Assembly (NCBI GenBank): GCA_030591565.1
Contig: JAUVAU010000006.1
Location: 1 to 64,000 of the forward strand
Length of the DNA stretch: 64,000 bases
From: Deltaproteobacteria bacterium
Lineage (GTDB): Bacteria; Desulfobacterota; Deferrisomatia; Deferrisomatales; BM512
Direction: 5' to 3'
The notes under the pieces were generated by a model that did not search any database, had not been told where the DNA came from, and saw nothing but the letters and a program-made list of their open reading frames with translations. The translations under genes were made by a program, and so were the position numbers. This document shows positions 1-64,000 of this stretch, in pieces (within the stretch, counting starts at the first letter, position 1; each line of letters starts with the position of its first letter).

Positions 1-1
1 C

Positions 2-577
2 ATCGTCTTCATCCAGTGCGTCGGCTCACGCGACCCGGAGAATCACAAGCCCTACTGCTCCCGCGTCTGCTGCATGTACACGGCAAAGCATGCGCGCCTC
101 TACAAGCACAAGGTACACCACGGCAAGGCCACCATCTTCTATATGGACCTGCGCGCCACGGGCAAGGGTTACGAGGAATTCATCCAGCAGGCCACCGAGG
201 AAGAGGGGCTGATATACATGCGCGGCCGCGTCTCCAAGATCTACCGCGAAGGCGAGAAGATCGTCATCTGGGGTGCCGATACCATATCGGGACAGGCCGT
301 GGAGATGGAAGCGGATATGGTAGTGCTGGCCACGGCGATAACGCCCAACCCGGAGCAGGCGGAGCTGGGCAGAGTCCTCGGCATCGAACTGGACGACAAT
401 GGTTTTTGGAAGGAAGCGCATTACAAGGTGGGCACAAACGAGACCACGCGCCCCGGCATCTACATCGCCGGTTGCGCCCAGGGCGCACGCGACATAGCCG
501 ACACCGTGGCCCACGCCTCGGGCGCGGCCTCCAAGTGTCAGTCTTTCCTGGCCCGTCGCAGACGCGAAGTGGCTTGA
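2..577 (+). CDS. HdrA-like FAD/Fe-S protein, C-terminal part (5' truncated by window edge)
   Basis: Open frame from window edge; IVFIQCVGSRDPENHKPYCSRVCC motif and C-terminal FAD-binding GIYIAGCAQGARDI typical of HdrA. Confidence 0.85.
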   Translation: MVFIQCVGSRDPENHKPYCSRVCCMYTAKHARLYKHKVHHGKATIFYMDLRATGKGYEEFIQQATEEEGLIYMRGRVSKIYREGEKIVIWGADTISGQAVEMEADMVVLATAITPNPEQAELGRVLGIELDDNGFWKEAHYKVGTNETTRPGIYIAGCAQGARDIADTVAHASGAASKCQSFLARRRREVA

Positions 578-634
578 ATTAATTTTTGATCGCCGGAGCG
601 TTCTTGCGACCTCCGGCTTAACGGCAAAGCGGAA

Positions 635-2365
635 ATGATGGAAAAAATAGGCGTATTTGTCTGTTGGTGTGGATCAAACATCGCTGGATCGGTCAATGTC
701 GAGCGGGTGGCGGAGCTGGCGCGGGAGCTTCCCGACGTTATCCACGCCGAGAACTATATGTATATGTGTTCCGATCCCGGTCAGGAGCTGATAAAGGCCG
801 CCATACGCGACAAGGGGCTCAACCGTGTCGTGGTCGCCTCCTGTTCCCCCCGGATGCATGAGAAGACCTTCCGCAAGGCCGCCACCTACGAGGGACTCAA
901 TCCCTTCCTGGTGGAGATCGCCAACGTTCGCGAGCAGTGCTCCTGGGTCCACCAGGGCGACAAGGACGCCGCCACCCGCAAGGCCTTCAACATAGTCAAG
1001 GCGACCATCGCAAAGGTGAGGAGAAACGCAAGCCTTGAGGAGATTCGCGTGCCGCTCACCCGCAGGGCCATGGTAGTAGGCGCAGGTATAACGGGATTGA
1101 CCGCCGCGCTGGAGCTGGCCGACGCCGGGTATGAGACGGTGGTGGTCGAGCGTGATGACCAACCGGGCGGCAAGCTGAGGCGTTTGTCCAAGACCTTCCC
1201 CTACCATGAGACCGCCGACGCCATACTCCTGCCCCGCATCGAAGAGTTGAAAAATCACGAGAACATAACGCTCTACCTTGGCAGCAAGGTAACCGAAGTC
1301 ACCGGCTACGTGGGCAACTTCGAAGTGAAGATCGAAACCTCCCAGGGCGAAGAAGCGGAAGAAGAGATTGGGGCCCTCGTCGTCGCCACCGGTTACGACC
1401 TCTACCCGGTGGAGAAGATGAGCGAATACGGCGGCGGGAAAATAGCCAACGTCGTGGACTCGCTGACCTTTGAGGAGATGCTCAAAAAGAGCATGGAGAG
1501 CGGCGAACCGGTCAAGCGCCCCTCCGACGGCAAGCCCATCGAATCGGTCATGTTCATCCAGTGCTCCGGTTCCCGCGACCCGGAACATCACAAGCCCTAT
1601 TGTTCAAGAGTATGCTGCCTCTACACCTCCAAGCAGGCGACGCTGATCAGTGAGCAGAACCCTGGAGCCAGGGCGTTCGTCAGCTTCATGGACATCCGCA
1701 CCGATTGCAAACTCACCGAAGAGTACTCCCAGCAGAACACCGAAGAGTTGGGCATCGTCTACATCCGTGGCCGTGTCTCCAAGGTTTGGGATGAAAACGG
1801 CGATGTGGGCATCTGGACGGCTGACACCATCTCGGACCAGCGCATTGAGATGAAGACCGACCTTGTGGTGCTGGCGATGGCGGTCGAACCCTCCAAGGGC
1901 TATGAGGAGGTCTCCCAGCTCTTCAGGGCGTCCACCGATACCAACGGTTTCTTCCAGGAGAGCCACATCAAATTGAGGCCGGTGGAAAGCTCTACAATGG
2001 GCGTCTACCTCGCCGGAGCGGCGCAGTATCCCAAGGACATAACCGACTCGGTCTCCCAGGCGTTGGCGACTGCCGGCAAGATACAGAGCCTTTTTGCCAA
2101 CGATGAGCTGACCCAGGACCCGCTGGTATGCAGCGTGGACCCGGACCTCTGCTCCGCCTGCGGTCTCTGCGTGCCGACCTGTCCCTACGACGCTCGTGAA
2201 GTGGACAGGCGTGCACAGTTCAGCCGCGTGAACGAGGCGCTCTGTCAGGGGTGCGGCGCGTGTGTGGCGGTTTGCCCGAATAAGAGCTGTGGCGTAAAAA
2301 ATGATTCGCCGACCCAGGTTTTGAACCAGATCGACGTCCTCGTCGAAGATGAATCGGCGGCGTAG
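635..2365 (+). CDS. hdrA: HdrA-like heterodisulfide reductase subunit A with two C-terminal 4Fe-4S motifs
   Basis: CWCGSNIAGSVNVERV..., VVVASCSPRMHEKTF, GxGxxG FAD motif, CSACGLCVPTCP and CQGCGACVAVCP. Confidence 0.92.
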   Translation: MMEKIGVFVCWCGSNIAGSVNVERVAELARELPDVIHAENYMYMCSDPGQELIKAAIRDKGLNRVVVASCSPRMHEKTFRKAATYEGLNPFLVEIANVREQCSWVHQGDKDAATRKAFNIVKATIAKVRRNASLEEIRVPLTRRAMVVGAGITGLTAALELADAGYETVVVERDDQPGGKLRRLSKTFPYHETADAILLPRIEELKNHENITLYLGSKVTEVTGYVGNFEVKIETSQGEEAEEEIGALVVATGYDLYPVEKMSEYGGGKIANVVDSLTFEEMLKKSMESGEPVKRPSDGKPIESVMFIQCSGSRDPEHHKPYCSRVCCLYTSKQATLISEQNPGARAFVSFMDIRTDCKLTEEYSQQNTEELGIVYIRGRVSKVWDENGDVGIWTADTISDQRIEMKTDLVVLAMAVEPSKGYEEVSQLFRASTDTNGFFQESHIKLRPVESSTMGVYLAGAAQYPKDITDSVSQALATAGKIQSLFANDELTQDPLVCSVDPDLCSACGLCVPTCPYDAREVDRRAQFSRVNEALCQGCGACVAVCPNKSCGVKNDSPTQVLNQIDVLVEDESAA

Positions 2366-2378
2366 AGGATATGTGTCC

Positions 2379-2906
2379 ATGAACGAGTTCGCCAAAGAGA
2401 TAAGCGAGAGGAGCGGCCAGCCCATTTCGAGCTGCTACCAGTGCGGCAAGTGTTCCGCCGGTTGCCCGGCGGTGCAGTGGTTCGAGTGGCCCAACCACGG
2501 CTTTATTCGAAAGATACAGCTGGGAGCGAAGGAGGAGCTGCTCAAAAGCCATGCGCTCTGGATGTGCATCGCGTGTGAGACCTGCGGCACCCGCTGCCCC
2601 AACGATATCCATATCTCTTCAATCATGGACGCGATGCGCTCCATGGCCAAGGCGGAGAAGGTGGCCTCGGCAGAACCCTCGGTGATGGCGTTCCATACCT
2701 CCTTTGTGGACTCCGTCGCCAAGTATGGCCGCGTCCACGAGATGTCGATGCTGGTTAACTACAAGCTCAAGACCCGCGACTTTTTCACCGACGTGGGCGT
2801 GGGCATGAAGCTTTTTTTCAAGGGCAAGATACCGCTCAAACCCTCACGCGTGGCAGGCAAGGCCGACATCGACAAGGTGATGGCCTCCTCGGCGGATAAG
2901 AGATAG
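2379..2906 (+). CDS. hdrC: HdrC-like 4Fe-4S subunit
   Basis: CYQCGKCSAGCP and CIACETCGTRCP; overlaps 3' region of hdrA; ORF track start 2349, ATG at 2379 preferred. Confidence 0.9.
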   Translation: MNEFAKEISERSGQPISSCYQCGKCSAGCPAVQWFEWPNHGFIRKIQLGAKEELLKSHALWMCIACETCGTRCPNDIHISSIMDAMRSMAKAEKVASAEPSVMAFHTSFVDSVAKYGRVHEMSMLVNYKLKTRDFFTDVGVGMKLFFKGKIPLKPSRVAGKADIDKVMASSADKR

Positions 2907-2910
2907 AACG

Positions 2911-3741
2911 ATGGACCTGAGTTTCTACCCCGGCTGCACCGCGCACTCCACCGCGTGGGAGTTCATCACTTCCACCCGTGCGGTGTTTGACGTGCTGGGA
3001 CACAACCTTGAAGAGATCGAAGACTGGAACTGCTGCGGCGGCGCCAGCGCGCGCGCCCTCGACCGCATGGTCGGGCTCGGACTACCGGCTCGCAACCTCT
3101 TCACCGCCCAAGAGGCCGGACGCACCCTTTTCGCTCCCTGCGCCGGTTGCTACAACAACCTGCGCCGCGCCCTGAAAGCGTTGGAAGAGGGGGGCGAGGA
3201 AGCCGACGCCCTCAAGAAAACCCTGGGCCGCGAATGGGACAAGCCCATCGACGTCTGGTCGCTGGTGGAGTTCTTCCAACGTCCCGAGGCGATGGAAGAG
3301 ATACGCAATAATGTGAAGAAACCCCTGGAGGGGTTGAAGGTTGTCGCCTACTACGGTTGCCAGCTGGTGCGGCCCCCCAAGGTGACCGACGCTACCAATT
3401 GGGAGAACCCCACCACGCTGGAGAGCGCCTGCGAAGCTGCTGGAGCATGCGCCATCGACTGGTCCTACAAGGTCGATTGCTGTGGGGCCGACATGGGTAT
3501 CAGCCACGGTGAACACGCCGGGACCATCTGCTCCAACCTCGGTGTGAAAGCGGCGGAAGCCGGGGCCGACGCCATAGTGGTCTCCTGCGGCCTCTGCCAT
3601 GCAAACATGGACATGCGCCAGGGCGAGGTCAAATTGCCGGTCCTCTACATAACCGAGCTGCTGGGCGAGGCGTTCCAGTGCGAGGGCAGGGACAAATGGT
3701 GGAAGAAACATGTGATCGACCCTTCCGGGTTGTTCAAATAG
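2911..3741 (+). CDS. hdrB: HdrB-like CCG-domain subunit
   Basis: YPGCTAHSTAWEF, NCCGGASARA, YYGCQLVRPP, DCCGADM, SCGLCHANMD (CCG domains). Confidence 0.92.
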   Translation: MDLSFYPGCTAHSTAWEFITSTRAVFDVLGHNLEEIEDWNCCGGASARALDRMVGLGLPARNLFTAQEAGRTLFAPCAGCYNNLRRALKALEEGGEEADALKKTLGREWDKPIDVWSLVEFFQRPEAMEEIRNNVKKPLEGLKVVAYYGCQLVRPPKVTDATNWENPTTLESACEAAGACAIDWSYKVDCCGADMGISHGEHAGTICSNLGVKAAEAGADAIVVSCGLCHANMDMRQGEVKLPVLYITELLGEAFQCEGRDKWWKKHVIDPSGLFK

Positions 3742-3748
3742 GAACGCG

Positions 3749-6736
3749 ATGATGAAAAACACCGTATTGGTAGTGGGCGGCGGGCCTGCGGGGATGCAAG
3801 CCTCGCTGGTGATGGCGGCAAGGGGACACAAAGTCGTCCTGGCCGACAAGGCACCGGCTGCGGGCGGGCTATTCCCGCTCCTGGACAATCAGTTCCCGAC
3901 CCAGAGCTGCGGCGTCTGCTTCATGGCGTGCGACACGCCCACCTATTGCCCCTTCGTCCAGTGCGATCTCCATGAGAACGTCACCCTGCTGCCCTCCTCC
4001 ACGGTGAGCAACGTGTCGGGCGAAGCGGGTGATTTCACAATTGATTTTGACCTGAAGGCCACCTGCGTAGACCCCGACAAATGCACCGACTGCGGCGCTT
4101 GCGAAGCGGTTTGCCCCGTAGAAGTCCAGCGCGAATTTGGCGACGGGCTTGAGACACGCAAGGCGATCTACCGCTATTATCCCAAATCCGTCGGCAAGGG
4201 CTACGTAGTCGACCGTGAGAACTGCACCAACTGCGGCGAGTGCGTAAAGGTTTGCGACCCCGACGCGATTGACCTGGACGCCCGGGACTCGACCACGAAA
4301 ATCGACGCAGCAGCGGTGATCCTCAGCCCCGGCGCGAAACTCTACAAGGCCGGCGCCAAGGGTGAGTTCGGCTTTGGCCGCTACGACAACGTACTCTCCT
4401 CAGCCAAGTTTGAGCGGATGTTGGCGGCGGGAAGCCCAACCGGCGGACGAGTGGTCAGGCCCAGCGATTCGGAAGAAGCGAAAAGTCTGGCCTTCATCCA
4501 GTGCGTCGGCTCACGCGACCCGGCAAATGGCAGGCCCCACTGCTCCAGCGTCTGTTGTATGTTCGCGCTGAAGCAGGCCCTCTTCACCAAAAAACGCCAC
4601 CCCGAAATGGCGGTGACGATCTACTACATGGACCTGCGCGCCTTCGGCAAGGATTACGAGAACTACCTCCGCGAGGCGGAAAAGGCTGGCATAGAGTTCG
4701 TGCGCGCCATGCCCTCGGTGGCGCGGCTGAATCCCGCCACCTCCGACATGCTTTTGGCGGTGACCGGCGAGGATGGCAAGCTGACCGAGCAGACCCACTC
4801 GATGGTGGTGTTGGCCTCGGGTTTCGATCAGGATGAAGACACCGCAAGCCTCTGTGCCGCCTTCGGCCTTGGTTGCGATTCCGGCGGTCTGCTGGATGAC
4901 ATGGAGTTCGACCCCTGCGCCACCGCGGTTCCCGGCGTCTTCGCCGCCGGAGCCTTCCGTGGACCCAAGGATATCCCCGACTCGGTACAGGAGGGCGCGA
5001 CCGCTGCTGCGATGGCCGCGAAGCTGCTCGACGCCGGTGAGTTCGCCGAGTTGGCGGCTTGCCCGACCCCCGTTGATTTCAGGGAAGAAGCCCCCAGGAC
5101 CGGCGTGGTGCTCTGCGACTGCGAAGGGTACAACTCCGCGCTGGTGGATTTCGATGCGCTCTCGGCTGAGGTAGCAAATATAGCCGATGTGGATTTCGTC
5201 GAGCGTTGCAGCCACGCCTGCTCCAAAGTCGGCATGGATGAAGTCCGTTCCATTTTCGCCACCAGGGAGCCAAACCGGTTGGTGCTGGCGACCTGTTCCC
5301 ACCACATCGTCGAAGACCTCTACAAACATATGTTCAAGCAGATGGGCGTACACTCCGCTGTCGTGGATATCGCCGATTTGCGATTCGCCTGCCGCTCCGG
5401 CGAGGTGGACTCGGCCAAAGCGACTGTCGCCAATGCTGTGACCAGCGCCCACGCCAATGTCTTTTCTCCCGTCAACCGCCAGTCCGCACAGCGTTCGGCG
5501 GTGGTCATCGGCGGCGGCGCAGCGGGCATGAGCAGCGCCCTGGCGCTGGCCGAGCTTGGTCACCCCGTCCATCTGATTGAAAAATCCGACAAGCTCGGCG
5601 GCAATCTCAACACCGCAGCGTATACGATCAAGGGTAACGACCCGCGTGCATTGGCCGCAGAGCTGGTCGAGAAGGTTGAAGCCCACCCCGAGATCACCGT
5701 CTACACTTCCTCAAGAGTAAGCAAAGCGGCTGGCCGTATCGGCGCGTACCGCACTACGGTGGAGGCCCCCGATTCGGTGGTCGAAGTCCTCCACGGGGCG
5801 ACGCTGCTGGCGACCGGCGCGAGCGAGGCGGAGCCAAAGAGCTTCGGCTATGGCGAGAGCCCCAGGGTGATCACCCAGAAGCAGCTTGAGGGTAAGTTGG
5901 CCTCGGGTCAGTTTGAGGGCGGCAATGTGGTGATGATCCAGTGCGTCGAATCCCGTCGCACCGACGAGGGCTGCCGCGAGTACTGCTCCCGTGTCTGCTG
6001 TACCCATGCGGTGAAGAACGCTGAGAAGCTCCTGGAGCTGTCGCCCGACACCGAGATTACCGTGCTATACCGCGACCTTCGCACCTATTCCAACTTCGAG
6101 CGCAACTACCAGTCGGTCCGCGAAAAGGGGGTGCTCTTCACCTCCTATACGCTGGACGACGAGCCGCAGGTTGACGTGGGCGGCGAGAAGATAAAGGTCG
6201 TCTACACTGAAAACTCCATCAACGAAAAAGTGACTGCGGAGGTTGACTGGCTGGTCCTCTCCGTGGGTATGGAGCCGGATGTGGCCGATGTCGCGAGGCT
6301 GGCTGGCCTCTTCGGAGTGGAAAGCGACAAGGCGGGCTTTTTCATCGAGAAGAACCCCAAGGCCGCCACCACCGACTTTGCCAAACCCGGCATGTATGTG
6401 GCGGGGCTTGCCCACGCACCCAAGCACATCGAGGAATCGATTGTGCAGGCCAGGGCGGCGGGCGCGAGGCTGGCTGCGGTGTTGGCGACCGGCGAGGTTC
6501 AGGCCCCGGTCAATCCCTCCTTCGTTGTGGATAAAATTTGCAGCCGCTGCGGACTCTGTGTTGACGCCTGCCCCTACGGGGCCAGGGAGCTGGACATGGA
6601 AGCCAACGTGGCGGTGGTCGACGAGATAGTCTGCCGTGCTTGCGGCGCGTGCGTGACTGCGTGCCCCAACAAGGCCGCGCGCCAGTACGGATCGAGTCCC
6701 GGCCAGATCATGGCGGCTCTGGATGAATTGCTTTAA
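3749..6736 (+). CDS. Fused tandem HdrA-HdrA-like flavo-iron-sulfur protein (995 aa)
   Basis: Two complete FAD/HdrA modules (VLVVGGGPAGMQ and AVVIGGGAAGMSSA), two sets of CVGSRDP/CVESRRT...SVCC/RVCC motifs, internal and C-terminal 2x[4Fe-4S]. Confidence 0.9.
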   Translation: MMKNTVLVVGGGPAGMQASLVMAARGHKVVLADKAPAAGGLFPLLDNQFPTQSCGVCFMACDTPTYCPFVQCDLHENVTLLPSSTVSNVSGEAGDFTIDFDLKATCVDPDKCTDCGACEAVCPVEVQREFGDGLETRKAIYRYYPKSVGKGYVVDRENCTNCGECVKVCDPDAIDLDARDSTTKIDAAAVILSPGAKLYKAGAKGEFGFGRYDNVLSSAKFERMLAAGSPTGGRVVRPSDSEEAKSLAFIQCVGSRDPANGRPHCSSVCCMFALKQALFTKKRHPEMAVTIYYMDLRAFGKDYENYLREAEKAGIEFVRAMPSVARLNPATSDMLLAVTGEDGKLTEQTHSMVVLASGFDQDEDTASLCAAFGLGCDSGGLLDDMEFDPCATAVPGVFAAGAFRGPKDIPDSVQEGATAAAMAAKLLDAGEFAELAACPTPVDFREEAPRTGVVLCDCEGYNSALVDFDALSAEVANIADVDFVERCSHACSKVGMDEVRSIFATREPNRLVLATCSHHIVEDLYKHMFKQMGVHSAVVDIADLRFACRSGEVDSAKATVANAVTSAHANVFSPVNRQSAQRSAVVIGGGAAGMSSALALAELGHPVHLIEKSDKLGGNLNTAAYTIKGNDPRALAAELVEKVEAHPEITVYTSSRVSKAAGRIGAYRTTVEAPDSVVEVLHGATLLATGASEAEPKSFGYGESPRVITQKQLEGKLASGQFEGGNVVMIQCVESRRTDEGCREYCSRVCCTHAVKNAEKLLELSPDTEITVLYRDLRTYSNFERNYQSVREKGVLFTSYTLDDEPQVDVGGEKIKVVYTENSINEKVTAEVDWLVLSVGMEPDVADVARLAGLFGVESDKAGFFIEKNPKAATTDFAKPGMYVAGLAHAPKHIEESIVQARAAGARLAAVLATGEVQAPVNPSFVVDKICSRCGLCVDACPYGARELDMEANVAVVDEIVCRACGACVTACPNKAARQYGSSPGQIMAALDELL

Positions 6737-6740
6737 TAAA

Positions 6741-6972
6741 ACTGAGGCTTTTGAAAAACTCTCCTGAAGCGGAGAATAACGCCAAACCGGAGATTCTGGC
6801 TGATGTTGGACGAACCTCTAACTAAGCCGATGATAAACTGGAAGCCCCGAAGATCCTTCGAGAAGTAGGAAGGGAAGAAAAATGACCGCAGGCATACTGA
6901 TAGGTATTTCGAGGATCATTTTTCGCCCCTGACAACGTCAATCGGAGGATATCCGGGGGTTTTCAACAAGAT
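6741..6972 (-). repeat. Dispersed intergenic element, subfamily B (copy B1)
   Basis: Contains AAAAATGACCGCAGGCATACTGATAGGTATTTCGAGGATCATTTTTCGCCCCTGACAACGTCAATCGGAGGATATCC, shared with copies at 13.5, 33.9, 42.3 and 46.6 kb. Confidence 0.92.
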
Positions 6973-6996
6973 TTAAAAACCGTGAGGAATTGAAAG

Positions 6997-7440
6997 ATGG
7001 CCCAACAGGCAGTAACCCAACAGGATTTTGAACCCCGCATAGTGGCGTTTCTCTGCCACTGGTGCACCTACACCGGCGCGGACCTGGCGGGCACCACCCG
7101 TCAGCAGTATCCGCCCAACATCCGGGTTGTGCATCTCATGTGCTCGGGCGCGATTGATGTGGTCTACGTGCTGAAGGCGCTGATGGACGGCGCCGACGCG
7201 GTGCTCATAGGCGGCTGCCATCCCGGCGATTGCCACTACCAGTCGGGCAACTACAAGGCGCGCCGCCGCGTGGCGATCCTCAGGAATATCCTCACCCAGT
7301 TTGGCGTGAGCCAGGACCGGGTTTGGCTCAAATGGATCAGCGCCAGCGAGGGCAGGCTCTTCGCCGAGACAATAAACGAAATGACCGACGCCGTACGCGA
7401 GATGGGCCCGGTGGAGTTCAAGCTGGGTTGGGACGTTTAA
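6997..7440 (+). CDS. mvhD: MvhD-like (F420-non-reducing hydrogenase delta / methyl-viologen-reducing hydrogenase delta) 2Fe-2S subunit
   Basis: FLCHWCTYTGADLAGTTR, LMCSGAIDVVYVLKAL..GADAVLIGGCHPGDCHYQSGNYKARRR. Confidence 0.93.
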   Translation: MAQQAVTQQDFEPRIVAFLCHWCTYTGADLAGTTRQQYPPNIRVVHLMCSGAIDVVYVLKALMDGADAVLIGGCHPGDCHYQSGNYKARRRVAILRNILTQFGVSQDRVWLKWISASEGRLFAETINEMTDAVREMGPVEFKLGWDV

Positions 7441-7447
7441 AGGGATA

Positions 7448-8593
7448 ATGACGATGAAAACAGCACTATTGCAAACCAACGGCGATCCCAACGGGGCGCT
7501 CTCCGCCTTTTTGGCCGGAATGATTGAGAAGGGCATCGTTGATGAAGTGATGGCCCCCGCCGCGCAGCCGGGCGGCTCGGCGTCGATGGCGGTCTTTGCC
7601 GACGTGACAGAAATGGACGCGATAATCCCCTGGGCGCCGGTGATGCCGGTCCAGGGTGCGCGTCTTCTGAGCCGCTTGAGCTTCGACGACCCGGGAATGA
7701 AGGTGGCGGTGGTACTTCGCCCCTGCGAAGCGCGTGCGGCCATCGAGTTGATCAAGCTCAAGCAGATACTGCCCGACAATATCACCTTCGTCACCATCGA
7801 CTGCCCCGGAACCTGTGAGCTAAAGGGTTTTGAGGAGTCGGGACTGGAGATGAAGACCGAATCAAACCGCATGGTGGACCAGATGGAAGCGGGCGCAGCC
7901 ACGGCTGCTGATGGTGTTGGCCTTCGCACCGCATGTACCATCTGTGTGAACTCCAGCGCCCATTGGGGCGACGTTCAACTCCATGTCTATGGGACCAAGG
8001 GTTCCCAGTCCGTCGCCATCGCGGCAAGCGACGAGCTTGCCGATGCGCTGGCCGGGGCTGCGTTGGTGACTTTCGACGCCGAGCCGCTTTCGGGACGCGA
8101 TGCGGTTGTGGAAGGTGTCAACAAGGGCCGCGAAGCAGCGCGTGAAAAGGTCTTCGCCGAGATGACCGAGGACGCCCAGAGTCTTGAAGGCTTGAAAAAA
8201 CGCTTCTCCACCTGCATCCGCTGCCTTAACTGCATGGAGAACTGCCCGATATGCTATTGCAAGCAGTGCATCTTCAAGTCCACCACCTTCGATCACCCCG
8301 GCAGCTCCTACGCCAAGTGGGCGATGCGCAAGGGGGTGCAGAAGATGCCCTCGGAAACCATGCTCTTCCATCTGACCAGGCTCAATCATATGGCTACCTC
8401 CTGCATCGGCTGCGGGCTGTGCGATACCGCGTGTCCCATGGGCCTTCCCGTAGCGTCGCTCTTTTCCAAGGTGGCCAACGGGGTCCAGGGGATGCTCGAC
8501 TACAAGGCGGGGGCGAGTCTTGAAGACCCGATCCCGCTCAGTGTCTTCAGAGAAGATGAGCTTCAGGAGGAATCCGGGGCCGAGGACTTCTGA
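7448..8593 (+). CDS. FrhB/FdhB-like coenzyme F420 hydrogenase/dehydrogenase beta-family Fe-S protein
   Basis: LRPCEARAAIELIKLKQ, CPGTC, CIRCLNCMENCPICYCKQCIF, CIGCGLCDTACP. Confidence 0.78.
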   Translation: MTMKTALLQTNGDPNGALSAFLAGMIEKGIVDEVMAPAAQPGGSASMAVFADVTEMDAIIPWAPVMPVQGARLLSRLSFDDPGMKVAVVLRPCEARAAIELIKLKQILPDNITFVTIDCPGTCELKGFEESGLEMKTESNRMVDQMEAGAATAADGVGLRTACTICVNSSAHWGDVQLHVYGTKGSQSVAIAASDELADALAGAALVTFDAEPLSGRDAVVEGVNKGREAAREKVFAEMTEDAQSLEGLKKRFSTCIRCLNCMENCPICYCKQCIFKSTTFDHPGSSYAKWAMRKGVQKMPSETMLFHLTRLNHMATSCIGCGLCDTACPMGLPVASLFSKVANGVQGMLDYKAGASLEDPIPLSVFREDELQEESGAEDF

Positions 8594-8645
8594 TAAGCAT
8601 CCAGTGTAATTTGCGGCCGTGGAAGGCCGAGGAGGATATTTAAAG

Positions 8646-9410
8646 ATGAGTACCCAGACGATCGCCAGTGGTGACACAACGATCCTGCCCGAGGGCGCAA
8701 AATTCATTCCAGTCTATGTGATGGGCAAGAAGTACATGCTGCCCGAGACCCTGACGATCCAGAAGGCGATCGAATACGCCGGGTTTCAGTATGTGCGCTC
8801 CTGCGGCTGCCGTGGCGGCATCTGTGGCGCGTGCCCGACGGTGTGGCGTGTGATAGGCGACTACCAGCTCCATTTCGGGCTGGCCTGTCAGACAGTGATC
8901 GAAGAGAACATGGTCCTGGCGCAGATGCCCTTCTTCCCGGCCAACCGCGCTGACTACAAACTCGAAGAGCTTGAGGCCACCGCCGAGACGTTGAGCCTGC
9001 TCTACCCCGAGATTTTGAAGTGCGTGGGCTGCAACACCTGCACCAGAGCCTGCCCCATGGAGATCGACGTGATGGGGTATATCAACTCTGCGATGAGGGG
9101 CGACATTACCCGCGCCGCCCGCCAGTCCTTCGACTGCATCCAGTGCGGCATGTGCTCGGCGCGTTGCCCTGCCCAAATAGCCCACTACCACGTGGCGCAG
9201 CTCTGCCGCAGGCTTTACGGAAAATACGTGGCCCCCGGAGCCGAGCATCTGGTATCCCGCGTTTCCGAGGTCGAAGCGGGTAAATACGAAGGCGCGCTTG
9301 AAGCGCTCACCGGGATGGATGAGCCAAAACTCAAAGAGCTTTATGTGGCCCGCGAGGCGGAACCCCTTGATTCCGAAGGGTGGGAACCCCAGGACAAGGC
9401 AAACCTCTAG
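8646..9410 (+). CDS. Fumarate reductase/succinate dehydrogenase-type iron-sulfur subunit (2Fe-2S plus 4Fe-4S)
   Basis: SCGCRGGICGACP, CVGCNTCTRACPMEID, CIQCGMCSARCPAQI. Confidence 0.8.
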   Translation: MSTQTIASGDTTILPEGAKFIPVYVMGKKYMLPETLTIQKAIEYAGFQYVRSCGCRGGICGACPTVWRVIGDYQLHFGLACQTVIEENMVLAQMPFFPANRADYKLEELEATAETLSLLYPEILKCVGCNTCTRACPMEIDVMGYINSAMRGDITRAARQSFDCIQCGMCSARCPAQIAHYHVAQLCRRLYGKYVAPGAEHLVSRVSEVEAGKYEGALEALTGMDEPKLKELYVAREAEPLDSEGWEPQDKANL

Positions 9411-9443
9411 GGCATACGGAAATAGAAAAGGGAGCTTAAGAAA

Positions 9444-11120
9444 ATGGGATACACGCCCGAAATGATGGAACTCATCAAGCGCGTTGAAGCAACCCGCGCT
9501 GCCCGCGTCGAGCGCGTCAAGAATGGTGAATATTTCACCGCGATGACCCTTGATGAACGCGCCGACGTGCTCAATAAATTTCACCCCGACTACAAGGACG
9601 ATGGCCGTGTGGCGGTCAGGGTCGGCCCCAACAAGGGCGACGTCTACCCCGAAGAGTTCGTGGCTTGCCTTGAGTCCTATCCCCGCATCGACCCCGACAA
9701 GGTGGACTTCAGTGTGCTGGAGACCTTCACCACCGATGTGCTGGTCATCGGCGGCGGCGGCGGCGGGACCTCGGCTGCAATCATTGCGGCCAATGAGGGC
9801 AACAAGGTCATCCTCGCCACCAAGCTTCGCCACGGCGACGCCAATACGGTAATGGCCGAGGGGGGTATACAGGGCGCGGATCAGGAAGTTGACAGCCCCT
9901 ACTACCACTACCTCGACGTCATCGGCGGCGGTCATTTCACCAACAGCCCCGAGCTGGTGGCGGCGCTGACCAATGACGCGCCGCTGGTCATTAAGTGGCT
10001 CGAAGATATGGGCATGATGTTCGACAAGAACCCCGATGGCCGTATGCGTGTGCGCCACGGCGGCGGCACCTGCCGCAAGCGGATGCACTCGGCGGGCGAC
10101 ATGACCGGCTCCGAGATCATGCGCGTGCTTCGCGACGAGGCGAGAAGCCACACCGATTCCATAGAGCTGATAGAGTTCGCCGCAGCCGTTGAGATTCTCA
10201 AGGACTCACAGGGCCGCGTGAGCGGAGCGCTGATGTACAACCTGGAGACTGAAGAGTACTTCACCATTCGCGCCAAGGCGGTTGTCATCGCCACCGGCGG
10301 TTTCGGCAGGCTCCACGTCCAGGGTTTCGCTACAACCAACCACTACGGCGCCACCGCCGACGGCCTGGTGCTCGGCTACCGCGCAGGCGTACCGCTGGCA
10401 TTCATGCACTCCACCCAGTATCACCCCACCGGCGCGGCCTACCCGGAACAAAACGTTGGCCTGCTCATCACCGAAAAGGTGCGGGGACTGGGCGCGAACC
10501 TGCTTAACATCAGCGGAGAGCAGTTCGTCTTCGAGCGTGAACCCCGCGATGTTGAGTCCGCCGCGATCATCCGCGAGTGCGCCGAGCGTGAAAACGGCAT
10601 CCAGACCCCGGTGGGACGCCTTGGCGTCTGGCTCGACTCTCCGATGATCGAAGAGCTGGAAGGCCCCGGCACCGTGGAGCGGGAGCTGCCCGCCAAGTTC
10701 GTGCAGTTCATGCGCTACGGCATCGACATCCGCGAAGTCCCCATGCTCGTCTACCCGACCCTGCATTATCAAAATGGTGGACTCAAGATCAACGCCAAGA
10801 CCGAGACCGGCGTACCCGGCCTCTTCGCCGCTGGCGAGGTCACCGGCGGCGTCCACGGCGAAAACCGCCTCATGGGCAACTCCTTACTTGATGTCACCGT
10901 CTTCGGTCGCCGCGCTGGTCAATCGGCTGCCCAATATGTGAGTGACTTTAGTGGAGAGATCGGCGAGCCGGGACTGGCTCATGCCAAGGAGTTCATGGAA
11001 GAGGTCAAAGGACTAAACGTTCCCGAGGACCGGGTGGCCCCCCTGCTGTTGCCCGATTACACCACCGAAGAGGTGCGCAGCCACCAGCTCACGGCCCACT
11101 ACGAGGGCACGATCAGGTAG
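9444..11120 (+). CDS. Fumarate reductase/succinate dehydrogenase flavoprotein subunit-like
   Basis: VLVIGGGGGGTSAAIIA, HSTQYHPTG, GLFAAGEVTGGVHGENRLMGNSLLD. Confidence 0.88.
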   Translation: MGYTPEMMELIKRVEATRAARVERVKNGEYFTAMTLDERADVLNKFHPDYKDDGRVAVRVGPNKGDVYPEEFVACLESYPRIDPDKVDFSVLETFTTDVLVIGGGGGGTSAAIIAANEGNKVILATKLRHGDANTVMAEGGIQGADQEVDSPYYHYLDVIGGGHFTNSPELVAALTNDAPLVIKWLEDMGMMFDKNPDGRMRVRHGGGTCRKRMHSAGDMTGSEIMRVLRDEARSHTDSIELIEFAAAVEILKDSQGRVSGALMYNLETEEYFTIRAKAVVIATGGFGRLHVQGFATTNHYGATADGLVLGYRAGVPLAFMHSTQYHPTGAAYPEQNVGLLITEKVRGLGANLLNISGEQFVFEREPRDVESAAIIRECAERENGIQTPVGRLGVWLDSPMIEELEGPGTVERELPAKFVQFMRYGIDIREVPMLVYPTLHYQNGGLKINAKTETGVPGLFAAGEVTGGVHGENRLMGNSLLDVTVFGRRAGQSAAQYVSDFSGEIGEPGLAHAKEFMEEVKGLNVPEDRVAPLLLPDYTTEEVRSHQLTAHYEGTIR

Positions 11121-11146
11121 CCCGATCACAACCATTGATGGAACCG

Positions 11147-11185
11147 AAAGGGCGGGTCCAAATGGTGGATTCGCCCTTTTGTTTT
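11147..11185 (+). terminator. Rho-independent terminator after frdA-like gene
   Basis: AAAGGGCG...CGCCCTTTTGTTTT hairpin and T-rich tail. Confidence 0.75.
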
Positions 11186-11307
11186 GGTGTGCTGCAAATT
11201 AAATGGACAACCACGAATTTAAGTCTTGCGAAAATTTTTTAGTCTAGCTAAAAAGATGGTTCAAACTCAACCGGGTAATTGACACCTGTATCGACGTTGG
11301 AGGAGAT

Positions 11308-12471
11308 ATGAATATCCACGAGTATCAGGCAAAGGAAATATTGAAGGGATACGGCGTAGTCGTGCCTCGCGGCATCGTGGTCGAGACCGTAGACCAGGCC
11401 CACGCGGCTGCTGTTGAGCTTGGCGGCGGGACCGTTGTGGTCAAGGCCCAGATTCACGCCGGTGGGCGCGGTAAGGGCGGCGGCGTCAAGGTGGTAGCCA
11501 ACCCCGCCGAGGCCAAGGAGGCGGCGAGCCAGATCCTCGGGATGCAGCTCGTCACCCACCAGACCGGCCCCGAGGGTAAAAAAGTCCTCAAGGTCTACGT
11601 TGAAGAGGGGTGCGACATCGCGCGCGAACTCTATCTTGCCATGGTGATCGACCGCGCCAACGGGTTTGTGACGATCATGGCCTCCACCGAGGGCGGCACC
11701 GAGATCGAAGAGGTCGCGGCAAGGTCTCCGGAAAAAATCTTCAAGAAATCAATCGACCCCGCCACGGGTCTGATGCCCTATCACACCCGGTCCATAGCCT
11801 TCGCGCTGGGACTTGGCGGCGACGCGTCAAAGAACGCCCAGAAGCTTATTGCCGGACTTTTCAACTGCTTCGTAGAGTGCGACGCCTCCCTGGCGGAGAT
11901 CAACCCCCTGGTAATAACCGGCGACGGTGGCGTGATAGCGCTGGACGCCAAGATGAACTTCGACAGCAGCGCGCTCTATCGCCACAAAGACATTGCCGCG
12001 CTGAGGGACGAGTCTGAGGAGAACCCGCTGGAGCTGGAAGCCTCCAAGTTCGACCTCAACTACATCAGCCTCGACGGCGAGATCGGCTGCATGGTCAACG
12101 GCGCAGGGCTTGCGATGGCCACGATGGACATCATCAAGTACTACGGCTCCGAGCCCGCCAACTTCCTGGACGTTGGGGGTGGAGCCAACGCCGAGCAGGT
12201 TGAGAACGCTTTCCGTCTCATCCTCTCTGACGAAAAGGTCAAGGCGATGCTGGTCAACATCTTTGGCGGCATCATGCGCTGCGACACCATAGCAGAGGGG
12301 ATCATCCAGGCCGCCAAGGCGATCGACCTCAGCGTGCCGCTGGTGGTCAGGTTGCAAGGCACCAACGTGGACATTGGCCGCAAGATGCTGGCCGAGTCAG
12401 GTCTCCCGATCATAACCGCGGAAACGATGAGCGACGCTGCTGAAAAAGTAGTCGCCGCCGCGCGCGCCTAA
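11308..12471 (+). CDS. sucC: Succinyl-CoA synthetase (ADP-forming) beta subunit
   Basis: [41 protein letters not shown]. Confidence 0.97.
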
Positions 12472-12489
12472 CATAAACGAGGTGAGAAG

Positions 12490-13359
12490 ATGAGCATTCT
12501 TGTCAATAAAAACACACGGCTGATCTGCCAGGGGATTACCGGCGGCAATGGTAAATTCCACTCAGAGCAGTGCCAGGCCTATGGCACCAACCTCGTCGGC
12601 GGCGTCACCCCCGGTAAGGGCGGCTCCGAAGTTTTGGGCGTTCCCGTATTCGATACCGTGGACGAAGCGGTGAAGCAAGCCGGCGCCGACGCCTCCATGA
12701 TCTTTGTCCCGGCCCCCTTTGCGGGCGACGCGATAATGGAAGCAGCCGACGCAGGGATTAAAGTGATCGTCTGCATCACCGAGGGCATCCCCGCGTTGGA
12801 TATGGTCAAGGTGAAGAGGGCGCTCAGCGGCCGCGACGTGCATCTGGTCGGCCCCAACTGCCCCGGCGTCATCACCCCCGAGGAGTGCAAGGCTGGCATC
12901 ATGCCCGGTCACATCCACAAAAAGGGTCCGGTGGGCGTCATCTCCCGCTCCGGCACGCTGACCTACGAGGCGGTTGACCAGCTGACCAAGTTGGGCATCG
13001 GCCAGACCACCTGCCTCGGCATCGGTGGCGACCCGATCATAGGCACCACCTTTATTGATGCGCTCAGCCTCTTCAAGGATGACCCCGAGACCGAAGGCAT
13101 CATAATGATCGGCGAGATTGGCGGGTCTGCGGAAGAGGAAGCGGCGGCCTACATCCAGGCGAATATCGAAGTCCCGGTGGTCTCCTTCATCGCGGGACAG
13201 ACCGCACCCAAGGGCAAGCGCATGGGTCACGCCGGTGCTATAATCGCGGGCGGCAAGGGCACTGCGGCTGAGAAGATGGCGGCGCTGGAAGCCGCCGGAG
13301 TCACCGTGGTCAAGAGTCCGGCTGATCTGGGCAAGGCGATGGCTGAAAGACTCAGCTAG
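12490..13359 (+). CDS. sucD: Succinyl-CoA synthetase alpha subunit
   Basis: [51 protein letters not shown]. Confidence 0.97.
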
Positions 13360-13361
13360 GC

Positions 13362-13503
13362 GACAAAGGCTGTCTTTTCTCCGATTGACTTCGTCAGGCT
13401 AAGAAATGATCCTCGAAATACGACAAGTATTCCTCCGGTCATTTCTTATCACCTTCCTGATTCTCGAAGAAAATCCAGCCCTTGTCAGCAATCAGTCAGG
13501 CTG
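13362..13503 (+). repeat. Dispersed intergenic element, subfamily A (copy A1, right end missing)
   Basis: GTCTTTTCTCCGATTGACTTCGTCAGGCTAAGAAATGATCCTCGAAATACGACAAGTATTCCTCCGGTCATTTCTTATC, shared with 18.9, 38.8 and 61.6 kb. Confidence 0.93.
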
Positions 13504-13744
13504 TTGGCAAAGGCTGACATTTTCCCCGATTGACGTTGTCAGGGGCGAAAAATGATCCTCGAAATACTTATCGGTATGCCTGCGGTCATTTTTCTTCCCT
13601 TCCTCGTTCTCGAAGGATCTTCGGGGTTTCCGGTTTATCGTCGGCTTAGCTGGAGGTTTGCCCAACATCGGCTAAAATCTCCGGTTTAGCCCTGTTTAGT
13701 GTTGCCCCCCGCTTCGGGAGAGTTTTTCGGAGAGCCTCCTAGAC
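13504..13744 (+). repeat. Dispersed intergenic element (copy B2; A-type left end, B-type remainder)
   Basis: Left end TTGGCAAAGGCTGACATTTTCCCCGATTG resembles subfamily A; downstream GGGGCGAAAAATGATCC...CCGCTTCGGGAGAGTTTTTCGGAGAGCCTCCTAG matches subfamily B. Confidence 0.9.
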
Positions 13745-13761
13745 AAGCTCTTATGGAAATG

Positions 13762-13792
13762 AAAAGGCCCCGCATTTTGCGGGGCCTTTTTT
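13762..13792. terminator. Terminator between convergent sucD and mqnD
   Basis: AAAAGGCCCCGCATTTTGCGGGGCCTTTTTT perfect hairpin. Confidence 0.9.
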
Positions 13793-13812
13793 ATACATTG
13801 TTCATGGGGTTG

Positions 13813-14652
13813 TCAGGCAGGCGGGAAGAGGTCGCCAGTCCAGTTGGCCAGCTCCGGTTCAATCGCCCTCTGTCGGGCCAATAGCTCGCGCACTGCGCGC
13901 TCACCTTCTTCGCCGATATCCTCGCTGAACTCGTTGACGTAGAGGCCGATATGGCTCTCGATCACCTCCTCGTCAAGCTCCTGGGCGTGTTCGCGCACCC
14001 AGGCGGTTGCCTCTGCCGGGTTCTCCTTGGCGAAGCGGAGACTTTCTCGCATGATTGACTGGATGAGGGCCGGGTCCACCCCTTCCAGCTCTCGCTTCAA
14101 TACTATGCACCCCAGTGGAATGGGCAGCCCGGTTTCCCGCTCCCACCACTGCCCCAGGTCCTCGATCTTCGTTAGTCCCTTGTCAGCATAGGTGAAGCGG
14201 CCTTCGTGGATGATGATGCCGGAAGGTACCTCGCCGCTTGTCACCGCCTCCATTATGTCGCTGAAAAGCATGGAAACGCCGTCAAAATCGTCCCCAAGCC
14301 TCAGCTTGGTCAGCAGGTATGCGGTTGTGTTGACTCCGGGGTGGGCGATGGGGGAGCGCGCCAATTGCGCCGCTCCTGTATTTCCTCTCGCAACCCAGAG
14401 CGGGCCGCACCCGCGCCCCAACGCCCCGCCGGTGCGCAGACACCAGTAGTCGGGCAACAGCTTGCCCAGCACGCCGTAGCTGACCTTGGTCAGCTCCAAC
14501 TCTGAACCCAGCGCCATGCGGTTCAGCTCTTCCACATCGGCCATTACCGGCTCGAATTTGTAGCCGTGGGTGTCGATGAGGCCGTGCACCATCGCGTGGA
14601 ACTGGATCGTATCGTTTGGGCAGGGAGAGAAGCCGAATCTGATTGTCTTCAT
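13813..14652 (-). CDS. mqnD: 1,4-dihydroxy-6-naphthoate synthase (futalosine menaquinone pathway)
   Basis: FGFSPCPNDTIQFHAMVHG, VSYGVLGKLL, PLGCIVLKREL. Confidence 0.92.
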   Translation of the reverse strand: MKTIRFGFSPCPNDTIQFHAMVHGLIDTHGYKFEPVMADVEELNRMALGSELELTKVSYGVLGKLLPDYWCLRTGGALGRGCGPLWVARGNTGAAQLARSPIAHPGVNTTAYLLTKLRLGDDFDGVSMLFSDIMEAVTSGEVPSGIIIHEGRFTYADKGLTKIEDLGQWWERETGLPIPLGCIVLKRELEGVDPALIQSIMRESLRFAKENPAEATAWVREHAQELDEEVIESHIGLYVNEFSEDIGEEGERAVRELLARQRAIEPELANWTGDLFPPA

Positions 14653-14681
14653 AGCAAATTATGATCCGGGGGCTGCTTGGG

Positions 14682-15437
14682 TCAGGAGGTCAACGTGGCA
14701 AGAAAGGCCTTGGCAGCCTGTCCCGCAAGCTCAATCGCTTCGGGGATCTTCCATTTTTCCTTGTCCCGAGGCCCGACCATGTTGGAGATCGCCCGGACCT
14801 CGACGAATTTGGAGCCGCTATAAAGTGCCGCACGTGCAGCACCAGCGCCCTCCATGTTTTCGCAGATCGCGCTGTAGTTGGCGGCGATCCTCTCAGCTCT
14901 TTCCTGGGAGGAGGTCACCATCGCCGAGGTCACGAAAGCCCCTTTTCTGCAGTTGGCCAGGGTTTTGCAGGATTCAAGGAGAAGCTCGGTTGTTTCGCGG
15001 TCGGCGGCAAAAAGGTTTTCGGCGCTACCCGGTGAGGTGGGTACCCCTATGGAACCGGGAGGTCCGCCGGGTAACTTCGGCTCTGTTCCGGTGTCATGGT
15101 CGATCTCCACGGTAGCCACCGCAAGGTCGCCGATCTGGAGTGCCGAGCCAGGATACGCGCCGCCTATGCCGACGTTCAAAATCAACTCGGGCCTGCCAAA
15201 AGCCAGGGCGCGCCCTATTGCCAGCGCGGTGTTGGCGGGGCCGGGGCCGGTGACCACGAAGAGCGTGTCGCCAGCTTCCAGAATCAGGGGGAAGTCGGGT
15301 TTCAGTCCGGGGGGAGGGTCCACCCACCCAAGCTCCTGGGAGGTGGCTGCGACGACCATTACCTTTGGGCCAGCCTTTTTTTCAGGCCTTAAAAGGCTCT
15401 GCCAGATAACATTGCCGTCGGTCCCGGTGTCAGTCAT
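14682..15437 (-). CDS. mqnB: Futalosine hydrolase
   Basis: Nucleoside phosphorylase-like GIGGAYPGSALQIGDLAVA, CENMEGAGAARAAL, EVRAISNMVGPRD; neighbour of mqnD. Confidence 0.9.
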   Translation of the reverse strand: MTDTGTDGNVIWQSLLRPEKKAGPKVMVVAATSQELGWVDPPPGLKPDFPLILEAGDTLFVVTGPGPANTALAIGRALAFGRPELILNVGIGGAYPGSALQIGDLAVATVEIDHDTGTEPKLPGGPPGSIGVPTSPGSAENLFAADRETTELLLESCKTLANCRKGAFVTSAMVTSSQERAERIAANYSAICENMEGAGAARAALYSGSKFVEVRAISNMVGPRDKEKWKIPEAIELAGQAAKAFLATLTS

Positions 15438-15701
15438 TCAGGCGGCTACTCCCGTGGGTTCAAGCTGGTTCATCGGTTGGTTGCAGCAGATCATCTCCAG
15501 CTCTCCACCATCGGATCTGAGTGCGGCAGCTTCGGCGCCGCAGAGGTCGCAGTGGTAGATCGGCACCGGCGGATCGATCGGGTCCATGGGCTGGTTACAG
15601 CAGTGCAGGTCCAGCTCACCCGTCGCCGGGTTCAAGACGAGCATCTCCGAACCGCAAATCTCACACCTGAAGAGGCGTCCCAAAACGACTGTGGAGTTCA
15701 C
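15438..15701 (-). CDS. Tandem desulforedoxin-like (Dx) domain protein, 87 aa
   Basis: Two CxxCG...CCNQPM motifs (FRCEICGSEM...LHCCNQPM, YHCDLCGAEA...MICCNQPM). Confidence 0.75.
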   Translation of the reverse strand: MNSTVVLGRLFRCEICGSEMLVLNPATGELDLHCCNQPMDPIDPPVPIYHCDLCGAEAAALRSDGGELEMICCNQPMNQLEPTGVAA

Positions 15702-15937
15702 TTCTTCTGCTCGACCGGCTTCATGGCTTTGCCGTGGCAGCGTGGATCAAGCGTCCCCGTGCCGCCGCGCACCACCATCACCTTGTTGGCGCACTCGGTG
15801 CAACGGTAGACCTTACCCACTCCGATGCTCCAGGCGCTTTGCCAATCCTGGGAGTTCCATTCTGGACTTGAAAATTTATCCTGCATGCCGCGCTGACTCC
15901 TCTGGTACAGGTTCAACTTTTTTTGTGACCGTATCAT
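15698..15937 (-). CDS. Small desulforedoxin-like protein with altered third/fourth ligands
   Basis: YRCTECANKVMVV...LDPRCHGKAMKPVE; ATGA overlap with the next gene; true start may be internal ATG (MQDKF). Confidence 0.6.
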   Translation of the reverse strand: MIRSQKKLNLYQRSQRGMQDKFSSPEWNSQDWQSAWSIGVGKVYRCTECANKVMVVRGGTGTLDPRCHGKAMKPVEQKK

Positions 15938-16039
15938 GACAATACCACGGACCGGCAGCCGCCGCCATATGCGGCCTTTGCTGGCTCAATGGTTAGAAAT
16001 ATTGTACTCTTAGGCGATAGTTTACAACCGGAGAAATCA

Positions 16040-17068
16040 ATGGGCAAATCCATACGCCAGCGTCTCGAAGAGCAGGAAGAGGCTAACCTCCACCCCAGGG
16101 CCGCGCATTCGGCAAAAAGCCTGGGTCGTGAAAGAGATGAAACCCCCTGTAATATAAGGCCTTCTTTTCAGGTTGACCGCGACCGCATTCTTCATTCCAA
16201 GACCTTCAGGCGGCTCAGCCAGAAGACCCAGGTCTTCCTTGCGCCTGAGGGCGACCATTATCGCACCCGCTTGACCCACACCCTGGAGGTGGCGCAGATA
16301 GCCCGCACCCTCTCCAAGGCGCTGGGTCTCAATGAGAGTTTGACCGAAGCCGTAGCGCTGGGTCACGATCTGGGTCACACCCCTTTCGGCCATGCAGGCG
16401 AGTCTGTTTTGAACAGGCTGAGCCCCGGCGGCTTTCACCACGCCAAACAGAGCCTCAGGGTAGTGGAGGTGCTGGAGCGGGATGGCAGGGGGCTCAACCT
16501 CACCCAGGAGGTCAGGGAGGGGATTCTCCGCCACTCCAAAGGCAAGGGGAAGATATGGGTGAAGTGCTCCACCCTGGAGGCGGAGACGGTGAGGGTCGCC
16601 GACCTGATCGCATATCTCAACCATGACCTTGACGATGCGTTGAGAGCGGGAGTGATAGGGCCCCAGGATATACCCAAGTCGGTGGCGGCGCTGGGAGCGG
16701 GGCATGGCGCGAGGATATCAGCGCTGGTGACCGATGTGATCGAGACGTCGCTGGGGTGCGACCTTGCACGCATCTCCCCCAGTGACGCGATACACGATGT
16801 GCTCGTTGAGTTTCGAGCTTTCCTCTATGCATACGTGTATGACAACCCTGCGGTCCACGCCGATTTCCTCAAGGCTATCAAGGTGTTGGAGGAACTCTAC
16901 GGACATGTCCTGGAGAACCCCGAGTGGCTCGCCGAGCACTCTGCCCAGTGCCTTGAGGGGGAAACGGTTGAGAGAATGGCAACTGATTTCATCGCAGGCA
17001 TGACTGACCGGTACGCTATAAAATTATTTGAGTCGATTTTCATGCCGAAACCCTGGAAGGTGTTGTAG
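16040..17068 (+). CDS. dgt: Deoxyguanosinetriphosphate triphosphohydrolase-like HD protein
   Basis: FQVDRDRILHSKTFRRLSQKTQVF, TRLTHTLEVAQIAR, ALGHDLGHTPFGHAGE; ORF track start 15989. Confidence 0.93.
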   Translation: MGKSIRQRLEEQEEANLHPRAAHSAKSLGRERDETPCNIRPSFQVDRDRILHSKTFRRLSQKTQVFLAPEGDHYRTRLTHTLEVAQIARTLSKALGLNESLTEAVALGHDLGHTPFGHAGESVLNRLSPGGFHHAKQSLRVVEVLERDGRGLNLTQEVREGILRHSKGKGKIWVKCSTLEAETVRVADLIAYLNHDLDDALRAGVIGPQDIPKSVAALGAGHGARISALVTDVIETSLGCDLARISPSDAIHDVLVEFRAFLYAYVYDNPAVHADFLKAIKVLEELYGHVLENPEWLAEHSAQCLEGETVERMATDFIAGMTDRYAIKLFESIFMPKPWKVL

Positions 17069-17118
17069 TCTGTTACGCGTTTGAATTTACATTGAGATAT
17101 GCCGATTTTGGAGGTGCT

Positions 17119-18792
17119 ATGCCAAAACGTTTACTTATAGTCGAGTCCGATGACAGCCTGACTTCGGTGGCCTACGGATTCCTCGACGAAGCCCAATGGA
17201 CCATAGAGACCAAGGCGGAGCCGCATAAGGTTCTTGAAGAGATCGGAGACGACCCCCCCGATGTTCTGATCTGCGCCGCCGATCTTGGTTTGTCCACGGG
17301 TTACGATCTCGCCAACAAGCTGCGCGACATCACCGGCCTGAAAAAGTTCCCGATCATCTTGGCCGCTTCGCAGCCCGATAATGAGTTGTTGTCGATAATC
17401 TCCGAGGCGTATCCCCTGATGGTCCCCTTCGACTCGGCGCAGTTGAGCGAAGTGCTCGCCAAGAGCGATGGTGGGGGAGCAGCGGCCAAGGTCTCGGACG
17501 ACCCCACTGCCTTTAGCGATGCCGATTTCGATTCCGCGTTCCATGGGATAATAGTCAAGCCCGAGCCGGCCCCGGTCGAGGAACCCACCCCGGAGCCCTC
17601 TCCCGAGCTTTCCTTCCCGCCCCGGCCAGAGGTGGTGGAAGGGGAGGAAGAAGCAGAAATTGGTGAGTTGGACCAGGTGGAGGAACCTGGAGAGGTCGAG
17701 CTTGAGCTAGAAGAGGGTGAGCCTGTCGAGCTAGAGGAGCTTGAGGGAGAGGCTGTTGATGTTGAAGAGGTTGGGGACGATGGGGTTTACGATCTCCAGG
17801 ACGATGATGTGGCCGGAACTTTTGAATCCGAAGAGGACCAGGAGCTGGAGATCTTCGACACCGATGAGGATCTTGAAGGGGAGATTTACGAGTTCGAGGA
17901 GCATATAGAGGAAGACGAGAATTTATCCGAGCTTGAGCTGGTGGCAAAAACATCTACCGAAGAGGAGGGGTTGGCCCCCTCCGGCGAAGAGGATGAATTT
18001 GAGCTAGAAGCCACCGCCTTTGATAGCGGCGGTGAAGCGCCGGAAATGGAAGAGCTAGAGCTTGAGTCGCTGGCGATGGTCCCGCCTGTTGCTGTCGAAG
18101 AAGAGCAACCTTCAGAAGCTGAGGTGGCTGAGGAAGTGGTTGTCGAGCAAGTCGAAGACGATGATGACTTCGATTTCGATGACCACGAAGAGGAGGCAGG
18201 CGAAGTGTCTCCTGCCCCCGTTGAAGAGGCGCAGGATTTCGACTTTGACGACCATGAGGAAGATATCGCCCCTGCACCTTTGGCGACCGGGTCCGCAGCA
18301 AAGGATCAGGAGTTCAATTTCGACGAGCACGAAGATGAGGTGGCTGTTGTCGCCGCCGGTGGGCTCGCGACGGAAGGGGTGGAGCACGATTTCGATTTCG
18401 ACGACCATGAGGATGAGCCGGCGGCGGCTACATTGGAAACTGTCCTCGCGGGTGAAGGGGTTTTCGATTTTGGTGGTCACGAAGATGACTTTGCAGAGGC
18501 AGCTGTTGAGGCTGTCATCGCGGATAATGATGATTTCGACTTTGACGATTACGAAGACGAGATGACCGAAATAGCGGCGCTGACCGCTTCGGATAGTCTG
18601 GATATCAGCACCAAGGCGGAGCAGGCCAGCCGTGAGGCGGTTGAAAAGCTTGTGGGCGAGGTGGTCAATGCCGAGCAGCTCCAAAAAGTAGTCCAGGCAG
18701 CGGTGGAAAAGGTTGTGTGGGATACCGTGCCCGCTCTGGCCGAGAAGATGATCGCGGAGGCGATAGAGAAATTGAAGGAGCCTCCCAAGTAG
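17119..18792 (+). CDS. Response-regulator receiver-like protein with long acidic repeat region and C-terminal amphipathic segment
   Basis: N-terminal KRLLIVESDDSLTSVAYGFLDEAQW receiver-like fold; six imperfect FDFDDHEDE-type repeats; C-terminal VEKVVWDTVPALAEKMIAEAIEKL. Confidence 0.75.
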   Translation: MPKRLLIVESDDSLTSVAYGFLDEAQWTIETKAEPHKVLEEIGDDPPDVLICAADLGLSTGYDLANKLRDITGLKKFPIILAASQPDNELLSIISEAYPLMVPFDSAQLSEVLAKSDGGGAAAKVSDDPTAFSDADFDSAFHGIIVKPEPAPVEEPTPEPSPELSFPPRPEVVEGEEEAEIGELDQVEEPGEVELELEEGEPVELEELEGEAVDVEEVGDDGVYDLQDDDVAGTFESEEDQELEIFDTDEDLEGEIYEFEEHIEEDENLSELELVAKTSTEEEGLAPSGEEDEFELEATAFDSGGEAPEMEELELESLAMVPPVAVEEEQPSEAEVAEEVVVEQVEDDDDFDFDDHEEEAGEVSPAPVEEAQDFDFDDHEEDIAPAPLATGSAAKDQEFNFDEHEDEVAVVAAGGLATEGVEHDFDFDDHEDEPAAATLETVLAGEGVFDFGGHEDDFAEAAVEAVIADNDDFDFDDYEDEMTEIAALTASDSLDISTKAEQASREAVEKLVGEVVNAEQLQKVVQAAVEKVVWDTVPALAEKMIAEAIEKLKEPPK

Positions 18793-18870
18793 GGATGTCG
18801 CAAAAAACCCTGAACAGGTTGCGCAAATATCACGCGGTCCGTACACTCCCTGCCCTGCATATGTACGGAT

Positions 18871-19100
18871 TCAGATTGCTGGCAAAGCCTGTCTTTTCTC
18901 CGATTGACTTCGTCAGGCTAAGAAATGATCCTCGAAATACGACAAGTATTCCTCCAGTCATTTCTTGTCACCTTCCTGGTTCTCGAAGAAAATCCAGCCC
19001 TTGTCAGCAATCAGTCAGGCTGGGCAAGTAGATAAATAGACAGTTGCGAGTAGACAATCTTCCAGCCACCCTCCTTTTGTCTACCTTTGTCAACAGCCTC
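18871..19100 (+). repeat. Dispersed intergenic element, subfamily A (copy A2)
   Basis: TCAGATTGCTGGCAAAG...CTTTGTCAACAGCCTC ends; core shared with A1/A3/A4; flanked on both sides by ATGTACGGAT-containing hairpins. Confidence 0.92.
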
Positions 19101-19128
19101 GATCCGTAAATGTACGGATCGCTTTTTT
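19101..19128 (+). terminator. Terminator-like hairpin upstream of valS
   Basis: GATCCGTAAATGTACGGATCGCTTTTTTTC. Confidence 0.75.
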
Positions 19129-19146
19129 TCATGGAACAGGACAATC

Positions 19147-21825
19147 ATGGCAGCTTCGGATAAATCTCTGGGTTCCTACGACCCCAAGCAGATAGAGCAA
19201 AAATGGTATGAACTCTGGGAAGAGAGGGGTTACTTTCACGCCGACCCCGCCAGCGAGAAACCTCCCTACACGATAGTCATCCCGCCGCCCAACGTTACCG
19301 GTTCGCTCCACATGGGCCATGCTCTCAATAACACCCTCCAGGACGTGCTTGTCCGCTACAAGCGCATGGATGGCTTCGAGGCGCTGTGGATGCCCGGCAC
19401 CGACCACGCGGGCATCGCCACCCAGAATGTGGTCGAGCGCATGCTGGCCGCCGAGGGGGTCACCCGCCACGATATCGGGCGCGAGGAGTTTATCGAGCGC
19501 GTCTGGAAGTGGAAGGCGGAGTCCGGCGGCACGATCATCAAGCAGCTCAGAAGCCTGGGCGCGACCTGCGACTGGGAGCGCGAGCGCTTCACGATGGACG
19601 AGGGGCTGAGCCGCTCTGTGCGCGAGGTTTTCTGTTCGCTCTACGAGCAGGACCTCATATACAAGGGCGACTACATCATCAACTGGTGTCCGCGCTGCCA
19701 CACCGCGCTCTCCGAGCTGGAGGTGGAGCACGCCGATGGCAAAGGCCATCTGTGGCACCTCAAGTACCCCTTTACCGACGGCTCGGGAGAGGTGGTCGTG
19801 GCCACCACGCGGCCAGAGACGATGCTTGGTGACACAGCCATCGCCGTGCATCCCGATGACGAGCGGTACAAGGGGCTGATGGACAAGGAGATAATCCTCC
19901 CCATCATCGGCCGCCGCATAAAGTTTATCGCCGACTCCTTCGTCGATCCTGAATTCGGCACCGGCGCGGTCAAGGTGACGCCTGCCCACGACCCCAACGA
20001 TTTCGCCATGGGGCTAAGACACGATCTTGAGCGGGTGAACGTCATTGGCGAAGATGGCGCCATGACCGAGGCTGCCGGTAAATATGCCGGGATGGATCGC
20101 TACGAGTGCCGAAAAGCACTCGTTGCCGACCTTGAAGCCGAGGGAGTCCTGCTCAAAGTTGACGACCACGACCACGCGGTGGGAAGTTGCTACCGCTGCG
20201 CCACGGTGATCGAGCCGCTGGTGAGCAAACAGTGGTTCGTGCGCATTGAGCCCCTGGCCAAGAAAGCCATCGACGCCGTGCGCGACGGTCGCACCCGCAT
20301 CGTCCCCGCCCAGTGGGAGAAAACCTATTTTCACTGGATGGAGAATATCCGCGACTGGTGCATCTCCCGCCAGATCTGGTGGGGCCATCGCATCCCGGCC
20401 TACACCTGCGTTGACTGCGGTGAGATGGTCGTCTCCCGCACCGATGTAACGAGCTGTCCCAAGTGCGGCGGCGCGGTGGAGCAGGAGACCGACGTGCTCG
20501 ACACCTGGTTTTCCTCGGGGCTGTGGCCTTTTTCCACGATGGGCTGGCCCGACAAGACGCCGGAGCTTAAAAAGTTCTATCCCACCAGCGTCCTTGTAAC
20601 CGGCTTCGACATCCTCTTCTTCTGGGTCGCCAGGATGATGATGATGGGCCTCTGGTTCATGGACGAGGTGCCCTTTACCGATGTCTACATCCACGCCCTT
20701 GTTCGCGACGACAAGGGTGAGAAGATGAGCAAGACGCGGGGCAACGTGATCGACCCCCTGGAGGTGATCGACGAGTTCGGCGCTGATGCCTTCAGGTTTG
20801 GGCTTGTGGCCTTTGCCGCACAGGGGCGCGACATCCGGCTCTCCAAGGGCAGGATTGAGGGCTATCAGCGCTTCGCCAACAAGATATGGAACGCCGCGCG
20901 CTTCATTATGATGAACCTTGAGGATTTCGATACCTCCGCGCCCAGGGTTGAGTTCTCCCGGCGCTCCTCGGCTGATCGGTGGATACTCACCCGCTTGAAG
21001 GAGACCGTGACAACAGTGCGAAGCGGGCTCGATGAGTACCGTTTCAACGACGCAGCCTCCGCTATCTATCAGTTCACCTGGCACGAGTTCTGCGACTGGT
21101 ACGTGGAGATGTCCAAACGCCCGCTCTACGCCGAGGATGGCGATACCCAGGCGCGCCTCGCGGCGCAGCAGACGCTTATCGAGGTCTTTGACACGCTCAT
21201 GCGGCTGGTGCATCCCTTCATGCCTTTTATCAGCGAAGAGCTGTGGCTCAAGCTCCCCTGGCCCACCTATCTGGACGGGCGGGCCGAGAGCCTCATGATC
21301 GCCGATTTCCCCAAGGCGGAAGAGATCGAGAGCGACACCGGGGCGCAGGTGAGGATGGAGAAGGTCAAGGAGGTGGTGAGCGCGATCCGCAACATCAGGG
21401 GCGAGATGAATGTGCCGCCATCGCGGAAGATCGAGGTGATCGTCCAGGGTGCAGCTGGGCCACGCGGCGTGATAGAGGAGGAAGTGGAGTTCGTCAGGGC
21501 GCTTGCCGCCGCAGGTGAGGTGAGTTTCATCGATGTTGACGAGGCCAAACCCCCCAAGGCCGCCCAGGCGGTGGCAGCCGAACTGGAGCTATTTCTGCCG
21601 TTAGCTGGGTTGATTGATCTGGACGAAGAGGAGAAGCGCCTCCAAAAAGAGATCGCGAAGTTGGAAGGCGACGCCGACAAGGTCATGAAGAAGCTTGAAA
21701 ATCCCCAATTTGTCGATAAAGCTCCCGCCGCAGTGGTCGAAAAGGAAAAAGCCAGGGCAGTCGAGCTTGCAGACAATATAGCCAAATTGCGCGAAGGGCT
21801 CGCCCGCATAACCGGGCAGGGTTGA
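19147..21825 (+). CDS. valS: Valyl-tRNA synthetase
   Basis: [21 protein letters not shown] (HIGH region), [12 protein letters not shown] (KMSKS), C-terminal coiled coil; ORF track start 19087. Confidence 0.97.
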
Positions 21826-21836
21826 GGAGATAATAA

Positions 21837-22682
21837 ATGCGCTCATTTCCCATAGCCGCCGCCGACCGCGTCATCCGTGCAGCGCTTGATGAAGATGTAG
21901 GCACCGGCGACATCACCACCGAGGTGACGGTAGCTGCTGATGCGATGGTCAGGGCTGTGTTGGTGGCCAAGGAGGGGTTGCGTCTGGCCGGCCGTGACTG
22001 CTTTGTGCGGGTGTTTGAGCTGCTCGACCCCAAGGGGAAGCTGGAATGGGTCTTCTTTCACGAGGATGGCGACGACGTGCAATGCGGCGAGCGGGTACTG
22101 ACCGTCACCGGCAACGCACGAACGCTCCTGACCGGTGAGCGCACCGCGCTGAATCTTCTTCAGAGGCTCAGCGGCATAGCCACGCTTACCGCCAGCTGGT
22201 GTGCCGAACTGGGCGAAACCAGGACCGAGTTGGTGGATACCCGCAAGACCACGCCGGGGTTGAGGGCGCTGGAAAAATACGCCGTGGTGGTCGGCGGCGG
22301 CAAGAACCACCGCGTGGGCCTCTTTGACGGCATCCTCATAAAGGAAAATCACATCAAGGCCGCCGGGTCAATTACAGTAGCGGTCCGGAACTCGCGCAAG
22401 CGCGCTCCCCATACCCTTCGGATTGAGGTTGAGGTCACCGACTTCGCGGAGCTGGATGAGGCGATTGAGGCGGGTACCGATGCCGTGCTGCTGGACAATA
22501 TGGACAATGAAACCCTCGCCCGGGCGGTAGAACGCGCAGAGGGCAGGGTGATCCTGGAAGCCTCGGGCAATATGAGCAAGGAACGGCTGGCCTCGGTTGC
22601 CGCCACGGGGGTTGACCTCATTTCAGCCGGGGCGCTCACCCACTCCGCGCCCGCCGTGGACCTGTCACTCCTCTTCGAGTAG
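21837..22682 (+). CDS. nadC: Nicotinate-nucleotide pyrophosphorylase
   Basis: DEDVGTGDITTE, LNLLQRLSGIATLT, DTRKTTPGLRALEKYAVVVGGGKNHR. Confidence 0.96.
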   Translation: MRSFPIAAADRVIRAALDEDVGTGDITTEVTVAADAMVRAVLVAKEGLRLAGRDCFVRVFELLDPKGKLEWVFFHEDGDDVQCGERVLTVTGNARTLLTGERTALNLLQRLSGIATLTASWCAELGETRTELVDTRKTTPGLRALEKYAVVVGGGKNHRVGLFDGILIKENHIKAAGSITVAVRNSRKRAPHTLRIEVEVTDFAELDEAIEAGTDAVLLDNMDNETLARAVERAEGRVILEASGNMSKERLASVAATGVDLISAGALTHSAPAVDLSLLFE

Positions 22683-23237
22683 CCCTTCCAGCCCTTCCAG
22701 CCCTTCCAGATTGGCAAGCGCCGCGTCGTAGTACCCCTTTATTTCTTCGGAGAAGAGCACGAACCGCACCTCTTCCAATCCGGTGTCCGCCGCCAGAAAC
22801 CGGGCCACCGCTTTAACCGCGACTTCAGCGGCTTTCGCCACCGGATAGCGGTAAGCCCCCGTGGAAATAGAGGGGAAGCCGACACTCTTCAGCCCGTCAG
22901 CCACCGCGACTTTCAAGCTCTCGGTATATGCGCTGGCGAGCAGTTCTGCCTCGCCCCGCTCCCCCCCGTACCACACCGGACCGACGGTATGTATCACCCT
23001 CTTGGCGGGGAGGTCCCCTGCTGTGGTCGATACGGCCTTGCCGGTGGGCAGCCGTCCTGTCCGCTCCACGATTTCTTTGCACTCACCGAGGATTGACGGT
23101 CCCCCTGCGCGGTGGATAGCCCCGTCCACGCCCCCGCCCCCCATCAGCGAGGAGTTGGCCGCGTTGACGATTCCGTCCAGGTGCTGGGTGGTGATGTCAG
23201 CGGTTGTCGTGGTTATTAGCGTATCGTTTATCTTCAT
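22665..23237 (-). CDS. Macro-domain (ADP-ribose-binding / O-acetyl-ADP-ribose deacetylase-like) protein
   Basis: IVNAANSSLMGGGGVDGAIHRAGG, AVSTTAGDLPAKRVIHTVGP, FPSISTGAYRYP; start from internal ATG. Confidence 0.93.
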   Translation of the reverse strand: MKINDTLITTTTADITTQHLDGIVNAANSSLMGGGGVDGAIHRAGGPSILGECKEIVERTGRLPTGKAVSTTAGDLPAKRVIHTVGPVWYGGERGEAELLASAYTESLKVAVADGLKSVGFPSISTGAYRYPVAKAAEVAVKAVARFLAADTGLEEVRFVLFSEEIKGYYDAALANLEGLEGLEGLLEEE

Positions 23238-23298
23238 GGCCCTCTCCAGTGGCTGTGGTTGGTGTATAATAGACCGACCTATTTTGAAGGAGAAGTGT

Positions 23299-23793
23299 GT
23301 GAACACGATTGATGACGATTTTTATACCGAGATCGACCTGGACGAAGACGCCAGGATATTTCTGGAGACGATGATTCCGCTACGGGCGGGCATCTACCTC
23401 GACCCCGATTTGGCCGAACCGTGGAGCTGCGACCCTGCGCGCTGCCGACCGCTGCTGGGGCGCAACCTCTGCTGCAAGGTGGAGGAGCGGTGCGACCATT
23501 TTACCGATGACGTTTGCGAGATACACGAGGGCAAGCCCTTTTCCTGCGCGTTATTCCCTATAGATTTGATGCGAATCGGCAACGCCAGGGTGGTCTTCAG
23601 CGCCAGGAACCCCATCGCGCACCTGATGAGCTGGTCGCGCTACGACCGCGATATGTTGCGCTGCTTCGAGGGCGAGATGGTTGACGCGGAGGTGATGCTC
23701 ATGGCGCAGCTGCCCGTCCTGGAAAAGGTCTTCACCCAGGCTGAAATAGCGCTGATGGTTGAGGCCATGGAAGAGCTTTTAGCCGATAAGTGA
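23299..23793 (+). CDS. Cysteine-rich YkgJ-like putative metal-binding protein (GTG start)
   Basis: CDPARCRPLLGRNLCCKVEERCDHFTDDVCEIHEGKPFSCALFPI; ORF track start 22861 overlaps the macro gene and is unlikely. Confidence 0.65.
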   Translation: MNTIDDDFYTEIDLDEDARIFLETMIPLRAGIYLDPDLAEPWSCDPARCRPLLGRNLCCKVEERCDHFTDDVCEIHEGKPFSCALFPIDLMRIGNARVVFSARNPIAHLMSWSRYDRDMLRCFEGEMVDAEVMLMAQLPVLEKVFTQAEIALMVEAMEELLADK

Positions 23794-23878
23794 CAAGAGT
23801 TTTTCTTCCCATTCCCCCCCGGCCCGCATCTATGTATAATCGACCGCTCTCCGGGCCGGAGTACCGCGTCCGCAAGCC

Positions 23879-24766
23879 TTGAATGGAATGGTTTTTTTGA
23901 TGAATCAGGCAAGAACCGGCAGGCTCTCCGAGCTGCTTGAGATGATAAAGTTCTCCCATACCATCTTCGCGTTGCCCTTCGCGTTGACGGGGATGGTTCT
24001 GGCTGCTGATGGGCTGCCCCCGTTAAGGGTGATCGTCTGGGTTGTCGTCGCCATGGTTGGGGCCCGTACCGCGGGCATGACCTGGAACAGGATCGCCGAC
24101 AGGGATATCGACGCCAAAAACCCCCGGACGGCTGATCGTCACCTCGCTACCGGCAGGGTGGCGATGGGTGAGGCGTGGTACCTTGCCGCGGGTGGTGTGG
24201 CGCTCTTGATGCTGGCGGCGTGGATGCTCAATCCTCTTTGCCTCAAACTCGCGCCCGTGGCGTTATTCGCACTTTTTATCTATCCCTATACCAAGCGTTA
24301 TACCGATCTTTGCCACTATATCCTCGGGGTCTGTCTCGCGGCAGCCCCCCTTGGTGCGTGGATAGCTGTGACCGGCCAGTGGAGCTGGAATGTCCTGCCC
24401 CTGGCCCTCGCGGTGGTGATCTGGGTCGCCGGTTTCGACATCCTCTACGCGCTGAACGACCTGGAGTTCGACAGGTCTGAAAATATCCACAGCCTGCCCC
24501 GAAAGCTGGGGGTGGGGCGCTCACTAAAACTGGCCCAACGCCTTCACGTGGCCATGCTGCTCCTGCTCTTGTCACTGGTCCCGCTCATGGGGCTGGGGTG
24601 GATATACATTCTTGGACTGGTCGCAGTGGCCGCGCTGCTCTTCTATGAGCATTCGCTGGTCACTCCCTCCGACCTCTCCCGGCTGGATGCGGCTTTCTTC
24701 ACCATGAACGGTGTCATCAGCGTGGTCGTCTTCTTCGCGACCCTGCTCGACATTTGGTTTGCCTGA
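23879..24766 (+). CDS. mqnP: UbiA-family prenyltransferase, putative menaquinone (futalosine pathway) prenyltransferase
   Basis: MIKFSHTIFALPFALTGM, RTAGMTWNRIADRDIDAKNPRTADR; adjacent to mqnE/mqnC. Confidence 0.9.
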   Translation: MNGMVFLMNQARTGRLSELLEMIKFSHTIFALPFALTGMVLAADGLPPLRVIVWVVVAMVGARTAGMTWNRIADRDIDAKNPRTADRHLATGRVAMGEAWYLAAGGVALLMLAAWMLNPLCLKLAPVALFALFIYPYTKRYTDLCHYILGVCLAAAPLGAWIAVTGQWSWNVLPLALAVVIWVAGFDILYALNDLEFDRSENIHSLPRKLGVGRSLKLAQRLHVAMLLLLLSLVPLMGLGWIYILGLVAVAALLFYEHSLVTPSDLSRLDAAFFTMNGVISVVVFFATLLDIWFA

Positions 24767-24767
24767 T

Positions 24768-25838
24768 ATGAATGACATCAGAGCGAAGATAGAGCAGGGC
24801 CAGCGTATCAGCGAGGCCGACGCGGTCAACCTTTTTGAGACCGACGATCTGTTGCTACTGGGTGAGTTGGCGTCCCTGGCGAATCGCAGGGTGAATGGCG
24901 ACAAGGTCTACTTCAATGTCAACCGGCACATCAACCCCACCAACATCTGCGTGAACCGCTGTAAGTTCTGCGCTTTTAGCCGAAGCGAGAATGAAGAGGG
25001 CGCTTATGAGATGGATTCCGACGAGGTCTTTAGCCAGGCTCAAAAGGCCCATGCTGACGGTGCGCATGAGATTCATATCGTTGGCGGGTTGCACCCAACC
25101 CTCTCCCTTGAGTGGTACGAAGAGGTGATTGCGCGGATCAAGGACGCGATGCCCGGGATGCACGTCAAGGGCTTTACGGCGGTGGAGATAGACCACTTCG
25201 CCAACATCTCCGGCAACTCCATCGAGGAAGTGCTCAGGGGGTTGAAGGCAGCCGGATTGGGGTCGATGCCCGGCGGTGGAGCGGAAATTCTGGCCGAGGA
25301 GACGAGGCTGAAGATCTGCCCCGAAAAGATCAGCGGGAAAGCCTGGCTGGAGATCATGCGCACCGCCCACTCCATAGGGCTGAAATCCAACGCCACTATA
25401 CTATACGGCCATGTCGAGAGCTATGGTGACCGGGTAGAGCATATGAGGCTCTTGCGTGAGCTGCAGGACGAGACCGGCGGCTTCCAGGTCTTCATCCCCC
25501 TGGCGTTTCAACCGAAACACTCGGAACTGGCCTCGGGCAGCCCCACCACCGGTTTTGATGACCTGAAGACCCTCGCCGTGGCGCGGCTCTATCTGGACAA
25601 CTTCAAACACATCAAGGGCTACTGGATCATGCTGGGTGAAAAGATCGCCCAGGTGAGTCTCCACTTTGGTGTCAACGACCTGGATGGCACCGTCTCCCAG
25701 GAGAAGATCGCCCACGACGCCGGAGCCGAGAGCAGCGAAAAGATGAGCCGCGAGGACTTGGTGTCCCTCATCAAAGAGGCGGACAAAATTCCGGTGGAGA
25801 GGGATTCGCTCTACAATGAGCTGGAGGTCTGTTCCTGA
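24768..25838 (+). CDS. mqnE: Aminodeoxyfutalosine synthase, radical SAM
   Basis: INPTNICVNRCKFCAFSRSE, VGGLHPTLSLEWYEEVI, GLGSMPGGGAEI. Confidence 0.95.
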   Translation: MNDIRAKIEQGQRISEADAVNLFETDDLLLLGELASLANRRVNGDKVYFNVNRHINPTNICVNRCKFCAFSRSENEEGAYEMDSDEVFSQAQKAHADGAHEIHIVGGLHPTLSLEWYEEVIARIKDAMPGMHVKGFTAVEIDHFANISGNSIEEVLRGLKAAGLGSMPGGGAEILAEETRLKICPEKISGKAWLEIMRTAHSIGLKSNATILYGHVESYGDRVEHMRLLRELQDETGGFQVFIPLAFQPKHSELASGSPTTGFDDLKTLAVARLYLDNFKHIKGYWIMLGEKIAQVSLHFGVNDLDGTVSQEKIAHDAGAESSEKMSREDLVSLIKEADKIPVERDSLYNELEVCS

Positions 25839-26887
25839 TGGCCGGTCGCATCGACAGGGGCGAAGCGCTCCGACTGCTGCGCGGTGAGGAGTTCCTGGCG
25901 CTTGGCCGACACGCCGACGCTGTTCGCATCGGGAAGCACCCCGACAACGTCGTGACCTTCGTGGTTGACCGCAACATCAACTACTCCAACATCTGCACCT
26001 GCCAGTGCCGTTTCTGCGCCTTCTACCGCGCCCCCGGTGACCCGGAAGGGTACGTATTAAAGTTTGAAGAGATGTTCGCGAAGATAAGGGAACTGGAAGA
26101 GCATGGGGGCACCCAGGTACTGATGCAGGGGGGGCTTCACCCCGAGCTGGATATCGAGTGGTTTGAAGACCTATTCACCCAGATAAGGTCGCGCTTTCCC
26201 CGCATAAGGCTGCACAGCCTCTCGCCTGCTGAGGTGGACCAGATCGCCAAAGTATCCGGTCTCACTATGGAAGAGACGCTTGGGCGCCTGAAGGCTGCGG
26301 GGTTGGGTTCGATCCCCGGCGGCGGCGCCGAGGTGCTGGTGGACCGCGTGCGCGAAGAGATAAGCCCCAACAAGATCGGCTGGCGTAAATGGGCCGAGGT
26401 GATGGAGTGCGCGCAAAAGCTGGGCATGGGCACCACCGCCACGATGATGTTCGGGGCGGGGGAGAGTGACGAGGAGATAGTGGAGCACCTCTTCAGGGTG
26501 CGCGAACTCCAGGACCGCACCGGCGGGTTCACCGCGTTCATCCCCTGGACCTTCCAGCCCACCCACACCGAGCTTGGCAAACAGCTGGGGAGTCGAGGCA
26601 CAGGCGCGGTGAGCTACCTGCGAGTCCTGGCGCTAAGCCGCATTGTCTTGGACAACATCGACAACGTCCAGGCCTCCTGGGTGACACAGGGCGACAAGGT
26701 GGCGCAGGTCGCGTTGCGCTTCGGGGCCAACGATATGGGCTCCACCATGCTGGAGGAAAACGTGGTCGCGGCCGCCGGGGTGAGTTTCAGGATCGACAAG
26801 GAGCGGGTAGTGTCCCTCATAAAAGACGCTGGCTTCAACCCGGCGCAACGAGCCACCGACTACGCAATCATAAAAAGTTTTGACTGA
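25838..26887 (+). CDS. mqnC: Cyclic dehypoxanthinyl futalosine synthase, radical SAM
   Basis: INYSNICTCQCRFCAFYR, QGGLHPELDIEWFEDLF, GLGSIPGGGAEVLVDRVR, ATMMFGAGES. Confidence 0.95.
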   Translation: MAGRIDRGEALRLLRGEEFLALGRHADAVRIGKHPDNVVTFVVDRNINYSNICTCQCRFCAFYRAPGDPEGYVLKFEEMFAKIRELEEHGGTQVLMQGGLHPELDIEWFEDLFTQIRSRFPRIRLHSLSPAEVDQIAKVSGLTMEETLGRLKAAGLGSIPGGGAEVLVDRVREEISPNKIGWRKWAEVMECAQKLGMGTTATMMFGAGESDEEIVEHLFRVRELQDRTGGFTAFIPWTFQPTHTELGKQLGSRGTGAVSYLRVLALSRIVLDNIDNVQASWVTQGDKVAQVALRFGANDMGSTMLEENVVAAAGVSFRIDKERVVSLIKDAGFNPAQRATDYAIIKSFD

Positions 26888-26974
26888 AAAAATTTCGTAA
26901 ATGTGGCATCTGGACAATCCTGGGATATCATTTAGTGCAGCGTTAACGGTTACGGAGAAAACAGGGTTGGACAT

Positions 26975-27328
26975 ATGGGCGAGAGAAGAAAAGCGACAAG
27001 ATATCCCTGCGACGTCAATTTCGAGATTGACCTGCCCGATGGCGGTATCAAGGGGCAGTCTCAAAACATCTCGGCTCGTGGCATCAGTTGCGTGGTCGAT
27101 CACTATGTCCCGCTCTATGCCAGGATGACCGTGGAGATGAACCTGCCAGGTGAAGATGGTAACCACTACCGCTTTGAGTGCGAAGGAGTGGTGGTAAGGA
27201 TCGACCCCGAAGAAGAGCAGCCGGACGCAAGCTCCTACACGGTCTCGATCTACTTCCCCGACATCAGCAGCGAGAAATCCCTGGAGCTTGACCTCTACCT
27301 GATGGCCTCGCAGCAGATTAATTCTTGA
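26975..27328 (+). CDS. PilZ-domain protein
   Basis: RRKATRYPCDVNFEID...SQNISARGISCVVDH (RxxxR...D/NxSxxG pattern). Confidence 0.75.
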   Translation: MGERRKATRYPCDVNFEIDLPDGGIKGQSQNISARGISCVVDHYVPLYARMTVEMNLPGEDGNHYRFECEGVVVRIDPEEEQPDASSYTVSIYFPDISSEKSLELDLYLMASQQINS

Positions 27329-28169
27329 AGCGCTCCAGAAATTCCCGCCAGCCCTTGATGTAGATATCGTGGTCCGTGATGAAGCCGTCCTCATGGTCGG
27401 AGTTGGGTAGTTCGATAAAAGTTTTGGCGACGGTACTGCGCTCAAATATCTTCCGCCCCATCTCAAAAGGGGCGATCCTGTCGAGCCTCCCGTGCATAAC
27501 CATCAGGGGAGAGGTGATCTCAGCCGCTTTCTCCAGGCTGTCATAGGCCTCAATCTTGTTAAAGCGCGCTGGCGGTTTAAATAGGGGATAGTGGTGTCCG
27601 CCCATCTCCCGCACCGAGGTGAAAGGGGCCTCCAGCACCAGCCCATCGGGGGCCAGGTCAAGCGCCGTTTGCAGCGCCACCGCAGCTCCCAGGCTCCGGC
27701 CAAAGTAGATCAAACCGTTTTCGGCCCACCCCTTGTCCTTGACCAGCCGTGCGGCGGCCATTCCGTCGGCATAGAGCCCCGCCTCAAACGGCTCGCCTTC
27801 GCTCCGGCCAAACCCTCTGTAGTCGAAGAGGAAGATAGCGACACCGAGTTTTTTGCGAAGCTCGGCGGCGAGGTATATGCGGTGCGAGATGTTGCCCGCG
27901 TTGCCGTGGAAAAGGATTATGGCGGGGGCGTCCATTTCACCCTCTATCCACCAGCCATGCAGGGGGGTGGCGTCCCCGGCCTGGAAGTCGATTGACTGGT
28001 AGGCCAGTCCGGCAGCCGAGGGGTCCGCCACCAGGGTTTTGTCGGGGTAGTAGACGAGCCCCTTGATGAGCGCGGCGACACCCTTGTCGAAAAGTTTGAA
28101 ATGAATCGCCGCCACAAGGACGGCCACCAGGGCGACTATTATGATGATAAGGCTTTTGGCTGTGACCAT
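27318..28169 (-). CDS. Alpha/beta hydrolase, membrane-anchored
   Basis: FHGNAGNISHR, DYRGFGRSEGEP, YFGRSLGAAVALQ, HGRLDRIAPF. Confidence 0.9.
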   Translation of the reverse strand: MVTAKSLIIIIVALVAVLVAAIHFKLFDKGVAALIKGLVYYPDKTLVADPSAAGLAYQSIDFQAGDATPLHGWWIEGEMDAPAIILFHGNAGNISHRIYLAAELRKKLGVAIFLFDYRGFGRSEGEPFEAGLYADGMAAARLVKDKGWAENGLIYFGRSLGAAVALQTALDLAPDGLVLEAPFTSVREMGGHHYPLFKPPARFNKIEAYDSLEKAAEITSPLMVMHGRLDRIAPFEMGRKIFERSTVAKTFIELPNSDHEDGFITDHDIYIKGWREFLERFKN

Positions 28170-28278
28170 GATAAAGCTCCAAACTTAAAACTTTACACTT
28201 TGATTCATTGCCCGAATAAGACCCATATTCTATGATGAGCGTTTGTTTTGCAAACAACCGGTTTTTTGGAGTTTGAAG

Positions 28279-31200
28279 TTGTCAATATTTGAGAATCCCC
28301 GTCAGTTGCTAAAAAAGCTGGAAGCCCAGGCGGCGGTACGCGAGCGAGCCAGAAAAAGCGGCTGCAGCATAGAGAATATGCACGTCCACATGGGTCCCCA
28401 CGCCCTGCGCCTGGATGGCGAAGCGATCGATTCAGACGCCCTGGCGACCTTCAAGGTCTCAATCGACGCCGACGGCGACGAGGCGGGCCACCATTGCAGC
28501 TGCAACTTTGACGGCGTCTGCTCCCACGCTCTACAGCTGGCCCGCCACTGGGCCAGACACAGGTATACCCACCAGAGCTCAGGGCAGAGCCGTTGGCGAA
28601 AACTGATAGAGCGCCTCGCCCCCTTCAAGAAACCCCCGCTGCCGCCCCCGGGCCACGAGGCTTTTGTCCACTGGCTTCAGCCATGCCGTCTTGAATCGGG
28701 CGGGTGGGGGCTGGAAATCCGCTGGAAGCTGCATAAGCCCGGACCCAAGTCCATCGGCAGGGGCAAGGTGGTCAAACCGGCGGAGGCAGCGTCCCCAGGC
28801 TTTGCGGCTGTCACCCCTCTCGACCGCCGGGTAATAGAGGCGGCCATCGGTACGACCATCGTAAAAGCAGCCAAGCGCGGTGAGCTGAAAGCCACCATCA
28901 TCAGGCCCGAGCCCACGGACCTTGATGCGGTTTTTCGCGCTCTCGCCCAGGCCCCCTATGTCTATTGGGAGAACGGGAGGCGAGTCTCCTTCGATCCGTT
29001 GGCCGCCATCCCCAAGATCATGGTCAGGGAGACGGGTGAGCGGGTGAACCTTTCGGTTGAATGGACCCTGGCCGACAACAGGGCGTGGGTGCCCGCCGAG
29101 CCGAGAATCTTCGCAGGTCCCGGTCCGTGGATCGAAGATGGCTGGGTGCTTCGTCCAATCTACGGCGTCGCCGACGGCCAGGCGCTTGAGGAGCTGATGG
29201 ATGAGGGCGCCTGGGTAAGCGCAGCCGAGGTCGGGTCCTTCCTCGGCACCGCCATGCCTGCGCTCCATAGCTGGGGGGCGCGAACCAGCGTGGAGGTCAG
29301 CCCAGGCCGCAACTTCATCGCCGACCTGGAGTGCATGCCGCGCCTATATCTGGAGGAAGACGCCAGGAAGCTCAGTGTTGTCCTGCGTTTCGGCTATGGC
29401 GAGATCGAGGTCGGGGACGACAACCCGCAGCCGGTGCTGATGATAGACGTGGGAGCCGAGCCGGTGTGCATCCAGCGCGACCTTGAGGCTGAGTTCGAGG
29501 CGGTGGGAGAGCTGCGCGAGGTGGGGCTGGTTCAGGTGGAGCCGGGGAGATTCGAGGCCTCAGGTGACGATGCGCTGGAGTTCCTGCTCACCCATCTGCC
29601 TGTGCTGGCGGAGCGGTGGCAGATTTTCGGGCGCAATTCCATCGTTCGCCACAGGGTAAGTCGCAACCAGTTGACCATGAACGTCGCGGTCAAGTCGGGT
29701 GTGGATTGGCTTGAAGTGAATGCCGAGGCCAAGAGCGATGGCGACCCGGTTGAGATCGAGCGCATACTGAAGGCGTTGAAAAAGGGGTCGAGGTTCGTTC
29801 GTTTGAGTGACGGCGCCCACGGAATCATCCCCGACAAATGGCGCGCAGGGATGGTCGGATTATTGGAACAGCTCGGTGTCGGCTCCGAGCCTGAAAAAAG
29901 CAGCCTCTTCATGGCCCCCGTCGCAGATGAGTTGGCCCGGTTTGCCGACGAGGTCATCACCGACGACGGCGAAGATTGGCGCGATTATCTGATCAAGCTG
30001 CTCGATGGTTCCGCCGCAACCGAGCGGGAGCTACCCCAGGGGATCGACTGCGAACTGCGCCCCTACCAGGAGCGCGGCTACCAGTGGCTTGGCTTCCTCG
30101 ACGTTGCGGGGGTGGGCGGCATCCTTGCCGATGACATGGGGTTGGGCAAGACGATACAGGCGCTGACCCTGCTAAGCTGGGAGAAGCACAACACCTCCAA
30201 CGGCCCCAGCCTGGTCATCGCGCCAACCTCGGTCGTGCCCAACTGGGACAATGAGACCAAACGCCATGCTCCGGGGCTGACACCGTTGCGCTACCATGGC
30301 GCAGATCGTGGAAAGATTCTGGACAGCCTCGAAGGGGCGGACGTCGTCATAACCAGCTACGCCATAACCCGACGCGACATCGAGCAGCTTGAAAAGATCG
30401 ACTGGAACTATGTGATCCTGGATGAAGCGCAGGCGATAAAGAATGCCGCCACGGCCACAGCGCGCGCGGTAAAGAGGCTAAAAGCGCGGCGCAGGCTTGC
30501 GCTCACCGGCACCCCGCTGGAAAACCATCTGGGAGAGCTGTGGAGTCATTTCAACTTCCTGAACCCGGGGCTTTTGGGGTCGCAAAAACAGTTTGCGGAA
30601 AAATTCGAGCGTCCTATCCATAAGGGGGACGAGCACGCGGTCGAGCTGCTAAAGGGGCGCATCGCACCCTTCATCCTGCGACGCATGAAGAGCGAAGTGG
30701 CCCCGGAGCTGCCGCCCAAGATCGAGAATATCCTCGGGAGCGAGTTCAACCCGGCCCAGGAGCAGCTCTACAACTCCCTGCTCGACGCCGGCAGGGAGAA
30801 GGTACGCCGCGCCATCGAGGAGAAGGGGGTCGGCGGCGCTCGCACCTCGATCCTGGAGGTGCTGCTGCGCCTGCGCCAAACCTGCTGCCACCCGCAGGTC
30901 TTGCCCGGTGGCCTTGGCGACGGGATCGGGTCGGCCAAGTTCGATCAGTTCTGTGACTTCGTCACCGAGGTGGTCGAGGAGGGCAACCGCGTGCTGGTCT
31001 ACAGCCAGTTCGTTAAAGTGCTGAAGATAATGAAGAATTGGTTTGAGGAGGCGGGGATCAACCACCTCTACATGGATGGTTCGACACGAAACCGCGAGAA
31101 GCTGGTGAACCGGTTCCAGACCGACGCTTCGGTAAGCTCATTTCTGGTGAGCCTCAAGGCCGGCGGCACCGGGCTGAACCTGACGGCGGCGGATTATGTT

Positions 31201-31443
31201 ATCATATACGACCCCTGGTGGAACCCCTCGGTGGAGGCGCAGGCGACCGATCGCGCCCACCGCATCGGCAGAGTCAACACGGTGTTCGCCTACAGGATGG
31301 TCGCCAGGAACTCGGTGGAGGAGAAGATTCAGCTCCTCAAAGAAAAAAAGATGGAGCTGACAGACAAGTTCATCACCTCGCAGGCGGGAGGAGGGGGTAT
31401 CCCGTTGGCGGAGGATCAAATCATGAGTCTATTCGACAGATAA
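28279..31443 (+). CDS. SNF2/Rad54-family helicase with N-terminal SWIM-like zinc motif
   Basis: CSCNFDGVCSHALQLARH; ILADDMGLGKTIQAL; DEAQAIKN; LKAGGTGLNLTAADYVI; ATDRAHRIGR; start approximate. Confidence 0.92.
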   Translation: MSIFENPRQLLKKLEAQAAVRERARKSGCSIENMHVHMGPHALRLDGEAIDSDALATFKVSIDADGDEAGHHCSCNFDGVCSHALQLARHWARHRYTHQSSGQSRWRKLIERLAPFKKPPLPPPGHEAFVHWLQPCRLESGGWGLEIRWKLHKPGPKSIGRGKVVKPAEAASPGFAAVTPLDRRVIEAAIGTTIVKAAKRGELKATIIRPEPTDLDAVFRALAQAPYVYWENGRRVSFDPLAAIPKIMVRETGERVNLSVEWTLADNRAWVPAEPRIFAGPGPWIEDGWVLRPIYGVADGQALEELMDEGAWVSAAEVGSFLGTAMPALHSWGARTSVEVSPGRNFIADLECMPRLYLEEDARKLSVVLRFGYGEIEVGDDNPQPVLMIDVGAEPVCIQRDLEAEFEAVGELREVGLVQVEPGRFEASGDDALEFLLTHLPVLAERWQIFGRNSIVRHRVSRNQLTMNVAVKSGVDWLEVNAEAKSDGDPVEIERILKALKKGSRFVRLSDGAHGIIPDKWRAGMVGLLEQLGVGSEPEKSSLFMAPVADELARFADEVITDDGEDWRDYLIKLLDGSAATERELPQGIDCELRPYQERGYQWLGFLDVAGVGGILADDMGLGKTIQALTLLSWEKHNTSNGPSLVIAPTSVVPNWDNETKRHAPGLTPLRYHGADRGKILDSLEGADVVITSYAITRRDIEQLEKIDWNYVILDEAQAIKNAATATARAVKRLKARRRLALTGTPLENHLGELWSHFNFLNPGLLGSQKQFAEKFERPIHKGDEHAVELLKGRIAPFILRRMKSEVAPELPPKIENILGSEFNPAQEQLYNSLLDAGREKVRRAIEEKGVGGARTSILEVLLRLRQTCCHPQVLPGGLGDGIGSAKFDQFCDFVTEVVEEGNRVLVYSQFVKVLKIMKNWFEEAGINHLYMDGSTRNREKLVNRFQTDASVSSFLVSLKAGGTGLNLTAADYVIIYDPWWNPSVEAQATDRAHRIGRVNTVFAYRMVARNSVEEKIQLLKEKKMELTDKFITSQAGGGGIPLAEDQIMSLFDR

Positions 31444-31472
31444 TGGCCTGGGCGATAACAGGGAGGCTATGA

Positions 31473-31661
31473 ATGGGTTGCGATAATCAAAAATGTGGCG
31501 ACAACTGCCCCTGTACCTACGCGGGCTGCGAGCGCCACGGCAATTGCTGCCAGTGCGTCGCCTACCACCGCGACAGGAATGAGATGGTCGCCTGCTACTT
31601 CACCCCTGAAGTGGAAAAAACCTGGGACCGTTCGATGGCCCGCTTCCTCTCACAGTATTAA
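31473..31661 (+). CDS. Small cysteine-rich DUF6485-like protein
   Basis: MGCDNQKCGDNCPCTYAGCERHGNCCQCVAYHR. Confidence 0.7.
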   Translation: MGCDNQKCGDNCPCTYAGCERHGNCCQCVAYHRDRNEMVACYFTPEVEKTWDRSMARFLSQY

Positions 31662-31697
31662 GTGACGGGCAGTATAAGTGACGGGCAGTTCAAGTAA

Positions 31698-31825
31698 TCA
31701 CCTGTTGAGGTTCCAGTCGTAGTCCAGGTATTCAATCTCCAGCCGTGCGCCGCCGGCATGTAGCGCCTCGCGCAAGCGCGAATCGGCCAAAATTGCCCTT
31801 GGCAACTTCCGGCACTTTTTAAAAC
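31698..31825 (-). pseudogene. Possible 3' remnant of a coding sequence
   Basis: Reverse-strand frame reads ...KLPRAILADSRLREALHAGGARLEIEYLDYDWNLNR-stop with host-like codon usage; no plausible start or full-length ORF. Confidence 0.3.
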
Positions 31826-31890
31826 TACGCTGGTTATGTATACTCCTTGCGAAGATGGTAATGATTAACTCTAATTCAGGGAGATTTGGG

Positions 31891-32394
31891 ATGATTAGCG
31901 AAAAACTCGGAGCGGCGATAAACGATCAGGTAAACAAGGAATGGTGGTCGGCGGGCATCTATAAGGCTATTGAGGCCTACTACTCCTCCAATGACCTGCC
32001 CGGCCTGGCCAACTATTTCAATATTCAGGCCCTTGAAGAGCTGTCCCACGGTGAGAAGCTCTTTGAATACATGCTTGAAGTGGGCGCGAAGGTTGAGCTG
32101 AAACCCTTCCCGGAGATCAAGGGTGATTACTCCTCCGCATTGGACGCGGCCCAGTACGCGCTGGACCATGAGAAGCTGGTCACCTCGCTCATAAACGACC
32201 TGATGACGCTGGCGAAGGAAGAGAACGACCACGCGGCGCAGATAATGCTCCAGTGGTTCGTCACCGAGCAGGTTGAAGAGGTCGCCAGCGCGCAGCAGCT
32301 CGCAAGCGATCTCAAGGTTGTAGAGGGTGACGGACGCGGGCTGCTCATGGTCGACAGGGAGATGGGGCAGAGGAGTTTCGCTGCACCAGAATAA
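31891..32394 (+). CDS. ftnA: Ferritin
   Basis: INDQVNKEWWSAGIYKAIEAYYSSNDLPGLANYFNIQALEELSHGEKLFEYM, WFVTEQVEEVA; ORF track start 31855. Confidence 0.93.
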   Translation: MISEKLGAAINDQVNKEWWSAGIYKAIEAYYSSNDLPGLANYFNIQALEELSHGEKLFEYMLEVGAKVELKPFPEIKGDYSSALDAAQYALDHEKLVTSLINDLMTLAKEENDHAAQIMLQWFVTEQVEEVASAQQLASDLKVVEGDGRGLLMVDREMGQRSFAAPE

Positions 32395-32424
32395 AAGAAA
32401 TTATCTAAGGGTAAAAACAGGGAA

Positions 32425-32449
32425 GGGAGGCTTTTAAAAGAGCCTCCCT
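32425..32449 (+). terminator. Terminator-like hairpin, left copy of a duplicated pair
   Basis: GGGAGGCTTTTAAAAGAGCCTCCCT; near-identical copy at 32681-32706. Confidence 0.8.
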
Positions 32450-32680
32450 CAGGCTGCTGACAAAGTCAAGAAGGGGCAATTCTCAAAGGAATTGCCCCTT
32501 CTCTCGTTTAATCCGGCAAACCCCGGCTCAGCCTGACAGATCGCTGTAAACTTTGAATTTTATTCGAGAACAAGGAAGCCTCAAAAAATGACCGCAGGCA
32601 TACTGACAGGTATTTCGAGGATCATTTTTTCAGGCTGACACCGTCAATCGGATAAAAGGCGGAGTTTATCAGCGATCTGA
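32450..32680 (-). repeat. Dispersed intergenic element, A/B hybrid (copy A5), inserted between duplicated terminator hairpins
   Basis: Reverse complement has the element core AAAAAATGATCCTCGAAATACCTGTCAGTATGCCTGCGGTCATTTTTT and the inner AAGGGGCAATTC...GAATTGCCCCTT hairpin also in the 61.6 kb copy. Confidence 0.92.
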
Positions 32681-32712
32681 GGGAGGCTTTTAAAAAGAGC
32701 CTCCCTTTTTTA
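32681..32712 (+). terminator. Terminator hairpin with T tract, right copy of duplicated pair
   Basis: GGGAGGCTTTTAAAAAGAGCCTCCCTTTTTT. Confidence 0.85.
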
Positions 32713-33303
32713 TGTGATGGCCCAGGCAGAATATAGCGCCATCAGGCCGAAGAGGATGAAGAGCGAGCCCGCGACCAGCCCGACGGTGCGAGCGGGCAAC
32801 CTGCCCAGAACCTTTTTCCCCAAGAGTGCGCCTATTGCGGAGACGGTCCAGAGCGCAAGTGTTGAGCCGACAAATACCATAAGCGCCGCCTCATAGCGGG
32901 CCGCCATCGCTGCGGTGGCGAGCTGGGTCTTGTCGCCCAGTTCGGCCAGGAAGATCATCGCGAAGGAGGTGAAAAAGATGGAGTTGGTTAAGCCCTTGCG
33001 CTCCTCATCGCTCTCCTCAGTGCCGCCCCTCAGGGCGAGTATGCCGAAGACTATGAAGAGCAGCCCCGCGCCGGTTTGGGTCCAGAAGGGATCGAAAAAG
33101 TTGTTGGCGAGGGTTCCTGCTGCGACCGCCATGATGTTCAGCACAACGAACGCCGCTGCCGCCCCGGCCAATACTGCGCGCCAGCTGTGACGCGCGCTGA
33201 GCGCCATGACCGCGAGCTGGGTTTTGTCGCCAAGCTCGGCTACGAAGATCAATCCGAAGGTGGCGCCAAAGGCGCCAAGGCCAGTTGTCAGACCAGGTTC
33301 CAT
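32710..33303 (-). CDS. TMEM165/GDT1-family (UPF0016) cation transporter
   Basis: Duplicated FVAELGDKTQLAVMAL / FLAELGDKTQLATAAM motif. Confidence 0.95.
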   Translation of the reverse strand: MEPGLTTGLGAFGATFGLIFVAELGDKTQLAVMALSARHSWRAVLAGAAAAFVVLNIMAVAAGTLANNFFDPFWTQTGAGLLFIVFGILALRGGTEESDEERKGLTNSIFFTSFAMIFLAELGDKTQLATAAMAARYEAALMVFVGSTLALWTVSAIGALLGKKVLGRLPARTVGLVAGSLFILFGLMALYSAWAIT

Positions 33304-33393
33304 TCCCAAGTCCCCTATCGCAATGCCGAGCCTCTACGGTTCGACTTTTCTACCTTGACGAGAGGGGAAGTTTAACACTTTTTGGGATGAATT

Positions 33394-33828
33394 TTAACTT
33401 TCGGAGCAGCAGTTTCCGCCGCAACCGCTGCTTTTTGCGCTTTTCCCGCTGTTGGCGGGCATATCATCCATACGGCCCACATGCTCGGCGGAGAAGCCGG
33501 CTTTGCCTACTATGTCGGCCAGCTTTGCGGGCTGGGAGGTCGCCGGGTCATACTCCACGGCAACCAGCCCGCGCGGGATGTTGACCGCGACATCGGTGAC
33601 GCCGGGGGTGGCGTTGAGCGCTTTTGTTATGGTGGCCTCGCACGACCCGCAGGTCATCCCCTTCACTTTCAATATGGCGATATTGGAAGGGGTGGTACCC
33701 TGCACCTGCGCCTGCACGGCCGGTGTTGCCTGGGGCGCAATAGCCGGTTCGCTATCCTTGACCACAGTTGTCACTGCTATCGTCAGCACGGCCATGACGG
33801 CCAGCGCGGTCCAGCGCATATCCCACAT
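33394..33828 (-). CDS. Heavy-metal-associated (HMA) domain protein, membrane-anchored
   Basis: LKVKGMTCGSCEATITKALNATPGVTDVAVN; N-terminal hydrophobic segment; C-terminal SSGCGGNCCSES. Confidence 0.9.
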   Translation of the reverse strand: MWDMRWTALAVMAVLTIAVTTVVKDSEPAIAPQATPAVQAQVQGTTPSNIAILKVKGMTCGSCEATITKALNATPGVTDVAVNIPRGLVAVEYDPATSQPAKLADIVGKAGFSAEHVGRMDDMPANSGKSAKSSGCGGNCCSES

Positions 33829-33870
33829 AAGCTACTCCATTCTTAAAGGGGAAGAATTTCCACTACCCAG

Positions 33871-34105
33871 TAGTTTGTTGAAAAACCCCGGATATCCTCC
33901 GATTGACGTTGTCAGGGGCGAAAAATGATCCTCGAAATACCTATCAGTATGCCTGCGGTCATTTTTAGCCCCTTCCTAGTTCTCGAAGGATCTTCGGGGT
34001 TTCCAGTTTATCGTGGCTTAGTTAGAGGTTTGCCCGACATCGGCTAAAATCTCCGATTTAGCGTTACGCTCCCGCTTCGGGAGAGTTTTTCGGAGAGCCG
34101 CCTAT
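33871..34105 (+). repeat. Dispersed intergenic element, subfamily B (copy B3)
   Basis: TTGTTGAAAAACCCCGGATATCCTCCGATTGACGTTGTCAGGGGCGAAAAATGATCC...GCTTCGGGAGAGTTTTTCGGAGAGCCGCC. Confidence 0.93.
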
Positions 34106-34150
34106 AAAGATACCAGAAGCATCCTTGCGGAGGCTGGAGTCACCTCACGT

Positions 34151-34483
34151 TTATTTGGATTTGTAGCGGGCCGGGTCGTCAAAAAAGTCGATGGCGGCTA
34201 CATCGGTGAGGCAGAGCGCCTCATGGACGCCATCTTTGTCGATAACGTAGACCTCGCCGGGGCCGTATACCTTCGTGACCCCCTCAATGGTCAACTTGAG
34301 TTGGCCGCTCACCACTATCCCCCACTGGGCGCAGTGGCTGTGGGGCGGGACAACGGTGCCTTTGGGCAGCTTGAAGAAGAGCGCCTGGTGTTTTTCGCCC
34401 TGGAGCAGTCGGGAGTAGACGCCCTCGAAGGGGATGTCCGCCTCGGGCATTTTGTCTATGAAGTCGGAGTAGATTTTTTCCAT
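34151..34483 (-). CDS. Cupin-domain protein
   Basis: KLPKGTVVPPHSHCAQWGIVVSGQLKLTIEG...YGPGEVYVI; ORF track start 34498. Confidence 0.85.
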   Translation of the reverse strand: MEKIYSDFIDKMPEADIPFEGVYSRLLQGEKHQALFFKLPKGTVVPPHSHCAQWGIVVSGQLKLTIEGVTKVYGPGEVYVIDKDGVHEALCLTDVAAIDFFDDPARYKSK

Positions 34484-34707
34484 CATGCTTTCCTCCATTC
34501 ACCTTCAAAAAAGTGATTACCAAGGCCAAAATACCATGAAGAGAGGCTCAGTTGCGAGCCAAGGTGTATGGGTCGCCAACCCCTGTTTTTTTGGTGGAGA
34601 AAAGCGGGGCGCAGAGGTGGGGATTATTTGCCCGACTTCGGTTGACACGCCCCCCCCCGCCACCTATCATCCGCTAACTGTATTTCCCCTCAGGAAAGGC
34701 AAAGTCA

Positions 34708-35331
34708 ATGGCGGTTTATTCAGGTGCAGTCAGGTTCAGGCGTTACCAGGTTTTGGGGAAAATCCCCGAAGACCCGGCGACGACATATTCCGAAAAAATC
34801 AAACATTTCAGCTTTGATCCCCTCAGCGACGAGGACGTGCGCACCGAGGCGGTGGGCTGGGTGGCTACCGACGATTGGTTCGACACCGATCTCTATCCGG
34901 GCCGCATCGGGGTGGGGCGTCAGATTTTCATGACGCTGCGGCTCGACGAGCGCAAGATCCCCTCCAAAATTCTTGTCCACGAGTGCAAGAAGCTCGAAGC
35001 GGAGTGGAAAGAGAAGAATGATCGCGATCGCCTCAGCCGCTCCGAGCGCGATGACGTGAAGTCAATCGTCACACGCAACCTCAGCGCACGGGTGTTGCCC
35101 TCGGTGCGCGGGGTGGATTTTTGCTGGGACCTGGACCGCTCCGAGCTGCTTTTTTTCAGCTGCGCGGAGAAGGTCAACGAGTCCTTTCGCACTATTTTCG
35201 AGAAGACATTTACGGCGACGTTGCGCCCGCTCATCCCCTTTGCGCTTGCGGTGCGGGAGCTGGATGAAAAGGGTACGGCGCAGGCCTCGACTGTGTATGA
35301 GACACCCTTCGCCGAAGGGGAGGGCCGCTAA
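34708..35331 (+). CDS. RdgC-like recombination-associated protein
   Basis: FMTLRLDERKIPSKILVHECKKLEAEWKEKNDRDRLSRSERDDVKSIVTRNLSARVLPSVR resembles the RdgC core; family recognition only. Confidence 0.65.
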   Translation: MAVYSGAVRFRRYQVLGKIPEDPATTYSEKIKHFSFDPLSDEDVRTEAVGWVATDDWFDTDLYPGRIGVGRQIFMTLRLDERKIPSKILVHECKKLEAEWKEKNDRDRLSRSERDDVKSIVTRNLSARVLPSVRGVDFCWDLDRSELLFFSCAEKVNESFRTIFEKTFTATLRPLIPFALAVRELDEKGTAQASTVYETPFAEGEGR

Positions 35332-35864
35332 TGGATGTGCTAAAGGCGATAGATGACAAGGCGTTCTGGGGTTATGACTTTCTCACTTGGCTCTGGTTCA
35401 GGTCCGAGGGAGAGGGGGGCGAGTTCCAGTGCGGCTCCCACGGCCCCGCGAGTCTCTGGGTCGAGGACCACATGGTGCTTGAGAGCGATGTCAGCGACAG
35501 CAAGGAGAACATCCTCAAATCCGGTGAAGTCTCCAGCTCCGCCGAGGCCGCAGCAGCGCTGGCGGTGGGCAAGAAGGTCACCCGCGCACGTTTCGGCATG
35601 ATAAGGGGCGAGTTCCAGTGGAGCTTCCTCATTGATGGACGAACCTTCGACATCACCTCCATGAAGATTCCCAAGGTCGAATCCGAGGAGGAAGAAGATG
35701 ACGGCGCAGCCACGGCGCTGGTGCGCATGGGACACGTCAGGGTCTGCCTTGAAATAATTGACGAGCTTTTCGCCCAGTTCACCCAGCTGAGGGTATCGGG
35801 CGAATGGGGGAAGACCACTCTGGACGAGATGGCGCTGTGGATTTCGGAGAAGAAGGGCGGCTGA
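35331..35864 (+). CDS. Conserved hypothetical, translationally coupled to rdgC-like gene
   Basis: Start overlaps the preceding stop (TAATGG); MDVLKAIDDKAFWGYDFLTWLWFRSE. Confidence 0.75.
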   Translation: MDVLKAIDDKAFWGYDFLTWLWFRSEGEGGEFQCGSHGPASLWVEDHMVLESDVSDSKENILKSGEVSSSAEAAAALAVGKKVTRARFGMIRGEFQWSFLIDGRTFDITSMKIPKVESEEEEDDGAATALVRMGHVRVCLEIIDELFAQFTQLRVSGEWGKTTLDEMALWISEKKGG

Positions 35865-36067
35865 TGCTGAAGACGGTGCCCTACACACTCCTCATAGGGT
35901 TAGCCGTCGTAATGGCCCTGGCGCCGTTCACCCAAAAGCCGCACCTGATAGAAAAAGTACAGATGTTGCTGGCGGGGGAGCTTAAACGTCCGCTGGATAT
36001 ATTCGATCTCTTTTTCCACTCCGCTCCGCTCTTCGCGATCATCCTCAAATGGGTGACCAACAGGTAG
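35864..36067 (+). CDS. Small membrane protein, putative
   Basis: MLKTVPYTLLIGLAVVMALAPFTQKPHLIEKVQMLLAGELKRPLDIFDLFFHSAPLFAIILKWV; ORF track start 35804. Confidence 0.65.
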   Translation: MLKTVPYTLLIGLAVVMALAPFTQKPHLIEKVQMLLAGELKRPLDIFDLFFHSAPLFAIILKWVTNR

Positions 36068-36087
36068 CGCCAAGGGAGGCAGGCAAA

Positions 36088-37071
36088 ATGGGTTTTGACA
36101 GTTTACGCTCCATCGCCGGGAATTTTCAGCTCGCCAAATTGTTTATGACCGCCCTTGAGCTGGGAGTATTTGAGGTTCTGAACTCCGGCCCCCTTGACCA
36201 TGAAGAGCTGGCTGCAAAGATCGACGCCGATCCGCGCGCCACGAGAATCGCGGTGGATGCGCTGGTGGCGACCTCCCTAGTTGGAAAAGATGGTAAACGC
36301 TACTTCAACACGGATGATTGCAGCCGCTATCTGGTTAAAAAATCCCCCGATTACTGTGGCTCGCTCCTGCTCCACATGAACGCGACCTGGCGTGACTGGT
36401 CCGAGCTGGCCTGCACCTGGAAGCGGGGGTACGCGCTCTGCGAAAGAAAAGATGAGACGATTCCATCTGACCCGGCCGAGAATGAAAATTTCATCCTTGC
36501 GATGGAGGTGGTGACAAGGGATGCCGCCCCGATCATCGCCAAAAGGTTGGCGCTAGCGGACCGTAAGACGATACTGGACGTGGGCGCGGGACCGGGTAAC
36601 TATGCGCTCTGCTTTGCAGGGGAGGCTCCCCAGGCGACCGTGACGCACTTTGACCTCAGGCCCACGAGCGAGATCGCCAAAAAATTTGTGGCGGGCAAAG
36701 AGAACTCCGAACGCATCCGGTTTGTCTCCGGCGATTTTCTTGCCGACCCCCTTGGCGAGGGTTTCGATTTCATCTGGATGAGCCAAGTGCTCCACATGCT
36801 GGATGAAAAGGGCGCGGCCCGGCTTATAGCCAGGGCGGTCCAGGCGCTAAGTCCGGGTGGTACGCTCGCCGTGCATGAGCATTTTCTTGAGTCCTCGCGC
36901 ACCGCTCCCGTGCCGGCGGCGATCTTCAGTGTCCACATGCTCGCGGTGACCCATTCGGGGCGGGCATATGCGCATGGGGAGATTGGAAATTGGATGGTTG
37001 AGGCGGGATTGAATGTGGGCGAATTGATCGACTACGGCGGCGCTCCGAGGATTTTGGCAGCGACCAAATAA
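36088..37071 (+). CDS. SAM-dependent O-methyltransferase-type protein with dimerisation/wHTH domain
   Basis: ILDVGAGPGNYALCFAGEAP, FDFIWMSQVLHMLDE; ORF track start 36049. Confidence 0.88.
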   Translation: MGFDSLRSIAGNFQLAKLFMTALELGVFEVLNSGPLDHEELAAKIDADPRATRIAVDALVATSLVGKDGKRYFNTDDCSRYLVKKSPDYCGSLLLHMNATWRDWSELACTWKRGYALCERKDETIPSDPAENENFILAMEVVTRDAAPIIAKRLALADRKTILDVGAGPGNYALCFAGEAPQATVTHFDLRPTSEIAKKFVAGKENSERIRFVSGDFLADPLGEGFDFIWMSQVLHMLDEKGAARLIARAVQALSPGGTLAVHEHFLESSRTAPVPAAIFSVHMLAVTHSGRAYAHGEIGNWMVEAGLNVGELIDYGGAPRILAATK

Positions 37072-37147
37072 AGCACCTGTACACGTACTATTTTTATGTT
37101 ACCATCTCGCGGCTTTTGAAATTATTTTGCATTTTGAGGAGGCTTTA

Positions 37148-38752
<1,605 letters not shown>

Positions 38753-38763
38753 GTTGGTTGAGT

Positions 38764-38985
38764 AGATCGCTGGCAAAGCCTGTCTTTTCTCCGATTGACT
38801 TCGTCAGGCTAAGAAATGATCCTCGAAATACGACAAGTATTCCTCCGGTTATTTCTTATCACCTTCCTTGTTCTCGAAGAAAATCCAGCCCTTGTCAGCA
38901 ATCAGCCAGGCTGGGTAAGTAGACAGACAATTGCAAGTAGACAATTTTCCAGCCAACTTCCTTTTGTCTGCCTTTGTCAACAGCT
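38764..38985 (+). repeat. Dispersed intergenic element, subfamily A (copy A3)
   Basis: AGATCGCTGGCAAAGCCTGTC...CCTTTGTCAACAGC ends; right half matches A2. Confidence 0.93.
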
Positions 38986-38993
38986 TGGCGTCT

Positions 38994-40379
38994 CTAGGGA
39001 TTTAGCGAGATATGGTAGCCGACCTTGCCGCGCTGGATGAGGAGCACCACGGTTTCCCGGTGGCTGGCGTTTAGCAGGGCCTTCTCAAACGCACCGCTGG
39101 TGTCCACTGACACGTCGTTGATACGCCGCACCAGGTCACCCGGTTCGATGCCTACTTCATCGGCGGGACCGTTTCTGGTCACCCGGTCAACCAGCATCCC
39201 ACGGGAAGTGTAGAGGTTCAGCTTGGCGGCCTGCGCCCCGCTGTTCTCGATCACGGTGAGTCCCAACCACTCCAGGGCGAGGTTCTTGGCATAGTCCTCC
39301 GGTATCGAACCGGTTTGAATGGAGATTTTTTTCTCGCCACCGCCGGTCAAAATCGTCAGTTCGACTTTGCTGTCCGCCGTGAACCCCGCCATGCGGTCGA
39401 GATAATCCGCCCGCGTTTGAAGTTGTCGCCCCTCAAGTTTGACGATCAGGTCGCCCCTAGCGATGCCGGCTTTCCGGGCCGGGCTTGCGTCGAAGACCCT
39501 TCTGACCAGCACCCCCACAGGTTTTTCGAGGCCGAAATGTTCGGCGATGTCCCGGTCCACCTCCTGAACCTGTATGCCCATCCAGGCGCGGTGGACTTCG
39601 CCGTAGTGGATCAGGTCGGAGACTATCCGGCGGGCCTTGTCGATGGGGATCGCGAAGCCTATCCCCTCTGCGCTCTCGTAAATAGCCGTGTTGATGCCGA
39701 TAAGCTCCCCCAGGATGTTCAGGATGGGGCCACCCGAGTTGCCGGGGTTGATGGAGGCGTCGGTCTGGATGAATTCGCTGTAGGTTTTGCCGTCGCGGCC
39801 CCTGATCGTGCGGTCCAGCGCGCTGACCACTCCGGTGGTCACGGTGTGGGAGAGGCCGAAGGGGTTGCCTATGGCTATGACCGTTTCGCCGATCATCAGG
39901 TCGCCCGAGTGGCCCATCTCGATGAAGGGGAGGGTCTTGTCGGTGTCGATCTTCAGGACGGCAAGGTCGGTGCGCGCATCGGCGCCCACGAGGTTGGCCT
40001 CGAAGGTGTCGCCGTTGGAGAGCGTGATGATTATGGTGGTGGCGTTGTTGACCACGTGATCGTTGGTGAGGATATGTCCGGCGGTGTCGATTATGACCCC
40101 TGAGCCAAGTGTTGAGGATTCCCTCACGCTGTCGGGTAGCTCTCCAAAGAAATCGCGGAAGAACTTATCGAGGAGGGGGTTGCCCAGCAGCGAGGAGGGT
40201 CGCCGCTCCACTGTCCTGGTCGAGACGTTCACAACCGCCGGGCCCGCCTTGCGTATCGCCTTGACCACCGGGGTCTCGCGCTGGGCGGTGGAGTTATGCT
40301 CGGCCAAGACCCCGGCGGCCGGCAGGAGACAGAGGAGAAGCGCCAGAGACGTGTACAGAGACTTACATGTGGTGTGCAA
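38994..40379 (-). CDS. HtrA/DegP-family serine protease with two PDZ domains
   Basis: GSGVIIDTAGHILTNDHVV, NPGNSGGPILN, PDZ repeats, signal peptide. Confidence 0.94.
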   Translation of the reverse strand: MHTTCKSLYTSLALLLCLLPAAGVLAEHNSTAQRETPVVKAIRKAGPAVVNVSTRTVERRPSSLLGNPLLDKFFRDFFGELPDSVRESSTLGSGVIIDTAGHILTNDHVVNNATTIIITLSNGDTFEANLVGADARTDLAVLKIDTDKTLPFIEMGHSGDLMIGETVIAIGNPFGLSHTVTTGVVSALDRTIRGRDGKTYSEFIQTDASINPGNSGGPILNILGELIGINTAIYESAEGIGFAIPIDKARRIVSDLIHYGEVHRAWMGIQVQEVDRDIAEHFGLEKPVGVLVRRVFDASPARKAGIARGDLIVKLEGRQLQTRADYLDRMAGFTADSKVELTILTGGGEKKISIQTGSIPEDYAKNLALEWLGLTVIENSGAQAAKLNLYTSRGMLVDRVTRNGPADEVGIEPGDLVRRINDVSVDTSGAFEKALLNASHRETVVLLIQRGKVGYHISLNP

Positions 40380-40536
40380 TTTTCCACCTCCATCAGCTGG
40401 GTCAGACCCCTATTGTAAGTGTGAAGTTGGGCATGGCAAGCCAATTAGGGTAAAAAGGGAATGGACGCGACCAGCTTTGTATCTTAGGCTTGGGGTTTGA
40501 ACGACTGGATACGGGATTTTTACCGAAGGATTTGGC

Positions 40537-42264
40537 ATGGTTCGACTTACCTTGCACCAGATGAACCCCACCGTGGGCGACATTGAGGGCAATACCGAAA
40601 AGATATTGCAGGGGATAGCAGCCGCCCGGGAGGTCGGAGCGCAGCTGGTGATCTTCCCCGAATGCGCCGTGACCGGCTATCCGGCAGAGGACCTGCTCTT
40701 CGTAGGCTCCTTCATCGATGAGAATACCAAGGCTATTCAAAGAATTGCCGAGGCCACCAGGGGGCTTGTGGCGCTTGTGGGCTTTGTCCACCGTGACGAC
40801 GACATCTACAACGCGGCGGCCATTCTTGCCGACGGCGAGATAAAGGGAGTGGTCAAAAAGTCGATCCTGCCCAACTACGGCGTCTTTGACGAGAATCGCT
40901 ACTTTCAGAGCGCCGAGTGTCCGGTGGTGTTGAAGATGGGGGAGGCCAGGGTCGGCGTCACCATCTGCGAGGACCTCTGGCACGCCAATGGTCCGGCGCG
41001 GGAGCAGTCGCTCTTTGGCGGGGCCGAGCTTATAGTCAACATCTCCGCCTCTCCCTACCACCGGGGCAAACCGGCGCGGCGCGAGGCCATGCTTGCCACC
41101 AGGGCCACCGATTACGGTGTATACGTCGCCTTCTGCAACATGGTTGGGGGTCAGGACGAACTGGTCTTCGACGGCAACTCCGCAGTATTCACCCCGGCGG
41201 GCGAGGTCATCACCAGGGCCGTGCCCTTTGAAGAGCATATGATAGTTGCCGACGTGGACCTCTCCCAGGCGCTTGACCAGCGGCTGAAGGAACCCCGGCG
41301 GCGCGCGGCGAGGGATATGGAACCTGAGGGGCAGCGCACACTTCAATTCGTTGAGGTGCCCTTGTACGACAATGTAAAGCCACCCATAGCCACACACACC
41401 ACAACCGAACCGGACGAACTGGAAGAGATATACAGAGCGCTGACGCTCGGCTGCTCCGATTACGTGGGGAAAAACGACTTCAATAAGGCGGTGCTTGGGC
41501 TCAGCGGCGGTATCGACTCGGCGCTGACCGCTGCGATAGCGGTGGATGCGCTGGGGGCCGGGAATGTGGTGGGCGTCACCATGCCCTCGAAGTATTCCAG
41601 CGAAGGCAGCGTTGACGACAGCGTGGAGCTTGCCCGAAACCTTGGGGTTGAGATACACAACATCCCCATCGGCGACCCCTTCGATGCCTACATCCAGTCG
41701 CTCGCACCCCTTTTCGCGGGGCTTGAGATGGACGTGGCGGAGGAAAACCTCCAGGCGCGGATCAGGGGCACGCTCTTGATGGCGCTCTCCAATAAATTTG
41801 GCTGGCTGCTGCTCAGCACCGGCAACAAGAGCGAAACCTCAGTGGGCTACTGCACCCTCTACGGCGACATGGCGGGGGGGTTCAACCTGCTAAAGGACGT
41901 CCCCAAGACCCTCGTCTATGAGCTGTGCCACTGGCGAAACGGACAGACACGCCGCCCCTGGATACCCACCTCCATAATCGAGAAGCCACCCAGCGCGGAG
42001 CTTCGGCCCGACCAGAAGGATTCGGACTCACTGCCGCCATATGCGGTGCTGGACCCGATCCTCAAGGTCCTGGTGGAAGACGATGGGGCGCTTGACGGGG
42101 TTAGGGAGCTCTATGGCGAGGAGACCGTTTCGCGGATCGTAGCGCTGGTGGACAGGAACGAATACAAGCGCCGCCAGGCGGCGCCGGGGGTCAGGATTAC
42201 GCCCAGGGCGTTTGGCAAAGACAGGCGTTATCCCATAACCAACCGCTACAAGCGGCCGGTTTAG
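40537..42264 (+). CDS. nadE: Glutamine-dependent NAD+ synthetase
   Basis: Nitrilase domain FPECAVTGYPAEDLL, GVTICEDLW; synthetase LGLSGGIDSALTAAIA, KSETSVGYCTLYGDMAGG. Confidence 0.96.
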   Translation: MVRLTLHQMNPTVGDIEGNTEKILQGIAAAREVGAQLVIFPECAVTGYPAEDLLFVGSFIDENTKAIQRIAEATRGLVALVGFVHRDDDIYNAAAILADGEIKGVVKKSILPNYGVFDENRYFQSAECPVVLKMGEARVGVTICEDLWHANGPAREQSLFGGAELIVNISASPYHRGKPARREAMLATRATDYGVYVAFCNMVGGQDELVFDGNSAVFTPAGEVITRAVPFEEHMIVADVDLSQALDQRLKEPRRRAARDMEPEGQRTLQFVEVPLYDNVKPPIATHTTTEPDELEEIYRALTLGCSDYVGKNDFNKAVLGLSGGIDSALTAAIAVDALGAGNVVGVTMPSKYSSEGSVDDSVELARNLGVEIHNIPIGDPFDAYIQSLAPLFAGLEMDVAEENLQARIRGTLLMALSNKFGWLLLSTGNKSETSVGYCTLYGDMAGGFNLLKDVPKTLVYELCHWRNGQTRRPWIPTSIIEKPPSAELRPDQKDSDSLPPYAVLDPILKVLVEDDGALDGVRELYGEETVSRIVALVDRNEYKRRQAAPGVRITPRAFGKDRRYPITNRYKRPV

Positions 42265-42500
42265 GAGCTTCGTCGAAAAACCCAGGATATCCTCCGATTG
42301 ACGTTGTCAGGGGCGAAAAATGATCCTCGAAATACTTTTTGGTATGCCTGCGGCCATTTTTCTTCCCTTCCTACTCCTCGAAGAATCTTCTGGGTTTCCT
42401 GTTTATCGTCGGCTTGGTGGGAGGTTTGCCCGGATCGGCTAAAATCTCCGGTTTAGTGTTAACCCCCCGCTTCGGGAGAGTTTTTTGGGGAGCCTCCTGG
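42263..42500 (+). repeat. Dispersed intergenic element, subfamily B (copy B4), abutting the nadE stop codon
   Basis: TAGGAGCTTCGTCGAAAAACCCAGGATATCC...GGGAGAGTTTTTTGGGGAGCCTCC. Confidence 0.93.
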
Positions 42501-42610
42501 AGCTTCGTCGAAAAACCCAGGATATCCTCCGATTGACGTTGTCAGGGGCGAAAAATGATCCTCGAAATACCTGTCAGTATGCCTCCGGTCATTTTTCTTC
42601 CCTTCCCGGT
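42497..42610 (+). repeat. Dispersed intergenic element, subfamily B (copy B5), 3'-truncated, tandem with B4
   Basis: GGAGCTTCGTCGAAAAACCCAGGATATCCTCCGATTGACGTTGTCAGGGGCGAAAAATGATCCTCGAAATAC repeats the B4 left half. Confidence 0.92.
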
Positions 42611-42702
42611 TCCGTGCCGCGAGCGATTTTTCTTTTGTGCTGCTTGACAAAGTTGCTATGCTCCAAACTCTCTTTTAGTAAGCATTCTTCCCAACGGTGC
42701 AG

Positions 42703-43224
42703 ATGAAGCTCAAGCGAATCCCCAGATATTTGTATTTCCGGGCTGTCCGTATCCACGGATCGCCAAGGGAGATAGCCATGGGCATGGCCATCGGTCTGGG
42801 CGTGGGGATGACGCCGACCATGGGCGTGCAGATGGCTATCGCCATCCCCATCGCGGCGATAGCGCGCCAGAGTAAAATCAGCGCCGCCATCGGCTGCTGG
42901 CTCTCCAACCCGGTAACGCTCATACCGCTTTATTCCGCCACCTACACCCTGGGGGCGCTGGTGATGGGGAGAGCGCTGAGCCCGCCCGACGGCTTTGTGG
43001 AGACGCTGACCAACTGGCGGCTCATCCTCTCCGACATCCTCCTGCCCTGTTGGGTCGGTGGGCTGATCGCCGCAATCCCGGTGGGTATCGCAGGCTACTG
43101 GCTGACCATCCAGGCGGTGGTCGCCTACCGGCTAAAAATACGGCAGCGCCGCCTTGCCCGGATGCACCGTTGGAAGTGGGATGACGATGAAGGCTGGAAG
43201 CGCGTCAACCGCGAAGCGGACTAA
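42703..43224 (+). CDS. DUF2062-type membrane protein
   Basis: GSPREIAMGMAIGLGVGMTPTMGVQMAIAIPIAAIARQSKISAAIGCWLSNPVT; start at 42697 or 42703. Confidence 0.88.
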   Translation: MKLKRIPRYLYFRAVRIHGSPREIAMGMAIGLGVGMTPTMGVQMAIAIPIAAIARQSKISAAIGCWLSNPVTLIPLYSATYTLGALVMGRALSPPDGFVETLTNWRLILSDILLPCWVGGLIAAIPVGIAGYWLTIQAVVAYRLKIRQRRLARMHRWKWDDDEGWKRVNREAD

Positions 43225-43274
43225 CTGCCCACTAAACGAGAAAGCAAACCCCCTTACAACTTGAGGTAACGCGC

Positions 43275-44117
43275 ATGCCGCTATTCGGCGCACATATGTC
43301 AGTGGCAGGAGGGTTGGAAAAAGCCTTCGACCACCTGGAAGCCGTTGACGGCGAGGCCCTTCAGATTTTCACCAAAAATCAACGTCGGTGGCAATCGCCT
43401 CCCCTTGGTGACGAGACTGCGCAAAAGTTCCTGGGCCGCTGGGAAGAGTTGGGCAACCCCCCGGTGGCCTCCCACGGCAGCTATCTGTTGAACCTCGCCA
43501 CTCCCGACCCCGCGCTGGGGTTAAAGTCGATTGAAAATCTGGTGGATGAGCTTGGGCGCTGCCGGACGTTGCGCATTCCCTACGCCATAATCCATCCCGG
43601 CTCACACGTGGGCGAAGGGGTGGAGGTGGGGTTGAAAAACCTCGTCACCCGGCTCGAAGAGGTGTTCGCGCGCACCCGGGGGGTTACCGTCCTTCTGGAG
43701 AACACGGCGGGCGCCGGCAATGGGTTGGGGTCTACCTTCGAGGAGCTGGCGAGGGCCATAGATATGTCGGCCACCCCCGAGCGGCTCGGAGTGTGCTTCG
43801 ACACCTGCCATGCTTTTGCCGCCGGTTACGATATACGAGGGGCGGACAGCTACAGGGAAGCGATGGACCACCTCGTCACACTGGTGGGGTTGGAGAAGAT
43901 CAACTGGTTCCACCTGAACGATTCGCTGGGGGAGTTGGGTTCGCACAAGGATCGTCACGGACACATAGGCAAGGAGCAGATAGGTCTCGCCGGATTTTCA
44001 AATCTGGTAAATGACCCGCGCTTTAAAGACCACCCGATGGTTCTTGAGACGCCCAAGGATGAAACCCTTGAAGATGACAGGAAAAATCTGGCCTGTTTGC
44101 GCAGCCTTGTTGACTAA
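43275..44117 (+). CDS. nfo: Endonuclease IV
   Basis: GAHMSVAGGLEKAFDH, LLENTAGAGNGLGSTFEEL, GVCFDTCHAFAAGYD, FHLNDSLGELGSHKDRHGHIG. Confidence 0.97.
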   Translation: MPLFGAHMSVAGGLEKAFDHLEAVDGEALQIFTKNQRRWQSPPLGDETAQKFLGRWEELGNPPVASHGSYLLNLATPDPALGLKSIENLVDELGRCRTLRIPYAIIHPGSHVGEGVEVGLKNLVTRLEEVFARTRGVTVLLENTAGAGNGLGSTFEELARAIDMSATPERLGVCFDTCHAFAAGYDIRGADSYREAMDHLVTLVGLEKINWFHLNDSLGELGSHKDRHGHIGKEQIGLAGFSNLVNDPRFKDHPMVLETPKDETLEDDRKNLACLRSLVD

Positions 44118-44209
44118 AATCAAAAAAATGCAAGTAATGTAATAAAAATGACTTATTTACTCCACAAACGAAAAAAACCGGGTATATTCGTATCAGCTAC
44201 ACCCTGTTT

Positions 44210-44249
44210 GGCCCCGATACCCTCCTCCTGGAGTCGGGGCCATTTTTTT
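44210..44249 (+). terminator. Terminator after nfo
   Basis: GGCCCCGATACCCTCCTCCTGGAGTCGGGGCCATTTTTTT. Confidence 0.88.
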
Positions 44250-44309
44250 GCCCTGGGTCCGTGGTTTTGCCCCCGGTAGCCCTTTTTCCACAGTTCTGTT
44301 CCCGTAGCC

Positions 44310-45266
44310 CTATCCGGCGATCGTCTGGAAAAGGTAGGCCACGATAAGGGTTCCTGTTACGCAAAGGCCTATGTAGAGCCAGAAGACCTTGGGGCGAAAG
44401 AGGGTGAGGAAGACGCTCATCACCGGCAACGCGGTAACCGGCCCGCCGACCAGAAGCGCCATACCGGCGGCGGGGCTTATCCCGGCGTCCATCAGGCCGA
44501 ACATGAAGGCGGTGGCGGTGATCTGGGTGATGTGGAGGGGGACCGCACCCAGGGTGATGCCGATCACCGCCAGCGGATTGGTCGAAGTCAGCAGGGCGTC
44601 GAGCCACGCGTCGGGAATGAAATATCTCACGAGTATGGAGACGAACACGCCAAGCACCATGTATTTGCCCACCTTGTAGCCGCCCTCCCAAACCTTGGCC
44701 AGATAGACGGAGATCGGCGAGCCACCTGCTTTTTCAACTTTTTTCGAGAACATATCGTTGCAGGCGCAGCGCAGAATTTCTTCCGGGTATTCCTCGTCGT
44801 GGAAGTCCCCCTCGGGCAGCTCGCGTTTGAAGAGTTCGCGGGCGTTAAAACCACGGCGCTCAAGCAGATGGACGATGGTGCCGGCAAATAGCCCCATGAA
44901 GATGGCGGCCAACACCTCGGCGTTTGCCCATTGGGGTCCGATGTTTTTAACGGCGAGGGAGTACCCTGCCGGGCTCATGAGCGGTGAGGCGACCAGCAGG
45001 CTCATGGCGGGAGCAAGGGGCAAGCCGCCCAGGATCAGGCTTATGGTTAACGGCAATATGCCGCATGCGCAAAGTGGACTTATTATTCCCAGCGCGGTGG
45101 CTATGGCGATGGCGGCAAAACCGTAATGCGTCAGCGTCTTCCTGATCTTCACGTGCCACTTCATGGTGCGGATGAAGGCTTCGAGGAGCACCCCGGCCAT
45201 GAAATAGGGGAATATTTCCCAGAGCTCTGCGAGCATCTCCTGCAGGAGGTGAGTTACCATTTCCAT
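44310..45266 (-). CDS. Predicted permease (SO_0444 / DUF318-like metal(loid) transporter)
   Basis: ISPLCACGILPLTISLILGGLPLAPAMSLLVASPLMSP; multiple TM segments; cytoplasmic CACND loop. Confidence 0.85.
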   Translation of the reverse strand: MEMVTHLLQEMLAELWEIFPYFMAGVLLEAFIRTMKWHVKIRKTLTHYGFAAIAIATALGIISPLCACGILPLTISLILGGLPLAPAMSLLVASPLMSPAGYSLAVKNIGPQWANAEVLAAIFMGLFAGTIVHLLERRGFNARELFKRELPEGDFHDEEYPEEILRCACNDMFSKKVEKAGGSPISVYLAKVWEGGYKVGKYMVLGVFVSILVRYFIPDAWLDALLTSTNPLAVIGITLGAVPLHITQITATAFMFGLMDAGISPAAGMALLVGGPVTALPVMSVFLTLFRPKVFWLYIGLCVTGTLIVAYLFQTIAG

Positions 45267-45631
45267 ATCGGTCAGCTGCTCCGTTGACGTCCCTGGATGG
45301 ACGGGTTTTGGTCGATAAAAAAAGAGAAACCGTTCATCTGGCGATTATCGGTCCGGTTGGGGTCATTTATAAGGGTATCTGTTGTGAAGTAGCAAGTAGC
45401 ATGCCGCCTGTGTGGCAATCATTCCACTACGAATATGGTGGTTTGTGGCTTTTAGTCAACGACCACAAAAGTGCATAAAAACGGTGATAAATACATAGTT
45501 TGCTTTACATTACAGCATGTTACAAAAATAAGTCATATTTATTGGAGTCGGGGAACGGTTTTTGCTTCTCCTGTGCCGCCAAGTTTTACTTTTTGGAGAA
45601 GCGGTAAAAAGGCCATAAGGACACTATCAAG

Positions 45632-46558
45632 ATGGAATTCCAGAGTACAGTCGGGCGCGACGTGGTTCTAAAAGGCATCGGGCTTCATAACGGTGAACAG
45701 ACCACCCTTTGTATAAAGGCTGCCGGCCCCGGATCAGGCATATGTTTTCGCCGTGTGGACCTCGATCCCGTGGTTGATATAGCCGCGAAGGTTGAAAATG
45801 TGGTCGATACCTCCCTGGCCACGGTGCTGGGGTGCCAGGGCGCCACCATCTCCACAGTCGAGCACTGCCTCGCGGCGCTCTACGGCATGGGCATCGATAA
45901 CGCGGTGGTGGAAGTGGATGGTCCCGAGGTGCCGATTCTGGACGGAAGCTCGACCCAATATGTGGAGAAACTGAAAAAAGCAGGCGTGAAAAAGCAGAAC
46001 GCACCGCGAAAGGTGCTCAAAGTTTTAAAACCGATCAGAGTGGAGCAGGGCGACAAGTTCTCCATCCTGCGCCCCTCGCCTGATTTCAGGGTCACCTATT
46101 CGATCGATTTCGCCGAAGGCTTCCCCGGCGAGCAGCACTATATGTTGAAGATTTCACCCTCCAGCTTCGCCAGACAGTTGAGTCGTGCTCGCACCTTCGG
46201 CTTCGTACGCGACGTTGAGATGCTCAGATCAATCGGAAAAGCCCGTGGCGCGTCAATGTCCAATGCGGTGGCCCTTGACGGCGGCCGGGTGCTCAACCCC
46301 GAAGGTCTGAGGATGCCAGACGAAATGGTTCGTCACAAGATGCTGGACGCCGTTGGCGATCTGGCGCTGGCGGGTGTCCCGGTCCAGGGACATTTGATCG
46401 TCCACAAGGGTGGACATGAACTGCACCGCCTGTTGGTGGCGGCCCTTGTTTCACGCCCCGACGCCTGGAAAATGATTGACGCCCCCTCAAAGGTACGCCA
46501 GTTTTCCTTTGGCGGGCACGTCGTGGAGCTGGGAAAAGTGGCGGCGCTACACGCCTAG
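45632..46558 (+). CDS. lpxC: UDP-3-O-acyl-N-acetylglucosamine deacetylase
   Basis: GRDVVLKGIGLHNGEQTTL, ISTVEHCLAALYGMGIDN, MPDEMVRHKMLDAVGDLALAG, GHLIVHKGGHELHRLLVAAL. Confidence 0.97.
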   Translation: MEFQSTVGRDVVLKGIGLHNGEQTTLCIKAAGPGSGICFRRVDLDPVVDIAAKVENVVDTSLATVLGCQGATISTVEHCLAALYGMGIDNAVVEVDGPEVPILDGSSTQYVEKLKKAGVKKQNAPRKVLKVLKPIRVEQGDKFSILRPSPDFRVTYSIDFAEGFPGEQHYMLKISPSSFARQLSRARTFGFVRDVEMLRSIGKARGASMSNAVALDGGRVLNPEGLRMPDEMVRHKMLDAVGDLALAGVPVQGHLIVHKGGHELHRLLVAALVSRPDAWKMIDAPSKVRQFSFGGHVVELGKVAALHA

Positions 46559-46714
46559 GAGGTTCTCCGATAAACTGGAAGCCCCGAAGATCATTCGAGG
46601 GGTAGGAAGGGAAGAAAAATGACCGCAGGCATACCAATAAGTATTTCGAGGATCATTTTTCGCCCCTGACAACGTCAATCGGAGGATATCCGGGGTTTTT
46701 CAACAAACTCCTAG
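46555..46714 (-). repeat. Dispersed intergenic element, subfamily B (copy B6, internally shortened), abutting lpxC stop codon
   Basis: CTAGGAGGTTCTCCGATAAACTGGAAGCCCCGAAGATC...TCGGAGGATATCCGGGGTTTTTCAACAAACTCCTAG. Confidence 0.92.
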
Positions 46715-46788
46715 AGAGCTTATTTGCGCCCTTTGTGTCGATGCCCTTGCCTGACCGGGCAGCCTAAACTAAAATACGATCTTCAGGT

Positions 46789-46819
46789 AAGGGGCGAAAA
46801 ATGATTTTTTCGCCCTTTT
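46789..46819 (+). terminator. Terminator-like hairpin upstream of DUF4390 gene
   Basis: AAGGGGCGAAAAATGATTTTTTCGCCCTTTT; shares GGGGCGAAAAATGAT with the B elements. Confidence 0.7.
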
Positions 46820-46834
46820 AGCTTTGGGGATCGT

Positions 46835-47431
46835 ATGCGAACACAGCTGACCACAAGAATAATCTTTGCCATTTTGGCGTTGGCCTTTTGGGTGCCGCCA
46901 TCTTTTGCCGATGGCGAAGAGATAGCGCCCAGGGTCGATAGCGTCTCCTTCAAGCGCGGCGGCGGCGATTCCCTACTGATCGATTTTGGTTTGCAGGGCG
47001 ATATCTCCAAGGAGATCGTCGAAACCCTTGACTCAGGGCTTTCCGTACGCATCACCTACCGCGCGCGCGTCGTGCGCTCCGCCAGCTTTTTTCTGGGGGG
47101 TGTCATCTCCGACAGGGAATTCGACAGGCTGCTGGAAAAGGACAACCTCACCAACACCTATCGCGTGAGCGACGACGATGGCGGGAAGGTCAGGGAATTT
47201 GAAACCCTTGCCCAGGCGTTGGAGCTGATGCGCACGGTCGAGAACTTCAACGTTGTCCCCCTCACCTCCATACTCCCCGACCAGAACTATCAGCTCGAAC
47301 TCCAGGTAAAGCTCGAAGAGTTCCGGTTGCCCTTTCTCCTGCACCGCTTTCTGCCCTTCACCGGGCTCTGGGATGAGACTACGCCATGGCTAGTCCTGCC
47401 GGTACCCAAAAACATATCCCAGACCCGCTAA
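46835..47431 (+). CDS. DUF4390-type secreted protein
   Basis: Signal peptide; VRITYRARVVRSASFFLGG...; position immediately upstream of NtrY-like kinase. Confidence 0.7.
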   Translation: MRTQLTTRIIFAILALAFWVPPSFADGEEIAPRVDSVSFKRGGGDSLLIDFGLQGDISKEIVETLDSGLSVRITYRARVVRSASFFLGGVISDREFDRLLEKDNLTNTYRVSDDDGGKVREFETLAQALELMRTVENFNVVPLTSILPDQNYQLELQVKLEEFRLPFLLHRFLPFTGLWDETTPWLVLPVPKNISQTR

Positions 47432-49638
47432 GACCCGTCTCCTTCAGGGGAGCGGAGCCGGGCAAGCCCGTCGCAAAATGGGTGATTGGCGTCCTGTTCC
47501 TTCTCTGGGCGGGACTCACCGCCATGCAGTGGCAACTCTTCAGGGTGGGTGGCGCCGAGTCGGTGACCGAGACCTTTGGCGCGTTCGCCCTGATCAACGT
47601 GAACATCCTGCTATTGCTGTTGCTGGTCTTCCTCACCATGCGCAACCTCGCCAAGCTGGTGCTGGAGCGCAGGAAGGGCATTCTCGGCTCCAAGCTCAAG
47701 ACCCGGCTGGTGCTGACCTTTCTTGCCGTAACCGTTATCCCCACCTTCACGCTTTTTTTGATAAGCGCGGGCTTTTTAGCCAGCTCCATTGATGGCTGGT
47801 TTAGCGTCCGCGTCGATCAGGCGCTTGAGAACTCGTTAAATATTGCAAGGGCCTATTACTCCGCCGAGGAGGCGTCCACAACCGCCTCGGCCAAGTTGGT
47901 GGCCGGGCAGTTGGCGGCGCTGGAGGGGTCGCACGAAAATAATCTGGAGGCGGGGCTTGAAGAGCTGCTTGAACTCTACAGGTTGGACGCTATCAGCATC
48001 TTTTACCCTGACGGCTCGACCGTTGAGACTTTGCGGCCATCCGCGGCCCCACTTTTTGTGGACCCCAACGCCGAGGCTATAAAGAGCGGGTTCAATGGTG
48101 AGGACTCGGCGATGCACATCAGCCAGCCCGACACTGACATCTTGAGATCTATCGTCGCGGTCAACTCCCCCGACGGAGGCAGCGTCACCGCCGTCGTTGT
48201 GGCCGACCGCGCGATCTCCATCAGCTCTTTTCGCAAAATGCAGGAGATTACCAAAGGGTATGAGGAGTATCGCCAAACCGAACACCTGCGGGTGGCCATC
48301 AAGGCCAGCTACATCTTCCCGCTGCTCATAGTTGCATTGCTGATAATCTTCGCCGGCACCTGGTTCGGCTTCCATCTTTCCAGGACACTTACCGAACCCA
48401 TTGGCGCGCTGGCCGACGCAACCCAGCGCATAGCCAGCGGAGATATGGACTTCCAGCTCGACCTTGAGACACCCGATGAGCTTGGCACCCTGGTCAAATC
48501 ATTCAACATGATGACCAGGGATCTCAGGCAGAGCCGGGAAAAGGTGGAGGCTGCGCGCCAGACGCTCACCGAGGCCAACACCGAGCTTGAGTCGTGGCGC
48601 ATATATATGGAAACGGTTATGGACAAAGTGACCGCCGGTGTGGTGGGCACCGACATCAACGGTGACATAACCACCATAAACCCGGCCGCCATGGAGATGC
48701 TGGGGGCTGACGAGGACGTGCGGGGCAAACCCTATACCGAGGTGTTGCCACCCGAGGCGCTGGGTGTTTTCGAGTCACTGGCGGATGAAAAACGAAAGAA
48801 GAGGAGCGACTTCATACGCCGACAGATACATCTTACGGCGGGAGGCATCAGCCGCACCGTCATGGTCCATCTCACGACGTTGAGGGACGCCGATGGCAGG
48901 GCGTCGGGCACCGTGACCGTGCTAAACGACTTGACCGATCTGGTCAAAGCGGAGAGGGCGCAGGCGTGGCGAGAGGTCGCCAGACGCGTGGCCCATGAAA
49001 TCAAAAATCCACTGACCCCCATTCAACTCTCGGCCCAAAGGGTGCGGCGTCGTTACAGCGATCTTTTGGAGGAATCGGAGGGGGATGCGCTCGATGAAGC
49101 CACGCGCACCATCATCGCCCAGGTGGAGGGGCTAAAGCAGCTGGTGAACGAGTTCAGCCGGTTTGCGAAGATGCCTGAATCCAAGCCGGTGCCGGTGGAC
49201 TTGAATAAGATCGTCGAAGAAGTGGTAAGTCTGTACAGACCGGCGCACTCCGATATAACCTTTCAGCTGCGCGTGGACGAGACGATCCCCACAGTCGAGA
49301 TGGACCCGGAGCAGATAAAACGCACGGTGGTGAATTTGCTGGATAACGCCGTCAGCGCCCTGGAGGGTGAGGAGCACGGTTTTATAGAGGTGGATACGCA
49401 GCACGAGCCCCATCGGCAGATGGTCAGAATGGTGATCTCCGACAATGGCCCAGGGCTGACACCCAAGGCGAGGGAAAGCTTGTTCGAGCCATACTTCTCC
49501 ACCAAAAAAGGCGGCACGGGGCTGGGCTTGTCCATTGTAAAATCCATAGTCGCAGATCACAGGGGCTACATTAGAGCAGTCGACAATAAGCCCAGGGGGA
49601 CGAGATTCATTTTGGAGTTCCCACTTCCCGGAGCATGA
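47386..49638 (+). CDS. NtrY-like membrane sensor histidine kinase (HAMP, PAS, HisKA, HATPase)
   Basis: VARRVAHEIKNPLTPIQLSAQRVRRRY, ISDNGPGLTPKARESLFEPYFSTKKGGTGLGLSIVKSIV. Confidence 0.95.
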   Translation: MASPAGTQKHIPDPLRPVSFRGAEPGKPVAKWVIGVLFLLWAGLTAMQWQLFRVGGAESVTETFGAFALINVNILLLLLLVFLTMRNLAKLVLERRKGILGSKLKTRLVLTFLAVTVIPTFTLFLISAGFLASSIDGWFSVRVDQALENSLNIARAYYSAEEASTTASAKLVAGQLAALEGSHENNLEAGLEELLELYRLDAISIFYPDGSTVETLRPSAAPLFVDPNAEAIKSGFNGEDSAMHISQPDTDILRSIVAVNSPDGGSVTAVVVADRAISISSFRKMQEITKGYEEYRQTEHLRVAIKASYIFPLLIVALLIIFAGTWFGFHLSRTLTEPIGALADATQRIASGDMDFQLDLETPDELGTLVKSFNMMTRDLRQSREKVEAARQTLTEANTELESWRIYMETVMDKVTAGVVGTDINGDITTINPAAMEMLGADEDVRGKPYTEVLPPEALGVFESLADEKRKKRSDFIRRQIHLTAGGISRTVMVHLTTLRDADGRASGTVTVLNDLTDLVKAERAQAWREVARRVAHEIKNPLTPIQLSAQRVRRRYSDLLEESEGDALDEATRTIIAQVEGLKQLVNEFSRFAKMPESKPVPVDLNKIVEEVVSLYRPAHSDITFQLRVDETIPTVEMDPEQIKRTVVNLLDNAVSALEGEEHGFIEVDTQHEPHRQMVRMVISDNGPGLTPKARESLFEPYFSTKKGGTGLGLSIVKSIVADHRGYIRAVDNKPRGTRFILEFPLPGA

Positions 49639-49641
49639 CAG

Positions 49642-51009
49642 ATGAGCAGCAGGATACTCATAGTAGATGACGAGCAGGCCATACTTCGCAGCCTGGCCAA
49701 TATCCTCGAAGATGAGGACTACGAGGTGGTCACGGCGCTGAGCGGCGAGGAGGGGCTGGAAAAAGCCGAGGCCGAGGACCCCGACCTCATAATGCTCGAT
49801 GTCTGGCTTCCGGGGATTGACGGTATTGCGACCCTTGGCCTCCTGAAAGAGAAATTCCCCGCGCTGCCGGTCCTGATGATGAGCGGCCACGGGACGATTG
49901 AGACGGCGGTAAAAGCCACCAAACTGGGAGCGTTCGACTTCATCGAAAAGCCGCTCAACCTGGACAAGGTCCTTCTGGAGGTTGAGCAGGCGCTGAGCAC
50001 CAGCAAGCTGCTACAAGAGAACCTCTTCCTGCGTGACCTGGCCGTTAGCAGCACGGAAATGGTCGGCGACTCCAGGACGATGAAGGAGCTTCGTGAGCAG
50101 ATTGCAATCGTCGGCCCCACACGCGCTACGGTCCTCATCACAGGTGAAAACGGCACGGGCAAGGAGCTGGTGGCAAAGGCTGTGCATGGGTCCTCCAAGC
50201 GCAATGACGCCCCCTTCGTGGAAGTCAACTGCGCGGCGATACCTGAAAACCTGATTGAGAGTGAACTGTTCGGCCATGAAAAGGGCGCGTTCACCGGCGC
50301 CACCAACCGCAGACGGGGCAAGTTTGACCTCGCCGATGGCGGCACGCTCTTCCTCGACGAGATCGGCGACATGAGCCTGCCCACCCAGGCAAAAATCCTG
50401 AGAGTGCTTCAAGAGATGCGTTTTGAGCGCGTGGGCGGCAGCCGCACCTACGACGTGGACGTGCGCATCATAGCGGCGACCAACAAGGACCTTGAGCGTG
50501 AGATAAAAGAGGGGAAGTTTCGCGAAGACCTCTTCTTTCGGCTAAACGTCATACCCATACACGTCGAACCGCTCAGGAACCGTCGTGAGGATATCCCGCT
50601 CCTCGTGCGCCACTTCGTCAAGTTGAGCGGCGCAGAGCATCGGCGCGATAGTTTGGCGGTGGACACAGATGTCATCCGCCTTCTCCAAAACTACGAGTGG
50701 CCCGGCAACATCCGGGAGCTTGGAAACGTGGTGGAACGCATGGTGATACTATGCACCGCCGACACGATCAACACCGATCAGGTCCCCGCGATGATAAAGG
50801 GCGTGCCTGCCAAACCGGCAGTTTATGACCAGTTGGCCGACGGACCGATAAAAGAGGCCAGACGAAATTTTGAAAAACGCTTTATAACCAATAGCTTGGA
50901 GAAAAACGAGTGGAACGTGACCCAGACCGCGTCGTCGATCGGAATGGACCGTTCCGCCTTATACAAAAAGATGAAGGAGTTGGAAATAGAGGCGCCCGCC
51001 TCCCAGTGA
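49642..51009 (+). CDS. NtrC-family sigma-54-dependent response regulator
   Basis: ILIVDDEQAILRSL, LITGENGTGKELVAKAVH, ELFGHEKGAFTGA, GTLFLDEIGDM, C-terminal Fis HTH. Confidence 0.97.
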   Translation: MSSRILIVDDEQAILRSLANILEDEDYEVVTALSGEEGLEKAEAEDPDLIMLDVWLPGIDGIATLGLLKEKFPALPVLMMSGHGTIETAVKATKLGAFDFIEKPLNLDKVLLEVEQALSTSKLLQENLFLRDLAVSSTEMVGDSRTMKELREQIAIVGPTRATVLITGENGTGKELVAKAVHGSSKRNDAPFVEVNCAAIPENLIESELFGHEKGAFTGATNRRRGKFDLADGGTLFLDEIGDMSLPTQAKILRVLQEMRFERVGGSRTYDVDVRIIAATNKDLEREIKEGKFREDLFFRLNVIPIHVEPLRNRREDIPLLVRHFVKLSGAEHRRDSLAVDTDVIRLLQNYEWPGNIRELGNVVERMVILCTADTINTDQVPAMIKGVPAKPAVYDQLADGPIKEARRNFEKRFITNSLEKNEWNVTQTASSIGMDRSALYKKMKELEIEAPASQ

Positions 51010-51121
51010 CTTTTCTCCAGCCCCCGCTGGGTGAAAAAACCTCACAGCTCCACTGAAAAAAAAGCCCCTTTGGGCCGTTCCTCGGGCTTTACAAGGTGTC
51101 TTGCCCATGTTATAACCTGCC

Positions 51122-51153
51122 CCCACACTTCGGTACGAGTCGTACAAAGTGGG
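51122..51153 (+). promoter_or_regulatory. Nested hairpin in rimP leader
   Basis: CCCACACTTCGGTACGAGTCGTACAAAGTGGG directly upstream of rimP; structure inferred by eye. Confidence 0.45.
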
Positions 51154-51183
51154 TTTTCACACCCGCTTTTTTTGTTTTTTGGA

Positions 51184-51666
51184 ATGGAAGTAAAAATTTT
51201 AAAACTGAAAGTCCATGAGATTGTAACGGAAGTTGCGGAATCGATGGATATCGAGATCGTCGAGCTACGCATGCTTGGTGGGGATGGCGGACGCTACACG
51301 GTACAGGTGTTGGCTGACCGGCCCGGCGGCATAACGATTGACGAGTGCGCCAAGCTCAGTCGCGAATTGTCGCCCCATCTGGAAGTGGCCGATATCATAC
51401 CCGCTGCCTACGTCCTGGAAGTGTCCTCCCCGGGATTAAGGCGGCCGCTCACCAAGCCCTCGGACTTTGACAGGTTCAAGGATCAAAAGGTCGGCATTAC
51501 GCTGCGCGGGCTATTGGATGGCCGCAAAAGATTCAGGGGCGTGAACCTTGGCCTGGACGAAGATGGAAAAATCGTGTTGGAAGTGGAAGATTCCGGCGGT
51601 CAGCTCCATTTGGCCTGGGACGATATCGAGAAGGCCAACCTCGACCCCGAAATAAAGATCAAATAA
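51184..51666 (+). CDS. rimP: Ribosome maturation factor RimP
   Basis: LSRELSPHLEVADIIPAAYVLEVSSPGLRRPL; precedes nusA; ORF track start 51031. Confidence 0.95.
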   Translation: MEVKILKLKVHEIVTEVAESMDIEIVELRMLGGDGGRYTVQVLADRPGGITIDECAKLSRELSPHLEVADIIPAAYVLEVSSPGLRRPLTKPSDFDRFKDQKVGITLRGLLDGRKRFRGVNLGLDEDGKIVLEVEDSGGQLHLAWDDIEKANLDPEIKIK

Positions 51667-51737
51667 CTTTTACTTTTCTTATGGAACCAAAGCCCGCCAC
51701 ATGGCGCGGGCCGGATAAAAGAGATCTGGTACTGAAT

Positions 51738-53288
51738 ATGATAGAAATGAACCGTGTAATCGACCAGGTGGTGAGGGAAAAGGGCATCGAACGCGAAGTG
51801 CTCATTGATGCACTGGAGCAGGCGATGGTCACCGCAGCCAGGAAAAAGATGGGCAACCGGAATCTGGAAGCCCACTTCGACGAAGAGACCGGCAACATCA
51901 ATATCTACGAATACATGACTGTGGTCGAAGAAGTCGAAGACTCCTACACCGAGATCAGCATTGAAGAGGCTCGGGAAAGCCTCGACCCCGCTTGTGAAGT
52001 GGGCGATGAGTTGGGCGTGACCGTTGATGCCGGCGACTGGTCGAGGATCACCGCACAGGTGGCCCGCCAGGTGATAATCCAGAAGGTACGCGAAGCGGAA
52101 CGCGAACTGATCTACACCGAGTTCATCGACCGCAAGGGCGAGATCATAAATGGCACCGTTCAGCGTATGGAAAAGGGCGACATCATCGTCAACCTTGGCC
52201 GCACCGACGCCGCGTTGCCCTACGCCGAGCAGATAAGAAGCGAGAACTACCGCCAGGGCGACCGCATCAGGGCGCTGCTTTTCAAGGTGCAGAAAGAATC
52301 TCGCGGGCCGCAGCTGCTGTTGTCGCGCACCCACCCCGATTTCGTCAAAAAGCTCTTCGATATTGAAGTGCCCGAAATACGAGAAGGCGTCATCGAGATA
52401 AAAGGGTGCGCACGCGAACCCGGCGAGAGAGCCAAGATAGCGGTGGTCAGCCATGATAAAGATGTCGATCCGGTGGGCGCGTGTGTGGGTATGCGCGGCT
52501 CCAGGGTCCGCGGCGTCGTCCAAGAGCTTCGCGGCGAACGCATCGACATCGTGGTGTGGGATGAAGATCCCGCCCAGTACGGCGCCAACGCGCTCCAGCC
52601 CGCGCAGATCGCAAGGGTGCTCATCGACGAGGAAGAGACCGCAATGACGGTCATCGTCGCCGAAGACCAGCTAAGCCTCGCAATCGGGCGGCGCGGCCAA
52701 AACGTGAAGCTTGCCGCCAGGTTGATGGGGTGGAAGCTCGACATTATCAGCGAAGAAGAGAGCAAGAAGCGCGAAGACCAGAAACACAAGATGCTCCAGT
52801 TGACCGGTATGGACCCCTTCAAGGTTGCCCATCTGGCGCGCATCGACGTGCACGGCCTGGGTGAACTCTCCACGGCTTCTCCCGAACTGATTGCCGAGGT
52901 GCTTGAAATAACCGCCGATGAAGTGGATGCGCTGAAAAAAGAAGCCACGGAGGCTTACGAAGCCGAAATTATCGCAGCGACCGGCGGGGAGGGCGAAGAG
53001 GAAGCTGAAGCTGAAGCTGAAGCCCAGGCCGCACAGGAAGAGGGTGCTGAGGGTGATGACTCCTCCCAGACACCGGAGGAGGTTGCGGTTGAAGCAGCCC
53101 AAGAGGTTGAAGAAGTCGATGCTGACGACGCAGCCAAAGAGGCTGACGCGGTTGAAGAAGTCGATGTTGACGATGCGGCCAAAGAGGCTGACGCGGTTGA
53201 AGAAGCCGACGCAGTTGAAACAGATAATGAGAAGGTAGCCCAAGCCGAAGAAGTTGAAGGCGGCGAGGGCGAGGACACCGAAGAGTAA
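51738..53288 (+). CDS. nusA: Transcription termination/antitermination protein NusA with acidic repeat tail
   Basis: GACVGMRGSRVRGVVQELRGERIDIV, LAIGRRGQNVKLAARLMGW; ORF track start 51681. Confidence 0.97.
   Translation: MIEMNRVIDQVVREKGIEREVLIDALEQAMVTAARKKMGNRNLEAHFDEETGNINIYEYMTVVEEVEDSYTEISIEEARESLDPACEVGDELGVTVDAGDWSRITAQVARQVIIQKVREAERELIYTEFIDRKGEIINGTVQRMEKGDIIVNLGRTDAALPYAEQIRSENYRQGDRIRALLFKVQKESRGPQLLLSRTHPDFVKKLFDIEVPEIREGVIEIKGCAREPGERAKIAVVSHDKDVDPVGACVGMRGSRVRGVVQELRGERIDIVVWDEDPAQYGANALQPAQIARVLIDEEETAMTVIVAEDQLSLAIGRRGQNVKLAARLMGWKLDIISEEESKKREDQKHKMLQLTGMDPFKVAHLARIDVHGLGELSTASPELIAEVLEITADEVDALKKEATEAYEAEIIAATGGEGEEEAEAEAEAQAAQEEGAEGDDSSQTPEEVAVEAAQEVEEVDADDAAKEADAVEEVDVDDAAKEADAVEEADAVETDNEKVAQAEEVEGGEGEDTEE
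53106..53219 (+). repeat. 45-bp in-frame tandem repeat in nusA C-terminus
   Basis: GTTGAAGAAG units start at 53106, 53151, 53196; encodes EEVDxDDAAKEADAV. Confidence 0.9.
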
Positions 53289-53349
53289 ATTTTATATTGG
53301 AACCCCACAGGCGATAAGTATCACCGAGCGCCTGCACAGGATGGATTGA

Positions 53350-55839
53350 ATGGCTAAGGTTCGCGTATTTGAAGCGGCTAAAGAGCATGAGCTGGATGTC
53401 CAGGAGCTTCTGGGCGTCCTGAAGAAAAATGGCGTGAAGGTGCGCAGTCACATGTCACCCGTCGATCAGGAAGATCTTGATCGCGCCGTTGAAGTGCTGG
53501 GCAAAAAGGTTGCCGAAGACAAGAAAACCACGGACGCAAGTGAACCCAAACTCATGGTCCGCCGCAGGAAAAAGGACCAGCCCGCCGTAGATGAAGAGGC
53601 GGAGGTTGCGACCGCTGAGGGTGTGGGTGAGGGTGAGGAAGAGCCGGCCAAAGCTGCAGAGGCGACCCCTGAAGCGGAGGCAGAACCCCAGCAGGAGGCC
53701 GCAAAAGAAGCGCCGGAAGAGGCCGGGAAAGAGGCTGGGGAAGAAGAGCCCGCCGCCGAGGCGGCTGCTGGTGAAGCCAAGAAAAAAGTTACCAAAAAGG
53801 CGGGTAAAAAGGCGGGTAAAAAGGCCAAAGACGAGGCCGCCGAAGAAAAGCCTGCTGAAGAAAAACCAGCTGAAGAGGACAAGGAGTTCGGACTCAAAGT
53901 CGTCCGGTTCATCCGTCCCGAAGACCAGCCTAAAACGTTCACCCCGCCTGCCTACCCCATGACCAAGAATGAGCGTGAAGCGCGTCGCGCCGAGCGCAAG
54001 GCCAAGAAGAAGAAGGGCAGGAGAGTCGAGAGGGTCGACAGGCAGCAGCGCTCCAGCCAGAAAACCCAGATCACCGTACCCAAGGCGATCAAGCGCCGCA
54101 TCAAGATCAGCGATGTCATCACCGTCGCCGAGCTGGCCAAGCGCATGGGCGTCAAATCGACCGAGGTCATCAAGGCGCTGATGGCCCTTGGCATCCTGGC
54201 TACGATCAACCAGCTTCTTGACGCGGACACCGCCTCCCTCGTAGCTGACGAGTTCAGCTACGAGGTTGAGAACGTGGCCATGAACGAGGAGGAGATACTC
54301 AACCGCGAGGAGGACAAGCTCGAAGATATGCAGCCCCGTCCGCCGGTTATCACGGTGATGGGCCATGTCGATCACGGCAAGACCTCCTTGCTGGACGCCA
54401 TAAGAGAGACCCGTGTCGCCGCCGGCGAAGCTGGCGGGATTACCCAGCATATCGGCGCATACAAAGTTTCCACCAGCCGGGGAACGCTGGTCTTCCTGGA
54501 CACCCCCGGCCACGAAGCGTTCACCGAGATGAGGGCCAGGGGAGCCAAGGTCACCGACATGGTCGTCCTTGTCGTCGCGGCCAATGACGGCGTTATGCCC
54601 CAGACGGTGGAGGCGATCCACCACGCTGAGGCAGCTGGAGTGCCGATCATCGTGGCGATCAACAAGATGGACCTGCCCGATGCCAGCCCCGACAGGGTCA
54701 AGCGTGAACTCTCAGAGAACAATCTTGCCCCCGAAGATTGGGGTGGCGAGGTCGTGTGTGTCCCTGTTTCCGCCAAGAAGGGCGACGGAATCGAGGACCT
54801 GCTTGAGATGGTCGCGCTCCAGGCTGAGATGCTGGAGCTGACAGCCAACCCCGATAAGATGGCGGCTGGCGTCGTCGTCGAAGCGCGCCTCGATCGTGGC
54901 CGTGGCCCGGTTGCCACCGTGCTGGTTCACGAGGGCACCTTGAAACTTGGCGACGTGGTGCTGAGCGGTATGAAATATGGCCGCGTGCGAACACTTACCG
55001 ATGACATCGGCAAAAGGGAAAAGGAAGCGACTCCCGGCACCCCGGTTGAGATTACGGGGCTGGACGGCGTGCCCAAGGCGGGCGATGTGTTCGTCGTGGT
55101 GGACAACGAACGGGTTGCGAAGGATATCTCCTCCAAGCGAGTTGATAAGACCCGCGAGACCGAGATGGCCCAGGCCAGTAGGATGTCGCTCGATGATCTG
55201 CACGAGCGGATCGCCGAGGGCGACATCAAGTCATTGCGCATCATCGTCAAGGGCGACGTGCAGGGCTCGGTTGAAGCGCTGGCCCAGACGCTCATCAAAC
55301 TCGCCACCGACGCGGTCAAGGTGGAAGTCATCCATAAAGCAGCCGGCGGCATAACCGAGTCGGATGTAAACCTCGCCATCGCCTCCGAAGCCATCATAGT
55401 CGGCTTCCATGTCAGGGCCGAGGCCAAGGCGGCGGCGCTTGCAAATAATACCGGCATCGACGTCCGTCTCTATGATGTAATTTACGACGCCACCGACGAC
55501 GTGAAAAAGGCGATGGCCGGACTGCTCGCACCGACGATCAAGGAAGTAGAGCTTGGTCGGGTCGAAGTTCGCCAAATCTTCCGCGTGACAAAAATTGGTG
55601 TCATCGCAGGTTGTTACGTAACCCAGGGGATTGTGCAGCGAAACGCGCATCTTCGACTTGTCCGCGACAGCATAGTCGTCTACGAGGGTTTGCTTTCCAG
55701 CCTGAAGCGTTTCAAAGACGACGCCAAGGAAGTTCGCGAGGGCTTCGAGTGCGGCCTGTCTATTCAGGATTTTAACGACATCAAGGTCGGCGACGAGATA
55801 GAATTCTTCAGGATCGAAGAGGTCGCGGCCACGCTGTAG
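53350..55839 (+). CDS. infB: Translation initiation factor IF-2
   Basis: [47 protein letters not shown]. Confidence 0.98.
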
Positions 55840-55852
55840 CAGGAGGCGCCCA

Positions 55853-56140
55853 TTGGTAGTGGGAGTTTTGACCATAAAGTTTCGCCTGCACGGAGTCACG
55901 AGCCTGAAACAGAAGCGCTCAATCCTGCGGCGTATCATAAACCGCGTTAAAAATAAATTCGAGATCAGTACTGCCGAGGTTGGAGAGATGGACGCGCACA
56001 CCAGCGCGATCATCGGCTGCGCGGCTGTCTCCAATGACGCAAGGCTTGCAAATTCGATCCTCGACAAGGTGGCCGATTTCGTCGAGCAGCTTTACCTTGC
56101 CGAGATAGTGGATACGCAGATCGAAATCATCCACGTGTGA
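55853..56140 (+). CDS. ylxP: DUF503/YlxP-like protein
   Basis: LHGVTSLKQKRSILRRIINRVKNKFEISTAEVGEMD. Confidence 0.88.
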   Translation: MVVGVLTIKFRLHGVTSLKQKRSILRRIINRVKNKFEISTAEVGEMDAHTSAIIGCAAVSNDARLANSILDKVADFVEQLYLAEIVDTQIEIIHV

Positions 56141-56153
56141 GCGGATAATACAG

Positions 56154-56495
56154 TTGAGTAGATTACGCACCAAAAGAGTGAGCGACCTGATAGTCCGGGA
56201 AGCAGCCGCCATACTTCTAAGCGACGTGAAGGATCCGCGCATCGGTATCATCACCTTGACCGGAGCCGACGTGAGCCCGGACCTCAGGAACGCCAAGGTC
56301 TACTACACTGTCATAGGCGATGATAAGGTGCGCGAAAACACCGCCGTGGGTTTGGCGCGTGCAGCCGGATATATTCGCAAGGAGCTGGGCAGCCGCCTGG
56401 AGCTTAAAAGTACGCCCAGTATTACCTTTGCCTACGACGAATCCATTGATCGCGGTTTCAGGATCACAGAGCTCCTTGGTAGCGTGAAAAAATGA
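56154..56495 (+). CDS. rbfA: Ribosome-binding factor A
   Basis: RTKRVSDLIVREAAAILLSDVKDPRIGIITLTGADVSPDLRNAKVYY; TTG start. Confidence 0.94.
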   Translation: MSRLRTKRVSDLIVREAAAILLSDVKDPRIGIITLTGADVSPDLRNAKVYYTVIGDDKVRENTAVGLARAAGYIRKELGSRLELKSTPSITFAYDESIDRGFRITELLGSVKK

Positions 56496-57463
56496 CAGAC
56501 GACATACGTTTAAAAGCAATAGCCAAAGCACTCGGCGAGGCCAAAACGGTCCTCGTTCTCTCCCATAAAAATCCCGATGGCGATGCTATCGGCTCCACCC
56601 TGGGCCTTGGCGCCGGGCTGCGCCGACTGGGCAAGCAGGTTGACATGGTCAACATCAGCGGCGTGCCGGAAGCGCTTAAGTGGATACCGGGGTCTGAGCT
56701 GATTACCAGCGAACCCAAACCCTTCGCCGAGTATGACGAGGTCGTGATCCTGGACTGCGGGGAGCTGGAGCGCACCGGCTTCGACACAATCTCGCCTGCA
56801 CCTGACAAGCCGGCGATAATCATCGACCACCACCCTGGCGAGATGGTGGAGGCCACCGATCTGATAGACATAGAAGCCGCCGCCACCAGCGAATTGATCT
56901 ACTACCTGCTCGGCGAGATGGGTGCGGAGCTCTCCGCCGATGGTGCGACCGCGCTATACGTGGCGCTCTTCACCGACACCGGCGGATTTCAATTCTCCAA
57001 CACCGACCAGGACGCCTTCACTATGGCGTCGGGGCTGAAAAAATGCGGTGTCGATCCGGCTTTTGTCGCTTCCATGCTCTTTGAGCAGGAGAACCCTGCG
57101 CGGATCAGATTGCTGGCGCTGGCGCTTTCAACCCTTCGCCTCTCCGATTGCGGGAAGCTGGCTTCGATCTTCGTCGATACCGAGATGTTCGATATCACCG
57201 GGACAACCTCCGAGGACACCGACGGGTTTGTGAACTACCCGCGCTCAGTCGAGGGAGTCGAGGTCGCCATTCTCATCAAGGAGGTCGGGGAGAACTACCA
57301 CCGGCTGGCGCTTCGCTCGCGCGGCAGGGTCAACGTCTCCGCGATAGCTTCCGAGCTGGGCGGCGGCGGGCACCACAACGCCGCAGGCGCACATGTCACA
57401 GCCGACCCGGATACGATCTTCGAGATGATTCTCGAAAAAGTACTCTCTTCCTTGCCCAACTGA
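56492..57463 (+). CDS. nrnA: DHH-family phosphoesterase (NrnA-like oligoribonuclease/pAp phosphatase)
   Basis: LSHKNPDGDAIGSTLGL, IIDHHPGEM, GGGHHNAAGAHV. Confidence 0.94.
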   Translation: MTDDIRLKAIAKALGEAKTVLVLSHKNPDGDAIGSTLGLGAGLRRLGKQVDMVNISGVPEALKWIPGSELITSEPKPFAEYDEVVILDCGELERTGFDTISPAPDKPAIIIDHHPGEMVEATDLIDIEAAATSELIYYLLGEMGAELSADGATALYVALFTDTGGFQFSNTDQDAFTMASGLKKCGVDPAFVASMLFEQENPARIRLLALALSTLRLSDCGKLASIFVDTEMFDITGTTSEDTDGFVNYPRSVEGVEVAILIKEVGENYHRLALRSRGRVNVSAIASELGGGGHHNAAGAHVTADPDTIFEMILEKVLSSLPN

Positions 57464-57497
57464 TCGGGCACGATACCCATGAACCAGATGCCAGATA

Positions 57498-58394
57498 ATG
57501 ACTGACAATGACCGCTGGGGCCTGCTGCTCGTAGATAAGCCGATCTCGATCACCTCCCACACGCTGGTCAACCGCATCCGCAGGCAGCTTGGAATAAAGA
57601 GGGTCGGGCACGCGGGGACGCTGGACCCGATGGCCTCGGGGTTGATGCTGGTGGGTATCGGCAAGGCGACGCGCCTCCTTGAATATCTGGTGGGGTGCGA
57701 TAAGACATACATGGCCACCGTGAGGCTTGGGGTGAGGACCGAAACCCTTGATCGCGAGGGTGAAGTGGTGGAGGAGCGAGATGCTTCTTCGGTCACCAGA
57801 GCGATGGTGGAAGGGGTGCTGGAGGGTTTCAGGGGGTTGATAACCCAGGTGCCGCCGCGCCACTCGGCCATCAAGGTGGGAGGCGTCCCCCTGCACAGGC
57901 GCACCCGCAGGGGCGAAGATGTTGAGCCTCCACCCAGGGAAGTTACGATACACCGGCTGGAGCTGACCGCCTTTGATCCTCCCCAATTCGAGTTGGAGGT
58001 GGATTGCACCAGCGGCACCTATATCCGCTCGCTCGCCAATGACATTGGCGAGGCGCTGGGCACGGGCGCAACCCTTTGGGGACTTAAAAGAAGCGTGTGC
58101 GGTCGATTTTCACTGGAAGATGCCGCGACCCTTGGTGAGCTCGAAGAGTTGGGCGAAGAGGGGTGGGGGAAATTACTTCGGCCACAGGTGATGGTGGAAG
58201 GGCTCCCCAAGCGTGAGCTCACCCCCGAGGAGGTAGCCACAATAAGCAACGGCGGCAGGATTAGTGGCAGGAGGGGGGGGGAAGACAATATGGTTGAAGA
58301 GGGTGAAACCGTCCTGATCGGACCCGATGGTGAGTTGGTCGCCCTTGCGGTGGTCGATGGCGACCAACTGAAACCCCGAAAAGTCTTTGTCTGA
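57498..58394 (+). CDS. truB: tRNA pseudouridine-55 synthase
   Basis: [47 protein letters not shown]. Confidence 0.97.
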
Positions 58395-58569
58395 GCACAG
58401 TTTAAAAGTGTTTCACATCTTTACGGACTCAAGAAATTGTGGTAGATATACGAGTTCTTCGCGGCTGGCGTCTTCTGCCTTATCCAGAGAGCGCTTAACG
58501 AGGGCCGCGCTAAAAAACGACACCAAACAAAAGCGGAAAACAATAGAGAGAGTACCTGGAGGTTTCAAG

Positions 58570-58839
58570 ATGGTTATGCTGGCAGAAACAAAGTTGGAAG
58601 TCATTGATGAGTACAAGCTGCACGAAGGCGACACAGGCTCGCCCGAGGTTCAGATTGCACTGCTCAGTGAGCGTATCACCTATCTCACCGAACATTTCAA
58701 GACCCACAAAAAAGACCACGCTTCCCGTCGCGGGCTTTTGAAGCTCGTCGGTCAGCGACGTCGTCTTCTTGATTACTTGAAGAGTAATGAGATCAGCAGG
58801 TACCGCGCCATTATCGAACGCCTGGGAATCCGCAAGTAG
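58570..58839 (+). CDS. rpsO: 30S ribosomal protein S15
   Basis: [56 protein letters not shown] track start 58387. Confidence 0.98.
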
Positions 58840-58847
58840 TCAGCCGT

Positions 58848-58874
58848 GGGGATGCATTGGCCATCCCCGTTTTC
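58848..58874 (+). terminator. Hairpin between rpsO and pnp
   Basis: GGGGATGCATTGGCCATCCCCGTTTT. Confidence 0.6.
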
Positions 58875-58923
58875 AATCACAACGAAGATGATTAGCTAAC
58901 CTCATTTAGCGAGGAGTTTGTAC

Positions 58924-61041
58924 ATGTTTGACATAAAAACAGTAGAAACCACCATCGGTGGTCGTACCATTTCACTGGAAACCGGCCACATGGCCCGCCA
59001 GGCCCACGGCTCGGTGGTCATAAGGAGCGGCGACACCGTTTTGCTGGTGACCGCGGTTTCCGACTATAAAGCCAAACCCGGTCTGGACTTTCTTCCCCTG
59101 ACGGTGATGTACCAGACAAAGGGTTACGCAGCGGGCAAGATCCCCGGAGGCTTCTTTAAGCGCGAAGGTCGCCCCCATGACACTGACACCCTGACCGCTC
59201 GCCTGACCGATCGCCCCATCCGCCCCCTCTTCCCCAAGGGTTATCGTTTTGAAACCCAGGTGGTGGTGATGGTGCTCAGCCATGATGGCGAGGTCCTGCC
59301 CGACGTTCTGGGCATGATCGGCGCCTCGGCGGCGCTGACTATCTCCGACATCCCCTTCGATGGCCCCATGGCCGCTGTGCGCGTGGGCATGATAGATGGT
59401 GAATACATCATCAACCCCACAATGCAGCAGATGGAAGAGACCTGCCTCGATCTGTCCATCGCCGGTTCCAAGGACGCGGTCATGATGGTCGAGTCCGGTT
59501 CCGACGGGCTGAGCGAAGACCAGATGCTTGGCGGTATCGAAGCGGGCCACGTGGAGATCAAGAAGCTCGTAGCACTACAGGAAGAGCTTCGTGAGCTTGC
59601 GGGCAAGGCCAAGCGCGAGTTTGTGGAAGCCCCTGAGATCGACCCTGCCATTGTCGAGTACGCCAATAAATGCTTTGACGACAAGGGCAAGGCGGCCTAC
59701 CAGTTCACCGGCAAGAAAGAGCGCAGCGACGCACTCTCCCAGGCCAAGGCCGAGATGGTCGCATCATTGACCGACGAGCAGGCGGAAAACACCGGCGACT
59801 ACAAAGACGCCTTCGCCGCCGCTTCAAAAGCCTATGTGCGCAACATGATCCTCGACGAGGGCAAGCGTATCGATGGCCGCACGGTGGAGCAGATTCGCCC
59901 CATTCAGTGCGAAGTCGGCCTCATCCCCCGCACCCACGGCTCCGCTCTTTTTACCCGTGGCGAGACCCAGGCGCTGGTGCTTACCACGTTGGGAACGTCG
60001 AGCGACGAGCAGCTGATAGACGTGCCCGAGGGCAGCTACTACAAGAAATTCATGCTCCATTACAACTTCCCGCCCTTCTCCGTGGGCGAAGCGCGTCCGC
60101 TTCGTGGCCCCGGCAGGCGCGAAATTGGACATGGCGCACTGGCCGAGCGCGCAGTGAAGCCGTTATTGCCCGACCATGAAAAATTCCCCTACACCCTCAG
60201 GGTCGTCTCCGAGGTCACCGAGTCCAACGGCTCCTCCTCAATGGCGACTGTGTGTGGCGGCTCCCTGGCGCTGATGGACGCAGGCGTCCCGATTAAAGAC
60301 GCTGTGGCCGGTATCGCCATGGGCATGATTACCGATGGCGACCGCTTCGCGGTCCTCTCCGATATTCTCGGCGACGAGGATCACCTTGGCGACATGGACT
60401 TCAAGGTCGCGGGAACCAAGGATGGCATTACCGCGTTGCAGATGGACATCAAGGTCAAGGGCATCACAGTCGATGTCATGCGCAAGGCGCTTGAGCAGGC
60501 CAAAGAGGGTAGGCTCCACATCCTTGGCAAGATGGCCGAAGCGCTCTCCACCCATCGCGATGACCTCTCACCCTATGCCCCGCGCATCGTGGTTATCAAG
60601 GTCAGCACCGAACGCATCAAGGATGTCATCGGACCTGGCGGCAAGAATATCCGCAAGATCATCGAGCTCACCCAGACCACCATCGACATCAATGATGATG
60701 GCACCATCAATATCGGTAGCCCCGATGGCGAGCGCACCAAACAGGCGATCAAGATGATCCGCGACCTGACCCAGGAAGCCGAAGTCGGCAAGATATACGA
60801 TGGCACGGTTCGCAAGATCATGGACTTCGGCGCCTTCGTCGAGATCTTTCCCGGCACCGACGGCCTCGTGCACATCAGCGAAATCACAGCGGCGCGCATC
60901 GATCGCGACGACATCACCAAGTACATGCCCGAGGGCGGTACGGTGAAGGTCAAGGTGGTCAACGTCGACAACAGCGGTCGTATCAAACTCTCCCGCAAGG
61001 CCGCCATGGCCGAGCTGGGCGAAGAGGACCCCGTTGCATAG
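58924..61041 (+). CDS. pnp: Polyribonucleotide nucleotidyltransferase
   Basis: Two RNase PH domains, FSVGEARPLRGPGRREIGHGALAERA, KH IGPGGKNIRKI, S1 domain; start 58918 or 58924. Confidence 0.98.
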   Translation: MFDIKTVETTIGGRTISLETGHMARQAHGSVVIRSGDTVLLVTAVSDYKAKPGLDFLPLTVMYQTKGYAAGKIPGGFFKREGRPHDTDTLTARLTDRPIRPLFPKGYRFETQVVVMVLSHDGEVLPDVLGMIGASAALTISDIPFDGPMAAVRVGMIDGEYIINPTMQQMEETCLDLSIAGSKDAVMMVESGSDGLSEDQMLGGIEAGHVEIKKLVALQEELRELAGKAKREFVEAPEIDPAIVEYANKCFDDKGKAAYQFTGKKERSDALSQAKAEMVASLTDEQAENTGDYKDAFAAASKAYVRNMILDEGKRIDGRTVEQIRPIQCEVGLIPRTHGSALFTRGETQALVLTTLGTSSDEQLIDVPEGSYYKKFMLHYNFPPFSVGEARPLRGPGRREIGHGALAERAVKPLLPDHEKFPYTLRVVSEVTESNGSSSMATVCGGSLALMDAGVPIKDAVAGIAMGMITDGDRFAVLSDILGDEDHLGDMDFKVAGTKDGITALQMDIKVKGITVDVMRKALEQAKEGRLHILGKMAEALSTHRDDLSPYAPRIVVIKVSTERIKDVIGPGGKNIRKIIELTQTTIDINDDGTINIGSPDGERTKQAIKMIRDLTQEAEVGKIYDGTVRKIMDFGAFVEIFPGTDGLVHISEITAARIDRDDITKYMPEGGTVKVKVVNVDNSGRIKLSRKAAMAELGEEDPVA

Positions 61042-61069
61042 GCAAGCGCCCTGTAAGTGAATAACTCCA

Positions 61070-61107
61070 AACGCGCAGTCTGCTTTTAAAGTGGCTGCGC
61101 GTTTTTT
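61070..61107 (+). terminator. Terminator after pnp
   Basis: AACGCGCAG...CTGCGCGTTTTTTG. Confidence 0.8.
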
Positions 61108-61128
61108 GTTTTGCGAGAGGTGAATCAA

Positions 61129-61569
61129 ATGGCTCTGAAGATAGGAGTGAAGAAGCTTCCCGGAACTGAGGACTTGGCGCTGCCTTCATACCAGACCAAC
61201 CACAGCGCCGGTATGGATATCGTCTCGGCCCAGAGTGTGGAGATTGCCCCCGGCGAGCGCACCATGATTTCCACGGGCCTCACAGTGGCGATCCCGGATG
61301 GCTTTGAGGCGCAGATAAGGCCCCGGAGCGGTTTGGCGGTCAAACATGGCATAACGCTGGTGAATACGCCGGGGACAATCGATGCCGACTACCGGGGCGA
61401 GATACGCATAATAATGATCAACCACGGTGATGAGGTGTTCGCGGTGAAAAGGGGTGAGCGGATCGCCCAGATGATTATCGCGCCGGTTACCCGTTGCAAC
61501 TGGGAGCTGATGGACGAACTCCCCGAATCGGGAAGGGGCGAGGGCGGTTTCGGTTCCACTGGCCGCTGA
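61129..61569 (+). CDS. dut: dUTPase
   Basis: AGMDIVSA, PRSGLAVKHGITLVNTPGTIDADYRGEIRIIMINHG, ERIAQMII, GRGEGGFGSTG. Confidence 0.97.
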   Translation: MALKIGVKKLPGTEDLALPSYQTNHSAGMDIVSAQSVEIAPGERTMISTGLTVAIPDGFEAQIRPRSGLAVKHGITLVNTPGTIDADYRGEIRIIMINHGDEVFAVKRGERIAQMIIAPVTRCNWELMDELPESGRGEGGFGSTGR

Positions 61570-61576
61570 GTCTTTT

Positions 61577-61806
61577 TCAGATCGCTGACAAAGCCCGTCT
61601 TTTCTCCGATTGACTTCGTCAGGCTAAGAAATGATCCTCGAAATACGATAAGTATTCCTCCGGTCATTTCTTATCACCTTCCTCGTTCTCGAAAAAAATC
61701 CAACCCTTGTCAGCAATCAGTCCGGCTGAGCCAGGGTTTGCCGGATTCAACGAGAGAAGGGGCGATTCCTTTAAGAATTGCCCCTTCTTGACTTTGTCAA
61801 CAGCCT
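61577..61806 (+). repeat. Dispersed intergenic element, subfamily A (copy A4)
   Basis: CAGATCGCTGACAAAG...CTTTGTCAACAGCCT terminal inverted repeats; right half with AAGGGGCGATTCCTTTAAGAATTGCCCCTT shared with the 32.5 kb copy. Confidence 0.93.
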
Positions 61807-61835
61807 AGCTCCCGCTATTAACGGGAGCTTTTTTT
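61807..61835. terminator. Terminator immediately right of element A4, between convergent genes
   Basis: AGCTCCCGCTATTAACGGGAGCTTTTTTT. Confidence 0.88.
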
Positions 61836-61855
61836 GTAGGAGGGAAAAGTTTTGG

Positions 61856-63019
61856 TTATTGCCCGCGCCATCCCTTTAGTATCTCCACGGCCCAACTGTC
61901 ATCCTGGGAGGTGTGGCATCTGGAGGTTGTGCACGAATCGGGCATTTGCCACTTGACCGCGTTTTCGGGTTCGAGGAACTTGAAGGTGTGGGTGTGGCTG
62001 TATATTCCCTTGGCGATGACGCTGTCGGAAATTCTCGCCATGTGGCAGTCGACGCACGTTGCCTTGCCGGGGTGATTGTTGTGTACTGGCAGTTCGTCGA
62101 TTTGGTTGTGGCAGCCGTCGCACGCCGAGTCGGTACGCCTCTTCAAATTTCTCTCATCATCCGAGCCGTGGGGCAGGTGGCAGGTGGTGCAGCTCAAGTC
62201 CGCCTGAAGATGACCGCTCTGTATGAAACCCTGATACTCCATGTAGGGAGCCCGCTCGGTGCCGTCCGGCCAAAAATCAGCGGTGGTTTTGCCGGGTTGA
62301 GGCGTCGCCATCACGAACTGCGCCAACTGTTCGCTGCTCGTCCCGCTGGGAAAGTCGAGGGAGGTCTTCCGGTCCGTCCCGTGGGCGTGACACCTGCCGC
62401 AGAGCTTGGCCCTGTAGGCGGGGTCCTTGTCTACCGCTACCCCCGCTGTCTCCTGGCCGTCGGTAACCAGATGTTTTTCATAATCGGTGTGGCAGGCGAC
62501 GCAGGTAATTCCGGGGGCGGTGTAGGTGTCGGTTTCGGGATCGTAGCCGGTGACATGGCAGCCGATGCAGTTCTTTTCAAGCGTTACGCCGGAAGCCCTC
62601 AGTTTTTTAAGCAAGGGGGAGAGTTTTTCCCACCTCTTCTTGCCGATATCCCACGATGCGGGCAGCAGCTCGTGGCCCCTGTCGGTTTTGGTCCAGAGGA
62701 TCTGGATTTCAAGGGAGCCATAAGCGTATTTGACGTCGTCCTTGGTGAATTTACCCTTCACGAACTTCTTGTAGCCGGGGGTGGAGGAAGAGTAGCTGGC
62801 GCCGTAGAAGTTTCTGTCCTTGCCGGGCACCAGCAGGGCGCGGCTGTGGGCGTGGGTGACCCAGAGCGACATCTCCATGTTGTGACACTGGCCGCAGGTT
62901 CGTGCGTCCGATTGGCCTATGGAGGACTCTTCGGTAACTCGGGAAACATAACTGAAAGCCACCGTGGCCAAACTTGCAACCAGCAAAATGGCCAGTGGAA
63001 ATATAATCGCTTTTCGCAT
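61856..63019 (-). CDS. Secreted multiheme c-type cytochrome (7 CxxCH plus 1 CX4CH)
   Basis: CGQCH, CIGCH, CVACH, CGRCH, CTTCH, CDGCH, CVDCH and CTTSRCH; N-terminal signal sequence. Confidence 0.92.
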   Translation of the reverse strand: MRKAIIFPLAILLVASLATVAFSYVSRVTEESSIGQSDARTCGQCHNMEMSLWVTHAHSRALLVPGKDRNFYGASYSSSTPGYKKFVKGKFTKDDVKYAYGSLEIQILWTKTDRGHELLPASWDIGKKRWEKLSPLLKKLRASGVTLEKNCIGCHVTGYDPETDTYTAPGITCVACHTDYEKHLVTDGQETAGVAVDKDPAYRAKLCGRCHAHGTDRKTSLDFPSGTSSEQLAQFVMATPQPGKTTADFWPDGTERAPYMEYQGFIQSGHLQADLSCTTCHLPHGSDDERNLKRRTDSACDGCHNQIDELPVHNNHPGKATCVDCHMARISDSVIAKGIYSHTHTFKFLEPENAVKWQMPDSCTTSRCHTSQDDSWAVEILKGWRGQ

Positions 63020-63089
63020 TTGTATGACCTTGCCCTCTTAAATAAAAAACGACTGCCCAAAATTGAGACAGCCGTAAAAGTAGGTCGCT

Positions 63090-64000
63090 TTACTCTTCCA
63101 GCACCGCTTGGGCAGCCGCCAAGCGCGCGATCGGTACGCGAAAGGGGCTGCAGGATACGTAGTCCAGCCCGACGCGGTGGAAGAAATGTATAGAGTCGGG
63201 GTCGCCGCCGTGTTCGCCGCAAACGCCCACCTTGAGTCCCGGCCTTCCCTTGCGTCCCTTGCTGGTCCCCATCTCCACCAGCTGGCCCACGCCGCTCTGG
63301 TCGATCGACTGGAAGGGGTCCTTTGCGTATATCCCCTTCTCCACGTAGGAGGGCAGGAAGGTGCCCGCGTCGTCACGGGAAAAGCCACAGGTCATCTGGG
63401 TGAGGTCGTTGGTGCCAAAGCTGAAAAACTCCGCCTCGGCTGCGATCTCGTCGGCGGTGAGCGCAGCCCGGGGGACCTCGATCATCGTGCCGATGAGGAA
63501 GTTCAGCTCGGTCAAGCCGCTCTCCTTCTTTACCAGCTCGGCGACCTCAAGGATCAGCGCCTTCTGGTCGGTGAACTCCTCCACGGTGCCCACCAGCGGG
63601 ACCATTATCTCCGGCTGCGCGTCCACGCCTTCCTGGGTGAGTTCCGCTGTGGCTTCAAGGATGGCGCGGGCCTGCATTCTGGTGACCTGGGGGTAGCTGA
63701 TGCCAAGGCGACAGCCGCGGTGACCCAGCATCGGGTTCAACTCGTGCAGTTGCTCGATGCGGGCGCGGACATTGTCCACATCCTTGCCCATCGATTGGGC
63801 AAGCTCCTCGACCAACGCATCCTCCTGGGGGACGAACTCGTGAAGAGGAGGATCAAGCAGGCGGATTGTCACGGGTAGCCCCGCCATCGCTCTAAGGATG
63901 CCCTTGAAGTCTGCGCGCTGGTAGGGGAGCAGTTTGTCAGCGGCGATGGTGCGGTCCTCGTCATTCTCGGCCAAGATCATCTCGCGGATGCATTTGATCC
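63090..64000 (-). CDS. ppdK: Pyruvate, phosphate dikinase, C-terminal part (continues beyond window)
   Basis: [76 protein letters not shown]. Confidence 0.97.

What the first reader, a model, noticed from the sequence alone, without database searches (positions are those of the whole stretch)
6741..61806. Modular dispersed intergenic element: at least 11 copies in 64 kb, two interlinked subfamilies
Subfamily A (13362, 18871, 38764, 61577, and 32450 on minus) and B (6741 minus, 13504, 33871, 42263, 42497, 46555 minus) share TCCGATTGAC..GTCAGG, a hairpin core AAATGATCCTCGAAATAC...AGTATnCCTnCGGTCATTT, and a downstream CTTCC..TTCTCGAAG box, but differ in outer arms. Full-length A copies are about 222-231 bp and B copies about 235-240 bp. 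Ends form imperfect terminal inverted repeats (A: CAGATCGCTGACAAAG / CTTTGTCAACAGCCTG; B: CTAGGAG..GAAAAACYC / GAGTTTTTCGGAGAGCCTCCTAG). All copies are intergenic, none carries a convincing ORF, and no transposase is in the window. It resembles a MITE or REP-like family, but I do not recognise it.
Basis: seen in the sequence. Interest (0 to 1): 0.85.

Follow-up and report, generated by a model that had tools for sequence, protein, structure and literature searches.

The report
Structured hairpin transposon of sulfate-reducer genomes
The window holds eleven copies of a roughly 142-base hairpin-forming piece of mobile DNA that carries no gene, is scattered through the genomes of many sulfate-reducing bacteria and their relatives, and keeps the same folded core while its ends and its way of inserting differ between lineages.

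Summary
In detail: 11 copies (core seen 11 times, 0.16 expected), all recovered by a covariance model (E 1e-9 to 4e-23). The genome has 150 exact cores in 2.49 Mb, and the same core lies in many Desulfobacterota assemblies. The unit is a 142±2-nt imperfect palindrome; window A and B copies are that hairpin plus lineage-specific 3' extensions. It is mobile: palindromic ends are flanked by target-site duplications, exactly 4 nt in 32/39 copies of one assembly, 5 nt in about half of the GAGACC-ended copies, each against about 1 expected. One copy sits inside another with the target sequence duplicated. Duplication length follows the end sequence, while core and total length stay constant. 42 of 57 base pairs show changes on both sides. 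There is no Rfam, viral or plasmid match, and no transposase with matching ends was found. Best reading: a MITE-type non-autonomous element moved in trans by unidentified DDE transposases, with an unusually conserved single-strand fold. What the fold does is inferred, not shown.

The parts
6744..6973 (-). B copy, full length; hairpin 6831-6968. Lies between an HdrA-like gene (ends 6736) and an FlpD gene (starts 6997)
   Evidence: (E 1.1e-14)
13354..13496 (+). A hairpin (13355-13493) without its 3' module, fused to the next copy
   Evidence: E 2.1e-20
13497..13742 (+). B body with an A-like left end (chimera); model match 13523-13617
   Evidence: E 1.9e-12
18872..19100 (+). A copy; hairpin 18873-19013; flanked on both sides by parts of a terminator palindrome (ATGTACGGAT)
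   Evidence: E 5.7e-21
32450..32679 (-). A copy; hairpin 32538-32678; flanked on both sides by a near-identical ~26-nt terminator palindrome (AGGGAGGCTCTTTT(T)AAAAGCCTCCCT)
   Evidence: E 3.8e-23
33869..34104 (+). B copy; hairpin 33872-34013; terminator-like CTCCCGCTTCGGGAG-AGTTTTT in its 3' module (34069-34083)
   Evidence: E 6e-17
38763..38987 (+). A copy; hairpin 38764-38904
   Evidence: E 1.6e-21
42264..42498 (+). B copy; hairpin 42271-42408; head-to-tail with the next copy
   Evidence: E 4.7e-15
42499..42612 (+). B copy, 3' truncated; model match 42534-42612
   Evidence: E 1.4e-9
46555..46713 (-). B copy, short form; hairpin 46568-46709
   Evidence: E 7.9e-15
61578..61807 (+). A copy; hairpin 61579-61719; internal palindrome AGAAGGGGCGATTCC...GGAATTGCCCCTTCT-type as in the 32450 copy
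   Evidence: E 3.8e-22

Best explanation
A non-autonomous transposable element of the MITE type. The unit is a ~142-nt imperfect palindrome whose outer arms are the terminal inverted repeats. Transposases supplied in trans, most likely DDE enzymes of more than one lineage, cut at the ends and insert the unit with a staggered cut, leaving a duplication whose length depends on the end sequence of that lineage (4, 5, probably 6 or TA; CTAR for window B; a terminator palindrome for some window A copies). Between the ends lies a conserved fold: an apical helix GGAAUAC/GUAUUUC with an invariant G-U pair, a GSA/GA internal loop with a bulged A, a mid-helix of about 10 pairs and two conserved boxes. 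It is kept on one strand, so it acts as RNA or single-stranded DNA; I infer, and have not shown, that it aids the element's own spread (for instance by presenting a hairpin to a transposase or host protein) rather than serving each neighbouring gene. Copies persist where they do little harm, past stop codons and between convergent genes. In this genome the hairpin has gained 3' modules with terminator-like hairpins. Shown: copies, fold, covariation, duplications, placement. Inferred: the enzymes, the role of the fold.
For: Duplications: 4 nt in 32 of 39 copies of G395, control mean 1.55, maximum 5 in 500 shuffles, and 21 of 29 in further loci; 5 nt in 24 of 49 GAGACC-ended copies, control 0.57, 15 of 32 against 0.50 in a stricter set; CTAR for own B copies. 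Nested copy in L183 with ACTCT duplicated. Constant unit length 142. Fold: 42 of 57 pairs with changes on both sides, 386 cells against 143 shuffled, no shuffle reaches any measure; complement strand more stable in 113 of 123. Patchy distribution with bursts. Placement: convergent 19 of 39, divergent 3 of 39.
Against: No transposase with matching ends was found: PF01609 and PF05598 are absent from this genome, and their hits elsewhere lack these ends; no autonomous element in about 0.8 Mb of G395. A typical MITE has one duplication length and no conserved inside. Core-less copies with duplications exist, which speaks against a need for the core.
Confidence: 0.7

Rival explanations
1. The conserved fold is itself the mobile principle: a structured RNA or single-stranded DNA recognised by one dedicated, unidentified enzyme that inserts it. 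The terminal repeats are only the base of the hairpin, free to change as long as they pair.
For: Core and 142-nt length are constant while ends diverge with pairing kept; strand-specific G-U pairs; no IS with matching ends in several carriers.
Against: Duplication length is fixed within an end class and differs between classes, which fits DDE transposases reading the ends; 45-, 71- and 78-nt copies without the core also show duplications, unless these are later internal deletions.
Confidence: 0.15
2. A regulatory or transcription-terminating RNA that serves host genes and spreads because it is useful.
For: Enriched between convergent genes and rare between divergent ones; terminator-like hairpins in own B copies; stable RNA fold.
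Against: Random orientation in tandem genes, 9 against 8; patchy presence even between near relatives; placement is also what insertion plus selection against harm would give.
Confidence: 0.08
3. A large REP family moved by a RAYT (Y1) transposase.
For: Palindromic, high copy, intergenic; the genome has one short REP-transposase-like gene.
Against: That gene is a 112-aa fragment below the family cut-off with no copies around it; the units leave duplications; no GTAG or CGTC tag stands out; 142 nt instead of 20-40.
Confidence: 0.03

Closest known systems
ERIC/IRU (127 nt) and Correia/NEMIS elements of enterobacteria and Neisseria (review PMC2229807)
   Same: Size, intergenic placement, terminal inverted repeats, target-site duplications, long stem-loop RNA, no transposase known for ERIC
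   Different: No sequence relation found here (no Rfam, plasmid or phage-contig match); this family spans a phylum, has a covarying strand-specific core, and several duplication lengths
RUP of Streptococcus pneumoniae (107 nt; PMC2229807)
   Same: Non-autonomous, high copy, terminal repeats, TA at the insertion site as in our GAAGC-ended class
   Different: RUP shares its ends with IS630-Spn1; no such partner was found here
GTAG/CGTC REP families (PMC3733652)
   Same: High-copy, extragenic, palindromic; G-T pairs in stems taken as a sign of transcription
   Different: 20-40 nt, tetranucleotide tag, RAYT association for GTAG; our units are 142 nt with target-site duplications
IS1202 family (PMC10132070), as a possible type of mobiliser
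   Same: One IS family with subgroups of 3-5 and 16-28 nt duplications, like the spread of lengths seen here
   Different: No IS1202-type transposase or end was looked for or found in the carrier genomes; only an analogy

Membership tests
Bacterial MITE (general kind) | short (<500 bp), no coding capacity | tested here: met
   Unit 142±2 nt; A and B 155-246 nt; no ORF of note. Some G295 copies reach 603 nt by nested hairpins
Bacterial MITE (general kind) | terminal inverted repeats | tested here: met
Bacterial MITE (general kind) | target-site duplication | tested here: met
   32 of 39 with 4 nt, control 1.55; 5-nt class; nested copy
Bacterial MITE (general kind) | ends shared with an autonomous IS | tested here: inconclusive
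   None found, but only PF01609 and PF05598 in a few genomes and part of G395 were covered
REP / RAYT system | 20-40-nt palindrome with GTAG or CGTC tag | tested here: not met
   142-nt unit; no such tag stands out in the alignment
REP / RAYT system | Y1 (RAYT) gene flanked by the repeats | tested here: not met
   single 112-aa fragment, no copy within its 3.3-kb locus
Known Rfam RNA family | match at gathering score | tested here: not met
   0 in the window; only far-below-threshold plant miRNA hairpins in other loci
ERIC / Correia / RUP | sequence homology to the family consensus | not tested
   No direct alignment to those consensi was made; hosts and core sequence differ
IS1202-mobilised element | IS1202-type transposase in the carrier genome | not tested

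The most novel reading that the evidence does not exclude
A phylum-wide class of selfish structured nucleic acid in which the conserved internal fold, not the terminal sequence, is what is selected: the unit keeps one 142-nt architecture while adapting its ends to different transposases (duplications from 2 to about 30 nt), or is moved by one unknown enzyme that reads the fold.
Probability: 0.3. Interest if true: 0.85.

Novelty: new variant of a known kind. Interest (0 to 1): 0.62.

Why it matters
Bacterial MITEs are normally read as decayed leftovers of one IS, with nothing inside worth conserving. This family keeps a strand-specific, covarying core across a phylum while its ends and duplication length change. 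That makes testable whether a transposon's internal RNA or single-strand fold is needed for its spread, and how such an element changes hosts and mobilising enzymes. With up to hundreds of copies per genome it also fragments short-read assemblies of environmental sulfate reducers (contigs end inside copies).

Tried and rejected
Rfam at gathering and permissive thresholds: nothing. REP/RAYT: rejected. IS4/IS5/IS1182-type mobiliser through PF01609 and PF05598: none with matching ends. An IS4-type element beside a copy in G295 (L244) looks like a later insertion into that copy's end, with its own ends CAATGTCATTAACTTAA. A GAGACCTTTG site near a transposase fragment (L246) was not an IS end. End-pair search for an autonomous element in about 0.8 Mb of G395: none. 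Viral contigs: 0 of 2.9 million; plasmids: 0. Counting G-T against A-C in the arms gave only a modest bias (55 against 101); the energy comparison is much clearer. Literature: no paper found that describes this family in Desulfobacterota (the library lacks most subscription papers and all preprints). The whole genome was not available as a file, so the census rests on pattern counts plus 449 kb scanned with the model.

Full report
Observation. The 17-nt core occurs 11 times against 0.16 expected, and a covariance model finds exactly those 11 and nothing else, E 3.8e-23 to 1.4e-9. The genome (2.49 Mb, 104 contigs, 91% complete) has 150 exact core hits with a reversed control of 0. The model finds 36 distinct copies in 449 kb, which extrapolates to about 200. 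Several contigs end inside copies, so some copies are lost.

Anatomy. Comparison with other genomes shows that the basic unit is a 142±2-nt imperfect palindrome: terminal repeat, box 1 (about CCSATCTCKGCGTTGGG), mid-arm, TCCTCGAAATAC-N-GTATTCCTSCGG, mid-arm', box 2 (about CCGCCTTGACCTTGAACC), terminal repeat'. The related genome G003 carries the simple hairpin with closely similar ends. In G295 copies grow from 143 to 603 nt by extra hairpins placed at a few recurring loop positions.

Fold. On 43 diverse elements, 82.7% of the cells of a 57-pair structure are standard pairs, 42 pairs show changes on both sides in 386 cells (shuffled mean 143), and no shuffle reaches any measure; sliding the partner by one column drops pairing to 51-53%. 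The structure was voted from folds of the same sequences, which favours it somewhat, but the gap is large. The strand that folds is the complement of the quoted core: it is more stable in 113 of 123 elements, by 11.3 kcal/mol on average with RNA parameters and 3.8 with DNA parameters. Conserved A-C mismatches on one strand are G-U pairs on the other; one is invariant in 43 of 43. Caution: template switching in quasi-palindromes can make arms covary without selection. It would not by itself explain conserved asymmetric loops and wobble pairs.

Mobility. Copies are flanked by direct repeats whose length depends on the end class. G395 (ends GAGCCAGTTTC): exactly 4 nt in 32 of 39, control mean 1.55, maximum 5, and 21 of 29 in further loci. 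GAGACC-ended copies: 5 nt in 24 of 49, control 0.57, and 15 of 32 against 0.50 in a stricter set. B copies of this genome: 4 nt, mostly CTAG or CTAA (z about 2-3 per position, so weaker). GTGCC-ended copies: 6 nt in some (3 of 8 in the stricter set), weak. GAAGC-ended copies: TA on both sides, not separable from a conserved end. Some A copies lie between two copies of a terminator palindrome: 8 of 26 composites tested have a strong direct match between flanks against 0.02 expected, e.g. around 32450-32679 and at L176. In L183 one copy sits in the apical loop of another with ACTCT duplicated. Staggered-cut transposition is the natural reading.

Distribution and placement. Exact cores occur in 2 of the 12 genomes of the order (which is also the whole class held) and, with a stricter pattern, in 13 of 394 of the phylum, with bursts (G295 44, G205 11; G395 has about 600 end sequences). 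Three loci of a Sandaracinaceae MAG fit the model (E about 1e-10 to 1e-12), and one of an Oscillospiraceae MAG weakly (7e-6); wrong binning cannot be excluded. None was found in 2.9 million viral contigs. In this genome 19 of 39 core sites lie between convergent genes and only 3 between divergent ones (background 53 and 49 of 196; p 0.012 and 0.019), and orientation among tandem genes is random (9 against 8). Gene calls there were simple ORF picks. No transposase is in the window.

Mechanism. The evidence supports a MITE-type element mobilised in trans. The mobiliser was not found, though only two Pfam families and part of the genomes were covered. One IS family, IS1202, has subgroups with 3-5 and 16-28 nt duplications (PMC10132070): a lead that was not tested. 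What the conserved fold does is inferred. Since ends change while core and length do not, the core probably contributes to spread; against this, 45-, 71- and 78-nt copies without the core exist in G395, with duplications, though they may be later internal deletions.

Comparison. ERIC, Correia/NEMIS and RUP share size, intergenic placement, terminal repeats and duplications (PMC2229807); prokaryotic MITEs in general are taken to derive from IS elements and to be moved by them (PMC10969869). No paper in the library describes this family. It meets the tested features of a MITE, but not the features of a REP. I rate it a new variant of a known kind: the conserved strand-specific core over a phylum and the change of duplication length between homologous units are the unusual parts.

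Noticed in passing
L221-L235 (G295): Copies carry further short hairpins nested at recurring loop positions (e.g. CCTCCGGCCCGTAAGGCCTACGCCCCGGAGG; CCTGCCTGTGCCGGGCCTATCTGCCGTTCC...), apparently separate mobile palindromes or expansion segments.
   Followed up: partly
L046, L073, L090, L128 (G395/KR11), L141 (CSMAG_410), L059 (CSMAG_340): Some copies carry, in an arm, an insert such as GCACTTTAGTGAAGCTTTAGCGCTA (165-166-nt copies), which looks like another small nested repeat.
   Followed up: no
L244 (G295:C62): A PF01609 transposase element with ends CAATGTCATTAACTTAA sits exactly at the end of a hairpin copy, with GATGGRCACT on both sides.
   Followed up: partly
window 6736-6997: A B copy separates an HdrA-like FAD/iron-sulfur gene from an FlpD (methyl-viologen hydrogenase delta) gene within what looks like one Qmo/Hdr-type operon; its effect on expression would be a natural test case.
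   Followed up: no
window 17092-18792: 566-aa protein with a weak response-regulator match and tandem acidic repeats (about 36-nt DNA unit, DFDFDDHEE-like) in its C-terminal part.
   Followed up: no
window 13813-15437 and 23879-26887: Genes resembling futalosine-pathway menaquinone synthesis (VitK2_biosynth, phosphorylase, UbiA, two CofH/MqnC-type radical SAM proteins) in two clusters.
   Followed up: no
L104, L143, L149 (Sandaracinaceae MAG Chersky_785): Related hairpins with ends AGAGCTGTCCAGAAAT in a MAG outside Desulfobacterota, possibly with 3-nt TNA duplications (TGA, TGA, TTA); binning not checked.
   Followed up: partly
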